Source of the DNA: Methanobrevibacter sp. YE315 | Lineage (GTDB): Archaea > Methanobacteriota > Methanobacteria > Methanobacteriales > Methanobacteriaceae | DNA: 64,000 nucleotides | Reading direction: 5' to 3' | Assembly: GCF_001548675.1 (NCBI RefSeq) | Contig: NZ_CP010834.1 | Location: 779,501 to 843,500, forward strand | Part shown: piece by piece, positions 1 to 64,000 of the stretch | Layout: each line of letters starts with the position of its first letter | Numbering within the stretch: the stretch's first letter is position 1 | The notes under the pieces: generated by a model | What the model was told of the DNA's origin: nothing | Seen by the model: only the letters and a program-made list of their open reading frames with translations | The model's database searches: none | Position numbers and translations under genes: made by a program

Positions 1-613
1 GAACTCCTTTGAAATGTTTTGGCATGCTGAAGGAATCAAAACCCAATACAGCGGAACCATTTGGCTTGACGGCGAGGAATATGAAGTTATTCCTGAAAAG
101 TCCTATGGTTATGCTGACAAAAACTGGGGTGGAGACTTTACCTCACCATGGCTTTGGATTTCATCATGTAACCTAACAAGCCTCAAAACAGGTAAAAAAC
201 TAAACAACTCTGCATTTGAAGCAGGTGGAGGAAAACCAAAAGCATTTGGAATTTCAATCCCTCGTAAACTGTTGATTGGTTTTTACTATGAAGGAACCAT
301 GTACGAATACAATTTCGCAAGATTCTGGAACATGGTAAAAATCGATTTTGACTTTGAGGAAGGTGAGGATGTCCATACTTGGCATGTAAATGCAAGTAAC
401 AGAAACTCCAAAATGGAAATGGTACTTTACTGTAAACGTGACGAAATGATGTTCATTAATTACGAAGCTCCCGACGGCCAGAAAAGACACAACCGTTTAT
501 GGAATGGAGGAAACGGTTGGGGTGAAATCAAACTATACAAGAAAGACGGAACATTGATTGATCATGTGAAAATGGAAAATGCAGGCTGTGAATATGGGGA
601 GTATGATAAATAA
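1..613 (+). CDS. Tocopherol cyclase-like protein, 5' end outside window
   Basis: The open frame runs in from the left edge: codons in frame from base 2 precede the first visible ATG at 14, so the true start is upstream and only about the last 204 residues are seen. The fragment is rich in Trp and Tyr and carries a YADKNWGGDF segment followed by WLWISSCNL, which resembles the His/Lys-Asn-Trp-Gly region of the tocopherol cyclase-like family (PF14249, which includes plant VTE1 and many prokaryotic proteins of unknown role). It is soluble-looking, with no membrane segments. Its stop overlaps the ATG of the following phytol/dolichol kinase-like gene by one base, so the two are translationally coupled. 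Methanogens do not make tocopherol, so I infer a role on some other isoprenoid or lipid substrate. The family call is from residue patterns only. Confidence 0.6.
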   Translation, partial: NSFEMFWHAEGIKTQYSGTIWLDGEEYEVIPEKSYGYADKNWGGDFTSPWLWISSCNLTSLKTGKKLNNSAFEAGGGKPKAFGISIPRKLLIGFYYEGTMYEYNFARFWNMVKIDFDFEEGEDVHTWHVNASNRNSKMEMVLYCKRDEMMFINYEAPDGQKRHNRLWNGGNGWGEIKLYKKDGTLIDHVKMENAGCEYGEYDK

Positions 614-1311
614 TGATTTTCACCGACATCCTTGCGTTAATAGTTGTATACATTTATGTAGCTGTCATTTTCGTGGTAGCTGAATTGGTTTTAAAGACAA
701 GACCTGAAGTTTCACGTAAGTTTTTACATATTATGGTAGGTAATATGATATTCGCCATGCCGTTTTTCTCAGATCCGTGGGTAATGGTTTGGTTTTTAAC
801 TTTGCCGATTACAATTGGTTTGTTCTTCTTGACTGAATATTCACCAATTAAAATTCAAAATAGTGTGACTGAATCTGGTCATGCATTAGGATTATTCTTC
901 TATGCATTGATTTGGACAATACTGATTGCAGTATTTACAATGATTGCTCCAGCAAAAGACCCTAAATTCTACATTTGGATTGTAGCATTGGCTATTGTTC
1001 CTATGGTATATGGTGACGGATTTGCTGCATTGATAGGTCAAAAATTCGGCAGATTGAAATACACTGTATTCGGCGGTCAGAAATCCGTTGAAGGATCACT
1101 TACAATGTTTGTGATTACCTCCGTAATGAGCGTATTCGTCTGGATGGTTTTCACATCTATCGGCTGTACAATGCCAGAATTCAATATTGTCTATATATTG
1201 ATGATTTCTGCTGTTGCAACAGTATGTGAAGCTTTAAGTTATGGTGGAATTGACAACTTGACAGTTCCTGCATTGACTTCAATTTTATATTACTTGGTAG
1301 CTGTGTTATAG
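613..1311 (+). CDS. Phytol/dolichol kinase-like membrane protein
   Basis: This is a 232-residue polytopic membrane protein with about six or seven hydrophobic segments. It shows the pattern of the CTP-dependent polyprenol kinase family (SEC59 / VTE5): RKFLHIMVGN around residues 36-45, then YGDGFAALIGQKFGR around 133-147, followed by SVEGSLTMF. Family members phosphorylate prenols such as dolichol, phytol or geranylgeraniol at the membrane. The start ATG at 613 overlaps the TAA of the tocopherol cyclase-like gene, so the two genes form one unit. A T-rich tract just after the stop (about 1319-1334) is a likely archaeal termination region. The likely role is salvage or activation of an isoprenoid alcohol, with the substrate unknown. 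A CDP-diglyceride synthetase-like activity is the main alternative. Confidence 0.72.
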   Translation: MIFTDILALIVVYIYVAVIFVVAELVLKTRPEVSRKFLHIMVGNMIFAMPFFSDPWVMVWFLTLPITIGLFFLTEYSPIKIQNSVTESGHALGLFFYALIWTILIAVFTMIAPAKDPKFYIWIVALAIVPMVYGDGFAALIGQKFGRLKYTVFGGQKSVEGSLTMFVITSVMSVFVWMVFTSIGCTMPEFNIVYILMISAVATVCEALSYGGIDNLTVPALTSILYYLVAVL

Positions 1312-1396
1312 CTACTCTATTTTTTTTATTTTTAACTACTATTTTTTGCATTTCAGCTTCAATATTTTGCATCTTGGAGGCATCGCCAAATAGTCA

Positions 1397-1440
1397 TTTA
1401 TATATTACTTTACTAATTACTATTATCGAATGGTGATAAT
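1397..1440 (+). promoter_or_regulatory. TATA-like box and inverted repeat at start of LytTR operon
   Basis: A TATA-like octamer lies at about 1397-1404, which predicts a transcription start near 1425. A perfect 6-bp inverted repeat, ATTATC (1422-1427) and GATAAT (1435-1440), separated by 7 bases, covers the predicted start, includes part of the ribosome-binding GGTG (1432-1435), and abuts the ATG at 1441. It could be an operator at the start site or a small RNA hairpin masking the ribosome-binding site. The repeat is read directly; its function is inferred. Confidence 0.4.
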
Positions 1441-1692
1441 ATGAATTTAAGAGAAGAAGCAGAAAAAAGAGTCGATGCAAAAATAAAATTTCAAGAAAAT
1501 CTATATAAATATTTGATTGTAAATACTATATTAGCTATTGTTAGTCTTGTATTTCTACATAGCTTTTGGTTACTCGCATTTGTTATGTTTTTCTGGGGAA
1601 TTGGAGTGTTAGATGACTTTTTTGAAGCATACTCTCTTAATGATTATAGAGAAAATATGATTCAAAGAGAAATTTCAAAAATGGGTGATTAG
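1441..1692 (+). CDS. 2TM-domain protein (first copy)
   Basis: This is an 83-residue protein with an N-terminal charged helix (REEAEKRVDAKIKFQENL), two closely spaced hydrophobic segments at about residues 24-41 and 44-58, and a charged C-terminal tail. This is the layout of the 2TM domain family (PF13239), found alone or fused to LytS-type histidine kinases and near LytTR regulators. The ATG at 1441 is preceded by GGTG. The stop is immediately followed by the ATG of a paralogous second copy, so the two are co-translated. It probably sits in the membrane as a partner or sensor for the downstream LytTR regulator, but no biochemical function is known. Confidence 0.75.
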   Translation: MNLREEAEKRVDAKIKFQENLYKYLIVNTILAIVSLVFLHSFWLLAFVMFFWGIGVLDDFFEAYSLNDYRENMIQREISKMGD

Positions 1693-1968
1693 ATGAGCGA
1701 TACTTTAAGGACAATAGCTGAAGAACGTGTAAATGCGAAGATCAAATTTTTAAAAAATTTTAAGGCTTATGTAATTGTAAATGCATTTTTGGCAGTTATC
1801 AATTATCTTTTTACTCCAGAGTTCTGGTGGGTATTGTTCCCGGTAGTTTTCTGGGGAATAGGGGTTTTTGTTGACTTTCTAAAAGCATATGTATTCAATG
1901 ATAAATTCGACAGCGAAGCTTACAGAGAACGTAAGATTCAAGAAGAGATGGAAAAATTAAGGAAATAA
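1693..1968 (+). CDS. 2TM-domain protein (second copy)
   Basis: This 91-residue paralogue of the preceding gene shares the signature AEERVNAKIKFLKNFKAYVIVN and the hydrophobic pair ending in FWGIGVFVDFLKAY, matching FWGIGVLDDFFEAY in the first copy. Two membrane segments lie at about residues 26-42 and 46-62, with a charged C-terminal tail. It starts directly after the stop codon of the first copy and ends 3 bases before the LytTR gene. The tandem duplication and tight spacing suggest the two copies form a membrane complex, perhaps a heterodimer, with the LytTR/DUF3021 pair. That complex is an inference. Confidence 0.75.
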   Translation: MSDTLRTIAEERVNAKIKFLKNFKAYVIVNAFLAVINYLFTPEFWWVLFPVVFWGIGVFVDFLKAYVFNDKFDSEAYRERKIQEEMEKLRK

Positions 1969-1971
1969 ATC

Positions 1972-2412
1972 ATGAAGGTAAACTTATTTGTTTCAAGGGA
2001 TATTGAAGAGCCCTATGCAGATATCCACACCAATGAATTGACTGACAACATTACAAAAGCAATGTCTATTTTGGAAAGTGACGATTCAAATGACATGTTG
2101 GCTGTCAAAAAGGGATCTGACATTGCGCTTTTGGAATTTAATGATGTGTATATGTTTAGGGTTGAAGACAAGCAGGTTAAGGTATATACTGAAAACAGCG
2201 AATATTTAGTTAAAAAACCGTTGTATCAGGTTGAGGAAAGTCTAACAAGCGATTTTGTTCGAATTTCGAAAACTACAATCGTTAATTTGAAGAAAGTAGA
2301 AAGAGTGGCTCCTTCGCTTAGGGGAATGATGTTTATACAACTTAAAAACGGTTTGAAAGATAATATCTCAAGGAAATATTTACCTGATTTTAAGCAGGCT
2401 TTGGATTTATAG
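1972..2412 (+). CDS. LytTR-family DNA-binding regulator
   Basis: This 146-residue protein has a C-terminal LytTR-type DNA-binding domain at about residues 48-144. It shows a segment equivalent to 'I.YIE...r.v.v.t', a strand reading YLVKKPLYQVEESL, and the conserved motif FVRISKTTIVNLKKVERV, followed by a final strand with LKNGLKDNISRKYLPDFK. The N-terminal part is not a response-regulator receiver domain; it is a short alpha/beta region typical of LytTR proteins paired with DUF3021. It follows the second 2TM gene by 3 bases and precedes DUF3021 by 8 bases. LytTR-DUF3021 pairs are common in Firmicutes and rare in archaea, so lateral transfer is plausible. The likely role is autoregulation of this operon and perhaps control of cell-surface genes nearby. 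Confidence 0.85.
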   Translation: MKVNLFVSRDIEEPYADIHTNELTDNITKAMSILESDDSNDMLAVKKGSDIALLEFNDVYMFRVEDKQVKVYTENSEYLVKKPLYQVEESLTSDFVRISKTTIVNLKKVERVAPSLRGMMFIQLKNGLKDNISRKYLPDFKQALDL

Positions 2413-2420
2413 GTGAAAAC

Positions 2421-2843
2421 ATGAAAGTAAAATTAATTGAAAGGTTGGCATTAGGTGCTTTTGTAGGCTGTTTTATTGTAATGCTTGTCATGGTTTTAGG
2501 GTCACTACAGTTAGGCCCCCAAAATGTTAGTTTTTCAGGTACTGATATAATAAATGCATTTTTAGGATCCATTGTTGTAGGATGGGGTTTTTCCATAACT
2601 GGATTGATATATGAAAAAGATGAAGTTCCATTTCCGCTTCAGGTATTGTTCCAAATGGGAATTGGAATGACTTTATTGTTTATTATTGCAATTTATCTTA
2701 AATGGATGCCGATTGATTTAGGAATTGGAGCAATCGTCACTTGGATTGTAATTGCCTGTGTATTTGGTGCAATTTCATGGTTTGGTTTCTATTTGTATTA
2801 TTATTTAGTCGCTCGTGACTTAAATAACAAATTAAAAAATTAA
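2421..2843 (+). CDS. DUF3021 family membrane protein
   Basis: This 140-residue protein has four hydrophobic segments: about residues 9-30, 42-60, 73-92 and 100-125. It starts with a short basic N terminus (MKVKLIERLALGAFVG). This is the size and layout of the DUF3021 family, which is nearly always encoded next to LytTR transcription factors. It may act as a membrane anti-activator that holds the LytTR protein inactive, although this is established for only a few members. It is the last gene of the operon and ends at a palindromic terminator shared with the convergent adhesin-like gene. Confidence 0.75.
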   Translation: MKVKLIERLALGAFVGCFIVMLVMVLGSLQLGPQNVSFSGTDIINAFLGSIVVGWGFSITGLIYEKDEVPFPLQVLFQMGIGMTLLFIIAIYLKWMPIDLGIGAIVTWIVIACVFGAISWFGFYLYYYLVARDLNNKLKN

Positions 2844-2885
2844 AAAAAATAAATAGTTTTAAAAACTATTTATCTATTTTTTTCT
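2842..2885. terminator. Bidirectional terminator between convergent genes
   Basis: A near-perfect 25-bp palindrome at 2849-2873 (arms ATAAATAGTTTT and AAAACTATTTAT around one A) is flanked by a run of A on the left (2842-2848) and a run of T on the right (2876-2882). Either strand can therefore form a hairpin followed by a U-tract. It sits exactly between the convergent DUF3021 and adhesin-like genes and contains the stop codon of the minus-strand gene. Confidence 0.65.
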
Positions 2886-4777
2886 CTTTTATATCCATAT
2901 ATTAATGCGGATAATGCAATAATTAATGCTAACCCCACATATAGTAAATTAAAAGAAGAAAATGAAGTTTTAGCTACGGTTGGTGTTTTATTTAATTCAT
3001 ATGCTTTTTCATCATTTTTATAGTTATTTCTATATTCGGATGATGCAGGATTGTTATTTTCATTAAGATTTGCATTTTCATTAACATTTTCACCTAAGTT
3101 TGAACTTCTTGTTTCATTAATTACTTGTTCTAGTATTTCAGACAAGTCTGTATTTGTTTTGTTTGTTGTTTCGTTGGTAATTGGTTCTGTTGTGTTTGTT
3201 TCTTGTGGTATTTCTGTTGTGTTTTCCGGTATTGTTGTGTTTGTTTCTTTTGGTATTTCTGTTGTGTTTTCCGGTATTGTTGTGTTTGAATTGGTGTTTG
3301 TTCCGTTACCAGGGTTTATTGTATTGTTATTTGTTGTGTTTGAATTGGTGTTTGTTCCGTTACCAGGGTTTATTGTATTGTTATTTGTTGTGTTTGAATT
3401 GGTGTTTGTTCCGTTACCAGGGTTTATTGTATTGTTATTTGATACATTCTTATCTGAATTGTTGTTTAAATCAGGATTTACAGAAGGATTGTTGTTTTCC
3501 TGATTATTATTTTCATTTGGTTCAACTGGTTGGAATTTATCTAAATAACCTTCTGGGAAATAATCACTAATTAAATCAGTAAATTTATTTAATAAATTAA
3601 AGTTCAATTCATCTAATAAATTAGATTTATCAGTTGTTGATTGTACTTTAATTCTACTTGTTACATTTCTAGGGTCGTTTACTCTGTAATCATTTGGATC
3701 TTCAGCTCCCCAATCATTATCGTTGAAATCAGGGTAAAGATTATCTGCATGTCTCCATTTTATGTATATTTCCTGACCTTTTGGTGATGAATTATTTGTA
3801 ATTAAATTATTATGGACATTTATATTTGTTTTAGCCTGATACATTGGTTCTTGGATGTAGAAAGAACCTCCTGTTTTTTCCCCAGTGTTGTTTACTATAA
3901 CAGAATTCTCAAGATTGAGATTGCCTGAAACCATTATGGCTCCGCCGTTAGTTCCTCCAGTATTATTCATGAATATGCATCTGTTGATGTTGGATGTGCC
4001 TGACCAACTGTAATAGGCTCCACCCCATTCATCAGCACGGTTATACATGAAAATACAATCTTCAACATTCGCATATCCTTGAACGCTTACCCTTATAGCT
4101 CCGCCGTCTCTATGTGCGGTGTTATTTATAAAAACACTATTGTATATGTCAGAATGGGCATAACAGGTTGTTATTGCTCCACCATCGTGGTCTGCATGGT
4201 TATTAATGAATAATGAATTGTTTACAAACAGATATCCCTTATGGGTTTCATTTCCATAATTGGATATTGCACCGGCATTGGTATTGTTTAGTGCAGTATT
4301 GTTTATGAAATGGCAGTTATCTACATAAACGTGGCCTGTTTCCATTGAGATTGCACCGCCGAAATTTTCGGTAAACCCATTGATGAATGTCAAATTTTTA
4401 AATGTAACAAATACGTTGTCATTTCTTATTAAAAAGATGCTTGATATATTCCTTCCATCAAGAACAATATCTTCAGGGTTACCGTTTCCCTGAATTGTAA
4501 GATTTTTTGTAATCATGATATTGTTAATATAATATGTATCTGGATTAATAAGGATATTATCACCATTTTTAGCATTAGTTATCCTCATTTCCAAATCCGA
4601 AGAATTGTCTTTTATGTCAGATTCATGATTAACATCTGAACTTAAAATTAATCCATCAGTATCTGTTTCTAAAGAAGTGGCATCTTCACAAGCACTCACT
4701 GAATTGACAGCCAGTAAAACAATCAGTAATAGTATTATCATGTAGGTTTTTGTCCTAATTTTTTCACCTCCATTCAA
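2870..4777 (-). CDS. Adhesin-like protein, beta-helix with Asn/Thr stalk and C-terminal anchor
   Basis: This is a secreted surface protein of up to 635 residues. A hydrophobic signal peptide (IILLLIVLLAVNSVSAC) is followed by a right-handed parallel beta-helix region, about residues 50-350. Its rungs repeat the GGAI motif with NNTA/NNHA turns, as in polymorphic outer-membrane-protein-like repeats. Next comes an Asn/Thr/Pro-rich stalk (about 430-560) with an 18-residue unit present three times and a shorter IPENTTEIP repeat present twice. The protein ends in a transmembrane helix (about 607-627) with a basic KREKNR tail, so it should be anchored in the membrane and span the cell wall. The start is uncertain: the TTG at 4777 lies before a strong GGAGGTG (4771-4765), which would better serve an ATT codon at 4759. 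Ligand unknown. Confidence 0.85.
   Translation of the reverse strand: MNGGEKIRTKTYMIILLLIVLLAVNSVSACEDATSLETDTDGLILSSDVNHESDIKDNSSDLEMRITNAKNGDNILINPDTYYINNIMITKNLTIQGNGNPEDIVLDGRNISSIFLIRNDNVFVTFKNLTFINGFTENFGGAISMETGHVYVDNCHFINNTALNNTNAGAISNYGNETHKGYLFVNNSLFINNHADHDGGAITTCYAHSDIYNSVFINNTAHRDGGAIRVSVQGYANVEDCIFMYNRADEWGGAYYSWSGTSNINRCIFMNNTGGTNGGAIMVSGNLNLENSVIVNNTGEKTGGSFYIQEPMYQAKTNINVHNNLITNNSSPKGQEIYIKWRHADNLYPDFNDNDWGAEDPNDYRVNDPRNVTSRIKVQSTTDKSNLLDELNFNLLNKFTDLISDYFPEGYLDKFQPVEPNENNNQENNNPSVNPDLNNNSDKNVSNNNTINPGNGTNTNSNTTNNNTINPGNGTNTNSNTTNNNTINPGNGTNTNSNTTIPENTTEIPKETNTTIPENTTEIPQETNTTEPITNETTNKTNTDLSEILEQVINETRSSNLGENVNENANLNENNNPASSEYRNNYKNDEKAYELNKTPTVAKTSFSSFNLLYVGLALIIALSALIYGYKREKNR
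3181..3445 (-). repeat. In-frame 54-bp and 42-bp tandem repeats in adhesin stalk
   Basis: Reading the plus strand, a 54-bp unit containing GTTACCAGGGTTTATTGTAT recurs at about 3307, 3361 and 3415 with almost no change. A shorter unit, coding IPENTTEIP plus a variable residue, occurs twice at about 3195-3280. Both are multiples of three and code for the Asn/Thr-rich stalk of the minus-strand adhesin-like protein, so copy-number change would alter stalk length without frameshift. Confidence 0.85.
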
Positions 4778-5192
4778 ATAATTGAAAAAGTTTTATATTT
4801 TTATTTATATTTTCCAATATATAATAATGTTCATATCAATTAATTATTCTTATTCGTTATGAATATAAGTTCATAAATAATATTTTTATTTAAAAGTTTT
4901 TATTTAATTGTTTATAATCTATTTATTTGTAATTTAAGTAAATATTAGTTAAAATAATTTTTTTAGTATTTTAATAATATTTTTTTTGAATGTTTAGACT
5001 TTAACTTAATTTAATATGTTTTTATTTAACATCGATAAATAATAATATTTATATTGTAATTCGATAAAAAATATTATTGTACTCATATTAAAATGAAAAT
5101 CTGGAAATGAATAGGGTATTTTATTTTCAGAGGATTATTTTTATTTTATATATAAGTATACTTTATCAAAAAAATATTTGGAGAAAAAAATT
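4778..5192. promoter_or_regulatory. Divergent AT-rich promoter region between two adhesin-like genes
   Basis: About 415 bases of extremely AT-rich sequence lie between divergently transcribed surface-protein genes. For the rightward gene, a TATA-like TTTTATATATAAG lies at about 5144-5156, roughly 25 bases before the ribosome-binding GGAG at 5180, so the leader would be short. An AT-only inverted repeat (AATAATATT at 5041-5049, AATATTATT at 5070-5078) is also present. I see no open frame or RNA gene here. Confidence 0.5.
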
Positions 5193-7013
5193 ATGAATAA
5201 CAAAAAGATGTTAATGTCTCTTTTATTAATTGTTCTCCTTGCAGTATCTGTTAGTGCTGTTTCTGCAGCAGAAGATGCAAGTGTTCTTGCTGCTGATGAT
5301 TCACAAGATGTAGTAGGTGCAGATTCTAATGCTCAAGTATTAAAAGCAAACATTTGGAAACCTAATGCTGCTACTGCAGCAGGTATTCAAGAAGCAATAG
5401 ATTCTGCTCAACCAGGAGATACAGTTGATTTAAGTTCTTTTAAAGAATATAATGTAACTGATAGTACTATAACTATCAGTGGTAAAGATAATCTTTTTAT
5501 AAAAGGTAAATCAGTACAACGTGTAACTATAAATGGATATGGTTCTGGAGATGGTATTTTCTACGTATCTGAAAGTAGTAATGTAAGATTCGCATGTATT
5601 GATTTTGTCGATGTAAACCCTGAAAACAATTTAACCTATGACGGTGTTGTAAAAGGTTGGGGTATAAACTTTGATGGTGAAGATTCTAACGGTGGTCAAG
5701 TAACTCAATGTACCTTCAAAGATTTCAATCAAGCTGTCGTTATCAACTCATGTAATAATGTAGAAATTAGAAGAAGTACATTCACTGGTGGTATAGCAAC
5801 AAAACTTATCAATGACCCTACTGTTAACAAAGAACAAGGTTCCAAAGTTATTAGTGTTGGAGGATCTTTCTTCACCAGTATCTTAAATAATGTATTCGAT
5901 GGACCTGTCCTTGATGCAATTTCCATTGCAAAAGGAAGTGGTGATGCTCAAATCATCGGTAACAAATTCTATAACAATGCTTATTCAATATTCTTCGGTG
6001 GTGCATCAACTGAAGGTACTTTCATTAAAAACAACGAATTCTTTAACTGCGGTTACTTCCAAGATGAAAACCGTTACTATGATGAATTCCCTGTAATCAG
6101 TATTCAAAAAGCTGCTGATAGTGTTTACTTTGAAGGTAACAAATTCCATGTAATCAACAACAACATTTTAATTGCAGCTGAATCAAGTAACACCGCTCAC
6201 GGAGCTCCAAGTACCCTTGGTGATATTAATGTTACCAACAACATAATTGAATTGTCTAATCCTGATGTTGTAGCTCGTTCCGTAACCTTATTACACATTT
6301 TAAGCAGACAAGGAGACATCAATCCTAAAGCTCCTATTACCGTAACCGGCAACACCTTCCCTGCTGGAATCAGACCTGTTGTCGTATGGTATAATGACTG
6401 GGGAAGCGAAGATGGGGACGTTGTTATTCCACAAGCTCAAACAGTTATTAGTGGAGTTTCAACCACTATCGCTGCTGAAAATGCACAATTCGGTGTAGGT
6501 ACCACTAACAAATATAAACTTACCTTAAAAGATAAAGAAGGTAACGCTGTTGCTGATAGACAAGTTTCCGCAATTATTGACGGTGTTGTCTACAATGCTA
6601 CTACCGATGATAAAGGTATCGCAACTTTAAGCTTAAACTTAAAAACAACCGGTGTTAAAACTGTAAATGTCATCTTCCTTGGTGATGCAAACTACACAGG
6701 ATCTATGAGCTCTGCTCAAATTAACGTTACCAAAAAAATAACTTCCATCACTGCGGGAAATGTTACTATTCCTGCATCTGAACCTACTAAAGTTATTTCT
6801 GTAACTCTTAAATATGGTAAGTTAGCGGTTTCAAACAAAAAATTAACTTTAACTGTTGATGGTAAAACATACACTGCAAAAACCAATTCCAAAGGTGTAG
6901 CAGAATTTGCTGTTGACTTAGATAAAGTTGGTTCTTACAAATATACCGTGAAATTTGCTGGTGACGCAAACTTTGAAGGTTGTGAAGTAACTAATTATGT
7001 AAAAATTGCATAA
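5193..7013 (+). CDS. Adhesin-like protein, beta-helix plus two Ig-like domains
   Basis: This is a 606-residue secreted protein. I chose the ATG at 5193 because GGAG at 5180-5183 precedes it by a normal distance; the open frame reaches back to a TTG at 5178, but that codon lies before the ribosome-binding site. The signal peptide is MNNKKMLMSLLLIVLLAVSV, cleaved after about SAVSAA. A parallel beta-helix region (about residues 45-410) contains many Asn-rich turns. Two Ig-like (Big_1-type) domains follow at about 425-515 and 520-605, both with the pattern 'VTLK...TYTAKTNSKGVAEF...YKYTVKFAGDANF'. No C-terminal membrane anchor is visible, so wall binding is presumably through the Ig-like domains. 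It has no close coupling to neighbours and ends at a hairpin terminator. Confidence 0.85.
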   Translation: MNNKKMLMSLLLIVLLAVSVSAVSAAEDASVLAADDSQDVVGADSNAQVLKANIWKPNAATAAGIQEAIDSAQPGDTVDLSSFKEYNVTDSTITISGKDNLFIKGKSVQRVTINGYGSGDGIFYVSESSNVRFACIDFVDVNPENNLTYDGVVKGWGINFDGEDSNGGQVTQCTFKDFNQAVVINSCNNVEIRRSTFTGGIATKLINDPTVNKEQGSKVISVGGSFFTSILNNVFDGPVLDAISIAKGSGDAQIIGNKFYNNAYSIFFGGASTEGTFIKNNEFFNCGYFQDENRYYDEFPVISIQKAADSVYFEGNKFHVINNNILIAAESSNTAHGAPSTLGDINVTNNIIELSNPDVVARSVTLLHILSRQGDINPKAPITVTGNTFPAGIRPVVVWYNDWGSEDGDVVIPQAQTVISGVSTTIAAENAQFGVGTTNKYKLTLKDKEGNAVADRQVSAIIDGVVYNATTDDKGIATLSLNLKTTGVKTVNVIFLGDANYTGSMSSAQINVTKKITSITAGNVTIPASEPTKVISVTLKYGKLAVSNKKLTLTVDGKTYTAKTNSKGVAEFAVDLDKVGSYKYTVKFAGDANFEGCEVTNYVKIA

Positions 7014-7014
7014 A

Positions 7015-7050
7015 TGGGAGAGATTTACTCCCAACTTTTTTTCTTTTTTT
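7015..7050 (+). terminator. Hairpin terminator after adhesin-like gene
   Basis: A 6-bp stem TGGGAG (7015-7020) / CTCCCA (7028-7033) with a 7-base loop is followed by a long T-rich tract (7036-7050). It begins just after the TAA at 7011-7013. It is a clear intrinsic-type terminator. Confidence 0.75.
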
Positions 7051-7202
7051 CAATAACACATTTTATATAATATTTTTAATAAATTGAATAGTAACGTTAA
7101 TAAAATTTTTTACATTCGTTATAATTAAAAGATAAAATTTTGATTTTTAACTTTATTTTTAATTATTAAATTGGAAATTTTATTAAATGATAATTTTTTG
7201 GG

Positions 7203-10200
7203 GTGTTTAAAATAAAAAAACTGAAATTTAGTATATTTATTATATTTATACTAATTTTTTCGATGTTACTAGTTAGTACAACATATGCGCTGGATACAAA
7301 TTCCAATCAAACGGCAATCAATGATGATTTTGATTCAATTCAGAAATTAATTGATGAGGCAAATCCAGGCCAAACAATTCATTTAGAAAACAAAACGTAT
7401 TTTGGAAGTGGTTCATCAATCAAAATCTATAAAAACATAGTTATTGAAGGTGATTCATCAAATACAATCTTGGATGCAAATTCTCAATCAAGTATCTTTG
7501 TCATCTCGCCGAAAGTTGATGTGAAACTCTACGGATTAACTTTTATTAATGGATATAATTCAACTGAAGGGGGAGCAATATACAATTCAGGAATATTGAC
7601 TATTGATAATTCCAAATTTATTGATAATTATGCAGATGGCGGTGCCATTCATAATGCTTGGAAAGGAAAATTAACAGTTTCAAATTCTTTATTTGATATG
7701 AATAATGCCAGTTTCGGTGCAGCTATTGACAATAATGAAGCTGATTTAACAATTATCAACACTACTTTCACCAATAATGCTTGTCTTGAAGGAGGAGCGA
7801 TTTACAATAGATTTGGCGAGTTTCTGATTTACAATTGTACATTCATCAACAATTCCGCTGCACGCGGTGGTGGAGTATATAACAATAGGGGATATATGGA
7901 AATCCATGATTCAAGGTTCATTTCCAACAATGTTTATGATTTAGGCGGTGGAATTAAAAGTTGGGGAACATGTGAAGTCTACGACACCATAGTTCAAAAC
8001 AACACTGCAAAACAGGGCGGTGGAATATATGTTTCCGAATATACATTATTGGCTAATAACTGTTTTATAGAAAACAACAATGCTGAATGGGGTGGAGGAA
8101 TATATGTTGAAGCAAAAGCTAAAGCCACAGTTAAAAATTCAAAAATCATCAATAATGGTGCCGTTAGAGGTGGAGGTATTGACTTAAATCAAGGAGCTCT
8201 TGATTTGACAAACTGCAGTGTGAACAATAATACTGCAGAGACCTACGGTGGTGGAATCTACTGTTCTTATCTGTCTTCTGCGATAAAAAATTCCGAAATC
8301 AACAACAATGCCGCAAAAAGGGGTGGAGCGGTTTATGTCAATAGCCAAAGGAACATCACAGTAAACATCACAAATGTCACAATTAAAAATAATATGGCCC
8401 AAAATGGTGGGGCGATCTTTAATCGTGCTGAAGTTAATCTGGTCAATGTTAATCTAACTTCAAACAGGGCAAATGAAAGTGGTGGAGCCATCTATAACAG
8501 AAAAATCACATCAATTGAAAATTGCCAAATCAATAATAACGAAGCTCCCGATAATGGAGGGGCCGTTTATAATGAATATGAATTGAATGTGAATAATGCT
8601 TCATTAAATTCAAATGAAGCCGAATTTGGTGGAGTAATTTATAACGATGGATTGGCGTATGTTAAAAATTCCATTTTAGATTCAAACAGGGCAAAAAATG
8701 GTGGAGCTATTTATAATACAAATAATCTTTTCATTGAAAGCTCAAAAGTCAATAAGAATGCTGCCACAAATTATGGTGGAGCCATTTATAATGTGTATGT
8801 TTTGAATGTGAATAATGTATCATTCAATTCAAATGAGGCAAGATTCGGTGGTGTGATTTACGGTAACACCTCAATGAACATTAAAAATTCTGCTTTCAAT
8901 TCAAATAAGGCATTTCAAGCCGGTGTGATATATTCAAAAACCAATCTGACTATTGACAACTCCCAATTTATTGAAAACAAAGTCACACATAATGCAGGAG
9001 TATTCTATTTTTCAAAAGGAAATGTGGAAATCGATAATTCAATATTCAAGCTTAACACAGGTGCTGATGAAGGAGGAGTAATCTTTAATTCAATGGCCAA
9101 TGTATTGGTGAACAATTCCCAATTCATTTCAAATGAGGCAACAAGCTATGGTGCTGCTGCAGACAATTCAGGACAATTGACTATTGAAAATTCCTTGTTT
9201 GATAATAATACTGCTTATGATGCTGCTGTGATTGATAATGATGGTATATTGACCATATCCAAATCTAAGTTCATAAATAACGTAGCTAAAACCAATGGTG
9301 GTGTTGTGGATAGTAAAAAACCGATTACTATTACAAGTTCCATTTTTGAAAACAATTGTGCAGTTTGTGGAGGTGCCATTTATAGGGGCAATGCAGTTGG
9401 TTGTCTGTTTGTTAATTGCCATGCCGAAAATGGAGGTGCTATTTATTTGGGCAATGCAACAGATTGTCTTTTTGTGAATTGTTCAGCTAATGATCATGCC
9501 GCTGTTATTTGTGAAGGTGTGGCTTCTGATTCATATTGCGTAAACTGCCATGATGCCTATGATGAGATAACATACCCTGAAGCTTGGAGTGATGAAAACT
9601 ATAATGATGGAAATTATGCATTCAAATCCGATTCTCCATTCATATACGGATATGCCGCGACATTTTCTAAAAATCCAAGTCAGGTATTGGTTGTTTCAGA
9701 ATTGGCCAGTGATGCGACAGGCAATATAAAATTCACAATCAAAGGTGCAACAATAAAAGTTAAAATAAAAGACGGCAAAGCAAAAGCATATTTCCATGAT
9801 TTAAGCACAGGAACATATCCTGTTGATGTTCAATATGAGGGGGATTCTGTTTATCCAAGTGATTCGATTTCCCTATTTATCAAAGTGGATGCGAACTATG
9901 CAATCACTTCACTTTCATCACATGATGTAGGGTATGGTCAGGATGCAGTGATTAAAATCGAGGTGGATGAAAATGCACCGGGCAATTTGGATGTTTCAGT
10001 AAATGGAGTCGTTCAAAAAGTCAAAATTACCAGTAAATCCTTGAATACTTCTTTCACCGGTTTAAAGATGGGGTCATATAATGTAACAGTGACCTATTCC
10101 GGAAGCGGCAAATACGTTCCTCAAAACATGACTTCCACATTCAATGTAGTTAAAGGAACTCCAATTAGTTCAGTTAATGTATCCAATCCTGTTGGCTTTG

Positions 10201-10970
10201 GCGATGATGCAATCATTAATGTTAACATGTTAAATAACCAAATCAATGGTAATGTGTGGTTTACTGTTTCTGATGAGAATAAAACTAAGATTTTAACAGA
10301 TAAATTCTCGATTGTAAATGGTGTTGCGTCTCGATCTATTCCTGGTCTTGGTTTAGGAAAATATTATCTCCACATCTATTATGCAGGCAATGCCCACTAT
10401 AATGCTCAAACCATTAAAACATCTTTTGATGTAGTCAAAAAAACTCCAATCAGTTCAGTTGATGTATCTAATTGTGCTCCGGGGGATAATGCAATTATTA
10501 AAGTTAAAGTGAATGGTGTCAACGGTAATATATGGTTTACTATCTCAGATGCAAACAGGACCAAGATTCTTACTAATAGTTGCCGAATAAATGATGGTTG
10601 GGCGATTATTTCAATTCCGGGCCTAAGTGTAGGCAAATATTATGTGCATATATATTATGCAGGAAATGTCCATTATAGTGCTCAAACCATTAAAACTAGC
10701 TTTGATGTGGCTAAAATTTCACCAGGGCTATCTGTCGCAAAAACAACTGTGGAAGGCAAGACAGTTCTTACTGCAAGCATTGCTAAAGATGCAAGGGGAA
10801 ATGTGAATTTTGCTGTCAACGGAAACACATACAAAGCCCCAATAGTTAAAGGCATAGCGACTGTAACACTGCCGGACTTGGCACCTGGTACATACACTCT
10901 TAAATCCAGCTATGGAGGTAATTACAAATATCTTGCAGAAACAAAAATGCGTACAATCACTATTAAATAG
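7203..10970 (+). CDS. Adhesin-like protein, long beta-helix with Ig-like C-terminal repeats
   Basis: This is a 1255-residue secreted surface protein. The signal peptide is rich in Ile/Phe (KKLKFSIFIIFILIFSMLLV) and ends near STTYA. Residues about 35-780 form a very long right-handed beta-helix, with a rung motif of the form GGAIYN / GGGIYV every 22-24 residues alternating with NNxA turns. The C-terminal third has Ig-like repeats: two units carry 'NGNVWFTVSDENKTKIL...GKYYLHIYYAGNAHY', and the last, with IAKDARGNVNFAVNGNTYKA, is nearly the same as the end of the next protein. The start is uncertain: GTG at 7203 lies within GGGGTG (7200-7205), which could instead serve as ribosome-binding site for an ATA codon at 7212. 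There is no C-terminal membrane helix. Confidence 0.85.
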   Translation: MFKIKKLKFSIFIIFILIFSMLLVSTTYALDTNSNQTAINDDFDSIQKLIDEANPGQTIHLENKTYFGSGSSIKIYKNIVIEGDSSNTILDANSQSSIFVISPKVDVKLYGLTFINGYNSTEGGAIYNSGILTIDNSKFIDNYADGGAIHNAWKGKLTVSNSLFDMNNASFGAAIDNNEADLTIINTTFTNNACLEGGAIYNRFGEFLIYNCTFINNSAARGGGVYNNRGYMEIHDSRFISNNVYDLGGGIKSWGTCEVYDTIVQNNTAKQGGGIYVSEYTLLANNCFIENNNAEWGGGIYVEAKAKATVKNSKIINNGAVRGGGIDLNQGALDLTNCSVNNNTAETYGGGIYCSYLSSAIKNSEINNNAAKRGGAVYVNSQRNITVNITNVTIKNNMAQNGGAIFNRAEVNLVNVNLTSNRANESGGAIYNRKITSIENCQINNNEAPDNGGAVYNEYELNVNNASLNSNEAEFGGVIYNDGLAYVKNSILDSNRAKNGGAIYNTNNLFIESSKVNKNAATNYGGAIYNVYVLNVNNVSFNSNEARFGGVIYGNTSMNIKNSAFNSNKAFQAGVIYSKTNLTIDNSQFIENKVTHNAGVFYFSKGNVEIDNSIFKLNTGADEGGVIFNSMANVLVNNSQFISNEATSYGAAADNSGQLTIENSLFDNNTAYDAAVIDNDGILTISKSKFINNVAKTNGGVVDSKKPITITSSIFENNCAVCGGAIYRGNAVGCLFVNCHAENGGAIYLGNATDCLFVNCSANDHAAVICEGVASDSYCVNCHDAYDEITYPEAWSDENYNDGNYAFKSDSPFIYGYAATFSKNPSQVLVVSELASDATGNIKFTIKGATIKVKIKDGKAKAYFHDLSTGTYPVDVQYEGDSVYPSDSISLFIKVDANYAITSLSSHDVGYGQDAVIKIEVDENAPGNLDVSVNGVVQKVKITSKSLNTSFTGLKMGSYNVTVTYSGSGKYVPQNMTSTFNVVKGTPISSVNVSNPVGFGDDAIINVNMLNNQINGNVWFTVSDENKTKILTDKFSIVNGVASRSIPGLGLGKYYLHIYYAGNAHYNAQTIKTSFDVVKKTPISSVDVSNCAPGDNAIIKVKVNGVNGNIWFTISDANRTKILTNSCRINDGWAIISIPGLSVGKYYVHIYYAGNVHYSAQTIKTSFDVAKISPGLSVAKTTVEGKTVLTASIAKDARGNVNFAVNGNTYKAPIVKGIATVTLPDLAPGTYTLKSSYGGNYKYLAETKMRTITIK

Positions 10971-11094
10971 TGAATTTATTTCTTTATTTTTAAAATAACG
11001 CATTTTATATAGTTTATTGAATTCAAAGGTAATTTGGGGATGTAATAGATTAGATTGTGTTAAGGAGATTGATTAATAGAATTTTATGAGAATA

Positions 11095-11155
11095 TATTTA
11101 TATCACGATAGTTATATTATTATATATCGTATTTGGAAAATTTGGAGTAATTAAT
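11095..11155 (+). promoter_or_regulatory. Promoter and inverted repeat upstream of third plus-strand adhesin-like gene
   Basis: A TATA-like TATTTATATC lies at about 11095-11104. An inverted repeat ACGATA (11105-11110) / TATCGT (11125-11130) follows, spanning the predicted transcription start, and then a TTGGAG ribosome-binding site at about 11140-11145 before the ATG at 11156. The repeat position suits an operator; this is inferred. Confidence 0.4.
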
Positions 11156-14100
11156 ATGAAATTTAAGAATATTTTATTAATATGTTCATTATTATTGGTT
11201 ACATTAATGTGTATGAGCTCCGTTGTAGCTTATGATAATGATATTAATTCAACTGATGGTTCATTATGGTTGGATACGCAATCAGATGAACAATTAAGTT
11301 TAGAAAATAATGTTGAAAATGAATTGTCGCAATATGAAGATTCGTTATTATCAACTCCAAAAACTATTATTGTTGAAGAGGTTGAAAAAGATCATAATGA
11401 GATGAATGAACCGACAATCCAAACAGCAATTGACGGTGCTAATGCAGGTGATACAATCATCATCAACGGTGAAAGCTATCAGCACTGTCATTTTATAGTA
11501 AATAAGCAACTGACAATTAAAAGTAATATTGGAACAACAATGGGAGTATGTTCCAGCACAGCATATTCAGGATATAGAGGTATATTTTATATAACTTCAG
11601 GAGGCAGCGGAACTGTCATTGAAGGATTTACAATCAACAATGAGGTAAACAATGCTAATGATTATGGAATACTTGTTAGCGGAGCATCAAATGTTATTAT
11701 AAAGGACTGTAAGATAACCAACAAAAGAACATCTTCGGATGCAATCCGAATAGAAAATTCACAAAATGTGCTGGTGGAAAATGTAACAGCTTACAAATCA
11801 GAAAATGGAATTAGAATCAAAAACTCTCAAAATGTTAATGTGACTGAATCCAGCATCTCAGGTTCAAAATATGGCGTAATGATTGTTGATTCAACAAATA
11901 CTCGAATTTTCTCAAATGATATTAGCGGAAATACAATTGCAGGAATAGCTGTGGCAGGAAACAGTGCATATTCCACAATACTTTCCAATAACATTTCAAA
12001 CGGCAATATCGGAGTCAACCTGACAAGTGCGGACCATGTTGATATTTTGAATAATTACATTGCATTCAACAGCAGGTATGGTGTTTATGTAAACTGCAAC
12101 ATTACCCAAATGAATATTAGAGGCAATTTCATCAATCAAAATGCCCAATATGATATTTTCAACGACCACAGGGTAAGAAACCTTTTTGTTCCTGGTGGTG
12201 AACAGATTCAGGTAATTACAAACAACTATATGATTGGTCATGCGGAAAGGCCGGTTTGGCGTCAAGTCTATGAATACAGGCCTGGCGAATATGTCGCCGA
12301 TTATACATATGATCCAGTTACTGATGAGTATACTTATGTCGGGGATGGAAATGGGGACTATTACGGACATCAAAGTGGAACATTCTTGGGATTCCTCTTT
12401 GAAATAAATCAAATGCTTGCTTGTCCGAATATTTTCTTCTACTATCCTACAGATGGGGTTACACCATGGACAAAAACAGGAAACTATAAACTCCAATTAA
12501 GTGACATCACCCAAGTGCGCAAAGGCACATATACAATCTCAATCGTTGATGAAAATGGCACCATTGCACAGGACTTGAGCAGCGTGCCTGTCACATTTTA
12601 TCTCAACAAAGCCGATAACCAGCCTATTCCTAAGGAAGGGGATGTCTATAAGATTGTATATATGAAAAACGGTACTGCAACAGTATCCTTTACAACTGAG
12701 AACTATCAGGAAACCGGAAATGTTTTACTTGCAAGTTTCCCAGGTATTGGAAATAACATCTATTCCAACAAAAACAGGCCTTATAAGACATTGGATATTT
12801 CAGATAATAATATTCCTGGCGATCAGGCTGAAACAAGAATCACAGTTTCAGATTTAAACACTTATCCTAAATCAAATGATTTATTCACTGCTGTCTTGTC
12901 TGATGTGGATGGCAATTTTATAGCGGACCAGTCTTTAACATTCAACATCAATTCAAAAAACTATACCGCGATAACCGATAGGGAAGGTAAAGCCAGCATA
13001 AAGGTCTATGAGAGTAATGAAGGATCATATCCAATCACTGTCTACTATGCTGGAGATGATGATTATGATTCAAGCAGTGCCCAAGCTAGTGTTGTTGTTA
13101 AAAAGATGACTGTTGAAATCATATCTTCCGATGTTAATATGGTTCCGGGAATGGCTGAAAACTATTCAGTAACCTTGATTGATGAGTGTAATCAAACAAT
13201 TGCCAATCAGAATGTTGTTTTCACCGTAAACAAAAAATCATACACAGTTAAAACAAATGCAAATGGTGTTGCATCTCAAGAGTTAAGTTTTGCCACAGAA
13301 GGCACCTACAGCATTGTCAGCAAATTTGCAGGATCAGCCCAATACGGCAGCACTTCAAATATAAATGAGATAAATGTTCAATATTCATCAAAAGAAACTA
13401 TCTTAACTGTTCCTGCAGTCACCATTCCTCCTAATACTGATAGGATATATACCATTTCTTTAAAGAATGAATTGGGGGAAGGCATTTCAGATCAAAGTGT
13501 TACAATTAAAGTGAATGGAAAAACATATAATGAGATTACAGACGACAATGGCCAGGTCAATTTAAATGTCAACTTACCATCAATCAAATCTTATGGCGTA
13601 AGGGCATCCTATGATGGAAACATGATTTATAAAAGTGCTTCAGCAAGCGGAACAATCAAGGTTGTAAAGGCTGTCACTGTATTGGAAAGCTATGACAGAA
13701 CCTTTGCCAAAGATTCAGACAAAGCGTATTCCGTAATCTTAAAAGATGACTCCGGTTATGCTTTGGTCGATGAAGAAATTATATTCAAATACGATGGCAA
13801 AAGTGTTACAAAAACAACAGATTCAGATGGTATCGCTACCGTCAATTTGGATTCTACATTAAAATCATTTGACATTGAATCTGTACATGAAGAAAACGAC
13901 AGATATACTTCAGCTTCAAGCACCAATAGGATTACAATCTCAGATAAAACTGGTGTGGTGTTTGTTGATGATGGATTGCCTAACTCAGAAATACAAAGGA
14001 TTTTGGACAGCTGTAAAAATGGGGACAATGTGGAATTTTTAGGCAACAATTACACTGATGTGGCATTGAATGTCACTAAGCCATTGAATATTTATTCCCA

Positions 14101-16078
14101 AAACAGAGCAATCTTAAATGCTAAATCAAACAATCCAGTATTTAAGATTACTGCTTCCAACGTGGTAATTTCCAATTTCACAATCATTGCAGATTCATAT
14201 GATGCAATTGAAATAGCAAATGCCAGAAAAGTCATCATTCAGGATAACATAATTACAAATGTATGGGATGAATCACAAAGTGCAGATTATTTAAGTGGTG
14301 AGGTTCCAATTCCAGGTTATGGAGTAAACATTTCCGCATCCAAAAACATACAGATTCTCAATAATGACATAAGCTTATTTGAAAGTGGAATATATATGGA
14401 AGATGTGCTTTATGCCGTCATTACTGGAAATACCATAAGGGAAAACAATTACGGCATCAAATACGGATTTGGTGTATCAAATACTAGAATCGCAAACAAT
14501 ACCATAATCAACAGCATTGGTCTGTACACAATGGAGGTTCCTGAAGGGCCTAGCGGATACGGTATTTTCCTCAACAATTCTGCAGTGAACGTTACAATTA
14601 CAAGAAATGTCATTACATGGAACCATATGGGTATCTCAATAGATGCGAACTATTCAACAAACATTGTAATCACATCCAATTGGATTTCCGATAGTGTTCT
14701 TGAAGGAATCAGATTTAATGAAGGCTATGATTTGGCTGAAAATGCAGTTGAACCTAAAGTGACAAACAATGCAATTTATAGAAATGCAAGAGGTCCAAGC
14801 ATGATGATTTTAGGCGAATTGAGTGCAAATCCTGCAGGAATCTACGGTCCGGGAGTATTCAACGATTCCCTAAAACTGAAACTTAATCCGAATTGGTATG
14901 GTAAAAACCAAATCATTACCTGGGACAACGATACAGGTATTGTTGGATATGGAACAATGTGTCCGAGAATCAAAACAACACCGATTGCATTCAACGAAAT
15001 CGAATGTGAAACTCCGGGCACATATTCAATCACTTTCTATAAGAACGGCAAAGTCGCCTCTGCTCTTCCTAGATTTGACATGTATGCCACTTTAAACAAT
15101 GAAACTGAAGTTGTATTCGATGTTGTCAATGGTGTGGGAACATTTTCATTTGATATAGATGATTTTGATTTGACATATAATGAAATCCAAGTATCCATAG
15201 GGTCTTTGACAGATCAGGACAGGATTTTCAAAGCAGAAATGACCAAAATATTGAACTCCAGTGAAATTCCGACCTTCAGCGGAGGAGTATCACCGTCTGT
15301 TGTTGGCCATGGAGATGATGCCATCATCAATGTCACCATGTTGACCAATACAATCAACGGAAATATATGGTTTACAATCTCTGATGAGAATAAAACCAAA
15401 ATCTTGACAGATAAAATCCATATTGAGAATGGCAGTGCTATCAGAACCATTTCAAACCTTGATGCAGGCAAATATTACTTGCACTTGTATTATGCAGGAA
15501 ACTCCCGATATCATGCACAGACTGTTAAAGGAAGCTTTGAAGTTGTCATGAAGACTCCAATCGATTCAGTCAATGTTTCCAATTGGACACCAAATGAGGA
15601 TGTAACAGTCAAAGTCAAAATGAACGGTGTCAACGGTAATGTCTGGTATACAGTCTCTGATGAGAACAACACAAAAATAGTAACCGACAAGATTCACATT
15701 GAAGATGGATGGGCAATAACTTCCCTTCCGGCTATCAAGGTTGGCAAATACCGCTTGCATGTATATTATGCAGGTAATGCTCATTATGCTGCCCAAAGCG
15801 TCGATATGGACTTTGAAGTGACTAAAATTTCGCCGGAGATGGTAGTTTATAAAACTATTGTGGATGATAATGTGGTCCTTACTGCAAACATTGCCAAGGA
15901 TGCAAGGGGAAATGTCAATTTTGCTGTTAATGGAAACACCTACAAAGCCCAAATAGTCAAGGGCGTTGCAACGGTTACATTATCTGGCTTGGCACATGGT
16001 TCTTACACGCTGAAAACCAGCTACGGCGGTAACTACAAATACCTTCCGGAAACACAAACACGTACAATTGTAGTTTAA
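11156..16078 (+). CDS. Giant adhesin-like protein with two beta-helix regions and multiple Ig-like domains
   Basis: This 1640-residue protein starts at an ATG preceded by TTGGAG. The signal peptide is MKFKNILLICSLLLVTLMCM, ending about SSVVA. Residues about 80-400 form a first parallel beta-helix of the PbH1 / periplasmic copper-binding NosD-like type, with NVLVENVTAYKSENGI-type rungs. Residues about 440-930 hold Ig-like (Big_1-type) domains, each with YTA..D..GKA-type strands and a YYAGDDDY-like ending. Residues about 940-1230 form a second beta-helix. The C-terminal 280 residues are Ig-like repeats nearly matching those of the preceding protein, including IAKDARGNVNFAVNGNTYKA, which suggests a shared wall-binding module. 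No membrane anchor is visible. A 9-bp hairpin terminator follows directly. Confidence 0.85.
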   Translation: MKFKNILLICSLLLVTLMCMSSVVAYDNDINSTDGSLWLDTQSDEQLSLENNVENELSQYEDSLLSTPKTIIVEEVEKDHNEMNEPTIQTAIDGANAGDTIIINGESYQHCHFIVNKQLTIKSNIGTTMGVCSSTAYSGYRGIFYITSGGSGTVIEGFTINNEVNNANDYGILVSGASNVIIKDCKITNKRTSSDAIRIENSQNVLVENVTAYKSENGIRIKNSQNVNVTESSISGSKYGVMIVDSTNTRIFSNDISGNTIAGIAVAGNSAYSTILSNNISNGNIGVNLTSADHVDILNNYIAFNSRYGVYVNCNITQMNIRGNFINQNAQYDIFNDHRVRNLFVPGGEQIQVITNNYMIGHAERPVWRQVYEYRPGEYVADYTYDPVTDEYTYVGDGNGDYYGHQSGTFLGFLFEINQMLACPNIFFYYPTDGVTPWTKTGNYKLQLSDITQVRKGTYTISIVDENGTIAQDLSSVPVTFYLNKADNQPIPKEGDVYKIVYMKNGTATVSFTTENYQETGNVLLASFPGIGNNIYSNKNRPYKTLDISDNNIPGDQAETRITVSDLNTYPKSNDLFTAVLSDVDGNFIADQSLTFNINSKNYTAITDREGKASIKVYESNEGSYPITVYYAGDDDYDSSSAQASVVVKKMTVEIISSDVNMVPGMAENYSVTLIDECNQTIANQNVVFTVNKKSYTVKTNANGVASQELSFATEGTYSIVSKFAGSAQYGSTSNINEINVQYSSKETILTVPAVTIPPNTDRIYTISLKNELGEGISDQSVTIKVNGKTYNEITDDNGQVNLNVNLPSIKSYGVRASYDGNMIYKSASASGTIKVVKAVTVLESYDRTFAKDSDKAYSVILKDDSGYALVDEEIIFKYDGKSVTKTTDSDGIATVNLDSTLKSFDIESVHEENDRYTSASSTNRITISDKTGVVFVDDGLPNSEIQRILDSCKNGDNVEFLGNNYTDVALNVTKPLNIYSQNRAILNAKSNNPVFKITASNVVISNFTIIADSYDAIEIANARKVIIQDNIITNVWDESQSADYLSGEVPIPGYGVNISASKNIQILNNDISLFESGIYMEDVLYAVITGNTIRENNYGIKYGFGVSNTRIANNTIINSIGLYTMEVPEGPSGYGIFLNNSAVNVTITRNVITWNHMGISIDANYSTNIVITSNWISDSVLEGIRFNEGYDLAENAVEPKVTNNAIYRNARGPSMMILGELSANPAGIYGPGVFNDSLKLKLNPNWYGKNQIITWDNDTGIVGYGTMCPRIKTTPIAFNEIECETPGTYSITFYKNGKVASALPRFDMYATLNNETEVVFDVVNGVGTFSFDIDDFDLTYNEIQVSIGSLTDQDRIFKAEMTKILNSSEIPTFSGGVSPSVVGHGDDAIINVTMLTNTINGNIWFTISDENKTKILTDKIHIENGSAIRTISNLDAGKYYLHLYYAGNSRYHAQTVKGSFEVVMKTPIDSVNVSNWTPNEDVTVKVKMNGVNGNVWYTVSDENNTKIVTDKIHIEDGWAITSLPAIKVGKYRLHVYYAGNAHYAAQSVDMDFEVTKISPEMVVYKTIVDDNVVLTANIAKDARGNVNFAVNGNTYKAQIVKGVATVTLSGLAHGSYTLKTSYGGNYKYLPETQTRTIVV

Positions 16079-16120
16079 TAGGGAATCTTATTTCTCTATT
16101 ATTTTTTTTATTTTTTTAGC
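16077..16120 (+). terminator. Hairpin terminator after giant adhesin-like gene
   Basis: The bases 16077-16100 fold into a 9-bp stem (AATAGGGAA with TTTCTCTATT, one G-U pair, 6-base loop). It is followed by a T-rich tract to about 16120 and overlaps the stop codon. Confidence 0.65.
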
Positions 16121-16276
16121 AATTATGTTAAAAATTTCGATATTTATCATTTTTCATATAGATTTCATAATTCTTTAAATCTTTTTTTCAAAATAAGTTT
16201 ATTTTAATTAATCATAGCTATCTTTAAATCACTATTTTTATAATCCCCTATGAAAATAATCAACGATATATTGAAT

Positions 16277-16678
16277 TTAATCAACTTTAAAGTTGCATTC
16301 GCTACAGGATTTTGTTTGGAATTTCACAACCCCTCCGCACTCGGGACATAACCACCTTTCACGGTCTTGGCTCATCATGCGCCCGATGCCAGTAGTCTTG
16401 ATTCTTTTTGCACTGTCCAATGTATTCAAATCATGCCTTTTGACATACTTTTTGGAGTGCTTTTTAATTAGGGGACATGGAAACTCACTGCAGCGTCCGC
16501 AATAGCTGAAATTCTTAGTGTCAAAACAAGTTTTAATCTTACATTTTAAGCTGGCTTTGCTTTTCCCGTCATCACTAATCAAGCAGCCTGCACATGGGTT
16601 CTGGTATTTTTCACAGCTAATGCAATTGATTCCGCAAGGCGCAAGTAGTTTCGGATTTATTTCATCAGGCATTTTCAT
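16277..16678 (-). CDS. DUF3795 cysteine-rich protein
   Basis: This 133-residue protein has the DUF3795 opening LAPCGINCISCEKYQNPCAGC at about residues 12-32, further Cys pairs (CKIKTC, CGRCSEFPC) and a C-terminal CPECGG...CSEC zinc-ribbon-like segment. The family is widespread in methanogens and anaerobic bacteria. Its function is not established, but the cysteine spacing points to zinc or Fe-S binding. The ATG at 16678 has a weak GAGTG-like ribosome-binding site upstream. It is divergent from the adjacent glycosyltransferase gene, with only 53 bases between the starts, so the promoters overlap. Confidence 0.8.
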   Translation of the reverse strand: MKMPDEINPKLLAPCGINCISCEKYQNPCAGCLISDDGKSKASLKCKIKTCFDTKNFSYCGRCSEFPCPLIKKHSKKYVKRHDLNTLDSAKRIKTTGIGRMMSQDRERWLCPECGGVVKFQTKSCSECNFKVD

Positions 16679-16731
16679 GTTAACACTCTCAAAGATAAGT
16701 TATATATCTATTCAATAATAAATATTACTTC

Positions 16732-17922
16732 ATGAAAATATTGGTTGTTCAGGAGTCCGACTGGCTGGAGAGAAATCCTCACCAACAGCATCATCTGATG
16801 GAGAGAATGGCTTTAAGAGGTCATGAAATCAGGGTTATCGACTATCCTATTGACTGGCCGAATGATGATGACAAAGGCCTAATATACCATAGGGAAGTCC
16901 ATGAAGATGTCTCAAAAATCAAACAGGGTGCAAATATTGATGTGATAAGGCCGGGATTTATCAAAATCAAGGGACTCAATTACGCAACACTGTTTTTCAC
17001 ACATAAAAAGGAAATTGAACACCAGATAGATGAATTCAAACCGGATATCATATTGGCATTGGGCATTTTAAATTCATACAATGCATCAGCAATCGCCAAG
17101 AAGAAAAACATTCCATTCGTATACTATTTCATTGATGTGATTTATGCGTTGATTCCGGAAAAGGCATTTCAAAAGTTAGGCCAAATTTTTACAGAAAAAA
17201 CCATTCGCAATGCGGATTTGGTAATTACAATCAATAAGAAATTGACGGAATTCGCATACACTGTCGGTGCAAAGCCCGAGTCTACAATATTGATTGATGC
17301 GGGAATTGATCTTGCAAGCTACAATCCTGATTTGGACGATTCCAGAATACGTGAAGAATACGGAATAGCCAAAGATGACATTGTTCTTTTCTTCATGGGT
17401 TGGATTTATGAGTTTGCAGGAATGAAGGAGCTCGCACGTGAACTTGGCAAAAACAAGGAAAGCTATCCCAATTATAAGATTTTGGTTGTGGGTGACGGCG
17501 ATGCATATGATGAGATGTGCCAAATCAGAGACGAATATGACATGTCAAATCAGCTTATTTTAACCGGAAAGCAGCCATTTGAAAAGATTCCTGAGTTTTT
17601 GGCATCAGCCGATTTCTGCCTGCTTCCAGCATACATTGATGAAGAGATAATGCAGGATATTGTTCCGATTAAGCTATATGAGTACCTGGCCATGAAGAAG
17701 GTAGTGATTGCAACAGAACTTCCGGGCATTTCAAAGGAATTCGGATATGGTCATGGCATTGAATATATTCATGAAGCTTCTGAGGTATTGGAAACCGTGG
17801 ATGACATTTTGGCAAGTGGAAAATATGATGAAATCGCTTCTGCCGGAAGGGAATATGTGGAATCAAATGATTGGGAAGCAATCACGGATAAGTTTGAGGA
17901 AGCCATGAAACGATTATTGTAG
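16732..17922 (+). CDS. Glycosyltransferase family 4-like protein
   Basis: This 396-residue protein has two Rossmann-like halves typical of GT-B glycosyltransferases. The N-terminal half starts MKILVVQESDWLERNPHQQHHLMERM, with the usual loop that binds the acceptor. The C-terminal half contains the GT4 signature region: FMGWIYEFAGMKELAREL, then LVVGDGDAYDEM, LTGKQPFEKIPEFLASADFCLLP and the EX7E-like stretch around LYEYLAMKKVVIATELPGISKEF (about residues 300-330). It transfers a sugar from a nucleotide donor to an unidentified acceptor, possibly in surface glycan or glycoprotein synthesis, which would fit the adhesin-rich neighbourhood. It has no membrane segment and is monocistronic as far as can be seen. 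Confidence 0.82.
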   Translation: MKILVVQESDWLERNPHQQHHLMERMALRGHEIRVIDYPIDWPNDDDKGLIYHREVHEDVSKIKQGANIDVIRPGFIKIKGLNYATLFFTHKKEIEHQIDEFKPDIILALGILNSYNASAIAKKKNIPFVYYFIDVIYALIPEKAFQKLGQIFTEKTIRNADLVITINKKLTEFAYTVGAKPESTILIDAGIDLASYNPDLDDSRIREEYGIAKDDIVLFFMGWIYEFAGMKELARELGKNKESYPNYKILVVGDGDAYDEMCQIRDEYDMSNQLILTGKQPFEKIPEFLASADFCLLPAYIDEEIMQDIVPIKLYEYLAMKKVVIATELPGISKEFGYGHGIEYIHEASEVLETVDDILASGKYDEIASAGREYVESNDWEAITDKFEEAMKRLL

Positions 17923-18027
17923 TTACTCTTGAATATTATTTTTACTTTGAAATATTTATTTAACTCTTTAAAATTGTTTAAATTTAAAACAAAGTAATTT
18001 ATATGCTTTAAAGTTTAATATAAGTTC

Positions 18028-18759
18028 ATGAATTTCAGAAACATTATTTTGATAATCATCAGTGCTTTTTCTTCGCTATTGTCGATTGAAAGTTTCAATG
18101 AATTTTTAAATGATGATGGGGGCGGTTTGGTTTTACCAATTTCAGGCAATGCAATAGATGATGAAGATTGGATAGAATATAAAAAATTAAAAGTTGATGA
18201 AAGTGTTAAGTCAATTAATCCTAAAGATTTGCCTAGTGACTTTTGTGATGGGGCATGCAGGTTAGTTGATGAATTTAGAAGGAAAACTGTTAATGAAGAT
18301 GTTGAATGGTTGATATATTTTGATTACAGAACAGGTGATGTGATATATTGTTGGAAAGGAAAAATGGGTGAAAGTGGAGGGGATTTAGATATAATTCAGT
18401 TAAATGACCGGAATTTAGCATCTGTTCATAACCATACAGAAGGTTATTACTCTGTTCCATCTCCAGAGAATTTTGACATATTAGAAAACGAATTTGAAGA
18501 TTATGAAGTTATAACTTCAAAAAATTCTTTTTGGACAGTAGAATTTAAGGGCGGCATTGATAAAGAATTAAGAGAAAATTTCCAGTTGAATCTTTCAATT
18601 GAATTAGATAAAATTGAAAAAGAAACTAAATTGCAATATGGTGGGGTAGTGATGGTAAGGGATATGATTGAATGTATATTTAGTGATTATTTGTTAACCT
18701 CTATTGAAAAAAGTATTGGTGGTATACCTTTAATTTTGAATAAAATGGAGTATGAGTAA
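18028..18759 (+). CDS. Unknown protein with degenerate JAMM/MPN-like motif
   Basis: I cannot name this 243-residue protein. It opens with a hydrophobic stretch (residues 6-18, IILIIISAFSSLL), which could be a signal or membrane anchor. The rest is acidic and soluble-looking. Residues about 132-147 read SVHNHTEGYYSVPSPENF. This matches the HxH...SxxD metal-binding pattern of JAMM/MPN metallopeptidases, except that the final Asp is Asn. The preceding segment (WLIYFDYRTGDVIYCWKG) resembles the strand that precedes HxH in that fold. The next gene starts immediately after its stop, so the pair is co-translated. A peptidase-like or toxin-like domain is possible, but activity is doubtful without the Asp. 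Confidence 0.5.
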   Translation: MNFRNIILIIISAFSSLLSIESFNEFLNDDGGGLVLPISGNAIDDEDWIEYKKLKVDESVKSINPKDLPSDFCDGACRLVDEFRRKTVNEDVEWLIYFDYRTGDVIYCWKGKMGESGGDLDIIQLNDRNLASVHNHTEGYYSVPSPENFDILENEFEDYEVITSKNSFWTVEFKGGIDKELRENFQLNLSIELDKIEKETKLQYGGVVMVRDMIECIFSDYLLTSIEKSIGGIPLILNKMEYE

Positions 18760-18945
18760 ATGTCAAAAGAAAACCCGTCAAAAAGAATCTGTCATGTGCA
18801 TAAATGTGGTGGAATTCCCATGTACCCTAAGGAACATTCACTTTTTAGAAAAAGGATTGAGGGTCAATCGAGTGAATATATTAAAAATAGAGAAAAAAGG
18901 GTTATAAAGTTTTTAAGAAAATATGGATTTGAGTTAATAGATTAG
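18760..18945 (+). CDS. Small hypothetical protein coupled to the JAMM-like gene
   Basis: This is a 61-residue basic protein starting directly after the TAA of the upstream gene (TAA-ATG with no gap), so translation is coupled. It contains CHVHKCGG near the N terminus, which could bind a metal, and a Lys/Arg-rich helical second half (YIKNREKRVIKFLRKYGFELI). I recognise no family. It may be a partner or inhibitor of the upstream product, or the tail of a gene that was once a single frame. There is no sequence evidence to choose. Confidence 0.5.
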   Translation: MSKENPSKRICHVHKCGGIPMYPKEHSLFRKRIEGQSSEYIKNREKRVIKFLRKYGFELID

Positions 18946-19009
18946 GATATTCTTTTAGTTTTTCTGTTCAGCTTTTTTAAATCTCATAATTATCTAAAAT
19001 ATAGATACA

Positions 19010-19129
19010 TTTATAAATACATAAAACAAATATTTGATTACTGTTATTTTTGACAGTAATAATTACTTTTTTTGGGATAAGTTCCCATATGGATGTGGCC
19101 TTCGTGGCTGAACAAAAAGGTGTTAATTT
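19010..19129 (+). promoter_or_regulatory. L15e promoter and structured leader
   Basis: A TATA box (TTTATAAA, 19010-19017) predicts a transcript start near 19040, leaving a leader of about 90 bases. The leader region holds an 8-bp hairpin (ATTACTGT 19037-19044 / ACAGTAAT 19053-19060), a 5-bp hairpin (TGGGA 19073-19077 / TCCCA 19083-19087), and a weaker TGGCC/GGCTG stem at about 19096-19110. A GGTG ribosome-binding site follows at 19119-19122. Such structure before a ribosomal-protein gene may mediate autoregulation; this is inferred. Confidence 0.4.
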
Positions 19130-19687
19130 ATGTATAAATATATTAGAGACGCATGGAAAAACCCAGATGAGTCCTACGTACGTGAACTCATGTGGGAAAG
19201 AGCTCCTAAATGGAAAAGACAAAAAGCAGTTCAAAGAATTGAAAGACCAACTAGACTCGACAGAGCTAGAAGTTTAGGTTACAGAGCTAAAAAAGGTTTC
19301 GTTTTAGTAAGAACCAGAGTAAGACGTGGTGGAAGAAGAAAAACTCGTCGTTTCAATGGTCGTAAACCTAAAAGAATGGGTGTAAACAAAATTACCCAAG
19401 CAAAATCCATTCAAAGAATTGCTGAAGAACGTGTAGCTAAAAAATACCCTAACTTAGAAGTATTGAACTCCTACTGGGTATGGTCTACTGGAAAACATAA
19501 ATATTATGAAGTAATTTTAGTTGATCCAAACAGTCCTTCTATCATTAACGATAAGAAAATCAATTGGATTTGCTCCAAAAAACACACTAACAGAGCTCTC
19601 AGAGGCTTAACTAGTGCTGGTAACAAAGGACGTGGAATCAAATCTAAAGGAAAAGGCTCAGAACAAGCTAGAAGAAGAAAAATCTAA
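19130..19687 (+). CDS. rpl15e: 50S ribosomal protein L15e
   Basis: This 185-residue protein matches archaeal/eukaryotic L15e along its whole length: [14 protein letters not shown] at the N terminus, then [42 protein letters not shown], and the C-terminal [20 protein letters not shown]. It binds 23S rRNA in the large subunit. The ATG at 19130 follows GGTG at the usual distance. The next gene encodes the PF01877 RNA-binding protein, a neighbour pair conserved in many Euryarchaeota. Codon use is more regular than in the surrounding genes, as expected for a highly expressed gene. Confidence 0.97.
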
Positions 19688-19716
19688 TTTTTCTTCAAAT
19701 TCCTTTTTTGATTAAA

Positions 19717-20145
19717 ATGATTCATAATATAAAATTTAGAGCTTTCGTTTATGAAAATGAAAGTGTTGATGAGATTTCTCAAGCTATTTTAAACATTCTT
19801 CCCGAGGCTGAAATCGAAGCAGAAGAAGCCGAAGGATTATTGGAAGATAAGATTATTATTTTATCTGGTGTTGTTTCCAAAAAACGATACACAAAGACTT
19901 TTTTTAATACACTTTTGGAAAATGTCGATTTGGACAAATTAAACGATGACTTAGAGCGCAAAATTGATGATAAAGGGAACTGGTTTTTAAGATTTGATAA
20001 AGCTGACGCTCTAGATGAAAAATTCACCATTTTGGATAAGGGTGATGCAATCCATCTCAAAATAAAGATTGCTGCGTTTCCTGCTAAAAAACAGATTGCT
20101 GTTGATAAAGTTCGTGAAGCTATTTCAAATGAGAAAACTTGCTAG
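19717..20145 (+). CDS. Exosome-type RNA-binding protein (PF01877 / COG1325)
   Basis: This is a 142-residue alpha/beta protein. I take the ATG at 19717 (MIHNIKFRAFVYENES) rather than the in-frame TTG at 19708. Features of the PF01877 family are the N-terminal strand IKFRAFVYE, an acidic helix region EAEIEAEEAEGLLEDKIIILSG, and the middle LERKIDDKGNWFLRFDKADA, followed by IHLKIKIAAFP. Members are predicted RNA-binding proteins encoded near exosome and ribosomal genes in archaea. It lies 29 bases after L15e and is probably co-transcribed with it. Confidence 0.85.
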   Translation: MIHNIKFRAFVYENESVDEISQAILNILPEAEIEAEEAEGLLEDKIIILSGVVSKKRYTKTFFNTLLENVDLDKLNDDLERKIDDKGNWFLRFDKADALDEKFTILDKGDAIHLKIKIAAFPAKKQIAVDKVREAISNEKTC

Positions 20146-20208
20146 ATATACTTATTCAGTCATAAGGTTTATTTTAGAAAAAATCTAATATATTTACAAG
20201 GGATTGAT

Positions 20209-20598
20209 ATGGAAAAGCAAAGTTATTATTTAATAATTCTATTGGTTGCTCTTGTAATATGCTTTGGAGTATTCTGGTTCCAGTTCAACAATAATGTAGC
20301 AACTTTTATACTTATTAACCAAACGGAAGTTGCCGAGAATGGCTCTTTTTCAGGAGTATTGATGGATGCATACAGTTATGGCGTTGCAAATAAGACAATC
20401 ACATACCACAAGCCCGGCCATGAAATGGGCACTCTTGTAGATGTTGTAACTGATGAAAACGGTGAATTCACGATAGAGCATGCAGAATACCTGCCCGATG
20501 CCAAAAATGAAAACTATTACGGTGATTTTACCTTTGCAGGCGATGGAAAGTATCAGGGCTGCACCTATGAGGGTAATGTTACTGTCGTTAGCAGATAA
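20209..20598 (+). CDS. Membrane-anchored Ig-like surface protein
   Basis: This 129-residue protein has a short N-terminal cytoplasmic tail, a single membrane helix (about residues 6-24, YYLIILLVALVICFGVFWF) and an extracellular beta-rich domain. The domain pattern 'SGVLMDAYSYGVANKTITYH...TDENGEFTIE...FAGDGKYQG' matches one Ig-like/Big_1-type repeat as seen in the large adhesin-like proteins of this window. It is the smallest such protein here, probably a surface protein held near the membrane. It converges with the NSS transporter gene, with only 5 bases between the stops. Confidence 0.7.
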   Translation: MEKQSYYLIILLVALVICFGVFWFQFNNNVATFILINQTEVAENGSFSGVLMDAYSYGVANKTITYHKPGHEMGTLVDVVTDENGEFTIEHAEYLPDAKNENYYGDFTFAGDGKYQGCTYEGNVTVVSR

Positions 20599-20603
20599 CT
20601 TTT

Positions 20604-22058
20604 TCAATGGCGTTCTTCAATGATATTTGTAAAAATATAACTCACGATTAAAATAACGACTGTAATTATGCCATAAATAGTTAATTCGAAATTATCTGCA
20701 TTTAAAAGTAAATTATATACTCCAATGCCCCACATGATGAACAGAAATATCGGCAATATATATTTAAGGACAAACACCCATGATTTTCCAACTTTAGCCT
20801 TGTTATTTTCATTCAATATTGGAATGAGTCCTTCAATATCATAGAACCATGTGAATAATATACATTGGATTGCAATTAAAAGAAGGATGCAGAAGTCTGT
20901 AATTAAACCGTCAACAATGCCCACCAGATAACAGCTAATTCCTGTTGTGAATAATAATGAGAGTATGCAACCAACTATTGACCATATAGTTACTGTTTTT
21001 CTACGAGACCAGTTTAGCTTATGGACTGTTGAATTTATCATTGGTTCAAATATCGCAACAGATGAAGTTATTCCAGCAAATAATATTGCTATAAATAATA
21101 ATGGGGCAATTATGCGGCCAATAGGACCCATAATATTAAAAATCATTGGGAATACAACAAATACCAGTCCCGTACCTTCATTTACCAATTCGACCAGGGG
21201 GGTTCCTGAAGTATAGGACATATATCCTAGAATGGAGAATATTCCAAATGCTGTACATACTTCAAATGCACAATTTGCAAAAATCACAATAAAAACATTA
21301 TCTGTTAATTTTGATCCTTCAGGCAGATAACTGGCAAATGTTAATGAAATGGTCGATCCCATACTTAATGAGAAAATAATTTGTGAAAAGGCAGCCAGCC
21401 AAATATCTATATCCAGAAGCATAGGCCAATCAGGATTCAATAGTGCTTTTATGCCGATGCTTGCACCTGGAAGCGTTAATGCAAAAATGATAATGAAAGC
21501 CATTATGCCAAAAAGCATAGGGATTAAGATCTTTGAAGCTGTGCCTATTCCTTCATTCAAGTCTTTATGGGAAATATACCAAACTAAAATCCATACTATC
21601 AACATGGAAATTGTTGTTGGAATTATGAAATTTGCCATATTGGATAAATTTGAGCTTCCACCAACGTTTTTTACAAAATAAAGTGCAGGATCACTTCCCC
21701 AGTTGAAATTAAAACTGGAACCCAAATATACCAAATCCCAACCTACTATAACTAGATAATAGATTAAAACTAAATACATGATTAAAACTAATGCCCATGA
21801 CATGTACTCCAATTTAGGATTAATGCCCTTTAGAATATTGGAAAATGAATCCTTATGTCTGAATCCAATACCGTATTCCAATACAATAAATGGAATTCCC
21901 ATAATTAGAATTGCAATTAAATATGGTATAAAAAAGGTTCCTCCACCATTAGTATAAACCACATAGCTATAACGCCAGATATTGCCTAATCCGACAGCAG
22001 ACCCAATCATTGACAAAAGAAATGCAATTCTTGAATTCCATTGAGTTTGATTAACCAT
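20604..22058 (-). CDS. Sodium-dependent transporter, NSS (SNF) family
   Basis: This 484-residue polytopic protein has about 11-12 membrane helices. The N terminus carries the NSS signature in TM1, SMIGSAVGLGNIWRYSYVVYTNGG, which forms the Na+ and substrate sites in LeuT-type transporters, followed by GIPFIVLEYGIG. The TM6-TM8 region (AAFSQIIFSLSMGSTISLTFASYL) is also typical. Bacterial and archaeal members import amino acids or related amines together with Na+. The substrate here cannot be read from sequence. A GGTGAAGAATTA ribosome-binding region precedes the ATG at 22058. Confidence 0.92.
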   Translation of the reverse strand: MVNQTQWNSRIAFLLSMIGSAVGLGNIWRYSYVVYTNGGGTFFIPYLIAILIMGIPFIVLEYGIGFRHKDSFSNILKGINPKLEYMSWALVLIMYLVLIYYLVIVGWDLVYLGSSFNFNWGSDPALYFVKNVGGSSNLSNMANFIIPTTISMLIVWILVWYISHKDLNEGIGTASKILIPMLFGIMAFIIIFALTLPGASIGIKALLNPDWPMLLDIDIWLAAFSQIIFSLSMGSTISLTFASYLPEGSKLTDNVFIVIFANCAFEVCTAFGIFSILGYMSYTSGTPLVELVNEGTGLVFVVFPMIFNIMGPIGRIIAPLLFIAILFAGITSSVAIFEPMINSTVHKLNWSRRKTVTIWSIVGCILSLLFTTGISCYLVGIVDGLITDFCILLLIAIQCILFTWFYDIEGLIPILNENNKAKVGKSWVFVLKYILPIFLFIMWGIGVYNLLLNADNFELTIYGIITVVILIVSYIFTNIIEERH

Positions 22059-22198
22059 TAATTCTTCACCTGATTAATCTTTCTTTTAAAAATAATATAA
22101 ATATATTCATGTTAATTTAATCGGATATGTCTCATTTAACTTAAAAAAGTTCTTTTAGCATGTACTTGTAATTCTTTAATCATATTTGGAGAGGTAAT

Positions 22199-22252
22199 AT
22201 GAAATTGACTACCTCCTCTAAAAGTATATATGATGTAATTTGTAATTTATAA
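22199..22252 (+). CDS. Possible 17-codon leader ORF before CPBP protease
   Basis: ATG at 22199, preceded by GGAGAGG (22188-22194), opens a frame MKLTTSSKSIYDVICNL that stops at 22250-22252, two bases before the protease ATG. The protease itself has no ribosome-binding site. GAGGTA (22191-22196) and TACCTC (22210-22215) can pair, which would hide this ribosome-binding site. Alternatively, TATATA at about 22224-22230 drives a leaderless protease transcript and the small frame is untranslated. Confidence 0.3.
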   Translation: MKLTTSSKSIYDVICNL

Positions 22253-22254
22253 TT

Positions 22255-23133
22255 ATGACAATGAATGATAAGATAGCTGATTATGTTACGTTTCCAAGAA
22301 CCTTTGAGAACTATAGGTGGTACAAACCGATAATTGTTTTTATACTAAGTTTTATAATAACTCTTATACTCACTGGAGTGGTAATAGGGGTTTTTTACAT
22401 AATTGTTGGACCTGATTTTGTAAGAGATACTATCCGAGGAGGATATGAGGCATTAAATTCTCCACTTGCAATACTCTTTTCCGATTTGTTTGTTATTGTG
22501 TTTATCCCTTCATTATATCTTGCATCAAAAGTTGTTGGGGATAGGCCGTTTTCCTCTTATTCATCTTCACGTGGAGGATGGAATTTCAAACTCTATTTCA
22601 AGGCATTGGTTATTCCATTAATATTGTACATAATATATATGGGTGCAGAGGCCGCTATTTCAGGACAAAAGGATGTATCTCATTTTTCAATAGCATTTCT
22701 TGCCGTAATTTTGATTTCTGTACCTCTCCAGTCTATTGCAGAAGAATATGTATTTCGTGGATTGATTATGCAAACATTTGGGTCATGGTTTAGGATACCT
22801 CTTTTAGCGTTGGTTCTTCAAGCCATAATATTTACGCTGGCCCATGGATATAACAGTATTGGCCTCTTTGAAACATTAGTTTCAGGTCTTGGTTATGGAT
22901 TTTTTGCCTGGAAAACAAATGGTATTGAAGTAAGTTCCGCCATGCATTCTGTGAATAATTTTGCTGTTGGTTTATTTGTCATGCTTGGACTAAAAGTATC
23001 AACTTCATCTCCGCAATTATTGGATGTTGTATCAGGAATTGTTTTTTTAATTATACTATACATTATAGTGTATTGCGTTGGTAAGAAAACTGATTGGTTT
23101 GGTGAAATCCCAGAAAACGCTCAAAACATATGA
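22255..23133 (+). CDS. CPBP-family intramembrane protease
   Basis: This 292-residue membrane protein has about eight hydrophobic segments. The CPBP (Abi / Rce1-like, PF02517) motifs are present: EEYVFRGLI (motif 1, about residues 163-171) with the two catalytic Glu, FTLAHG (motif 2, His at about 199), and a later segment ending in MHSVNNF (motif 3, His at about 226). These proteins cleave or process membrane substrates, and in bacteria some are linked to bacteriocin immunity. The ATG at 22255 lacks a clear ribosome-binding site and lies just after a short leader frame. A strong hairpin terminator overlaps the stop codon. Confidence 0.85.
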   Translation: MTMNDKIADYVTFPRTFENYRWYKPIIVFILSFIITLILTGVVIGVFYIIVGPDFVRDTIRGGYEALNSPLAILFSDLFVIVFIPSLYLASKVVGDRPFSSYSSSRGGWNFKLYFKALVIPLILYIIYMGAEAAISGQKDVSHFSIAFLAVILISVPLQSIAEEYVFRGLIMQTFGSWFRIPLLALVLQAIIFTLAHGYNSIGLFETLVSGLGYGFFAWKTNGIEVSSAMHSVNNFAVGLFVMLGLKVSTSSPQLLDVVSGIVFLIILYIIVYCVGKKTDWFGEIPENAQNI

Positions 23134-23175
23134 TTATTCAATTATGAATAATCTTTTTAATTATTTTTTGGAATT
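23132..23175 (+). terminator. Hairpin terminator after first CPBP gene
   Basis: A perfect 9-bp stem, GATTATTCA (23132-23140) / TGAATAATC (23145-23153), with a 4-base loop is followed by TTTTT and a further T-rich stretch. Confidence 0.75.
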
Positions 23176-23424
23176 TAAACTAATTTTTTTTAGATTTGAA
23201 AATGAAAAAATCTTTGTCCGTCAAACATTCTCATGAAATTATGGAATCATTTCTTTGAAACAATATTTTACAATTTAAATTTTTGGAGGACGGAATAGAT
23301 TTTTACTTTTTTTTAAAAGAAATATCAGACAAAATCTATTGAAATACTCTTTAAAATGTTTTTCATATTATAAATAAAAAATAATTTGAAAAATTATAAA
23401 TATGTTTAAATTATAGTTTAGAAT

Positions 23425-24117
23425 ATGGTAGAAACAGATTGGTTTAAGTTTGAAGATAAGGATTATGATATCCCGTTTTATAATAAAAATCCATACATTC
23501 CAAAATGGGGTTGGATTGTTTTATTCTTTGCATTTTTTATTGGTTTTTTTTTAGCAATATCTGATAAGATTCATTTTTCAATATTGGGATGTATAGTGTT
23601 AATTGTTCCAGTATTATATTTTTTAAAATGGGATTATGAGGCAGTATTTAGAATGCCTTCCCGTAGAGATATTGTTCTTATAGTAGCTCTTTTTGCCGGA
23701 TATATGATATATTCAATTGTTATGGATTTTATATTGTCCCAATTTGGAATAGTTAGTAGTGGAACCCTGGATCCGCATTCATTCAATATTTTTACAATGT
23801 TTAGTATGATATTTCAAGTGATGGGTGAGGAATTCGTTAAATTCATTCCATTCATATTTTTCTTAAGAGTGATTTACAAATACTCGAATAACCGTAAATT
23901 ATCCATAATCTCATCTGTTGCTTTAATCATGGTAATGTTTGCAGCCTTGCATGCATATAATCCTATCATGTTCATATTTGCACTTTTCATACAGGGCTTT
24001 GGATCAATATTCGAGTTTTATGGATACATTAAAACTAAAAACATCCTTGTTCCATACCTTTGTCATTTATTGACTGATGAGTTTATTGTAATGATTACAT
24101 TGCTTGGATTTGTCTAA
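23425..24117 (+). CDS. CPBP-like intramembrane protease, divergent
   Basis: This 230-residue protein has about seven membrane segments and a soluble N-terminal 25 residues rich in Asp and aromatic residues. It shows a divergent CPBP pattern: MGEEFVKFIPF (about residues 134-144) keeps the Glu-Glu pair but lacks the usual Arg, ALHAYN (about 174-179) supplies the second-motif His, and LCHLLTDEF (about 212-220) the third. It follows another CPBP-type gene 290 bases upstream, with its own promoter region between, and the two are not close paralogues. Function unknown; activity is plausible because the metal-binding-type residues remain. Confidence 0.65.
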   Translation: MVETDWFKFEDKDYDIPFYNKNPYIPKWGWIVLFFAFFIGFFLAISDKIHFSILGCIVLIVPVLYFLKWDYEAVFRMPSRRDIVLIVALFAGYMIYSIVMDFILSQFGIVSSGTLDPHSFNIFTMFSMIFQVMGEEFVKFIPFIFFLRVIYKYSNNRKLSIISSVALIMVMFAALHAYNPIMFIFALFIQGFGSIFEFYGYIKTKNILVPYLCHLLTDEFIVMITLLGFV

Positions 24118-24316
24118 ATGGATATGCAATTGCATCTCTAATTATTTTTTTCTAAACCCATTTTTTTAATCTTAGTGGATGCATTTATATTGCAGATTAC
24201 TTTATAATCAAAAATTTTAAGATTATAATTATTGTAATAATTTTTAGAATTAGTTTCATCGTATTTTGTTTAGCAATGGTTGTTGAAAATATTTAAAACT
24301 TAACAATTGTAACAAT

Positions 24317-24934
24317 TCATTCATAATCTTTACAGAATCTTCCATGGGCTACTTGATGTCCTAAATCACAATAATAGTCAAACATCCCTCCATCAGTATA
24401 ATCACCAATTATGGATCCTTCACTATCTAAAAATTCTTCGTGGCAATGTATACAATTCAAATCACAATAGTTTCTGTGAGTCATTTCTATTTCTTTTTCT
24501 TTAGCTATTACAGGTTCTTTTTTTACTTTTTTGATTCTAGTTTGTTTTTTTACTTTTGTGATTTTAGGTTCTTCTTCTTTTTTGATTTTGTATTCCTGTA
24601 TTAATTGATTCACCCTAAATTCTACGCCTCCGCTTTTAATTTGACCAGAATCTATTTCTTTTTCAACTTGCTCTTTGATAGCTTTTCCTGTAGGGATAAG
24701 ATCTAAACCGTTTCTGAGTAATTCCTCACTAAATGTTTCATTGTATAATAATTTTCCGCCAACCACTCTTTTAAGTTCTTTTTTAGCTTTATTCTTTTCT
24801 ATACTGTCGGGTGCTGATTTTAATAAAGGATTATTCTGTTTTATATCAGATTTATCTATTTTAGTTCCGCAATTAGTGCAGAAATTATCATCTTTTCTTA
24901 ATTTAGTCCCGCAATTAGTACAAAAATTGGCCAT
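24317..24934 (-). CDS. Zinc-ribbon protein with C-terminal Cys/His cluster
   Basis: This 205-residue protein begins with two back-to-back zinc-ribbon half motifs, MANFCTNCGTKLRKDDNFCTNCGTK. A helical middle (about residues 45-115) and a Lys/Glu-rich linker (about 120-150) follow. The C-terminal segment CDLNCIHCHEEF...DYYCDLGHQVAHGRFCKDY is a second Cys/His cluster likely to bind zinc. I know no functional assignment. Similar double-ribbon proteins in methanogens are often membrane-associated or regulatory, but this one has no membrane segment. It is a single gene on the minus strand, divergent from the PAP2 gene. Confidence 0.7.
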   Translation of the reverse strand: MANFCTNCGTKLRKDDNFCTNCGTKIDKSDIKQNNPLLKSAPDSIEKNKAKKELKRVVGGKLLYNETFSEELLRNGLDLIPTGKAIKEQVEKEIDSGQIKSGGVEFRVNQLIQEYKIKKEEEPKITKVKKQTRIKKVKKEPVIAKEKEIEMTHRNYCDLNCIHCHEEFLDSEGSIIGDYTDGGMFDYYCDLGHQVAHGRFCKDYE

Positions 24935-25300
24935 TTCATACCCTTCTCAAATTAGTCTTCTTAAACAAATTTTAGTCAAAACTTATTTATATATTGTGTA
25001 TATTTTTCCAATTTCTACTACGATGGTCGGATTAGATAAAAAAGATTTTAAAACTTATTCTCTTAATTTAAATTAGTTTTTTCTCACATTTTTTTTAGAG
25101 TTTAAACTGAATGTTTTTTCTATAATTATCATTAATTGCTAAATCGTTAAGAACTAATTTCGTTGCGGAAGTATTTTTGATAAAATAGATAAAATTATTA
25201 ATTAGTTATAGTCTGGGGTGAATTATATAAATTTTCAGTAAATTAGTTTAATATTTTTATTTTTGGGAAGAGTTAAATATTTCTCCAAATATAGAATTAT
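24935..25300. other. Intergenic region, AT-rich, no gene seen
   Basis: This is 366 bases between divergent genes. It holds AT-rich sequence with scattered TATA-like stretches and presumably both promoters. I see no open frame with a ribosome-binding site, no tRNA-like fold and no repeat. Confidence 0.5.
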
Positions 25301-26257
25301 ATGATTCTTATGAATATTATTGTAGACCCACTATTATTTATACAATTTTTTAGACAATCAATAGGCGGAATATTTGATTCGTTTTTTGTTTCATGTTCAT
25401 ATTATGGTGAAACAATAAGCGTCATTGTTTTAATGGCATTATTTTACTGGTGTTTGGATAAAAAACTAGGAGAATATCTGTTTATTGCATTTTGCGGGTC
25501 TAATATTGTTACTTCCTTTCTTAAAAATATTGCATGTATATATCGGCCATGGATACTGGATTCAAGAATACATCCTGTAAATGATGCCATGCCCTCAGCT
25601 ACGGGATATTCTTTTCCAAGTGGCCATTCATCAAATGTAACAACTTTATTCGGCGGAATTATTATAAGGGGAAAATACTCTAAAGCTTTAAATATTGTTT
25701 TTGCTGTTTGCATGATGCTTGTTCTTTTTAGTAGACTTTATTTATGTGTTCATTCTGTTTTGGATGTTTTGGGCGCTTTCATATATACGGTTATTGTATT
25801 GCTAATATTTTCCAAATTATTCGATAGATTAGATGAAAAACCTAATTTTGACATAATCATATCAGTTATTGGATTAATACTTGCAGCAATAGTAACTATT
25901 TATATTTTAACAAAAGGATATCCAATGGATTATGATTCTGCAGGTAAATTAATTGTTGATCCTGCAATTTTGACTTTAGGTGCTTTTTATAATATCGGTT
26001 TAATTTCAGCAATATTGATTTCATGGCCAATAGAGCGAAGATTCATTAAATTTTCAGATGAAGGAACAACTGAAATTAAAATGATTAGATTTTTATGTGG
26101 GTTTGTGGGCATTGGATTTATTGCAACTGTTATTTTGCCATTAATTGGATCCACTACTCCACTAGTAAATTTCCTGGGAATGTTTATATTAGGATTATTT
26201 GTCATGTTAATATATCCGGCAATAATTAAATTTTTCCAAAAGAGCCAAATAATATAA
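25301..26257 (+). CDS. PAP2-family phosphatase, membrane-bound
   Basis: This 318-residue polytopic protein has about eight hydrophobic segments. All three acid-phosphatase (PAP2) motifs are present in order: KNIACIYRP (KX6RP, about residues 78-86), PSGHS (about 107-111) and SRLYLCVHSVLDVLG (SRX5HX3D, about 146-160). It should remove phosphate from a lipid such as a prenyl pyrophosphate or phosphatidate at the membrane. The C-terminal half adds extra membrane helices beyond the core. The start may be the ATG at 25301 or 25310; neither has a strong ribosome-binding site. Confidence 0.88.
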   Translation: MILMNIIVDPLLFIQFFRQSIGGIFDSFFVSCSYYGETISVIVLMALFYWCLDKKLGEYLFIAFCGSNIVTSFLKNIACIYRPWILDSRIHPVNDAMPSATGYSFPSGHSSNVTTLFGGIIIRGKYSKALNIVFAVCMMLVLFSRLYLCVHSVLDVLGAFIYTVIVLLIFSKLFDRLDEKPNFDIIISVIGLILAAIVTIYILTKGYPMDYDSAGKLIVDPAILTLGAFYNIGLISAILISWPIERRFIKFSDEGTTEIKMIRFLCGFVGIGFIATVILPLIGSTTPLVNFLGMFILGLFVMLIYPAIIKFFQKSQII

Positions 26258-26627
26258 TAAGTTAGTTTTAATCACATTATCCTGTTGGTTTTTGAATGTT
26301 TGTATTTAAATTAAACTATGGATATTTCCCTCTAAAAATTATTTCTTTAAGGTATGGGTAACCCTAATAATTATTATATAATTCAATGGATTATGTGTAG
26401 GCCATGACAGTTTATTATATATATCGATAGACAGCAAAAGCTGATTTATCGGATATTTTTTTGAGCGTTCGGTTTCATTTATAAAGGGTTATGTAAAAAT
26501 TGAATTGATGCTTATAATTTGTGTATTTTCTTATATGAAATTTAGTAATTTTAAGTTAAATATGAAAAAGCTTTAATATTAAATTATAATATAATAATAT
26601 CATACGATTATAACGGAGGTGAAAATT
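26258..26627 (+). promoter_or_regulatory. Intergenic region upstream of histone, with hairpin
   Basis: This is a gap of 370 bases. At 26425-26451 a two-part hairpin is formed by CGATA/TATCG and CAGC/GCTG around an AAAA loop, followed by a T-run (about 26455-26461). It may terminate the PAP2 transcript or end a small RNA. Nearer the histone, AT-rich TATA-like sequence (about 26570-26600) precedes a perfect GGAGGTGA (26615-26622). Confidence 0.4.
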
Positions 26628-26963
26628 ATGGCAATTCCTAAAGCTCCTGTAAAAAGGATTATCAAAGAAGAAGGTGCTGAAAGAGTAAGTGCTGATGCAG
26701 TAGACACATTAGTTGAATTCTTAGAAGATGACGCAGAAGCAATCGCTAAAAAGGCAATTGAATATGCAAAATATGCAAAAAGGCAAACAGTAAAAGCAGA
26801 AGATATTGCTTTAGCTATTGGCAAATCAGAAACTAGTGGATCTTCTGTTAAGAATAAACACAATCTTTTAGATGTAATCAAAGATGTATTTGAAGCTGCT
26901 TCAGAAGGAAAAGGCATTGAAGAAATCATTAAAGGATTTATGAAATTGGAAAAACAAGAATAA
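26628..26963 (+). CDS. Archaeal histone with C-terminal extension
   Basis: The gene encodes 111 residues from the ATG at 26628, which sits 5 bases after a perfect GGAGGTGA. The in-frame GTG at 26619 is inside that ribosome-binding site. Residues 1-68 form a standard archaeal histone fold: AIPKAPVKRIIKEEGAERVS, a long central helix DAVDTLVEFLEDDAEAIAKKA, and RQTVKAEDIALAIGK. Most archaeal histones end here. This one continues for about 42 residues with a predicted helical tail (HNLLDVIKDVFEAASEGKGIEEIIKGFMKLEK). C-terminal extensions occur in some archaeal histones, such as MJ1647, where they drive tetramer formation and DNA bridging; whether this tail does so is an inference. It is transcribed alone. 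Confidence 0.92.
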   Translation: MAIPKAPVKRIIKEEGAERVSADAVDTLVEFLEDDAEAIAKKAIEYAKYAKRQTVKAEDIALAIGKSETSGSSVKNKHNLLDVIKDVFEAASEGKGIEEIIKGFMKLEKQE

Positions 26964-27193
26964 ACTGGTGGATATTAATATTAATACGATTAAATTATAT
27001 TGATTTAATTTAAATCTTATAGTTTATTATTCGCAAGTTTTTCTTCATTTTTTTTATTTTTTTATTAAGGTTAATTAGATATTTTTTTTCATTTCTGGAT
27101 TGGAAAACATGAAATAACTGTAGAATTCACAGGCGGTCAATAAAATGATTTGTTGCTCTTTTTGCGCATTTTCTAATCATAGGGAGGTTCAAT

Positions 27194-28177
27194 CTATTTT
27201 CTAAACTCTTCTAAAAATTCTCTAAATAGTGTTACAAACATTGAAAAATCATATTTGTAAACGAAATTTTCAGCTTCAAAAAGACGGATTTCTACATTTT
27301 CTATTTTGTCTTTAAGAGGCCATAAATCAAATTCGGGAGAATAATAAACTTCTTCGGAAGAACCGACAATCAATGTTTTTGCTTTGATATTGGATAATTT
27401 ATCTTCCACATCGTAATCTAAAAGAGCATTATTCCTATATTTAAAATCATAGATGTCTTCAGAAGAACCCTCATCAATAAATTTATCCATAAATATGTCA
27501 AGTTCATCTCGGGTAAACTTTTGAAATGCTCTTTTTGGAAAGTACTGGGAATAAATTAATGAATTGATTGAAAACATCATCTTAGATAAATCTTCACTAT
27601 AAACAGTACTCCAATAAGCATCTGAGACATAAATCATATTATCCAGGGCTTTGGAAGTAATGTAGCGATAGCCATCTGTCTTAAAAGAACTGCTGCCTAT
27701 AATTAGAAATTCAAGTTCATCAGGATATTCGCATGCCCATGTATAGGCTTCATAACCACCAATTCCAACCCCCAGAATACCAAGGACTCTAGTCATATTG
27801 AATACTTCGTCTAAAAACTTTCTTTTGAAGTTTACACGATCTCTAATGGAATATTCTGGGAAATCAAATTTTAAATTGGTTGTAGATGGTGAACATGATT
27901 CCTGATAGCCTAAAGATGTAATGGATATATAAAAAAAGTTAAAATCAGATAACTCGCTTTCCGGACCAATCAATTGATGCAAATCTTCGATGGATAGGCA
28001 ATTTCCATTAAACCTATGACAATAGATGATTGCATTGGTAATGTTGCCTTCGCTGTCATATTTTGGAGTTCCGCGAGTGGTATATTCCACTTCAACATCC
28101 CGAAGGACATATCCGCTTTCAAATTCAAATTCTTCTAGAACATATTTCCTATAACCTAATTTGGAATCATCAATCAT
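27194..28177 (-). CDS. MetX-like alpha/beta-hydrolase lacking the catalytic serine
   Basis: This is a 327-residue protein of the homoserine O-acetyltransferase (MetX)-like alpha/beta-hydrolase group. The opening matches the family ('GYVLRDVEVEYTTRGTPKYDSEGN...AIIYCHRFNGN'). The nucleophile elbow, which should read G-x-S-x-G, is GVGIGGYEAY at about residues 135-144, with Gly in place of Ser. The acid position reads GSSEEVYYS, and the region where GHD is expected near the C terminus reads ENFVYKYDF, without His. The normal catalytic triad thus appears lost, so it is probably not a working acyltransferase. It has GGAGGA before its ATG and lies 33 bases after the ABC exporter pair, so it is likely the third gene of that operon. 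Its role may be binding or scaffolding. Confidence 0.7.
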   Translation of the reverse strand: MIDDSKLGYRKYVLEEFEFESGYVLRDVEVEYTTRGTPKYDSEGNITNAIIYCHRFNGNCLSIEDLHQLIGPESELSDFNFFYISITSLGYQESCSPSTTNLKFDFPEYSIRDRVNFKRKFLDEVFNMTRVLGILGVGIGGYEAYTWACEYPDELEFLIIGSSSFKTDGYRYITSKALDNMIYVSDAYWSTVYSEDLSKMMFSINSLIYSQYFPKRAFQKFTRDELDIFMDKFIDEGSSEDIYDFKYRNNALLDYDVEDKLSNIKAKTLIVGSSEEVYYSPEFDLWPLKDKIENVEIRLFEAENFVYKYDFSMFVTLFREFLEEFRK

Positions 28178-28210
28178 TATTAGTCCTCCATTAATTATTG
28201 AAATATATTA

Positions 28211-29986
28211 TTAGTTATTCTCTTGAGTTTTCAGTGTATTGTAGTAGTATCCTTTTTTGGCTAAAAGCTCATCATGGTTTCCTTGCTCAATTACCCTTCC
28301 TTTTCCAAGCACAATGATTTTATCGGCATTTTTAACGGTTGACAGTCTATGAGCTACAACAAAACTGGTTTTATTTTCCATCAACTTGTCTAAAGCCTCT
28401 TGAATCAATAGTTCTGTTCTTGTATCTACATTGGATGTTGCTTCGTCTAGAATTAAGATTTCCTTATTGGAGATAATTGCTCTAGCTATTGTCAGGAGTT
28501 GTTTTTGACCTTGTGATAGGTTATCCCCATCTTCATTTAGGATGGTTTTATAACCTTCTGGAAGTTGTCTTATGAAACTGTCTGCATTCGCCTTCTTTGC
28601 AGCTTCAATTATTTCATCCTCTGTTGCATCCAGATTGCCGTATCTGATGTTTTCTTCAATCGTATCTGAAAACAGCCAGATTTCCTGTAAAACCATTCCA
28701 ATAAATGACCTAAGAGAATGTTTGTCATATTCGTTGATGTTTACTCCGTCAATTTTTATCTCTCCCGAATCGACATCGTATAATCTTGTAAGTAGCTTAA
28801 TGAGGGTTGTTTTACCGGATCCTGTTTCACCGATAATGGCTACTTTTTCACCTTTTTTGACGGTTAATGAAAAGTTGTCAATAATCTTTTCATTTTCAGT
28901 ATAACCGAAACTGATGTTATCGAAGGTTATTTTATTATTAAATGATTTAAATTCCTTTTTGGAGGGATTTTCTTCTTCTTCCATATCTAAAAACTCGAAT
29001 ATCCTTTCAGCAGAGGCTGTTCCTGCCTGAAGTAGAGGTATTATTGAGGTTATGTTTTCTATAGGTTCTGTAAAATTATTTAAGAATTCAAAAAATGATA
29101 AAATTCTTCCAATTGACATTGTGCCTTGAAGAACAAAGATTGATCCCAATACTGCTATTGCAACATATCCCAGATTGGAATCCAGGTTCATAAGCGGGGT
29201 GTTGAGATTTGAAAAGAATTGTGATTTCCATTCATGGGCGTACCATTCATCAATCTTTTCATTAAAATCATCGACTGCGCGGTCTTCATAGTTAAGTGTT
29301 CTTATTAATTCCTGGCTGGAAAATATTTCTTCAATTTGGCCTGCGGTACTTCCTTGGATGGATAACTGTTTATCGAAATATTTTTGAGAGAATTTCACGA
29401 CGATTCCAATGAAAAATATTGACAGGAGGGATATGCAAACAACGGCCAATGTCAACCAAACATTAGTGATAAGCATCATTATGAGGGTACCTATGACTGT
29501 AATTATGGCAGTTGTTATTTCAAAAAATGATGATATAAGACCAGTTTCCAGAGCGTCAATATCATTTGTCATTCTTGCTAAAACATCACCTCTTTGATTT
29601 TCATCAACAGAATTCATCGGCATTCCCATTACTTTATTTGTCATTCTTTGTCTTAATGTGTAAACAATTTTGGAAGTCGTTTTCGCCAAATAATATGTTT
29701 TAAGGTATGTAAATACATTGCCGATGAAATATAGTGTTCCAATAATGAGTAATATGTAACATAATCTAGCAAAATCAAGTGTTCCAGTATGGTTAACAAT
29801 ATTGAGGGCTCCTTCAGTGAGAATATCTATTGCGTCTCCTAAAAATATGGGAGTAATGACGGTACATATGACTGTTATTATTGCACAAACGCCTGCAAAA
29901 GTGAATGTAAGTTTATACTCATTCATTAATTGCAAAACATTTTTTATAATTTTTTTAATTCCCATTTTTTCTCCATCGGAAGTCAT
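28211..29986 (-). CDS. ABC exporter half-transporter with canonical ATPase site
   Basis: This 591-residue half-transporter has six membrane helices (about residues 15-330) fused to an ATPase domain. Motifs are Walker A GETGSGKTT, Q-loop in MVLQEIWLF, signature NLSQGQKQLLTIARAI, Walker B ILILDEATSNVD with the catalytic Glu, and H-loop VVAHRLST. It is the catalytically complete partner of the upstream gene; together they resemble heterodimeric exporters such as TM287/288 or LmrCD. Its ATG at 29986 overlaps the upstream TAA by one base. A later ATG at 29965, with GGAG just upstream, would give a shorter start. It lies beside the NRPS and is probably an exporter of the peptide or another drug-like compound. 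Confidence 0.92.
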   Translation of the reverse strand: MTSDGEKMGIKKIIKNVLQLMNEYKLTFTFAGVCAIITVICTVITPIFLGDAIDILTEGALNIVNHTGTLDFARLCYILLIIGTLYFIGNVFTYLKTYYLAKTTSKIVYTLRQRMTNKVMGMPMNSVDENQRGDVLARMTNDIDALETGLISSFFEITTAIITVIGTLIMMLITNVWLTLAVVCISLLSIFFIGIVVKFSQKYFDKQLSIQGSTAGQIEEIFSSQELIRTLNYEDRAVDDFNEKIDEWYAHEWKSQFFSNLNTPLMNLDSNLGYVAIAVLGSIFVLQGTMSIGRILSFFEFLNNFTEPIENITSIIPLLQAGTASAERIFEFLDMEEEENPSKKEFKSFNNKITFDNISFGYTENEKIIDNFSLTVKKGEKVAIIGETGSGKTTLIKLLTRLYDVDSGEIKIDGVNINEYDKHSLRSFIGMVLQEIWLFSDTIEENIRYGNLDATEDEIIEAAKKANADSFIRQLPEGYKTILNEDGDNLSQGQKQLLTIARAIISNKEILILDEATSNVDTRTELLIQEALDKLMENKTSFVVAHRLSTVKNADKIIVLGKGRVIEQGNHDELLAKKGYYYNTLKTQENN

Positions 29987-31695
29987 TATATCGCATCCCT
30001 CAATGTATCGACTTGACTGTTTACAATTTCACGATAAATGTCACAACTTTCAATTAATTCGTCATGAGTTCCACTATCAATGATTTCCCCATCATTTAAG
30101 ACAATTATCTCATCAGCATCCTTAATTGTCGAAATCCTTTGGGATACAATTAGAATTGATGCATCATTCAAGTCTTTCAAGTTGTTTTTTATTATTGTTT
30201 CAGTGTTCATGTCAAGTGCTGAAAAACAGTCATCAAATAAATAAAAATTGCATTTCTTTAAAATTGATCTTGCTATGGATAAACGTTGTTTTTGCCCGCC
30301 TGAAAAATTAGATCCTCCCTGTACTACTTCATCATCCAAACCATTGATGAAATTCACATTGGCCTTTTTTAATGCTTCGTTAATGTCATGGTCGCTTGCA
30401 TTTTCATCAACGAGGAGCATATTGGATTTGATGGTTCCTTCGAATAGCTGGGCTTTTTGCGGTGTCAAACTTATGCTTTCCCGCAGAGCAGTTAACTTAT
30501 AATTCTTGATATTTTCTCCATTTAACAATATTTCTCCGGCAGTTGGATTCTGAAGGCGAGGTATCATATTGAGTATTGTTGATTTTCCGCATCCGATTCC
30601 TCCGATAATGGCTACGGTTTTACTTGGCTCCAATTTGAAATTGATGTTTGTTAAAGTGTTTTTTTCACTATTAGGATATTTGAAATCCACATTTCTAAAT
30701 TCAATGCTTGGTTTTTCTGTACTGATTGTTTCTATTTCACCGTCAACGATACTCACTTCGGTTTTGAATATTTCATTCACGCGCCTTATGGATACGATTA
30801 CTTCAGGTATTTCGGTAAAAAATGTTGCAATCATTAAAAAGGCGCTAACAATTTGGGTTGCATATTGAATAAATGCAAGCAAGTCTCCAACCAATAAATC
30901 TCCTGTTTCAATATGAAAAGATCCAAAATAAATTAAACTAATGGTCATAATGGATAAATGCAATGTCATTAAGGGTCCTAAAAGAAGAATGAGTCTGTAA
31001 CCTTTAATGTTGTTTTCCTTAAACTCAGTATTTACTTTGTCAAATTTCTTTTCTTCATAATCTTGCCTTACAAAAGTTTTAATGGCAGACATTCCTGTTA
31101 TGATTTCGCTGATGTTACTGTTGATTCTATCAGTGATTTCTTGCAGTTTTCCAAAGTATGGCATGACTTTTTTAAAAAGTGGAATCATCAAAATTATAAT
31201 GACGATAAATATTATCAGAACAATCCAGTATAAGTTTGTTCCAAGTTCAAAACACTTGATAATGCCCCCAACCCCAATTATTGGTGCGAATATAATCACT
31301 GTTAAAAGCTCTTCTGCAAACATCTGGATTTGTGAAACGTCCATCAGGATTCTGGTAATCAATGAAGACTTAGAAATATTGTTCAGTTCATGATTGGAAA
31401 ATTTCAATGCCTTTGGATAAATCATTTTTCTTAAGTCTCTCGCATATCCTGAAGAAAACCTGCTTGAGAAAAATGAGACAAGTATTGCAGTAATTGTTGC
31501 AAGAACTGTTATTGCAATCATTTTTATTCCAATATCATAGACATAATTTATGTCTGCATTGGCAACACCAACATTTACAATGTCTGCAGTATATTCAGGC
31601 AGCATTAATGTAAAATATGCCTGAACAATTAACAGCAGCAGAATAAGTATTATTGTTTTGTATTTTTTCAATATTGGTGAAATCAATGAATTCAT
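29986..31695 (-). CDS. ABC exporter half-transporter with degenerate ATPase site
   Basis: This 569-residue half-transporter has six membrane helices followed by an ATPase domain. Walker A is GGIGCGKST and the signature is FSGGQKQRLSIARSI. Walker B ends FYLFDDCFSALD, with Asp in place of the catalytic Glu, and the H-loop His is Gln (IVSQRIST). This pairing of one degenerate and one complete site is the hallmark of heterodimeric type IV ABC exporters. It is the first gene of a three-gene minus-strand unit, starting 515 bases from the divergent NRPS gene. There is no clear ribosome-binding site before its ATG, so the transcript may be leaderless. Confidence 0.92.
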   Translation of the reverse strand: MNSLISPILKKYKTIILILLLLIVQAYFTLMLPEYTADIVNVGVANADINYVYDIGIKMIAITVLATITAILVSFFSSRFSSGYARDLRKMIYPKALKFSNHELNNISKSSLITRILMDVSQIQMFAEELLTVIIFAPIIGVGGIIKCFELGTNLYWIVLIIFIVIIILMIPLFKKVMPYFGKLQEITDRINSNISEIITGMSAIKTFVRQDYEEKKFDKVNTEFKENNIKGYRLILLLGPLMTLHLSIMTISLIYFGSFHIETGDLLVGDLLAFIQYATQIVSAFLMIATFFTEIPEVIVSIRRVNEIFKTEVSIVDGEIETISTEKPSIEFRNVDFKYPNSEKNTLTNINFKLEPSKTVAIIGGIGCGKSTILNMIPRLQNPTAGEILLNGENIKNYKLTALRESISLTPQKAQLFEGTIKSNMLLVDENASDHDINEALKKANVNFINGLDDEVVQGGSNFSGGQKQRLSIARSILKKCNFYLFDDCFSALDMNTETIIKNNLKDLNDASILIVSQRISTIKDADEIIVLNDGEIIDSGTHDELIESCDIYREIVNSQVDTLRDAI

Positions 31696-32210
31696 AATAA
31701 TATTTATTTTCTTAAGTAATATTTAAATTATTTTTTATTCAATAATTTACACACTTTTTATTATTTTGTTTATAAATATAATAGAATTGATTTTATTTCA
31801 TATTTTTTTTATCAATTTTTGATAAATTAGTTCATAATTGAAATTATTATGTTAATTTATATTTAAAATTTATTTATTTTTTAAAAATATATATTTATTT
31901 TATATTTTTGTTTATTTTTAAAAAAATTTTGATTCATATTTTTAGTTTAGTAGTAATCTAATGTTTAAATTTTTATTTTTTTATTATTTTTTAAGTTGTA
32001 GTATCATAATAATGAAATAAATTACAAAAATTTTTATTTAAATATTTTTTTCATAATTATTTTATAAATAACTGTACAATGTTTATTTTATTACACTTTA
32101 TATAATAGTTTTTGTTTAATTTTTATTAAAAATTCTGAAGAATATTTAATAAGTTATATATAATTTACTTTATAATATTATAATATATTAGAAAATTCGA
32201 GGCATGAAAT
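31696..32210. promoter_or_regulatory. Divergent AT-rich region between exporter operon and NRPS
   Basis: This is 515 bases of extreme AT content with long T- and A-rich runs. TATA-like sequence for the NRPS side is at about 32153-32164 (TTATATATAATT). A weak GAGGC at 32198-32202 precedes the NRPS ATG at 32211. No ORF, RNA gene or clear operator repeat is visible. Shared control of exporter and NRPS from this region is plausible but not shown. Confidence 0.45.
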
Positions 32211-35200
32211 ATGGAATTTTATGAAATAAAATTCAGCTTCAACCATAAGCTGATGGATAAAAAGAGTTTGGATACAGTCTTTAGTAATATTGGGGACTTG
32301 TTTGATGTGCGTTTTGATGAAAATTTAAATTTTTACCGTCAAAAAAATGATGGGGAAATTTACGAACTCAAGGAAGTCAGTGATGAGACAATTGAAAAAC
32401 AAATGAATATCTTTTTCAAATTCACATTCACCGACATTATTGATGTTCCTCTGTATAAATTTTTAGTTCTAAGATGTAATGATGAATTAACCATCTTGGC
32501 AAATATTCACTCTTCAATCTTTGACTACTCATCAGTAAATGTCATCAAGGAAATATTCAACAACCCTGAAGCATCCCATATTCCAAAAGACATAGGGCCT
32601 TACTTTGAAGAGTATGATGCATATCTAAATTCACCAGATTTTAAAAATGATAGCAGCTATTGGCAAAATAAACTTTTTGGTGCTGAAAATTATGTAAAAT
32701 ATTTCAATATAAAATCTAATAATTATAGAAACATCGGATTCTCGATTGAAAACGATTCAATTCTCACTTTTCTAAAAAATCATAAAATTTCCCGATATGA
32801 CTTTTTCACTGCTATCTTTTCACTATATCTGTCTCGCACAGATTCAACTGAAGGATGTCTATTGAAATCATCAATTAATGCTGATGAAGTTGTTTTTGGA
32901 TCACATGTCAAAAATACTTTATTGGTGATTGATTACTATAAAAATGACACTTTCGAAGAGTATCTGAACAGAATACAAAAGGATTATAAAGAAGCCATTG
33001 AACACACCAAAGTGCGTATTGAAGATTATGTTGACAGTTCATTTTATTATGCGATTCACGATTTCACTAATCTAAATGATATTGATGTTAGAAATGGAGA
33101 CGGATCCGCCCTAACATTCAATGTATACAAAGATTCAATTGATATCATATACAATTATGAGGTATTTTCGGATATTTACATTAGATATCTGATAGAAAAC
33201 ATAAAGCATTTGACCGATAATGTTTTGGAAGGCATCAACCAGCGTTGTGGCGATTTGGAATTTTTATCAATTGGGGAAAAGTATGATTTTAATGGGTTAT
33301 ATGAATTAACAGACTCTCAAATGACTATTTATAGGGATTCTCAAAATGGCACCGGCACCAGATATAATAACCCACTCAAATTAGGACTTGGAAATTCATA
33401 CCCTATAGCAAAAATAAAAAAAGCCATAAGCAAATTACTTAAATTACATCCAGTTTTAACTTCACGTATCATAGAAGAATGCCTAATGGGTTTTGATGCT
33501 AAACCTCCGGTAGTGGTCGGTTCAGCTGAAGACATTGAAACCTTTGTCCAGCCTTTTGAACTGAATAATTATCTGTCCCGTTTTTTAATTGTAGAAAATA
33601 AAAATGATGTATTTTTATGTATGGATTTTCACAGTTTGATTTTCGATGCAACCTCATTCAATACAGCAATAAACAGTTTATTGAAAATCTTAAATGGAGA
33701 AAATACTGAATTGGTGGATACTGGATTTTTAAGAGAAATATCATTTGAAGAAACCATTAACAATTCTGAATATAGGGATTACGCTCAAAAGTTCTATGAT
33801 AGCGCATTGTCTGAAAGGGATGAGGTAAATGATTTGATATTTTCCGTTGCTGAAGATAGCTCCAAATCTTATGTTGAACGGTTCAGCATTGATGATGAAA
33901 GTTTGACTTCATTTTTAGATTATCATAATATAACCCACAATCAATTTTTCACAAGCGTCTTTGCATATACATTATCAAGATTTACAGGATATTCTAAAGT
34001 TTTATTTAATTTGATTACAGATGGTAGGGCTCATCTGGGGTTGTCTGATTCTGTAGGAATGTTTTTCCAAACATCTCCAGTGCTGATGGAATGCGATAAT
34101 CAAAGTGTCGAATCATTCATGAATTACTCCAGTGATATAATTGATACTGTAAGCAAATTTGACCTGTATTCTTATCTGGACGTGGTGTTTGACTATCAGC
34201 TGGAAAATACAGTTTCATTTGGTGTTTTGCAGGATATATTTTCGTCTACACTAGATATAGAATTTGAGATGATGGAAAAGGACATGTGGGCTAATTTTTC
34301 AGTGGTGGTCTATTATGCAAAAGAGAATTCATTGGAAATAAGAATTTTCTACTCTGAAAAATACTCTGATAATTTTGTAAAACACTTTGCCAATTCATTC
34401 AAATTAATATTGGAGGGCATCGTTACCGAAGAGATGCTATCAGATATCAATTATATTGATGAATCTGATTTAAAACTTTTAGACAGTTACAATAAAACTG
34501 AATATCCTCTAATGTTTGATGATATTCTTGAAGCATTTAACTATAATTTGTTTAAAGATTTGGGCAGGCCTCTTGTATCATATAAAGATAAGGTTTATGA
34601 TTATGGTCAGGGAGCATTTATTGCAGATAAACTTGCCTGCACCTTAAAGGATGCCGGCGTTAGTGAAGGCGATAATGTTGCTTTTTTAGTTGAAAGATCT
34701 GAATTGTACATGTTCTGTATTTTAGGTGTTTTATCAACTGGCGCTAGATATGTTCCTTTAGATGATGCCCATCCGGATGAACATATTAAGTTCATATTAA
34801 ATGATACTTCAGCTAAGACAGTTATTGTCAGCGATGAAACTTACAATCGTGTCAAATACCTAAATGGTGATACATTTATCATTAACATTTCAGACATTGT
34901 CAATGGAGAAATTGAAGAGTTAGCTAGCTTACCCACTGTTAAATCTGATATTGCATGTATTCTTTATACCAGCGGGTCCACTGGCCTTCCTAAAGGTGTA
35001 AAAATTACAAGAAAAGCAATTTTAAATAGTGTGGAATCCTATGTCCATAAATATAATATGACTAATGAGGATGTCTATGGTTTATTTGCTACAATTGGCT
35101 TTAACACAGCTTCACTTGGAATATGTATAAGTTTTTATTCAGGAGCTTGCTTGTCAGTTGTTCCGGGAGACATTAAACTTGACATGGTAAAATTGAATGA

Positions 35201-36215
35201 TTATTTCATAGAACATGGAGTTACACATACCTTAATCACAACGCAAGTTGGAAAACTTTACATGGAAACTATTGATGAGTCTCCTTTAAGAATTATTACT
35301 GTAATTGGTGAAAAATTAGGGGAATTTGATAATCCTAATGATTATCATTTTGTAGATTCATTCGGACTTACTGAAGTGTTTTCAAGTATTACTTCATTAT
35401 ACAATACCAAAAAAATCGATTCATCTTCGATTGGTATGTGGAATTTCAATACCAAAATGTATATCTTGGATGCGGAATTGAGACGTGTGCCAGTTGGAGC
35501 TGTTGGGGAGTTATGCATTTCTGGTTATCAGATTTCAGACGGATATCTAAATAGGGAAAAAGAAAGCAGTAAAGCATTCGTAAATAACCCATTCAATGAC
35601 AGCAAAGATTACGGTGTTATGTTCCGTACAGGTGACATGGTAAGAATTTTGCCTGATGGAGCATTGGGTATTATCGGACGCCGTGACACTCAAGTAAAAA
35701 TCAGAGGGAATCGTGTAGAATTATCTGAAGTTGAATCTATCATCCGTCAATTGGATTATGTATCTGACGTAAGTGTTCAGACAGTTAAACATGAATCCAA
35801 TTATGAATTGGTGGCATATGTTGTTGCGGATAATAACTGTGACGAGGAAAAGCTCAGGGAAAATGTTCTGGAATATGTAGGTGAAAGCAAGCCTCCATTT
35901 ATGGTTCCATCATATGTAATAAAATTGGATGAAATTCCATTGAATGTAAATGGTAAAGTGGATAAACGTGCATTGCCTGACGTTAATCGTGATAAGCTGC
36001 GTGCAAAATATGTTGCTCCAACAAACGATGTGGAAAAAAGTATTGTAAGGGTATTTAAACTAATATTTGATCAGGATGATATAGGTATTCTTGATGACTT
36101 TGTTCGTCTTGGAGGAGATTCCCTGACAGCCATAAAAGTATTGTCATATCTTGAGGAATATAATTTCTCAACAGCGGATATTTTAAGGTTGCGCACCCCT
36201 CAAGCCATTGCAGCC
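32211..36215 (+). other. NRPS module 1: C-C-A-T, atypical loading unit
   Basis: Residues about 1-360 form a degenerate condensation-like domain; its motif region is HSSIFDYSS, with the second His (100) and Asp (105). A second condensation-like domain spans about 364-745, with DFHSLIFDATS (His 474). A1 spans about 768-1258. Its A4 region reads FNTASLG, with Asn 965 at the place of the amino-group-binding Asp, and GLTE replaces GPTE. By eye the pocket reads N-T-L-Q-T-I-S-S-S-K. The carrier serine is residue 1304. Two C-like domains before the first A domain suggest acyl-group starting. Confidence 0.7.
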
Positions 36216-39200
36216 AGTATACGTAATGATAAGGAATTCGATTTGGATATCTATTCTCTAAAGGATGGCTGCCCATTGAATGAGCCTCAATTAAATGTTT
36301 ATCTGGATATTATTGCTAATGAAAAGGTAAATGCATATAATCTTCCTTTCTTCATGAATATTTCTAATGATTATTCTCTCAGTGATATAGAGGAAGCATT
36401 GAATGTCATGTTTGATTTCCATCCTATATTACGAATGCATGTAAACGATGATTTTGAAGTTCCTTGCTTGGTTAATGGAAGAAAGCCATCAATTTCATTT
36501 TTGCATGCCATTGATAAGGATTTTATTCGTGACTTTTTGACTGAACCCTTTGATTTGTATGACAGTTTATCAAGATTCCTAATTGTTGAAAATGAAGATG
36601 GGTATGTATTATTTGCTGTTTTCCATCACTTGGTGTATGATGCTTCATCCAAACATATATTCAAACGTGATTTGCAGACAATCCTTGATGGAGGTTCCAT
36701 TGCATTAGATGTTTCATTCTTAAAGGTGGCTGCATTTAATCAGCAAATACAGGATACAAAAGAATTTAAAGAGGCTGAAGAATTCTATGCTTCCAGATTG
36801 ACAGATAGTGATGATGCAGGAATCTTATTGGAAGATGTATTGGGCGATGAACAGGGATTCCTTCAGACTACGTTGGAAATGGATAATGATGCATTTAATG
36901 GATTTTTAAAGGAATGCAACATCAGTGAAAATATCTTTTTCACCAGCGTATTTGCTTATACATTATCCAGATTCACTGGTAGCGATAAGGTTTCATTTAA
37001 CATAATAGAAAATGGGCGTGACAGATTCGATAATTTTGACTCTATTGGCATGTATGTTAACACATTACCTATTTTGGCTGACTGTAAAGACCAAAACATT
37101 TCTAGTTTCATGGAACAGATGTCTGATTTGGTTTATGATGTGATGAGACATAACTATTATCCATTTAGATTGCTGGCAAATCAGTATGATATTGATTCTG
37201 ATATTATTTTCCAATATTTGCCTGAATGGATAGAGTATGCTGACAATAATGCAGATAATTTGGATATTGAAAATGAATTAATTCCGTATTTGGATGATTC
37301 AGTTAATGATTTTACTGTTGATGTTAGGAAAATAGATGAAAGTTATATTTTGAATATTATCTACTCAGCTAAATTTTCCAAAGACATGTGCAAAACCTTT
37401 GCGGCAACATATAATCAGATTCTATCTCAGATGATTAGTCATAATAAATTGTCTGATATGGATTATGTTTCCCGGTCTGATCTGGAGCTTTTGGATGCCT
37501 TGAACCATAATGAGCATCTATTGGATTATGACGATATTTTAGATGCATTCAATGATAATCTTGCTCATCATCCTGAAAATAATCTTGTCTCTTATAAGGA
37601 TTCCGTTTACACTTATTCTGAAGGAACATTTATCGCTGATAAAATAGCAAAATATTTAAGGGATTATGACATTAAAACAGGTGATAATGTCTCTTTCCTT
37701 GTTGAACGTTCCGAGCTGTACATGTTCAGTGTTTTAGGTATTTTATCTGTTGGTGCTACTTATGTTCCTTTGGATGATGCTCATCCTGATGAACGTATAC
37801 AATTTATATTGGATGATACTGAATCTAAGGTTGTTATTGTTAGTGATGATACATATGAACGTGCTAAATCACTGGCAAAAGATGCAATCCTTTTAAATAT
37901 TTCAGATATTCTTAAAGAAGGTATTGGAAATTTAGATGAATTGCCTGTTGTTTATGGTGATGTGGCTTGTATGCTCTACACCAGTGGTACTACAGGTCTT
38001 CCTAAAGGTGTTAAAGTTACAAGAAAATCAATTCTTAATATTGCTGCCGTTTATGTTGATAAGTTTGACTTTGATAGTGATGATGTTTATGGTTTGTTTG
38101 CCAATATCAGTTTTGATGCTGGTTCATGGGGTATTTGCCAAACAATTTATGCAGGGGCATGTTTATCAATCGTTCCAGATGAAATTAAGCTAAATGTCCA
38201 AGAATTAAATAAATATTTCGTAGAACATGGTGTAACTCATTCAATGCTTACCACACAAGTAGGAAAACTATTTATGGATGGTATTGAAGACACTTCTTTA
38301 GATGTTTTAATGGTTGGTGGGGAAAAGTTAGGTGACTTTGAAAGTCCAGAAGATTATCTTTTAATTGATGGATTCGGACCAACAGAAACATTCGCATTCA
38401 TATCATCAATCAACAACAACGATAAGATTGATTCATCATCCATTGGTGATATTAACTATAATGCTAAGTTTTATGTCTTGGATAATGAGTTTAGGCGCGT
38501 GCCGGCAGGTGCTGTCGGTGAATTGTACATATCTGGTTATCAGGTTGCTGCCGGTTACTTGAACCGTGAAGAAGAAAACATCAATGCATTCATTGACAAT
38601 CCATTTGACAACGATGAAGATTATAGCACTTTATATCGTACTGGAGACATGGTGAGGTTGTTGCCGGATAGAACACTGGCTATCGTTGGTCGTCGTGACA
38701 GTCAAGTTAAAATCAGAGGAAACCGTGTGGAACTATCTGAAATCGAAGCAGTAATACGTGAAATAGATTATGTGGAAGATGTAACTGTTCAAACAATTAA
38801 ATTAGGCACCAACAATGAAATTGTAGCTTATGTTGTTGTATCAAAGGAATTTGACAGTGATGTGCTTAAAGAGAATATATCTGATTATGTCAATGAACGT
38901 AAGCCTGAATATATGGTCCCGTCATTTGTTATTGAATTGGATGAGATTCCATTGAATGTAAACGGTAAAGTTGACAAGCGTGCATTGCCTGATGTTGATA
39001 TGAGTAGTTTACGTGTGGAGTATGTTGCTCCTACCACTGAGGCTGAAAAATTAATTGTACATGCATTTGAAGAAGTCTTCAATCAGGACAATATTGGTGT
39101 TTATGATGATTTCACTCGTCTTGGTGGTGATTCATTAACTGCAATTAAAGTGCTGTCATATCTTGGCGACTATAATGTTACTGCAGCAGACATTTTGAGT

Positions 39201-42200
39201 CTGCGCACTCCATTTGCAATTGCCAAAAGCATTAAAGAAAATACATTGGATTTGGATATTTACACTTTAGAAGAGGGATGTCCTTTAAATGAACCTCAAC
39301 TGAATGTATACTTGGATATAATTGCAAATAACAAATTTAATATTTATCTTATTCCAAGCATTATGGATATAGCTAAGGATTATGATATTGAAGATATACT
39401 GGAAGCGTTGGATGTTATGTTGGATGTTCATCCGATTTTAGGTACATGCATAAGCGACGAAAATGAGATACCTTGCTTGATAAAAGGATTCCGACCATCT
39501 ATTGAATTTAAATCATATGCTGCTGATGATTATATCATTAAATTTTTAACAAAACCATTTAATTTGTATGAAAGTTTGTCCAGATTCTTGCTTGTTGAAG
39601 AAGATGAGGGTTATTCATTATTTGCTGTTTTCCATCATATAATCTTTGATGCATTATCTGATGGTGTATTTAAACAGGATTTACAAACAATACTTGATGG
39701 TGGCAGTGTAGAAGTTGATGATTCATTCTTAAAAGTTTCTGCTTTTAGTCAACAAATACAGGATACTGATGAATATTCTGATGCGAGTGTTTTCTATGAT
39801 GCAATGTTGGCGGATGTGGATGAAGTAGGTGGATTATTGGACAGTGTTGGTGGTGATGGTCCTGATGTTGTTCAATTGGATTTGGAATTAGATTTAACCC
39901 AATTCAAATCATTCTTAAGTAAATATGAGGTTAGTGAAAATATATTATTTACAGGTGTGTTTGCATATACGTTATCCAGATTTGTCGGTAGTGAAAACGT
40001 ATTTTTCAATATAACTGAGAATGGGCGTGGCAGATTCAACAATTACAATGCAATAGGAATGTACGTAAATACATTGCCGATGATAGTTGATTGTAAAGAC
40101 CAAAATGTCTCTGATTTCATGGAATATATGTCTGATTTAGTATATGATGTAATGAAATACAACTATTATCCATTCAGATTGCTTGCAAAAGAATATGGTA
40201 TTGATTCAAGCATTTTATTCCAATTCATGCCGGAATGGATAAGGGATAATGATGCAGACTACAGTGAATTTGAATCTATGGAAGAAGATAATGAATCTGA
40301 AAATATAGATGAGTTAATTAGTGATTTAAGTATTGATATTATTCAAAAAGGCAGGTCTTATTCGATATGTCTTCAATATTCGGATAAATATTCCGGAGAT
40401 GTGATGAATAGATTTGCTGAATCTTATAAAGCTATTCTATCACAAATAATCTGTGTTGATAAGTTAAGTGAAATTAATTATGTTTCAAAATCTGATTTGG
40501 AACTTTTAGATACATATAATCAAACAGAGCATGCTTTAGATTATGAAGATCTTCTGGATGCATTCAATGACAATCTTGCTAAATATCCGGATAGCAATCT
40601 GGTATCATATAATGAGAATGTTTATACTTATGCTGAAGGTGCGTTTATTGCTGATAAGCTGGCCAATACATTAAAGGATTTGGGTGTTGAAAATCAAGAT
40701 TGTGTCGCATTCCTTGTGGAACGTTCAGAGTTATATATGTTCAGTGTTTTAGGAATTTTGTCTGCGGGTGCAGTTTATGTTCCTTTAGATGATTTGCATC
40801 CTGATGAACGTATACGATTCATTTTAGAGGATACTAGTTCCAAGGTTGTCATTGCCAGTGATGGAACTTATGAACGTGCTAAATTGTTAACTAATGATTC
40901 AGTCATCTTAAACATCTCAGATATATTGGGTGATGATATTGGAACATTACATAGCTTGCCGATAGCTTATAATGATTTGGCTTGTATCTTATACACCAGC
41001 GGTACTACCGGTTTTCCTAAAGGTGTAAAAATCACCCGTAAGTCAATTCTCAACATTTCACAATATTATCGGGATATTTATGGTCTTTTTAGTGATGATG
41101 TTTATGGTTTGTTTTCTGCAATCGGTTTTGACGTAAGTAGCTTTGTCATTTCAGCAGTAATATATGTCGGAGCCTGCTTATCAGTCATTCCAGAAGACAT
41201 TCGCTTAGACATGCTTGAACTGAATAAGTATTTTATGAATCAGAATGTTTCTCATGCTTTTATTACTACTCAGGTTGGTAAATATTTCATGCAAAGTGTT
41301 GATGAGACATCATTAGATGTCCTGCTTGTTGCAGGTGAAAAATTGGGTGAATTCAAAAGTCCTAATCACTATCAATTAGTTGATGCGTATGGTCCGACTG
41401 AAGCATTTGCATTCGTATCATCTATAAACAATAACGATAAGCTTGATGGGTCTTCAGTTGGTATGTTAAGTCTTAACACTAAAGCTTATATTTTGGATAA
41501 TCAGCAGCGCCGTATTCCTGTGGGTGCTATTGGTGAATTGTACCTTGCCGGTTATCAGGTTGCTGCTGGTTACTTGAACCGTGATGAGGAAAATGCCAAA
41601 GCATTTATTGAAAACCCATTCAGTGATGAAGAAGAGTATAAAACTCTGTATCGTACAGGGGATTTGGTAAGGTTATTGCCGGATGGTTCTTTAGGTATTG
41701 TTGGTCGTCGTGACAGTCAGGTCAAAATTAGGGGAAATCGTGTGGAATTATCTGAAATCGAAGCTGTTATACGTGAAATAGATTACATTGATGATTTGAC
41801 TGTTCAAACAATTAAAAACGGTACAAATAATGAATTGGTTGCTTATGTGGTTGTATCTGATGAATTTGATGGTGATGATTTAAAAGAAGACATCTCTAAT
41901 TATGTTGATGAGCGTAAACCTAAGTATATGATTCCTTCATTTGTCGTTGAATTGGATGAGATTCCATTGAATGTAAACGGTAAAGTTGACAAGCGTGCAT
42001 TGCCTGATGTTGATGTAGACAGTTTACGTGTGGAGTATGTTGCTCCTACCACTGAAGCTGAAAAATTAATTGTACATGCATTTGAAGAAGTCTTCAATCA
42101 GGACAATATTGGTGTTTATGATGATTTCACTCGTCTTGGTGGTGATTCATTAACTGCAATTAAAGTGAGGTCTTATCTTGGTGACTATAATGTTACTGCG

Positions 42201-45200
42201 GCTGACATTTTGAGTTTGCGCACTCCATTTGCAATTGGTGAAAACATTAAAGAAAATACATTGGATTTGGATATTTACACTTTAGAAGAGGGATGTCCTT
42301 TAAATGAGCCTCAATTGAATGTATACTTGGATATAATTGCAAATAATAAATTTGATATCTATATGATTCCAAGCATTATGGAAATAAGTAAAGAATATGA
42401 TGTGGGGGACATATTAAATGCATTGGATGTTATGTTGGATGTTCATCCGATTTTGGGTATGTGTGTTAGTGATGATTATGAAGTTCCTTACTTAGTTAAA
42501 GGGTCTAAACCGTCAATTGTTGTTGAACATGATGCTGATGAGGATATTATTAAAGAATTCTTAACAAAACCATTTGATTTATATGATAATTTGGCTAGGT
42601 TTTTAATTGTTGAATCAGAAGATGAATATAAATTGTTTGCTATTTTCCACCATATAATCTTTGATGCTAGGTCTGGCGGAGTATTTAAAGAGGATTTACA
42701 AACAATCCTTGATGGAGGTATTGTGGAAGTTGATGATTCATTCCTGAAAGTTTCTGCTTTCAGTCAACAAATAATGGATACTGATGAATATTCTGATGCG
42801 AATGTTTTCTATGATACAATGTTGGCGGATGTGGATGAAGTAAGCGGTCTATTGGACAGTGTTGATGGTGATGGTCCTGATGTTGTTCAATTGGATTTAG
42901 AATTGGATTTTACATTATTTAAATCATTCTTAAATAAATACGAGGTTAGTGAAAATGTATTGTTCACTGGTGTGTTTGCATATACGTTATCTAGATTTGC
43001 CGGTAGTGAAAACATATTTTTCAATATAACTGAGAATGGGCGTGGCAGATTCAACAATTACAATGCAATAGGAATGTATGTAAATACATTGCCTATACTA
43101 GTTGACTGTAAAGACTGGAATGTTTCTGATTTCATGGAATACATGTCTGATTTGGTATATGACGTAATGAAATATAATTATTATCCATTCAGATTGCTTG
43201 CAAAAGAATATGGTATTGATTCAAGTATTTTATTCCAATTCCTGCCGGAATGGATAAACAATGATGATGCAGACTACAGTGAATTTGAATCTATGAGAGA
43301 AGATAATGACTCTGAAAACATAGAGGAGTTAATTAGTGATTTAGGTATTGATATTATTCAAAAAGCTAAGTCTTATTCGATACGTCTTCAATATTCAGCT
43401 AAATATTCTAAATATATGATGAATAGGTTTGCTGAATCTTATAAATCTATACTGTCACAAATAATCTGTGTTGATAAGTTAAGTGAAATCAATTATATTT
43501 CCCAATCTGATTTGGAGCTTTTGGATGCCCTGAACAATAATGAACATCCCTTGGATTATGATGACATTTTAGATGCATTCAATGATAATCTTGCACATCA
43601 TCCTGAAAATAATCTTGTTTCTTATAAGGATTCCGTTTACACTTATGCTGAAGGAGCTTTTATTGCTGATAAAATAGCAAAATATTTAAGAGATCATGAC
43701 ATTAAAACAGGTGATAATGTCGCTTTCCTTGTGGAACGCTCAGAGCTCTACATGTTCAGTGTTTTAGGTATTTTGTCTGTTGGTGCTACTTATGTTCCTT
43801 TGGATGATGCCCATCCGGATGATCGTATACAATTCATAATGGATGATACTGAATCTAAGGTTGTCCTTGTTAGTGATGAGACTTATGAACGTGCCAAATC
43901 GCTGATAAAAGATGTAACTCTTCTAAATATTTCAGACATTCTCAATGAAGGCATCAAAACTTTGGACAAGTTGTCTGTTGTTTATGGTGATGTTGCATGT
44001 ATTCTGTACACCAGTGGTACTACAGGCCTTCCTAAAGGTGTTAAAGTTACAAGAAAAGCCATTCTTAATATAGCTACAGTTTATGTTGACAAGTTCGGCT
44101 TTGGAAAAGATGATGTTTATGGATTGTTTGCCAATATCAGTTTTGATGCAGGTTCACAGGCTGTTTGCCAAACATTTTATGCTGGGGCTTGTCTATCGGT
44201 CGTTCCAGATGACATCAAGATGAATATCTGGGAATTAAACGAATATTTCGTAGAACATGGCGTAACTCATGCAATGATTACGACTCAGGTGGGTAAACTC
44301 TTTGTGGAAAATGTTGAAGACACCTCTATGGAGGTTTTAACTGTTGGTGGTGAAAAACTGGGAGACTTTGAAAGCCCTGAAGATTACCTTTTAATAGATG
44401 GATTCGGACCAACAGAAACATTTGCATTCATATCATCAATTAATAACGACGATAAGATTGATTCATCATCTATCGGTCAAATTAACTACAATACTAAGTT
44501 TTATGTATTGGATGATGAATTTAGACGTGTTCCTATATGTGCTGTCGGCGAATTATATGTATCTGGTTATCAGGTTGCTGCCGGTTACTTGAACCGTGAA
44601 GAAGAAAACATCATGGCATTCATTGACAATCCATTTGACAACGATGAAGATTATAGCACTTTATATCGTACTGGAGACATGGTGAGGTTGTTGCCTGATG
44701 GTTCTTTAGGTATTGTTGGTCGTCGTGACAGTCAGGTTAAAATTAGGGGAAATCGTGTGGAGTTATCTGAAATTGAAGCGGTTATACGTGAAATGGACTT
44801 CATTGAGGATTTGACTGTTCAAACAGTTAAAAATGGTACTAACAATGAATTGGTTGCTTATGTTGTTGTATCTGATGAATTTGATGGTGATGGCCTTAAA
44901 GAGGAAATTTCTGCTTATGTTGGTGAACGTAAGCCTGAATATATGGTTCCGTCATTTGTTGTTGAATTGGATGAGATTCCATTGAATGTAAATGGTAAGG
45001 TGGACAAACATGCGCTGCCTGAAGTCGATGTTAAAGAATTGCAAGTGGAGTATGTTGCTCCTACAAATGAGATTGAAAGGATAATTGTTGAGGCATTTGA
45101 GCTTGTATTTGACCAAGAAACTGTTAGTTTGTATGATGATTTTAATCGTCTTGGTGGTGATTCAATTAAATCCATAAGGCTTATTTCATTGCTTCAAAAA

Positions 45201-48200
45201 GAGGGTATTAATTGTGCTGCTAAGGATATTTTAGATTATAAGACTCCATATGCTATTGCTCAAATTATTGAGGATAAGGTGCAAGTTTCTTATGATGCTG
45301 TTGAAGGTCCTGTTGATTTATTACCTATTCAGAGTTATTTCTTTGATAAAGTCCATAAGAATGATTATACTCAGTTTTTCGTTGTTAAATCTCTTGTTGA
45401 TTTGGATGTTGGTATTTTGCAAAGTGCGTGGGATGAGTTATCTAATCTTCATGATATGTTGAGGGTAAGTTACAGTCTTGAAGATGGTGTTCCTATTCAG
45501 GAGATTCTGCCATTGAATACCCGGGTATGTGAGATTAGGGAATTTGTTGTTGATGGTGATTTAGATCAGAATATTGCTGAAATTCATGAAAATGCCGTTA
45601 ATTCACTTGATATTTATAATAATAGGATGATGGATATTAGTTTGGTGAGACATGGCGATGAGTCTTATGTTATTTTTGTTCTACATCATTTGATTGTTGA
45701 CGGTGTAAGCTGGAGCATTATATTGGATGATTTAACTCATATATACAATAATCTGGTTTCGGGTAATGAAATTGATATTTTAAGGCCTTATCCATATAAA
45801 AATTGGGTTGCAGATGTCAAAGGTTTATTGGATGATATTTCTGTTGAAGAACGTGAGTATTGGATGGAAATTAATAATCAATTGGATGATTTGGATATTA
45901 AAGGTAAATCTAAACCTTTCATCTTTAATATTGAAAATGCTGTGTATGATGTTGATAATATTTTGATGTTGTCTGAAGAGGAATATCTTGCATTGGCCAT
46001 TGCACGTGCATATAAAAAGACTTATGATAGGGATATAATTTTCAATCGTGAATCTTATGGTCGTGAAGAGACTTTGGCTGATGTTAACAGAACAGTTGGA
46101 TGGTTCACTTCAGAATATCCGGTAATTGTAGATGTTGGTAATGAGTATGATTATGTCTCTTTGATGGAGGATGTTTATAAGATTAAAAAAGCATTCAATG
46201 AAGTTAAAAAATTAGGTTTAAATTACTCTTCATTGATTTATACTGCTAATGAATTGGAGTTTAAGCATTGTCCTGTAACTTTCAACTTTTTAAGCGGTGC
46301 ATTTGAATTCAAAAATGAGTTATTTGAATCATATATTTCTAAGATATCCTTAGATGATTTAAGTAAAATGGGGTCTTCTGATGATGATTATTATGGTATT
46401 GATTTGAATATTAGGCGTGAAAATGATGATTATATTGTATCTGGTAATTGTGCAGAAGGCACATATATTGATAACGCATTAAATGAGTTTATAAGCAATA
46501 TTAAATGTGAATTAGAATTTATTGGCGGTTATGGAATTGAAGACGGTATTGTCTGCTGCTTATCTGAATCCCAATTAGGTATTTATTTGGATGAAAAAGT
46601 CAACGATAAAGGTATAGCTTATGCCTCACCGGGCTTTGTTGAATGCAGTTCAGACTGTACTGTTGAAGATATGAAAAATGCTATCGGGGCTTTAATTGAT
46701 AAACATCCTGTTTTAAAAGGACGTATTGTTGATGATAGTAACTTGCCTCTTATTGTCTGTGACAGTAATCCTGTAATTGAAGAAATTGACCATAATAATT
46801 ATGAAAATCTTATCAGACCATTCAATTTGACTGAATCTCTTTGCTGTTTCTATATTAATGCATATGAAAAAGTCATATTCTATAATATGCACCATGTGAT
46901 AAGTGATGCAACCAGTGATTCAATAATCAGGCAGGACATACTTGCGGCATTGGATGGCAGTTTAGATGATGAAATTGATTTAGGATTTGTATATGACAGT
47001 ACGGATTCATTTAAATCTAAATTTGAACCTATTTATGAATCTGCACATGAATTCTTTAATAACCTATTTGCAGACATTGATGAAGTAAACACTATTTTGG
47101 ATGATTTTGATGGTACTTCGGAGAATTTATCTCTTCCTGTTAGAGGTATTCGTGATCGTGTTGAAGAATTTGCGCTCGAAAAGGGCATCACTGTAGGAGC
47201 ATTATTGAATTCGATATTTGCATACACATATTCCCGCTTTGTTGGCACTGATAAGGTTTACTACACTTTCACTGAACACGGTCGTCATGAAGAATACAAT
47301 AAGGAATCTTTAGGAATGTATGTCCGTACAATTCCTCTATTGGTTGACTGTAAGGATGACTCAGTTGAAAACTTCTTAAGTTACTTCTCTGAGTTGAACT
47401 TAAATTCAATGATAAACAGTGTTTATCCATTCAGATTGCTTGCTAGTGAATATGATTTAAACAATGATGTCAGTTTCGAATATAACTTTGACTTAAATGA
47501 TGTATCTCATGTAGAAAATGAATTAATCGTTGGATCTGTGCCTGATTTGGTATCTGATATTTCATGCATCGTAAATGATTTGGATGATGGATATCTTGTT
47601 AATTTAGAACATTCCAACAGATATTCACATGAAACTGGCGTTCGTTTTGTTGAAGCATATGCCGAAATATTAACACAAATAGTGGATGTGGAAAAATTAT
47701 CAGATATAAATTATGTTTCCGTGTCTGATTTGGAGATTTTAGATTCTATTAATCAAACTGAACATTCTTTGGTGCATGAGGATATTTTAGATGCATTTAA
47801 TGAAAATCTCAACAAAAACCCAGACAATGCTCTTGTGTCTTATTTTGATGTGTCTTACACTTATTCTGAAGGAGCATTTATAGCAAACAAACTTACTGAT
47901 ACATTAAGGAATCTTGGTGTTGAATCTCAGGATAAGGTTGCTTTCCTTGTTGAACGTTCTGAATTGTACATGTTCTGTGTTTTAGGTGTGATGTCTATGG
48001 GTGCTATTTATGTTCCATTAGATGATAAACATCCAGATGACCGTATACAGTTCATATTGGAAGATACTCGGGCTAGTGTTCTTATCGTTGATGATAATAC
48101 TTATGAGCGTGCTGAATCATTAACTGATGATGCAATCCTTTTAAATATTTCTGATATAATGAAAGAAGATGTTGGAACTTTAGATGAATTACCTGTTGTT

Positions 48201-51200
48201 TATGGTGATTTGGCTTGTATCTTATACACAAGTGGTACAACAGGTATTCCAAAAGGTGTTAAAATCACTAGAAAATCTGTTCTTAACTTATCTGAATTTT
48301 ATATCAGAAAATACGGCTTAAGTGAAAATGATATTTATGCTCTATTTGCTTCTATTGGTTTTGATGTGGCAATGAAGGCTATTTTCCCAACAATATGTTC
48401 TGGTGCATGTTTAACCGTTATTCCTGATGCAATCAAATTGGATATGGCTTCAATGAATGATTACTTCATGAAATATGGTGTAACACACACGGAAATATCT
48501 ACACAAGTGGCCAAACTATTTATAAGTCAGGTTGATGAAACTTCATTGAAAGTTTTAACAACTGGTGGTGAAAAACTTGGCGAAAGTGAAATAAATGTTG
48601 ATTATCGTTTTGTAGATTCATATGGTCCGACAGAGGCATGTGTTGATGTTACCAGTATTGATTCAGATGAGAGAATTGATTCATCATCTATCGGGTTCCT
48701 GCTTGACAACATCAAGGCTTATGTATTGGATAATGATTTTAGACGTGTTCCTGTTGGTGCAGTTGGTGAATTGTACTTGGCAGGTAATCAAATAGCAGAT
48801 GGATACCTGAACCGTGATGAAGAAACAACAAAAGCTTTCCTTGAAAATCCATTTGAAGATGGTGAAGATTATGGTGTGATGTATCGTACTGGTGATATGG
48901 TACGTGTATTGTCTGATGGGTCTCTGGGCATTGTTGGCCGTCGTGACAGTCAGGTTAAAATCAGGGGAAATCGTGTGGAATTATCTGAAATCGAAGCTGT
49001 TATACGTGAAATAGATTACATTGATGATTTGACTGTTCAAACAATTAAAAACGGTACAAACAATGAACTGGTTGCTTATGTGGTTGTATCTGATGAATTT
49101 GATGGTGATGACCTAAAACAGGACATCTCTAATTATGTTGATGAGCGTAAACCTAAGTATATGATTCCTTCATTTGTTATTGAATTGGATGAGATTCCAT
49201 TGAATGTAAATGGTAAAGTTGACAAGCGTGCATTGCCTGATGTTGATATGGATAGTTTACGTGTGGAGTATGTTGCTCCTACCACTGAAGCTGAAAAATT
49301 AATTGTACATGCATTTGAAGAAGTCTTTAATCAAGATAAGATTGGTGTTTATGATGATTTTGTTAATCTTGGTGGTGATTCATTAACTGCAATTAAAGTG
49401 CTGTCTTATCTTGGCGACTATAATGTTACTGCGACGGACATCTTGAGCTTACGAACTCCATTTGCAATTGCTGAAAGCATTAAAGAAGATACATTGGATT
49501 TGGATATTTACACTTTAGAAAATGGTTGTCCTTTAAATGAGCCTCAATTGAATGTATACCTTGATATAGTTGCAAATAATAAATTTGATATCTATCTTAT
49601 TCCAAGTATTATGGAAATAGGTAATGAATATGATATGGATAGTATATTAAATGCATTGGATGTAATATTGGATGTTCATCCAATTTTAAGTACATGCATA
49701 AGTGATGATAATGAAATTCCTTATTTGGTAAAAGGACCAAAACCGTCTATTGAATTTAAATCTGATGTGGATGATGATTATATTATAGAATTTTTAATTA
49801 AACCATTTGATTTGTACGATAGTTTGTCTAGGTTCCTGGTTGTTGGAAATGATGAGGGTTATTCGTTATATTCTGTTTTCCATCATATAATCTTTGATGC
49901 ATTATCTGATGGAGTATTTAAAAAAGATTTACAAACAATCCTTGATGGTGGCAGTGTTGATATTGATGATTCCTTCTTGAAAGTTTCTGCATTCAGTCAA
50001 CAAATACAGGAAACAGATGAATATTCTGATGCTAAAAGCTTCTATGATAGAATGCTTGCGGATGTAGATGAAGTAAGTGGACTATTGGATTGTGCTGATG
50101 GTGATGGTTTGGGCATTATTCAGTTGAATTTGGAATTGGATTTAACTCAGTTCAAGTCATTCTTAAGAAAATGCAAAGTTAGTGAAAATGTACTGTTCAC
50201 CGGTGTGTTTGCTTACACATTATCCAGATTTACAGGCAGTGACAGGGTGTCTTTCAATGTTATCGAGAATGGGCGTGGCAGATTCAACAATTACAATGCA
50301 ATCGGTATGTATGTAAACACATTGCCTATGCTAGTTGACTGTAAAGACTGGAATGTTTCTGATTTCATGGAATATATGTCTGATTTGGTATACGATGTAA
50401 TGAAATATAATTATTATCCATTCAGATTGCTTGCAAAAGAATATGGTATTGATTCAAGCATATTATTCCAATTCATACCGGAATGGATAGAAAGTGATGA
50501 TACAAACTACAGTGAATTTGAATCTATGCATGAGGATAGCGGATCTGAAAAAATAGATGAGTTAATTAGTGATTTAGGTATTGATATTATTCAAAAAGGC
50601 GAGTCTTATTCGATATGTCTTCAATATTCAGCTAGGTATTCTGAAGATGTGATGAATAGGTTTGCGGAATCTTATAAATCTATACTGTCACAAATAATCT
50701 GTGTTGATAAGTTAAGTGAAATCAATTATGTTTCAGATTACGATTTGGAACTTTTAGATACATATAATCAAACAGAACATGCTTTGAAATATGATGATAT
50801 TTTGGATGCATTCAATGACAATCTTTCAGATAATCCGGATAATGCTCTTGTATCATATGAGGATGATGTATATAGTTATGGTGAAGGAGCATTCATTGCT
50901 GATAAACTGGCTAAAACTTTAAAGGATATGGATGTTGGTGAACAGGATTGTGTTGCTTTCCTTGTTGAACGTTCTGAACTCTACATGTTCTGTGTTCTAG
51001 GTATTTTGTCTGCGGGTGCGGTTTATGTTCCTTTAGATGATGCTCATCCAGATGATCGTATACAGTTCATATTGGAGGATACTGCTGCTAAAGTTCTGAT
51101 TGTAAGTGATGAAACTTATGAACGTGCCAGAATGCTGATTAGTGATGATGTTGTTCTTTTAAATATTTCCGATATGATGAAAGAAGACATAGGCACTTTG

Positions 51201-54200
51201 GATGCTTTGCCTGTTTGCTATGGTGATTTGGCTTGTATTTTATATACTAGTGGTACTACTGGAGTTCCTAAAGGTGTTAAAATTACAAGGAAATCTGTAT
51301 TGAACCTGTCAGAGTTCTATATCCGAAAATATGGTCTTGGTGAAGATGATGTGTATGCATTGTTCGCTTCCATTGGATTTGATGTGGCAATGAAAGCGAT
51401 ATTCCCAACAATCTGTGCTGGAGCATGTTTAAGTGTAATTCCTGGTGATATCAAACTGGATATGAACGCAATGAATGAATACTTCATTAAGCAGGGCGTA
51501 ACACACACGGAAATATCAACACAAGTAGCCAAACTCTTCATAAGCCAAGTTGACGAAACTTCATTGAAAGTTTTAACCACTGGTGGAGAAAAGATGGGTG
51601 AAAGTGAAATTGACGTGGAATATCGTTTCGTAGATTCATATGGTCCGACAGAAGCATGTGTTGATGTAACCAGTATTGATCTGGATGAGAGAATCGATTC
51701 GTCATCTATCGGTTTCCTGCTTGACAACATCAAGGCTTATGTATTGGATGATGAGTTCAGACGTGTTCCTGTTGGTGCAGTTGGTGAATTGTATTTGGCA
51801 GGTAATCAAATAGCAGACGGATACTTGAACCGTGATGAAGAAACAGTGAAAGCTTTCCTTGAAAATCCATTTGATGAAGGAGAGGACTATAGGGTGATGT
51901 ACAGGACAGGAGATATTGTAAGGGTTCTGGCAGATGGTTCTTTAGGTATTGTTGGTCGTCGTGACAGTCAGGTTAAAATCAGGGGAAATCGTGTGGAGTT
52001 ATCTGAAATTGAAGCGGTTATACGTGAAATGGACTTCATTGAGGATTTGACTGTTCAAACAGTTAAAAATGGTACTAACAATGAATTGGTTGCTTATGTT
52101 GTTGTATCTGATGAATTTGATGGTGATGGCCTTAAAAAGGAAATTTCTGCTTATGTTGGTGAACGTAAGCCTGAATATATGGTTCCGTCATTTGTTATTG
52201 AATTGGATGAGATTCCATTGAATGTAAATGGTAAGGTGGACAAACATGCGCTGCCTGAAGTCGATGTTAAAGAATTGCAAGTGGAGTATGTTGCTCCTAC
52301 AAATGAGATTGAAAGGATAATTGTTGAGGCATTTGAGCTTGTATTTGACCAAGAAACTGTTAGTTTGTATGATGATTTTAATCGTCTTGGTGGTGATTCA
52401 ATTAAATCCATAAGGCTTATTTCATTGCTTCAAAAAGAGGGTATTAATTGTGCTGCTAAGGATATTTTAGATTATAAGACTCCATATGCTATTGCTCAAA
52501 TTATTGAGGATAAGGTGCAAGTTTCTTATGATGCTGTTGAAGGTCCTGTTGATTTATTACCTATTCAGAGTTATTTCTTTGATAAAGTCCATAAGAATGA
52601 TTATACTCAGTCTTTTATTGTTAAATCTCTTGTTGATTTGGATGTTGGTATTTTGCAAAGTGCGTGGGATGAGTTATCTAATCTTCATGATATGTTGAGG
52701 GTAAGTTACAGTCTTGAAGATGGTGTTCCTATTCAGGAGGTCCTGCCATTGAATACCCGGGTATGTGAGATTAGGGAATTTGTTGTTGATGGTGATTTAG
52801 ATCAGAATATTGCTGAAATTCATGAAAATGCCGTTAATTCACTTGATATTTATAATAATAGGATGATGGATATTAGTTTGGTGAGACATGATGGTGAGTC
52901 TTATGTTATTTTTGTTCTACATCATTTGATTGTTGACGGTGTAAGCTGGAGCATTATATTGGATGATTTAACTCATATATACAATAATCTGGTTTCGGGT
53001 AATGAAATTGATATTTTAAGGCCTTATCCGTATAAAAATTGGGTTGAAGATGTCAAAGGTTTATTGGATGATATTTCTGTTGAAGAACGTGAGTATTGGA
53101 TGGAAATTAATAATCAATTGGATGATTTGGATATTAAAGGTAAATCTAGACCTTTCATCTTTAATATTGAAAATGCTGTGTATGATGTTGATAATATTTT
53201 GATGTTGTCTGAAGAGGAATATCTTGCATTGGCCATTGCACGTGCATATAAAAAGACTTATGATAGGGATATAATTTTCAATCGTGAATCTTATGGTCGT
53301 GAAGAGACTTTGGCTGATGTTAACAGAACAGTTGGATGGTTCACTTCAGAATATCCAGTTATTGTAGATGTTGGTAATGAGTATGATTATGTCTCTTTGA
53401 TGGAGGATGTTTATAAGATTAAGAAAGCATTCAATGAAGTTAAAAAATTAGGTTTAAATTACTCTTCATTGATTTATACTGCTAATGAATTGGAGTTTAA
53501 GCATTGTCCTGTAACTTTCAACTTTTTAAGCGGTGCATTTGAATTCAAAAATGAGTTATTTGAATCATATGCTCCTAAGATATCCTTAGATGATTTAAGT
53601 AAAATGGGGTCTTCTGATGATGATTATTATGGTATTGATTTGAATATTAGGCGTGAAAATGATGATTATATTGTATCTGGTAATTGTGCAGAAGGCACAT
53701 ATATTGATAACGCATTAAATGAGTTTATAAGCAATATTAAATGTGAATTAGAATTTATTGGCGGTTATGGAATTGAAGACGGTATTGTCTGCTGCTTATC
53801 TGAATCCCAATTAGGTATTTATTTGGATGAAAAAGTCAACGATAAAGGTATAGCTTATGCCTCACCAGGTCTTGTTGAATGCAGTTCAGACTGTACTGTT
53901 GAAGATATGAAAAATGCTATCAGGGCTTTAATTGATAAACATCCTATTTTAAAAGGACGTATTGTAAATGGAGATGGTTTCCCTCTTATTGTTTGTGATG
54001 GTGTCCCTGAAATTGAGGAGATTTTTACTGATGATTATGGAAGTCTAATTAAAGCATTTAATTTTGGTGAGTGTCTTTCTTATTTCTATATTAATGATTG
54101 TGAAAAGGTCATATTTTACAATGTTCATCATATTATTGGGGATGCAACTACTGATTCAATAATAGTTGAAGACTTGCTTGCGGCTCTTGAAGGTAAGTTG

Positions 54201-57200
54201 GATGATGAAGTTGATTTAGGATTTGTATATGATAGTACTGATTCATTTAAATCTAAATTTGAACCTATTTATGAATCTGCACATGAATTCTTTAATAACC
54301 TATTTGCAGATATTGATGAAGTAAACACTATTTTGGATGATTTTGATGGTACTTCGGAGAATTTATCTCTTCCTGTTAGAGGTATTCGTGATCGTGTTGA
54401 AGAATTTACTTTTGAAAGGGGCATTACTGTAGGTGCGTTATTGAATTCGATATTTGCATATACATATTCCCGCTTTGTTGGCACTGATAAGGTTTACTAT
54501 ACTTTTACTGAGCATGGTCGTCATGAGGAGTATAACAAGAATGCTCTGGGAATGTTTGTTCGTACAATTCCTCTATTGGTTGACTGTAAGGATGACTCAG
54601 TTGAAAGCTTCTTAAGTTATTTCTCTGATTTGAACTTGAATGCAATGATAAATAGTGTTTATCCATTCAGATTAATCGCAAAGGAGTTTGATTTGAATAA
54701 TGATGTTGGTTTTGAATATAACTTTGATTTAAATGATGTATCTCATGTTAAAGATGAATTAGTCGTTGAACCTGTAGGTGATTTAGTTTCTGACTTTTCA
54801 TGTGTCATTAATGATTTGGATGATGGATATCTTATCAGTTTGGAACATTCGGATAAGTATTCTCATGAAACAGGTGTTCGTTTTGTTGAGGCATATTCTG
54901 AAATTTTAACCCAAATTTTGGATGCTGAAAGACTATCTGATATTGAATATGTTTCCAAATATGATTTGGAGATTTTGGATGATATTAATAAAACTGAACA
55001 TGCTTTGGTGTATGATGATATTTTGGATGCATTCAATAATAATCTTTCAGATAATCCGGATAATGCTCTTGTATCATATGAGGATGATGTATATAGTTAT
55101 GCTGAAGGAGCATTCATTGCTGATAAACTGGCTAAAACTTTAAAGGATATGGATGTTGATGAACAGGATTGTGTTGCTTTCCTTGTTGAACGTTCTGAAC
55201 TCTACATGTTCTGTGTTCTAGGTATTTTGTCTGCGGGTGCGGTTTATGTTCCTTTAGATGATGCTCACCCTGATGATCGTATACGATTCATTTTAGAGGA
55301 TACTAATTCTAAGGTTGTCATTGCCAGTGATGGAACTTATGAACGTGCTAAATTGTTAACTAATGATTCAGTCATCTTAAACATCTCAAATATATTGGGT
55401 GATGATATTGGAACATTGTCTAACTTGCCGATAGTTTATAATGATTTGGGTTGTATCTTATACACTAGTGGTACTACTGGCCTTCCTAAAGGTGTTAAAG
55501 TTCCTAGAACTGCTTTTGTTAATCTGTCTTCGTATTATGTTAGAAATTATGGTTTGACTAGCGACGATGTTTTCGGTCTTTATTCATCAATTGGTTTTGA
55601 TGCGGCTTATAAAGCGATATTTGCAGCAATTTATGCTGGAGCATGTTTGGATGTTATTCCAAATGATGTAAAACTTGATACGGATGCATTGAATAATCAC
55701 TTCATCAAACAGGGCATAAATCATGTTGATATTACCACACAAGTTGCTAAATTATTAATTTCTCAAGTTGATCATATTCCATTGGATGTTTTGTTCACTG
55801 GTGGTGAGAAGTTAGGTGAATTTAATGAAGAGATTGATTGTCGTTTTGTTGATGGTTATGGTCCTACAGAAGCTTATGTTGAGGTTTCAACTGTTGATGT
55901 AGCAGATAGAATTGATTCATCGTCTATTGGTCATCTGGTTGACAATATCAAGGCTTATGTATTGGATGATGAATTCAGGCATGTTCCTGTGGGTGCTGTT
56001 GGTGAACTGTATCTTGCAGGTAATCAGATTGCGGATGGTTACTTGAACCGTGACAAAGAAACTAATAATGCATTCTTGAATAATCCATTTGAAGATGGTG
56101 AAGATTATGGTGTGATGTATCGTACAGGTGATATGGTACGTGTATTGTCTGATGGATCTTTGGGTGTTGTTGGCCGTCGTGACAACCAAGTTAAAATCAG
56201 AGGAAACCGTGTGGAACTATCTGAAATCGAAGAGACCATACGCGAAATGGGATATATCGATGATTTGACTGTTCAAACAGTTAAAAATGGTACTAACAAT
56301 GAATTGGTTGCTTATGTTGTTGTATCTGATGAATTTGATGGTGGTGACCTTAAAGAGGAAATCTTTGATTATGTTGGTGAGCGTAAACCTAAGTATATGA
56401 TTCCTTCATTTGTCGTTGAATTGGATGAAATTCCATTGAATGTAAACGGTAAAGTTGACAAGCGTGCATTGCCTGATGTTGATGTAGACAGTTTACGTGT
56501 GGAGTATGTTGCCCCTACCACTGAAGCTGAAAAATTAATTGTACATGCATTTGAAGAAGTCTTCAATCAGGACAATATTGGTGTTTATGATGATTTCACT
56601 CATCTTGGTGGTGATTCATTAACTGCAATTAAAGTGCTGTCATATCTTGGCGACTATAATATTACTGCGGCGGATATCTTGAGCTTACGCACTCCATTTG
56701 CAATTGCTGAAAGCATTAAAGAAGATACATTGGATTTGGATATTTACACTTTGGAAAGTGGTTGTCCTTTAAATGAGTCTCAATTGAATGTATATTTGGA
56801 TATAGTTGCAAATAATAAATTTGATATCTATCTTATTCCAAGTATTATGGAAATAGGTAATGAATATGATATGGATAGTATATTAAATGCATTGGATGTA
56901 ATATTGGATGTTCATCCGATTTTAGGCATGTGCGTTAGTGATGATAATGATGTTCCTTATTTGGTAAAAGGAGTCAAACCATCTATTGAATTCAAATCCT
57001 ATGCGAACGATGATTATCTCATGGAATTTTTAACAAAACCATTTGAATTATACGATAGTCTGTCCAGGTTCTTGGTTGTTGGAAATGATGAAGGTTATTC
57101 ATTATATTCTGTTTTCCATCATATAATCTTTGATGCATTATCTGATGGAGTATTTAAAAAAGATTTACAAACAATCCTTGATGGTGGCAGTGTAGAAGTT

Positions 57201-60200
57201 GATGATTCATTCTTAAAAGTTTCTGCATTCAGTCAACAAATACAAGAAACAGACGAATATGCTGATGCTAAAAGCTTCTATGATAGAATGCTTGCGGATG
57301 TGGATGAAGTAAGTGGATTATTGAACTGTGTTGGTGGTGATGGTCCTGATGTTATTCTATTGGATTTGGAATTAGATTTAACCCAATTCAAATCATTCTT
57401 AAATAAGTATAATGTTAGTGAAAATGTACTGTTCACCGGCGTGTTTGCTTACACATTATCCAGATTTACCAGCAGTGACAATGTCTTTTTCAATGTTGCT
57501 GAGAATGGGCGTGGCAGATTCAACAATTACAATGCAATAGGAATGTATGTAAACACATTACCAATGTTGGCAGATTGTAAAGACCAAAATGTCTCTGATT
57601 TCATGGAATATATGTCTGATTTGGTATATGATGTAATGAAATATAATTATTATCCGTTCAGATTGCTTGCAAAAGAATATGGTATTGATTCAAGTATTTT
57701 TTTCCAATTCATGCCGGAATGGATAGATAATGATGATACAGACTACAGTGAATTTGAATCTATGCAGGAGGATAGTGAATCTGAAAACATAGAGGAGTTA
57801 ATTAGTGATTTAAGTATTGATATTATTCAAAAAGGCAGGTCTTATTCGATATGTCTTCAATATTCGGATAAATATTCCGGAGATGTGATGAATAGATTTG
57901 CTGAATCTTATAAATCAATATTATCACAAATAATCTGTGTTGATAAGTTAAGTGAAATTAATTATGTTTCAAAATCTGATTTGGAACTTTTAGATACATA
58001 TAATCAAACAGAACATGCTTTAGATTATGAAGATCTTCTGGATGCATTCAATGACAATCTTGCCAAATATCCGGATAGCAATCTTGTATCATATAATGAG
58101 AATGTTTATACTTATGCTGAAGGTGCATTTATTGCTGATAAGCTGGCCAATACATTAAAGGATTTGGGTGTTGAAAAGCAAGATTGTGTCGCATTCCTTG
58201 TGGAGCGTTCAGAGTTATATATGTTCAGTGTTTTAGGAATTTTGTCTGCGGGTGCGGTTTATGTTCCTTTAGATGATGTGTATCCTGATGATCGTATACG
58301 ATTCATTTTAGAGGATACTAGTTCCAAGGTTGTCATTGCCAGTGATGGAACTTATGAACGTGCTAAATTGTTAACTAATGATTCAGTCATCTTAAACATC
58401 TCAGATATATTGGGTGATGATATTGGAACATTGCATAGCTTGCCGATAGCTTATAATGATTTGGCTTGTATCTTATACACCAGCGGTACTACTGGCATTC
58501 CGAAAGGAGTAAAGATAACACGTAAATCAATTGTTAATTATGTGGATTATTATATCAATAAATCTGGCATGAATCACTGTGATGTCTTTGCGTTATATGC
58601 TTCCGTAAGCTTTGATGTAGGTGCTGTAAAAAGTATTTGCGCACCATTTTATTGCGGAGCTTGTCTAACAATTGTTCCACAGGATATTAGATTAGATATT
58701 AAAAAATTAAATGAACATTTCATTAAAAATGGTGTTACACATGCCCATCTCCCTACTCAAATATTTAAATTATTTATTAATGAAATCAAGGATACTTCAT
58801 TGAAAATTTTAGTAACTGGTGGGGAGAAGTTAGGTGAAATTAACCCTTCTGTCAATTATTCAGTAGTTGATTCTTATGGTCCAACAGAATGCTGTGTATC
58901 AGTAACTGCCATTGGAATAAAAGATAAAATAGACATATCATCAATCGGTTATTTATTCAACAATACTAAAGCATATGTTCTTGATAATGAAAACAGGCGT
59001 GTACCTATTGGTGCCGTTGGTGAATTATGCATTTCAGGTAATCAGGTAGCTGATGGTTATTTAAACCGTGATGAGGAAAATGCCAAAGCATTTATTGAAA
59101 ATCCATTCAGTGATGAAGAAGGGTATAAAACTCTGTATCGTACAGGGGATTTGGTAAGGTTGTTGCCTGATGGTTCTTTAGGTATTGTTGGTCGTCGTGA
59201 CAGTCAGGTTAAAATTAGGGGAAATCGTGTGGAGCTATTAGAAATTGAAGCGGTTATACGTGAAATGGACTTCATTGAGGATTTGACTGTTCAAACAGTT
59301 AAAAATGGTACTAACAATGAATTGGTTGCTTATGTTGTTGTATCTGATGAATTCGATGATGATGACCTTAAAGAGCATATATCTGCTTATGTTGGTGAAC
59401 GTAAGCCTGAATATATGGTTCCGTCATTTGTTGTTGAATTGGATGAGATTCCATTGAATGTAAATGGTAAGGTGGACAAACATGCACTGCCTGAAGTCGA
59501 TGTGGACAGTTTGCGTGCGGAGTATGTTGCTCCTACAAATGAAACTGAAAGGATAATTGTTGAGGCATTTGAACTTGTATTTGACCAAGAGGCCGTTAGT
59601 TTGTATGATGATTTTAATCGTCTTGGTGGTGATTCAATTAAATCCATAAGGCTTATTTCATTGCTTCAAAAAGAGGGTATTAATTGTGCTGCTAAGGATA
59701 TTTTAGATTATAAGACTCCATATGCTATTGCTCAAATTATTGAGGATAAGGTGCAAGTTTCTTATGATGCTGTTGAAGGTCCTGTTGATTTATTACCTAT
59801 TCAGAGTTATTTCTTTGATAAAGTCCATAAGAATGATTATACTCAGTCTTTTATTGTTAAATCTCTTGTTGATTTGGATGTTGGTATTTTGCAAAGTGCG
59901 TGGGATGAGTTATCTAATCTTCATGATATGTTGAGGGTAAGTTACAGTCTTGAAGATGGTGTTCCTATTCAGGAGATTCTGCCATTGAATACCCGGGTAT
60001 GTGAGATTAGGGAATTTGTTGTTGATGGTGATTTAGATCAGAATATTGCTGAAATTCATGAAAATGCCGTTAATTCACTTGATATTTATAATAATAGGAT
60101 GATGGATATTAGTTTGGTGAGACATGATGGTGAGTCTTATGTTATTTTTGTTCTACATCATTTGATTGTTGACGGTGTAAGCTGGAGCATTATATTGGAT

Positions 60201-63200
60201 GATTTAACTCATATATACAATAATCTGGTTTTGGGAAATGAAATTGATCTTTTAAGGCCTTATCCATATAAAAATTGGGTTGCAGATGTCAAAGGTTTAT
60301 TGGATGATATTTCTGTTGAAGAACGTGAGTATTGGATGGAAATTAATAATCAATTGGATGATTTGGATATTAAAGGTAAATCTAAACCTTTCATCTTTAA
60401 TATTGAAAATGCTGTGTATGATGTTGATAATATTTTGATGTTGTCTGAAGAGGAATATCTTGCATTGGCCATTGCACGTGCATATAAAAAGACTTATGAT
60501 AGGGATATAATTTTCAATCGTGAATCTTATGGTCGTGAAGAGACTTTGGCTGATGTTAACAGAACAGTTGGATGGTTCACTTCAGAATATCCGGTTATTG
60601 TACATGTTGGTAATGAGTATGATTATGTCTCTTTGATGGAGGATGTTTATAAGATTAAAAAAGCATTCAATGAAGTTAAAAAATTAGGTTTAAATTATTC
60701 TTCATTGATTTATACTGCTAATGAATTGGAGTTTAAGCATTGTCCTGTAACTTTCAACTTCTTAAGTACAGAATTTGAATTCAGAAACGAGTTGTTTGAA
60801 TCATATACTCCTAAAATATCTTTTGAAAATGAAATAGAATTTGAAGCTTCTGATGAAGATTATTATGGTATTGATTTAAATATTACACGTGAAAACGATG
60901 AGTATGTTGTATCTGGTAATTGTGCAGAAGGTACATATATTGATAATGCATTAAATGAGTTTATAAGCAATATTAAATGTGAATTAGAATTTATTGATGG
61001 TTATGGAATTGAAGACGGTATTGTCTGCTGCTTATCTGAATCCCAATTAGGAATTTATTTGGATGAAAAAGTCAACGATAAAGGTATAGCTTATACTTGT
61101 CCGGGTCTTGTTGAATGCAGTTCAGACTGTACTGTTGAAGATATGAAGAATGCGATTTTGACTTTGATTGATAAGCATCCTATTTTAAAAGGTCGTATTG
61201 TTGATAAGGGAGATTTACCATTAATTGTTTGTGATGGTGTCCCTGAAATTGAGGAGATTTTTACTGATGATTATGGAAGTCTAATTAAAGCTTTTAATTT
61301 TGGTGAGTGTCTTTCTTATTTCTATATTAATGATTGTGAAAAGGTCATATTTTACAATGTTCATCATATTATTGGGGATGCAACTACTGATTCAATAATA
61401 GTTGAAGACTTGCTTGCGGCTCTTGAAGGTAAGTTGGATGATGAAGTTGATTTAGGATTTGTATATGATAGTACTGATTCATTTAAATCTAAATTTGAAC
61501 CTATTTATGAATCTGCACATGAATTCTTTAATAACCTATTTGCAGATATTGATGAAGTAAACACTATTTTGGATGATTTTGATGGTACTTCGGAGAATTT
61601 ATCTCTTCCTGTTAGAGGTATTCGTGATCGTGTTGAAGAATTTACTTTTGAAAGGGGCATTACTGTAGGTGCGTTATTGAATTCGATATTTGCATATACA
61701 TATTCCCGCTTTGCAGGTAGTGATAAGGTTTACTATACTTTTACTGAGCATGGTCGTCATGAGGAGTATAACAAGAACGCTCTGGGAATGTTTGTTCGTA
61801 CAATTCCTCTATTGGTTGACTGTAAGGATGACTCAGTTGAAAACTTCTTAAGTTATTTCTCTGATTTGAACTTGAATGCAATGATAAATAGTGTTTATCC
61901 ATTCAGATTAATCGCAAAGGAGTTTGATTTGAATAATGATGTTGGTTTTGAATATAACTTTGATTTAAATGATGTATCTCATGTTAAAGATGAATTAGTC
62001 GTTGAACCTGTAGGGGATTTAGTTTCTGACTTTTCATGTGTCATTAATGATTTGGATGATGGATATCTTATCAGTTTGGAACATTCGGATAAGTATTCTC
62101 ATGAAACAGGTGTTCGTTTTGTTGAGGCATATTCTGAAATTTTAACCCAAATTTTGGATGCTGAAAGACTATCTGATATTGAATATGTTTCCGAATATGA
62201 TTTGGAGATTTTGGATGATATTAATAAAACTGAACATGCTTTGGTGTATGATGATATTTTGGATGCATTTAATGATAATCTTTCAGATAATCCGGATAAT
62301 GCTCTTGTATCATATGAGGATGATGTATATAGTTATGGTGAAGGAGCATTCATTGCTGATAAACTGGCTAAAACTTTAAAGGATATGGATGTTGATGAAC
62401 AGGATTGTGTTGCTTTCCTTGTTGAACGTTCTGAACTCTATATGTTCTGTGTTCTAGGTATTTTGTCTGTGGGTGCGGTTTATGTTCCTTTAGATGATGC
62501 TCACCCTGATGATCGTATACAGTTCATATTGGAGGATACTGCTGTTAAAGTTCTGATTGTAAGTGATGAAACTTATGAACGTGCAGGAATGTTGGTCAAT
62601 GATGGAGTTGTTCTTTTAAATATTTCCGATATGATGAAAGATGATATCGGTACTTTGGATGCTTTGCCTGTTGTTTATGGTGATTTGGCATGTATATTGT
62701 ACACCAGTGGTACTACTGGAATTCCTAAAGGTGTTAAAATTACTAGGAAATCTGTATTGAACCTGTCAGAGTTTTATATCCGAAAATATGGTCTTGGTGA
62801 AGATGATGTTTATGCATTGTTCGCTTCCATCGGATTTGATGTGGCAATGAAAGCCATATTCCCAACAATCTGTGCAGGAGCATGCTTGACTGTAATTCCG
62901 GGAGATATCAAACTAGATATGAACGCAATGAATGAATACTTCATTAAGCAAGGCGTAACACACACGGAAATATCCACACAGGTGGCCAAACTCTTCATAA
63001 GTCAGGTTGATGAAACTTCATTGAAAGTTTTAACAACCGGTGGAGAAAAGCTGGGTGAAAGTGAAATTGATGTGGATTACCGTTTCGTAGATTCATATGG
63101 TCCGACAGAAGCATGTGTGGACGTAACCAGTATTGATTCAGATGACAGAATCAATCCGTCATCTATCGGTTTCCTGCTTGACAACATCAAGGCTTATGTA

Positions 63201-64000
63201 TTGGATGATGAGTTCAGACGTGTGCCTGTCGGTGCAGTTGGTGAATTATACTTGGCAGGTAATCAAATAGCAGACGGATACCTCAATCGTGATGAAGAAA
63301 CAGTGAAAGCTTTCCTTGAAAATCCGTTCGATGAAGGAGAAGACTACAAGGTAATGTACAGGACAGGAGACATTGTGAGAGTCTTGCCTGATGGTTCTTT
63401 AGGTATTGTTGGTCGTCGTGACAGCCAGGTCAAAATCAGAGGAAACCGTGTGGAGCTGTCAGAAATCGAAGCGGTCATACGTGAAATAGACTTCATCGAG
63501 GATTTGACTGTTCAAACAGTTAAAAATGGTACTAACAATGAATTGGTTGCTTATGTTGTCGTATCTGATGAATTTGATGGTGATGACCTTAAAGAGGAAA
63601 TTTCTGCTTATGTTGATGAGCGTAAACCTAAGTATATGGTTCCGTCATTTGTTGTTGAATTGGATGAGATTCCATTGAATGTAAATGGTAAGGTGGACAA
63701 GCGTGCACTGCCTGAAGTTGATGTTAAAGAATTGCAAGTGGAGTATGTTGCACCAACCACTGAAACTGAAAAACGCATTGTTGAAGCATTTGAAAGGGTA
63801 TTTAATCAGGATAAAATTGGTATCTATGATGACTTCGTTCGTCTTGGTGGTGATTCATTAACTGCAATTAAAATAATCTCAATCTTGTCTAAATATGGTA
63901 TTAGTGTTAACGCCCAGTTTATTTTTGATAATAAAACTCCTTATCATATTGCAAAATTCATTGATGAAGGCAATGATGAATATGGATTCTATCTGGCCAA
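32211..64000 (+). CDS. Giant non-ribosomal peptide synthetase, nine modules visible, 3' end outside window
   Basis: One frame from the ATG at 32211 runs without stop to the window edge, giving at least 10,596 codons. I checked the frame at all nine carrier-protein serines, and all are in phase. Each module has a condensation domain (HHxxxDA, with A instead of the usual final G), an adenylation domain (core YTSGTTG.PKGVK, then GPTE, and RRDSQVKIRGNRVEL and NGKVDKRALP near the end) and a carrier domain with GGDSL or GGDSI. Modules 4, 6 and 8 add epimerisation domains (HHLIVDGVSW, DVNRTVGWFTSEYP). Domain order: C-C-A-T, C-A-T, C-A-T, C-A-T-E, C-A-T, C-A-T-E, C-A-T, C-A-T-E, C-A-T, then unseen. 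It assembles a peptide of at least nine units by the thiotemplate route and needs a phosphopantetheinyl transferase from elsewhere. NRPSs are rare in archaea and presumed to come from bacteria. Confidence 0.95.
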   Translation, partial: MEFYEIKFSFNHKLMDKKSLDTVFSNIGDLFDVRFDENLNFYRQKNDGEIYELKEVSDETIEKQMNIFFKFTFTDIIDVPLYKFLVLRCNDELTILANIHSSIFDYSSVNVIKEIFNNPEASHIPKDIGPYFEEYDAYLNSPDFKNDSSYWQNKLFGAENYVKYFNIKSNNYRNIGFSIENDSILTFLKNHKISRYDFFTAIFSLYLSRTDSTEGCLLKSSINADEVVFGSHVKNTLLVIDYYKNDTFEEYLNRIQKDYKEAIEHTKVRIEDYVDSSFYYAIHDFTNLNDIDVRNGDGSALTFNVYKDSIDIIYNYEVFSDIYIRYLIENIKHLTDNVLEGINQRCGDLEFLSIGEKYDFNGLYELTDSQMTIYRDSQNGTGTRYNNPLKLGLGNSYPIAKIKKAISKLLKLHPVLTSRIIEECLMGFDAKPPVVVGSAEDIETFVQPFELNNYLSRFLIVENKNDVFLCMDFHSLIFDATSFNTAINSLLKILNGENTELVDTGFLREISFEETINNSEYRDYAQKFYDSALSERDEVNDLIFSVAEDSSKSYVERFSIDDESLTSFLDYHNITHNQFFTSVFAYTLSRFTGYSKVLFNLITDGRAHLGLSDSVGMFFQTSPVLMECDNQSVESFMNYSSDIIDTVSKFDLYSYLDVVFDYQLENTVSFGVLQDIFSSTLDIEFEMMEKDMWANFSVVVYYAKENSLEIRIFYSEKYSDNFVKHFANSFKLILEGIVTEEMLSDINYIDESDLKLLDSYNKTEYPLMFDDILEAFNYNLFKDLGRPLVSYKDKVYDYGQGAFIADKLACTLKDAGVSEGDNVAFLVERSELYMFCILGVLSTGARYVPLDDAHPDEHIKFILNDTSAKTVIVSDETYNRVKYLNGDTFIINISDIVNGEIEELASLPTVKSDIACILYTSGSTGLPKGVKITRKAILNSVESYVHKYNMTNEDVYGLFATIGFNTASLGICISFYSGACLSVVPGDIKLDMVKLNDYFIEHGVTHTLITTQVGKLYMETIDESPLRIITVIGEKLGEFDNPNDYHFVDSFGLTEVFSSITSLYNTKKIDSSSIGMWNFNTKMYILDAELRRVPVGAVGELCISGYQISDGYLNREKESSKAFVNNPFNDSKDYGVMFRTGDMVRILPDGALGIIGRRDTQVKIRGNRVELSEVESIIRQLDYVSDVSVQTVKHESNYELVAYVVADNNCDEEKLRENVLEYVGESKPPFMVPSYVIKLDEIPLNVNGKVDKRALPDVNRDKLRAKYVAPTNDVEKSIVRVFKLIFDQDDIGILDDFVRLGGDSLTAIKVLSYLEEYNFSTADILRLRTPQAIAASIRNDKEFDLDIYSLKDGCPLNEPQLNVYLDIIANEKVNAYNLPFFMNISNDYSLSDIEEALNVMFDFHPILRMHVNDDFEVPCLVNGRKPSISFLHAIDKDFIRDFLTEPFDLYDSLSRFLIVENEDGYVLFAVFHHLVYDASSKHIFKRDLQTILDGGSIALDVSFLKVAAFNQQIQDTKEFKEAEEFYASRLTDSDDAGILLEDVLGDEQGFLQTTLEMDNDAFNGFLKECNISENIFFTSVFAYTLSRFTGSDKVSFNIIENGRDRFDNFDSIGMYVNTLPILADCKDQNISSFMEQMSDLVYDVMRHNYYPFRLLANQYDIDSDIIFQYLPEWIEYADNNADNLDIENELIPYLDDSVNDFTVDVRKIDESYILNIIYSAKFSKDMCKTFAATYNQILSQMISHNKLSDMDYVSRSDLELLDALNHNEHLLDYDDILDAFNDNLAHHPENNLVSYKDSVYTYSEGTFIADKIAKYLRDYDIKTGDNVSFLVERSELYMFSVLGILSVGATYVPLDDAHPDERIQFILDDTESKVVIVSDDTYERAKSLAKDAILLNISDILKEGIGNLDELPVVYGDVACMLYTSGTTGLPKGVKVTRKSILNIAAVYVDKFDFDSDDVYGLFANISFDAGSWGICQTIYAGACLSIVPDEIKLNVQELNKYFVEHGVTHSMLTTQVGKLFMDGIEDTSLDVLMVGGEKLGDFESPEDYLLIDGFGPTETFAFISSINNNDKIDSSSIGDINYNAKFYVLDNEFRRVPAGAVGELYISGYQVAAGYLNREEENINAFIDNPFDNDEDYSTLYRTGDMVRLLPDRTLAIVGRRDSQVKIRGNRVELSEIEAVIREIDYVEDVTVQTIKLGTNNEIVAYVVVSKEFDSDVLKENISDYVNERKPEYMVPSFVIELDEIPLNVNGKVDKRALPDVDMSSLRVEYVAPTTEAEKLIVHAFEEVFNQDNIGVYDDFTRLGGDSLTAIKVLSYLGDYNVTAADILSLRTPFAIAKSIKENTLDLDIYTLEEGCPLNEPQLNVYLDIIANNKFNIYLIPSIMDIAKDYDIEDILEALDVMLDVHPILGTCISDENEIPCLIKGFRPSIEFKSYAADDYIIKFLTKPFNLYESLSRFLLVEEDEGYSLFAVFHHIIFDALSDGVFKQDLQTILDGGSVEVDDSFLKVSAFSQQIQDTDEYSDASVFYDAMLADVDEVGGLLDSVGGDGPDVVQLDLELDLTQFKSFLSKYEVSENILFTGVFAYTLSRFVGSENVFFNITENGRGRFNNYNAIGMYVNTLPMIVDCKDQNVSDFMEYMSDLVYDVMKYNYYPFRLLAKEYGIDSSILFQFMPEWIRDNDADYSEFESMEEDNESENIDELISDLSIDIIQKGRSYSICLQYSDKYSGDVMNRFAESYKAILSQIICVDKLSEINYVSKSDLELLDTYNQTEHALDYEDLLDAFNDNLAKYPDSNLVSYNENVYTYAEGAFIADKLANTLKDLGVENQDCVAFLVERSELYMFSVLGILSAGAVYVPLDDLHPDERIRFILEDTSSKVVIASDGTYERAKLLTNDSVILNISDILGDDIGTLHSLPIAYNDLACILYTSGTTGFPKGVKITRKSILNISQYYRDIYGLFSDDVYGLFSAIGFDVSSFVISAVIYVGACLSVIPEDIRLDMLELNKYFMNQNVSHAFITTQVGKYFMQSVDETSLDVLLVAGEKLGEFKSPNHYQLVDAYGPTEAFAFVSSINNNDKLDGSSVGMLSLNTKAYILDNQQRRIPVGAIGELYLAGYQVAAGYLNRDEENAKAFIENPFSDEEEYKTLYRTGDLVRLLPDGSLGIVGRRDSQVKIRGNRVELSEIEAVIREIDYIDDLTVQTIKNGTNNELVAYVVVSDEFDGDDLKEDISNYVDERKPKYMIPSFVVELDEIPLNVNGKVDKRALPDVDVDSLRVEYVAPTTEAEKLIVHAFEEVFNQDNIGVYDDFTRLGGDSLTAIKVRSYLGDYNVTAADILSLRTPFAIGENIKENTLDLDIYTLEEGCPLNEPQLNVYLDIIANNKFDIYMIPSIMEISKEYDVGDILNALDVMLDVHPILGMCVSDDYEVPYLVKGSKPSIVVEHDADEDIIKEFLTKPFDLYDNLARFLIVESEDEYKLFAIFHHIIFDARSGGVFKEDLQTILDGGIVEVDDSFLKVSAFSQQIMDTDEYSDANVFYDTMLADVDEVSGLLDSVDGDGPDVVQLDLELDFTLFKSFLNKYEVSENVLFTGVFAYTLSRFAGSENIFFNITENGRGRFNNYNAIGMYVNTLPILVDCKDWNVSDFMEYMSDLVYDVMKYNYYPFRLLAKEYGIDSSILFQFLPEWINNDDADYSEFESMREDNDSENIEELISDLGIDIIQKAKSYSIRLQYSAKYSKYMMNRFAESYKSILSQIICVDKLSEINYISQSDLELLDALNNNEHPLDYDDILDAFNDNLAHHPENNLVSYKDSVYTYAEGAFIADKIAKYLRDHDIKTGDNVAFLVERSELYMFSVLGILSVGATYVPLDDAHPDDRIQFIMDDTESKVVLVSDETYERAKSLIKDVTLLNISDILNEGIKTLDKLSVVYGDVACILYTSGTTGLPKGVKVTRKAILNIATVYVDKFGFGKDDVYGLFANISFDAGSQAVCQTFYAGACLSVVPDDIKMNIWELNEYFVEHGVTHAMITTQVGKLFVENVEDTSMEVLTVGGEKLGDFESPEDYLLIDGFGPTETFAFISSINNDDKIDSSSIGQINYNTKFYVLDDEFRRVPICAVGELYVSGYQVAAGYLNREEENIMAFIDNPFDNDEDYSTLYRTGDMVRLLPDGSLGIVGRRDSQVKIRGNRVELSEIEAVIREMDFIEDLTVQTVKNGTNNELVAYVVVSDEFDGDGLKEEISAYVGERKPEYMVPSFVVELDEIPLNVNGKVDKHALPEVDVKELQVEYVAPTNEIERIIVEAFELVFDQETVSLYDDFNRLGGDSIKSIRLISLLQKEGINCAAKDILDYKTPYAIAQIIEDKVQVSYDAVEGPVDLLPIQSYFFDKVHKNDYTQFFVVKSLVDLDVGILQSAWDELSNLHDMLRVSYSLEDGVPIQEILPLNTRVCEIREFVVDGDLDQNIAEIHENAVNSLDIYNNRMMDISLVRHGDESYVIFVLHHLIVDGVSWSIILDDLTHIYNNLVSGNEIDILRPYPYKNWVADVKGLLDDISVEEREYWMEINNQLDDLDIKGKSKPFIFNIENAVYDVDNILMLSEEEYLALAIARAYKKTYDRDIIFNRESYGREETLADVNRTVGWFTSEYPVIVDVGNEYDYVSLMEDVYKIKKAFNEVKKLGLNYSSLIYTANELEFKHCPVTFNFLSGAFEFKNELFESYISKISLDDLSKMGSSDDDYYGIDLNIRRENDDYIVSGNCAEGTYIDNALNEFISNIKCELEFIGGYGIEDGIVCCLSESQLGIYLDEKVNDKGIAYASPGFVECSSDCTVEDMKNAIGALIDKHPVLKGRIVDDSNLPLIVCDSNPVIEEIDHNNYENLIRPFNLTESLCCFYINAYEKVIFYNMHHVISDATSDSIIRQDILAALDGSLDDEIDLGFVYDSTDSFKSKFEPIYESAHEFFNNLFADIDEVNTILDDFDGTSENLSLPVRGIRDRVEEFALEKGITVGALLNSIFAYTYSRFVGTDKVYYTFTEHGRHEEYNKESLGMYVRTIPLLVDCKDDSVENFLSYFSELNLNSMINSVYPFRLLASEYDLNNDVSFEYNFDLNDVSHVENELIVGSVPDLVSDISCIVNDLDDGYLVNLEHSNRYSHETGVRFVEAYAEILTQIVDVEKLSDINYVSVSDLEILDSINQTEHSLVHEDILDAFNENLNKNPDNALVSYFDVSYTYSEGAFIANKLTDTLRNLGVESQDKVAFLVERSELYMFCVLGVMSMGAIYVPLDDKHPDDRIQFILEDTRASVLIVDDNTYERAESLTDDAILLNISDIMKEDVGTLDELPVVYGDLACILYTSGTTGIPKGVKITRKSVLNLSEFYIRKYGLSENDIYALFASIGFDVAMKAIFPTICSGACLTVIPDAIKLDMASMNDYFMKYGVTHTEISTQVAKLFISQVDETSLKVLTTGGEKLGESEINVDYRFVDSYGPTEACVDVTSIDSDERIDSSSIGFLLDNIKAYVLDNDFRRVPVGAVGELYLAGNQIADGYLNRDEETTKAFLENPFEDGEDYGVMYRTGDMVRVLSDGSLGIVGRRDSQVKIRGNRVELSEIEAVIREIDYIDDLTVQTIKNGTNNELVAYVVVSDEFDGDDLKQDISNYVDERKPKYMIPSFVIELDEIPLNVNGKVDKRALPDVDMDSLRVEYVAPTTEAEKLIVHAFEEVFNQDKIGVYDDFVNLGGDSLTAIKVLSYLGDYNVTATDILSLRTPFAIAESIKEDTLDLDIYTLENGCPLNEPQLNVYLDIVANNKFDIYLIPSIMEIGNEYDMDSILNALDVILDVHPILSTCISDDNEIPYLVKGPKPSIEFKSDVDDDYIIEFLIKPFDLYDSLSRFLVVGNDEGYSLYSVFHHIIFDALSDGVFKKDLQTILDGGSVDIDDSFLKVSAFSQQIQETDEYSDAKSFYDRMLADVDEVSGLLDCADGDGLGIIQLNLELDLTQFKSFLRKCKVSENVLFTGVFAYTLSRFTGSDRVSFNVIENGRGRFNNYNAIGMYVNTLPMLVDCKDWNVSDFMEYMSDLVYDVMKYNYYPFRLLAKEYGIDSSILFQFIPEWIESDDTNYSEFESMHEDSGSEKIDELISDLGIDIIQKGESYSICLQYSARYSEDVMNRFAESYKSILSQIICVDKLSEINYVSDYDLELLDTYNQTEHALKYDDILDAFNDNLSDNPDNALVSYEDDVYSYGEGAFIADKLAKTLKDMDVGEQDCVAFLVERSELYMFCVLGILSAGAVYVPLDDAHPDDRIQFILEDTAAKVLIVSDETYERARMLISDDVVLLNISDMMKEDIGTLDALPVCYGDLACILYTSGTTGVPKGVKITRKSVLNLSEFYIRKYGLGEDDVYALFASIGFDVAMKAIFPTICAGACLSVIPGDIKLDMNAMNEYFIKQGVTHTEISTQVAKLFISQVDETSLKVLTTGGEKMGESEIDVEYRFVDSYGPTEACVDVTSIDLDERIDSSSIGFLLDNIKAYVLDDEFRRVPVGAVGELYLAGNQIADGYLNRDEETVKAFLENPFDEGEDYRVMYRTGDIVRVLADGSLGIVGRRDSQVKIRGNRVELSEIEAVIREMDFIEDLTVQTVKNGTNNELVAYVVVSDEFDGDGLKKEISAYVGERKPEYMVPSFVIELDEIPLNVNGKVDKHALPEVDVKELQVEYVAPTNEIERIIVEAFELVFDQETVSLYDDFNRLGGDSIKSIRLISLLQKEGINCAAKDILDYKTPYAIAQIIEDKVQVSYDAVEGPVDLLPIQSYFFDKVHKNDYTQSFIVKSLVDLDVGILQSAWDELSNLHDMLRVSYSLEDGVPIQEVLPLNTRVCEIREFVVDGDLDQNIAEIHENAVNSLDIYNNRMMDISLVRHDGESYVIFVLHHLIVDGVSWSIILDDLTHIYNNLVSGNEIDILRPYPYKNWVEDVKGLLDDISVEEREYWMEINNQLDDLDIKGKSRPFIFNIENAVYDVDNILMLSEEEYLALAIARAYKKTYDRDIIFNRESYGREETLADVNRTVGWFTSEYPVIVDVGNEYDYVSLMEDVYKIKKAFNEVKKLGLNYSSLIYTANELEFKHCPVTFNFLSGAFEFKNELFESYAPKISLDDLSKMGSSDDDYYGIDLNIRRENDDYIVSGNCAEGTYIDNALNEFISNIKCELEFIGGYGIEDGIVCCLSESQLGIYLDEKVNDKGIAYASPGLVECSSDCTVEDMKNAIRALIDKHPILKGRIVNGDGFPLIVCDGVPEIEEIFTDDYGSLIKAFNFGECLSYFYINDCEKVIFYNVHHIIGDATTDSIIVEDLLAALEGKLDDEVDLGFVYDSTDSFKSKFEPIYESAHEFFNNLFADIDEVNTILDDFDGTSENLSLPVRGIRDRVEEFTFERGITVGALLNSIFAYTYSRFVGTDKVYYTFTEHGRHEEYNKNALGMFVRTIPLLVDCKDDSVESFLSYFSDLNLNAMINSVYPFRLIAKEFDLNNDVGFEYNFDLNDVSHVKDELVVEPVGDLVSDFSCVINDLDDGYLISLEHSDKYSHETGVRFVEAYSEILTQILDAERLSDIEYVSKYDLEILDDINKTEHALVYDDILDAFNNNLSDNPDNALVSYEDDVYSYAEGAFIADKLAKTLKDMDVDEQDCVAFLVERSELYMFCVLGILSAGAVYVPLDDAHPDDRIRFILEDTNSKVVIASDGTYERAKLLTNDSVILNISNILGDDIGTLSNLPIVYNDLGCILYTSGTTGLPKGVKVPRTAFVNLSSYYVRNYGLTSDDVFGLYSSIGFDAAYKAIFAAIYAGACLDVIPNDVKLDTDALNNHFIKQGINHVDITTQVAKLLISQVDHIPLDVLFTGGEKLGEFNEEIDCRFVDGYGPTEAYVEVSTVDVADRIDSSSIGHLVDNIKAYVLDDEFRHVPVGAVGELYLAGNQIADGYLNRDKETNNAFLNNPFEDGEDYGVMYRTGDMVRVLSDGSLGVVGRRDNQVKIRGNRVELSEIEETIREMGYIDDLTVQTVKNGTNNELVAYVVVSDEFDGGDLKEEIFDYVGERKPKYMIPSFVVELDEIPLNVNGKVDKRALPDVDVDSLRVEYVAPTTEAEKLIVHAFEEVFNQDNIGVYDDFTHLGGDSLTAIKVLSYLGDYNITAADILSLRTPFAIAESIKEDTLDLDIYTLESGCPLNESQLNVYLDIVANNKFDIYLIPSIMEIGNEYDMDSILNALDVILDVHPILGMCVSDDNDVPYLVKGVKPSIEFKSYANDDYLMEFLTKPFELYDSLSRFLVVGNDEGYSLYSVFHHIIFDALSDGVFKKDLQTILDGGSVEVDDSFLKVSAFSQQIQETDEYADAKSFYDRMLADVDEVSGLLNCVGGDGPDVILLDLELDLTQFKSFLNKYNVSENVLFTGVFAYTLSRFTSSDNVFFNVAENGRGRFNNYNAIGMYVNTLPMLADCKDQNVSDFMEYMSDLVYDVMKYNYYPFRLLAKEYGIDSSIFFQFMPEWIDNDDTDYSEFESMQEDSESENIEELISDLSIDIIQKGRSYSICLQYSDKYSGDVMNRFAESYKSILSQIICVDKLSEINYVSKSDLELLDTYNQTEHALDYEDLLDAFNDNLAKYPDSNLVSYNENVYTYAEGAFIADKLANTLKDLGVEKQDCVAFLVERSELYMFSVLGILSAGAVYVPLDDVYPDDRIRFILEDTSSKVVIASDGTYERAKLLTNDSVILNISDILGDDIGTLHSLPIAYNDLACILYTSGTTGIPKGVKITRKSIVNYVDYYINKSGMNHCDVFALYASVSFDVGAVKSICAPFYCGACLTIVPQDIRLDIKKLNEHFIKNGVTHAHLPTQIFKLFINEIKDTSLKILVTGGEKLGEINPSVNYSVVDSYGPTECCVSVTAIGIKDKIDISSIGYLFNNTKAYVLDNENRRVPIGAVGELCISGNQVADGYLNRDEENAKAFIENPFSDEEGYKTLYRTGDLVRLLPDGSLGIVGRRDSQVKIRGNRVELLEIEAVIREMDFIEDLTVQTVKNGTNNELVAYVVVSDEFDDDDLKEHISAYVGERKPEYMVPSFVVELDEIPLNVNGKVDKHALPEVDVDSLRAEYVAPTNETERIIVEAFELVFDQEAVSLYDDFNRLGGDSIKSIRLISLLQKEGINCAAKDILDYKTPYAIAQIIEDKVQVSYDAVEGPVDLLPIQSYFFDKVHKNDYTQSFIVKSLVDLDVGILQSAWDELSNLHDMLRVSYSLEDGVPIQEILPLNTRVCEIREFVVDGDLDQNIAEIHENAVNSLDIYNNRMMDISLVRHDGESYVIFVLHHLIVDGVSWSIILDDLTHIYNNLVLGNEIDLLRPYPYKNWVADVKGLLDDISVEEREYWMEINNQLDDLDIKGKSKPFIFNIENAVYDVDNILMLSEEEYLALAIARAYKKTYDRDIIFNRESYGREETLADVNRTVGWFTSEYPVIVHVGNEYDYVSLMEDVYKIKKAFNEVKKLGLNYSSLIYTANELEFKHCPVTFNFLSTEFEFRNELFESYTPKISFENEIEFEASDEDYYGIDLNITRENDEYVVSGNCAEGTYIDNALNEFISNIKCELEFIDGYGIEDGIVCCLSESQLGIYLDEKVNDKGIAYTCPGLVECSSDCTVEDMKNAILTLIDKHPILKGRIVDKGDLPLIVCDGVPEIEEIFTDDYGSLIKAFNFGECLSYFYINDCEKVIFYNVHHIIGDATTDSIIVEDLLAALEGKLDDEVDLGFVYDSTDSFKSKFEPIYESAHEFFNNLFADIDEVNTILDDFDGTSENLSLPVRGIRDRVEEFTFERGITVGALLNSIFAYTYSRFAGSDKVYYTFTEHGRHEEYNKNALGMFVRTIPLLVDCKDDSVENFLSYFSDLNLNAMINSVYPFRLIAKEFDLNNDVGFEYNFDLNDVSHVKDELVVEPVGDLVSDFSCVINDLDDGYLISLEHSDKYSHETGVRFVEAYSEILTQILDAERLSDIEYVSEYDLEILDDINKTEHALVYDDILDAFNDNLSDNPDNALVSYEDDVYSYGEGAFIADKLAKTLKDMDVDEQDCVAFLVERSELYMFCVLGILSVGAVYVPLDDAHPDDRIQFILEDTAVKVLIVSDETYERAGMLVNDGVVLLNISDMMKDDIGTLDALPVVYGDLACILYTSGTTGIPKGVKITRKSVLNLSEFYIRKYGLGEDDVYALFASIGFDVAMKAIFPTICAGACLTVIPGDIKLDMNAMNEYFIKQGVTHTEISTQVAKLFISQVDETSLKVLTTGGEKLGESEIDVDYRFVDSYGPTEACVDVTSIDSDDRINPSSIGFLLDNIKAYVLDDEFRRVPVGAVGELYLAGNQIADGYLNRDEETVKAFLENPFDEGEDYKVMYRTGDIVRVLPDGSLGIVGRRDSQVKIRGNRVELSEIEAVIREIDFIEDLTVQTVKNGTNNELVAYVVVSDEFDGDDLKEEISAYVDERKPKYMVPSFVVELDEIPLNVNGKVDKRALPEVDVKELQVEYVAPTTETEKRIVEAFERVFNQDKIGIYDDFVRLGGDSLTAIKIISILSKYGISVNAQFIFDNKTPYHIAKFIDEGNDEYGFYLA
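36216..39225 (+). other. NRPS module 2: C-A-T
   Basis: The condensation domain starts near 36265 (CPLNEPQLNVYL) with FHHLVYDASS. A2 spans about 37530-38990, with FDAGSWG and Asp 1969. The pocket by eye is D-A-W-Q-M-G-G-A-F-K. The carrier serine is residue 2308. A2 shares long near-identical stretches with A4 at an offset of 6033 bp, differing at pocket position 3 (Trp versus Gln). Confidence 0.8.
39226..42240 (+). other. NRPS module 3: C-A-T
   Basis: The condensation domain has FHHIIFDALS. A3 spans about 40540-42005, with FDVSSFV. The pocket by eye is D-V-F-Q-L-A-A-A-F-K, hydrophobic enough to suggest a non-polar side chain (weak inference). The carrier serine is residue 3313, exactly 3015 bp after that of module 2. 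The A3 flanks recur around a different core in A8. Confidence 0.8.
42241..46545 (+). other. NRPS module 4: C-A-T-E (D-residue)
   Basis: The condensation domain has FHHIIFDARS. A4 spans about 43560-45020, with FDAGSQA and pocket D-A-Q-Q-T-G-G-A-F-K. The carrier reads GGDSIKSIRL (serine 4318), the form usual before epimerisation domains. E4 spans about 45290-46540 and has LLPIQSYFF, HHLIVDGVSW, ESYGREE and VNRTVGWFTS. This module should deliver a D-amino acid. Confidence 0.85.
46546..49475 (+). other. NRPS module 5: C-A-T
   Basis: The condensation domain after E4 should be of the D-acceptor type; it opens CLSESQLGIYLDEK and has HHVISDATS. A5 spans about 47780-49235, with FDVAMKA and pocket D-V-K-Q-T-G-S-V-D-K, the same as A6 and A9. 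Lys at the third pocket position also occurs in the surfactin Glu code, so an acidic or amide side chain is possible (weak). The carrier serine is residue 5724. Confidence 0.8.
49476..53780 (+). other. NRPS module 6: C-A-T-E (D-residue)
   Basis: The condensation domain has FHHIIFDALSDG. A6 spans about 50795-52255 and has the same pocket residues as A5, so the two should load the same residue. The carrier is GGDSIKSIRL (serine 6730), exactly 7236 bp after that of module 4. E6 (about 52526-53776) is almost identical to E4 at this offset. Confidence 0.85.
53781..56710 (+). other. NRPS module 7: C-A-T
   Basis: The condensation domain has HHIIGDATT. A7 spans about 55015-56465, with FDAAYKA and pocket D-A-K-Q-F-G-G-V-E-K, a different core within flanks shared with A3, A6 and A8. 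The carrier serine is residue 8136, exactly 7236 bp after that of module 5. Confidence 0.8.
56711..61017 (+). other. NRPS module 8: C-A-T-E (D-residue), swapped A core
   Basis: The condensation domain has FHHIIFDALSDG. A8 spans about 58030-59475. Its ends match A3, but the core at about 58490-59065 differs strongly: it has FDVGAVKS with one extra codon, and pocket about D-V-(V/K)-Q-V-G-S-V-S-K. The carrier is GGDSIKSIRL (serine 9142), 7236 bp after that of module 6. E8 spans about 59760-61015. Confidence 0.85.
61018..64000 (+). other. NRPS module 9: C-A-T, continues past window
   Basis: The condensation domain is nearly identical to that of module 7 (HHIIGDATT). A9 spans about 62245-63705, with the same pocket as A5 and A6. 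The carrier reads GGDSLTAIKIIS (serine 10549), but its second half (SKYGISVNAQFIFDNKTPYH) differs from the other carriers. This may mark the junction to a terminal release domain or a different module beyond the window. Confidence 0.75.

Follow-up and report, generated by a model that had tools for sequence, protein, structure and literature searches.

A Methanobrevibacter histone with a C-terminal tail apparently derived from the GTPase NOG1

INTRODUCTION

One of the histone genes of Methanobrevibacter sp. YE315 encodes a protein that continues well beyond its histone fold. Where does such a tail come from, and what would it do to a protein that binds DNA? We examined the gene within a 64,000-nt stretch of the genome (the window) and compared it with relatives in 138 genomes of the same family. 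Genera are referred to by working labels, of which g1 is the genus of the window and g10 a sister genus.

LAYOUT OF THE GENE

The gene and its parts are listed below by window coordinates, with the strand in parentheses.

26628..26963 (+): tailed histone gene, 111 aa, ATG at 26628
26615..26622 (+): ribosome-binding site, GGAGGTGA, identical in sister genes
26538..26627 (+): promoter and leader, resembling the 90 nt upstream of a tail-less histone of genus g10
26628..26822 (+): histone fold, residues 1-65, with Tyr at 49; PF00808 over 2-64
26823..26858 (+): linker, residues 66-77, 12 codons, unconstrained (pN/pS 1.52)
26826..26897 (+): piece 1, from NOG1; residues 67-90 = NOG1 252-275, region of helix alpha3; 54/72 nt and 13/24 aa identical to the NOG1 of genome G061; also aligned by hhalign
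26898..26960 (+): piece 2, from NOG1; residues 91-111 = NOG1 312-332, G5 loop and helix alpha5; 50/66 nt identical to the NOG1 of genome G055, the stop codon being counted in the 66
26964..27018 (+): remnant of the C-terminal coding end of NOG1, untranslated, 3' of the new stop; score 45, equalled by 0 of 156 control 3' flanks

By fold profile, the product is an archaeal histone of the HMf/nucleosomal kind: residues 2-64 match PF00808 with 62 bits (cut-off 21.4) and residues 4-63 match NF043032 with 87 bits (cut-off 50). In a seven-row alignment of the tailed genes, R19, R52, T54 and D59 are invariant. We take R19, R52-T54 and D59 to be residues that contact DNA, and these contacts appear to be intact. 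Some of these roles are also described in PMC10516927.

A preliminary description of the gene placed the end of the fold near residue 68 and counted a tail of 42 residues, which is right to within a few residues; the fold ends at about 64-65, and 46 residues (66-111) remain. The tail was also described as a Leu/Ile-rich helical segment. It is indeed a helical extension, but rather than one helix it comprises the variable linker (66-77) followed by two amphipathic helices, at about 80-92 and 97-107. Each helix has one hydrophobic face (moments 0.58 and 0.66; 0.44% and 0.40% of shuffled sequences are as high). AlphaFold2 (AF2) monomer models, calculated from six rows and from one row, both contain two tail helices (80-92 and 97-108 in one, 80-93 and 97-107 in the other), at low confidence (mean pLDDT 48.7 and 48.2; pTM <0.3).

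The ribosome-binding site, initially singled out as very strong, is indeed strong, yet nothing unusual: the same one precedes the closest tail-less histones, and the three paralogues in the same genome have GAGGTG or GGAGGTG, so we do not regard it as a special feature. All three paralogues lack a tail. The genome is a single contig of 2,273,296 bases, 99.96% complete, and a looser search of it (E 10), which could miss a gene, returned no fifth histone, including any of the divergent coiled-coil type. The 90 nt upstream of the tailed gene align with those of the tail-less histones of G061, G055 and G025 with scores of 49.0, 48.5 and 37.5, compared to only 14.0, 17.5 and 25.0 for the three paralogues (raw scores, for AT-rich sequence).

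DISTRIBUTION OF THE TAIL AND SELECTION ON IT

A search with a profile of the tail found it in 11 genes and one relic among the 138 family genomes. Counting the relic, nine of the 12 carriers belong to g1 and three to g10; the six named records all come from uncultured Methanobrevibacter, including one from goat jejunum. A comparison with other Methanobacteriales histones had been suggested at the outset; within the family, the tail is conserved in related genes.

A tail present in so few genomes, 12 of 138, could be left over from a chance fusion and have no selective value. Pairwise comparison of the 11 tailed genes (55 pairs) gives a pN/pS of 0.38 in the fold and 1.52 in the linker (66-77), whereas the helices (78-109) have 0.50, with a codon bootstrap range of 0.35-0.72. 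Purifying selection therefore acts on the helices but not on the linker. The reading frame is also intact in 10 of the 11 genes. The remaining gene, in G055, has an internal stop, and G123 keeps just a relic; both would suit a neutral leftover, but with the helices constrained and the frame so widely kept, we consider that reading very unlikely.

In the G055 gene (loci L009/L039), the stop is one in-frame TAA inside the fold; together with a fragmented gene for a nonribosomal peptide synthetase (NRPS) next to it, it reflects either decay or sequencing error. In the G123 relic (L055), the tail helices lie in an open stretch of 41 codons with no in-frame histone fold ahead.

SOURCE OF THE TAIL

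The tail profile also gave 16 weak matches (model positions 2-25 or 24/25-44), spread over 13 genomes from g10 and g7. When the loci were read, all 16 proved to be the same gene, NOG1, one copy being a fragment. NOG1 was identified by PF17835 and PF06858, both above cut-off, and its best solved relative is 2e87 (PH1320; E 1.6e-86). In 151 genomes from the phylum, the tail profile at E 0.01 matched nothing but the 11 tailed histones, the relic in G123 and NOG1 genes, the last with the 16 matches. Judging from these and the following comparisons, the tail is a piece of NOG1, a GTPase of ribosome biogenesis.

In NOG1, SETCGYLLENQYNLLEEIRNIFDA is followed by 36 residues and then AAEGEGIDEIIKLIMKVEKRE; the similar tail sequence SETSGSSVKNKHNLLDVIKDVFEA is joined directly to ASEGKGIEEIIKGFMKLEKQE. 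The DNA tells the same story. In a blastn search of about 733 kb, the tail (26823-26960) has two collinear matches in G049 (78.1% over 73 nt, E 4e-11; 78.5% over 65 nt, E 2e-9) and matches in G033 (locus L056) of 82.5% over 63 nt (E 3.5e-12) and 73.6% over 72 nt (E 3e-6); the two collinear matches to NOG1 of g10 genomes flank an exact deletion of 36 codons. Among the NOG1 genes of g1, the tail matched only that of G115 in this search, over 29 nt. At the protein level, hhalign aligns the tail with nine g10 NOG1 proteins in a single path with a 36-column gap (probability 96%, E 3.8e-9). We also scored the tail in two pieces against three g10 NOG1 proteins. The best score, 132 (G055), was reached by none of 3000 shuffled tails (mean 48, sd 5.1, maximum 77); the NOG1 of the same genome as the tail scores 92, likewise above the shuffles.

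One matched stretch of NOG1 is located between the DAILFIFD strand and the NKMD motif; the other runs on from the SA (G5) motif. Going by the usual order of elements in a G domain, we take them to be helices alpha3 and alpha5, and the missing part to be beta5-alpha4-beta6. Although the tail is homologous to residues 252-275 and 312-332 of this GTPase (PF17835 + PF06858; PDB 2e87), it comprises those stretches only, without the G1, G3 and G4 motifs; the tailed histone has no P-loop, switch regions or NKxD and is not a GTPase.

Other sources were considered. Single weak matches of the tail alone to DIM1 (Pfam, E 0.031) and FakA (NCBIfam, E 0.003, 16 bits compared to a cut-off of 975) were taken as chance. 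A scan of viral contigs for extra histones gave 102 pattern matches and no relative. The tail had also been likened to the C-terminal extension of the Methanococcales histone MJ1647, and a divergent form of that tetramerisation module would have a similar place, length and two-helix plan. However, the MJ1647 structure (8bdk) aligns over residues 3-61 only, whereas two pieces of the tail match NOG1 at 78-82% DNA identity. With the tail homologous to NOG1 in both protein and DNA, we reject homology to the MJ1647 module and give common descent practically no credence. What survives of the comparison is the selected C-terminal extension with two amphipathic helices, an arrangement resembling the MJ1647 module described in PMC10516927; it may serve as an analogy for function, but not for descent.

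SOURCE OF THE HISTONE HALF

A tree of the histone fold was calculated from 53 of 54 chosen loci (L106 gave no row). The 11 tailed genes form one clade (96/96), which groups with tail-less histones of g10 (96/92), and the native counterpart in the YE315 genome (L003) falls in a different clade (100/96). With 63 columns, the tree is weak for deep forks. The sequences nevertheless point to a tail-less, capstone-type g10 histone as the closest relative of the histone half.

Position 49 is occupied by His in most archaeal histones, but by Tyr here and by Y, L, V or A, never His, among the tailed genes; the tail-less sisters have Ile in g10 and Leu in g5. Modelling of capstone histones in Methanobrevibacter and Methanosphaera has linked loss of His49 to weak contact between dimers (PMC7776873), and the histone half resembles those proteins in grouping with histones without His49. 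That modelling, as described there, excluded terminal extensions, whereas the tailed histone has one. Whether its dimer-dimer contact is weakened is uncertain, since capstones have an acidic or hydrophobic residue at this position and Tyr49 is neither acidic nor clearly hydrophobic.

In g10, the two presumptive parents are close together: the tail-less histone lies about 2 kb or less from NOG1 in 10 genomes, which are all of those with both genes listed on one contig. Four of the five pairs that were read are convergent, and the pair in G025 has the same direction. At the g10 loci L036, L038 and L040, the histone, a gene of about 200 aa and a 223-aa gene beside NOG1 vary in order and direction. 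Because the arrangement differs between genomes, this spot seems to rearrange often.

THE JOINT AND THE UNTRANSLATED REMNANT

G100 and G115 have GCT ATT GAY AGT TCA AAA at the joint. The tail-less histone of G055 ends with GCT ATT GAC AAA GAA TAA, and NOG1 of the same genome reads ATT TTT GAC AGT TCA GAA ACT at the corresponding region. Comparison of these codons shows that the NOG1 frame was kept and that TTGAC is common to both genes at the joint.

Past the stop codon of the tail, the YE315 sequence aligns with the rest of NOG1 and reaches beyond the NOG1 stop (the aligned letters of G055 NOG1 are ACTGAAGAAGATGAATATGAAGATGATGAGAATTACTTCGATTTAACCTAATCTT). The remnant was scored in 10 of the 11 tailed genes, G121 being left out. 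Scores are 45 for YE315, 53 for G025 and 44 for G061, all above the highest of the 156 control 3' flanks (42). The score is lower in G100 (41, 1/156 controls as high) and G066 (37, 2/156); the remnant is weak in G055 and G130 (32, 8/156 each) and not significant in G122 (24, 52/156), G115 (23, 58/156) and G133 (22, 71/156). When the sequences were shuffled (500 times each) and compared to three NOG1 genes, 0, 1 and 0 shuffles were as high for YE315 and 0, 2 and 1 for G025; the same test is weaker for G061 (0, 4 and 32) and fails for G055 (16, 39 and 270). The last 20 residues of G055 NOG1 have a net charge of -9, and this acidic end is left untranslated by the new stop.

THE NEW SITE AND TRANSFER BETWEEN GENERA

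The three g10 copies share neighbours: a 192-aa gene accompanies the tailed gene in G025, G061 and G055, a symporter gene in G025 and G055, and a 444-aa gene in G025 and G061. The 192-aa gene occurs at >=84% identity in 8 of 13 searched g10 genomes without the tailed gene. Six of these eight were read: it adjoins the 444-aa gene in G010, G033 and G039, and another gene or frame lies between the two in G058, G052 and G067; in none of these six tail-less genomes is there a histone between them. The places of the tailed gene in g1 have some neighbours in common, piecewise.

A joint tree of the fold and the NOG1 pieces (25 rows, 330 nt) puts the tails with g10 (92/97) and rejects their grouping with native g1 genes (p-AU 0.021, for a group named after earlier trees had been seen). 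The NOG1 pieces alone also put the tails with g10 (88/89) but are compatible with a donor from g1 itself (p-AU 0.289). Since only the joint tree rejects the native grouping, lateral transfer of the tailed gene from g10 to g1 is likely: supported, but not proven. The YE315 copy is outside a 100/97 group of the other seven g1 tails, and all eight form a clade in the best tree (77/64).

The window also contains an NRPS gene of 2596 aa with condensation, AMP-binding and carrier domains (32211-40001, +). Related NRPS sequence, in several pieces, adjoins the tailed histone in G055 (L039); thus, the histone and the NRPS may have travelled together. Between them in the window (28211-31695, -) are two adjacent frames with a 1-base overlap that look, by eye, like ABC-exporter halves.

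PROPOSED ORIGIN AND FUNCTION

On the evidence of the sequences, one copy of a capstone-type histone gene became fused, in frame, with the 3' end of NOG1, at the shared TTGAC in codons 64-65. As a possible route we propose a tandem duplication bounded by NOG1 on one side and the histone on the other, which would give this joint in one step where both genes have the same direction. The 36 codons for beta5-alpha4-beta6 were lost, in the fusion step or otherwise, and the stop codon moved upstream, leaving the acidic NOG1 end untranslated. The fused gene came to lie at its new site in g10 and probably passed from there to g1.

The histone half would bind DNA as a dimer, with the ordinary contact between dimers weakened. 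In a G domain, hydrophobic faces such as those of the tail helices pack on the beta sheet and are buried. In the tailed histone that sheet is gone, so pairing of the helices with each other is the natural guess. Held on a flexible linker, they would connect dimers to form tetramers, and these would bridge or loop DNA instead of lengthening a wrapped fibre. We consider this explanation as a whole, with the NOG1 fusion as origin and paired helices joining dimers to bridge DNA, to be somewhat probable; its origin part is shown by the sequences, and its functional part is inferred.

Two other readings accept the same origin. The helices might bind another partner, such as a protein of chromatin, replication or ribosome assembly, which NOG1 perhaps touches too. 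Their derivation from NOG1 and the selection on them would fit, but two short stretches of the G domain cannot rebuild the NOG1 surface, and the conserved positions are the hydrophobic ones that a G domain buries; we consider such a partner improbable. Alternatively, the tail might be a steric cap that folds back on its own dimer and blocks hypernucleosome stacking, making a stronger capstone. The histone half does come from a lineage without His49, amphipathic helices could pair within one dimer as in the MJ1647 crystal, and PMC10516927 indicates that the MJ1647 module would clash in the hypernucleosome core. An unconstrained linker equally allows pairing across dimers, however, and we regard the cap as unlikely, if less so than another partner.

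RELATION TO KNOWN HISTONES

Bridging by paired C-terminal helices has precedents. According to PMC10516927, MJ1647 joins dimers and bridges DNA instead of wrapping it. It and the other Methanococcales histones of the HmvA type (PDB 8bdk) resemble the tailed histone in having a fold and then a short two-helix C-terminal module, but the tailed histone, known here from sequence, has a tail derived from NOG1, a canonical rather than divergent fold and a variable linker, and belongs to another archaeal order. In coiled-coil histones such as HMfC, C-terminal helices are likewise proposed to join dimers and bridge DNA; for HMfC, bridging is shown and the tetramer is predicted (PMC11390915). As described there, a long helix ends the fold of these proteins, whereas the tailed histone is predicted to have a canonical fold, a linker and two short helices, as in both low-confidence AF2 models; the variable linker of the alignment points the same way. 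The same source describes Rab GTPase histones of Lokiarchaeota, which also join a histone to GTPase sequence, but in them the Rab domain is N-terminal, and here two NOG1 helices are C-terminal. In titles, abstract openings and passages from the mostly open-access literature on archaeal histones, NOG1, fusion and transfer, we found no account of a NOG1-derived histone tail or of its origin.

IMPLICATIONS

The tailed histone may represent a new class of DNA-bridging histone that arose independently of the Methanococcales and coiled-coil types, helices of a GTPase added to a capstone-type histone having become an oligomerisation module in a gene that spread laterally between two methanogen genera; we hold this to be a real possibility, at slightly less than even. 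The origin of histone tails and oligomerisation modules is usually too old to read. Here one can still recognise the donor, the recipient, the gene-free sites, the joint and the untranslated remainder of the donor, and selection acts on the new module, so that both the assembly of a new histone type and its retention by selection are visible. Because relatives of the ancestral parts survive as genes, a comparison of the tail-less sister with the fusion, both intact and stripped of its tail, can test how chromatin function changed. If the explanation is true, a bridging histone can arise in few steps from parts that lie close together in a genome.

Follow-up and report, generated by a model that had tools for sequence, protein, structure and literature searches.

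The NRPS of 10,815 aa described here appears to have lost the unit with which most of its relatives begin. We consider it likely that its assembly line is initiated by module 1 and sets free a nonapeptide whose residues 4, 6 and 8 are in the D form, and that a primer unit was excised from the enzyme before the catalytic histidine of its second condensation domain, C2, was lost. Archaeal NRPSs are already well documented, and the novelty of this one lies at its initiation end and not in its size. Size, which the original prediction had put forward, is less informative than the loss of the starter, which that prediction had not seen.

The window, a DNA stretch of 64,000 nucleotides without a single N, corresponds to positions 779501-843500 of contig C1, which is the only contig (2,273,296 bases) of a genome estimated as 99.96% complete. 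As the window carries genes for ribosomal protein L15e and an archaeal histone, its source is archaeal. The NRPS frame (32211..63998, + strand) begins with an ATG preceded by in-frame stops and a GAGG stretch resembling a ribosome-binding site, contains no internal stop and is open at the window edge. Followed beyond that edge, it terminates at position 844158 of contig C1 and comprises 32,448 nt including the stop. The predicted archaeal NRPS of more than 10,500 residues, in one frame of at least 31.8 kb, is therefore real, and its relatives are found in Methanobrevibacter. The claim of exceptional size also holds, since this is the longest NRPS frame among the matches listed from 67 congeneric and 151 Methanobacteriales genomes, a ranking valid only among those matches, where other frames are shortened by MAG contig ends; the next longest are of 8,210 aa (same genome) and 7,216 aa. 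For Methanobrevibacter sp. YE315, seven proteins with a length of 5000 aa or more have been reported (PMC11573180).

In the domain scan, the N-terminal half was ordered C1-C2-A1-T1 / C-A-T / C-A-T / C-A-T-E / C-A-T and the C-terminal half (modules 6-9) C-A-T-E / C-A-T / C-A-T-E / C-A-T-TE. The features are as follows.

28211..29986, - strand: ABC exporter half-transporter 2, in the same operon as half-transporter 1 (Pfam; orthologues 75% and 63%)
29986..31695, - strand: ABC exporter half-transporter 1, divergent from the NRPS gene (Pfam ABC_membrane and ABC_tran)
32211..33284, + strand: C1, degenerate condensation-like domain, aa 1-358, HSSIFDY (Pfam Condensation, 2.7e-14)
33285..34520, + strand: C2, condensation domain directly after C1, aa 359-770, HSLIFDA (Pfam, 1.5e-22; alignment; junction comparison)
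34593..36227, + strand: module 1, A1-T1, aa 795-1339, code NTLTTISSSK (Pfam; pocket extraction)
36249..39239, + strand: module 2, C-A-T, code DAWTMGGAFK (domain scan; pocket code)
39258..42254, + strand: module 3, C-A-T, code DVFTLAAAFK (domain scan; pocket code)
42273..45272, + strand: module 4, C-A-T, followed by E, code DAQTTGGAFK (domain scan; pocket code)
45288..46577, + strand: E domain 1, HHLIVDG, NRTVGWFTSEYP (motifs; domain scan; PDB matches)
46530..49487, + strand: module 5, C-A-T, after E, code DVKTTGSVDK (domain scan; pocket code)
49506..52508, + strand: module 6, C-A-T, followed by E, code DVKTTGSVDK (domain scan; pocket code)
52524..53813, + strand: E domain 2 (motifs; domain scan; dS 0.028 to E domain 1)
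53766..56723, + strand: module 7, C-A-T, code DAKTFGGVEK (domain scan; pocket code)
56742..59744, + strand: module 8, C-A-T, followed by E, code DVKTVGSVSK (domain scan; pocket code)
59760..61049, + strand: E domain 3 (motifs; domain scan)
61002..63965, + strand: module 9, C-A-T, code DVKTTGSVDK (domain scan; pocket code)
843511-844155 of contig C1 (L014:511-1155), just beyond the window, + strand: terminal thioesterase, aa 10601-10815 (conserved Ser, Asp and His; profile)

The AMP-binding, AMP-binding_C, PP-binding and Condensation domains all scored above the Pfam cut-off, and the motif scan found nine copies each of the A3 motif TSG[ST]TG, of LGGDS with the carrier serine and of NGKVD with its lysine. 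The polypeptide is thereby a modular type I NRPS with repeated C-A-T units, and the nine modules of the original prediction were correct, although the three E domains, the terminal thioesterase and the tandem degenerate C domains at the N-terminus had escaped it. Catalytic residues are intact in every A domain (A3 and A10 lysine, 9/9), every T domain (serine, 9/9) and every elongation C domain (HHxxxD, 8/8). Both N-terminal C domains lack HHxxxDG, the catalytic motif that marks an N-terminal C domain as a starter condensation (lipo-initiation) domain. The E-type motifs HHLIVDG and GREE...RTVGWFTSEYP occur in three copies between a T domain and the next C domain, as is typical of E domains. Chains of the bacitracin, gramicidin S and tyrocidine synthetases are among the best PDB matches of the E domain and share its T-E-C arrangement; the present enzyme differs from them in that the similarity is distant, the host archaeal and all nine modules are on one polypeptide. 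Asp235 of A domains binds the α-amino group of the substrate. The A1 pocket has Asn at this position, which may indicate that the first module is inactive or reprogrammed. The combination of K239 and D331 in A5, A6 and A9 recalls Glu codes and is at most a lead to the substrate, pocket codes having no validated archaeal references.

Close homologues of the NRPS occur in about one fifth of the 67 genomes of the genus. Most of them begin with C1-A'-T'-C2(HHxxxDG)-A1-T1, in which T' is a carrier domain (PCP'), as do homologues in other genera of the family. Starter-bearing genes include, among others, those of G013, G015, G035 and G101 (loci L048, L047, L051 and L086). In the A' domains, which are 54-84% identical among themselves apart from one identical pair, pocket extraction gave Ile or Val at the position of Asp235, and they therefore probably load a non-amino-acid primer, i.e., a carboxylic acid without an α-amino group. 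In the window gene and in two MAG relatives, G022 (taken as Methanobrevibacter sp. RGIG7892 from water buffalo, L059) and G027 (taken as RUI021, L060), C1 is fused straight to C2 and A'-T' is absent, so that the initiation type of Methanobacteriaceae NRPSs is not found in the window gene. Measured between the same points, the gap from C1 to C2 is 0 aa in the window gene versus 584-596 aa in the relatives with A'-T', and the junction, LSxGEK joined to YDFNG, is common to the window gene and G022. Aligned in this way, the sequences show A'-T' to have been excised exactly and in frame in the ancestor of the branch. The second histidine of C2 has been lost in all three genes without A'-T' (HS in the window gene, HT in G022, HS in G027), and it is kept in 17 of the 17 genes that bear A'-T', four genomes from two other genera included. 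The starter-bearing relatives (e.g., G013, G035 and G101) have homologous C1, C2, A1 and later modules at about 40-50% identity, and differ from the window gene in retaining A'-T' and the C2 HHxxxDG and in having no ABC exporter pair beside the gene within the stretches examined. Two further copies of the C1-A'-C2 type, in MAG RUG11428 (L072 and L073), are frame-broken, through decay or assembly errors.

The window gene, G022 and G027 formed one clade with support of 100/100 in both the C1 and the C2 tree. The protein of G023 begins at C2, where the motif reads HQ, and a tree uniting G023 with this clade was not rejected (p-AU 0.59), so there may have been one or two loss events. The loss of A'-T' and the histidine change thus amount to one event, perhaps two, and their association is not one of many independent cases. 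Loss is the parsimonious direction since two further genera of the family have A'-T' (G077 and G101, G102, G104). HH is the standard state of C domains, and it is accordingly less likely that the other clade acquired A'-T'. Supply of A' in trans was rejected: no copy was found elsewhere in the genome, where the best match has only 32% identity versus the 54-84% seen among A' domains.

Compared with G022, dN/dS was 0.18 for C1, 0.11 for C2 and 0.15 for the pair, with dS of 0.9-1.7 and so near saturation. Judged by these ratios, purifying selection still acts on the C1-C2 pair, which is not decaying, for which reason 'vestigial' may be the wrong term. The AlphaFold model of C1 (pLDDT 85) has a C-domain fold and matched NRPS C domains in the PDB, including those of LgrA, Txo2 and DhbF (E ~1e-19), with X domains among the matches. 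Between module copies dN/dS was 0.08-0.36. The view that the frame is under selection is upheld by these values; that it is functional is what we infer. The frame had also been described as intact across highly repetitive DNA, and intact it is, but the locus is not a simple repeat, since the copies differ and the longest exact repeat in the gene is 421 bp.

Modules 4-5, 6-7 and 8-9 form a repeating period of 2,412 aa. The DNA of the E domains is mostly 97-99% identical per 300-nt window over ~1.3 kb, falling to 88-89% in places, unlike the A cores, which differ between module copies. Pairwise identity changes abruptly in three places, the C-A linker, the vicinity of A3 and the region of A7: modules 7 and 9 are 88-100% identical in their C domains versus 66-72% in their A cores, and modules 6 and 9 are 88-99% identical in their A domains versus 44-57% in their C domains. 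On this pattern the modules are mosaics. A-core recombination between NRPS modules has been described for bacteria in a paper in which the word 'archaea' does not occur (PMC8097286); the abrupt change of identity inside A between paralogous modules is common to both cases, whereas here the exchange pattern lies inside one archaeal gene.

At the C-terminus, no thioesterase match was obtained at the Pfam threshold of 0.001 (the best value, 0.02, is below the cut-off). Ser, Asp and His are nevertheless conserved across three aligned sequences, and a profile built from these matched only thioesterases or chains of the surfactin and fengycin synthetases (E 0.003-0.03). These are the marks of the release domain of a modular NRPS, and on this evidence the terminal thioesterase is a divergent one. 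For priming of the carriers, the same genome has an Sfp-like PPTase of 212 aa at position 554657 of contig C1, whose closest model is AusB (7e-23, under that model's equivalog cut-off). The original prediction had named the absence of a phosphopantetheinyl transferase as an argument against itself, and this argument falls away. The orthologues of half-transporter 1 (76% and 59%) adjoin the NRPS genes of G022 and G027, the exporter pair as a whole being 75-76% identical to that of G022 and 59-63% to that of G027. The pair is thus linked to the NRPS in three of three clade members, divergent in the window and G022; in G027 it lies upstream of the NRPS and is co-directional, only a few tens of bases away. 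Because the linkage survives this change of orientation, an export role is supported, and the nonapeptide is probably exported by the adjacent pair.

From the architecture we infer the nonapeptide, the D positions, the type of primer and the export, and the line, carried on a single polypeptide of an archaeon from Methanobrevibacter sensu lato, could work as follows. The PPTase would prime the nine carrier domains, module 1 would load the first building block, and the eight elongation C domains with intact HHxxxD would link nine units. The E domains after modules 4, 6 and 8 would turn residues 4, 6 and 8 to the D form, the serine thioesterase would free a linear or cyclic nonapeptide and the ABC pair would export it. 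In the ancestral line, C1-A'-T'-C2-A1-T1, A'-T' would have given a non-amino-acid primer, which C2 would have condensed onto residue 1. A precise in-frame excision of A'-T' in the ancestor of the branch would have left C2 without its upstream donor; its catalytic histidine would then have been lost and initiation shifted to module 1.

The N-terminus could be read differently. Instead of being relics, C1 and C2 may have been repurposed for a role that involves no condensation chemistry, either binding the first carrier domain or recruiting a separate enzyme to it, in the manner of the X domain of glycopeptide synthetases, to which P450s are recruited. Such a role would fit their dN/dS of 0.18 and 0.11 despite the lost catalytic histidine, the conservation of C1 across the family, and the C-domain fold of C1 with X domains among its structural matches. 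However, no partner enzyme was identified next to the gene and purifying selection may preserve merely folding and the contacts with A1, and we regard repurposing as somewhat unlikely. It seems to us less likely again that after the excision the dead C1-C2 persisted as a platform without catalysis and that the loading of a primer lacking an α-amino group passed to A1 with its N235. A primer might also be supplied in trans, as an acyl carrier or CoA thioester condensed by C1 or C2, to give an N-acylated nonapeptide. The two C domains ahead of A1 would suit this, and bacterial lipopeptide NRPSs do have starter C domains with acyl donors; yet C1 and C2 (both HS) are without the second histidine that all eight elongation C domains keep, and no A'-like protein exists elsewhere in the genome, which makes this route improbable.

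Two further doubts concern the gene as such. Near-identical E-domain DNA over ~1.3 kb is of a type that short reads mis-assemble, and collapsed or mis-joined repeats could make the module number or the N-terminal junction wrong. Such an artefact is highly improbable, given that the copies have distinct differences and mosaic neighbours with no exact repeat beyond 421 bp, that the sequence is one complete contig free of N in the window, and that two MAGs assembled independently show the C1-C2 junction as well. The gene could also be silent or dying, its frame intact by chance of recent origin and with no product; the abnormal pocket of module 1 (N235), the missing histidine in both N-terminal C domains and the existence of frame-broken relatives (L072, L073) point that way. 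Against this stand 10,815 codons without a stop, dN/dS of 0.08-0.36 between module copies and 0.15 versus G022, and the intactness of all T serines, A10 lysines and elongation HHxxxD motifs, so that a dying gene is very unlikely. Initiation at module 1 after excision of the primer unit remains the reading that we consider likely.

The rarity of archaeal NRPSs is not supported. Condensation domains were found in 79 of 151 Methanobacteriales genomes (E<=1e-20), and a rumen survey gives 687 NRPS clusters in 125 archaeal genomes (PMC8241843). Strong full-length C1 matches within Methanobacteriales fell in three genera. When 84,980 species genomes were scanned with the C1 alignment, within the reach of the scan patterns, 15 loci came up, all in Methanobrevibacter; the same scan with the window's own 930 aa gave no match, and the source genome is probably absent from that collection. 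The first report of archaeal NRPSs concerned M. ruminantium (PMC2812497) and a later one M. arboriphilus (PMC5467289), and lauric acid alters the expression of one M. ruminantium NRPS gene, two MatE genes and a PPTase gene (PMC5816558), from which it follows that methanogen NRPS genes are transcribed. The literature found describes no product of a methanogen NRPS, and the passages covered of these four papers do not treat this specific gene. The NRPSs mru_0068 and mru_0351 of M. ruminantium M1 (PMC2812497) share with the window NRPS methanogen C-A-T modules, a terminal thioesterase and a genomic PPTase, but they have two and four modules and MatE exporters, unlike the window NRPS with its nine modules, three E domains, two-gene ABC exporter and N-terminal tandem of inactive C domains. 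The rumen Methanobrevibacter clusters of PMC8241843 belong to the same organism group; that survey groups whole loci and, in the passages covered, does not describe module architecture or starter loss.

The genome holds other NRPS loci. A second giant frame (8,210 aa, eight A domains; L015/L016, about positions 1449067-1473696 of contig C1, - strand) ends in a reductase-like, NAD-binding region and not in a thioesterase. An unusual locus (L018:64-12051, positions 1575064-1587051 of contig C1, - strand) has two NRPS genes, for proteins of 1,684 and 1,027 aa, with three ATP-grasp ligase genes in tandem after them. At L017:6600-16421, a 2,237-aa NRPS and a MatE exporter lie beside the genome's only PPTase match and resemble mru_0068/0069 of M. 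ruminantium. Around the window gene, we observed three large adhesin-like proteins in a row with beta-helix and Ig-like domains (window positions 5178-16078), a protein of 1,420 aa that has a SAP domain at its N-terminus and long repeats rich in Asp, Leu and Ser (L014:7756-12018), and a bacterial-looking cluster in which an AraC-type regulator precedes an ABC exporter pair and apparent ECF-type transporter genes (L014:12382-19875).

The four NRPS loci total ~72 kb, some 3% of the 2.27-Mb genome, and for this reason their products probably matter to the cell. The prediction for the present locus is concrete and can be tested: a nonapeptide whose residues 4, 6 and 8 are D and whose N-terminus is free or unusual. 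The locus is also a case from nature, useful for NRPS engineering, in which a starter was deleted exactly and in frame and the next active site was lost afterwards.
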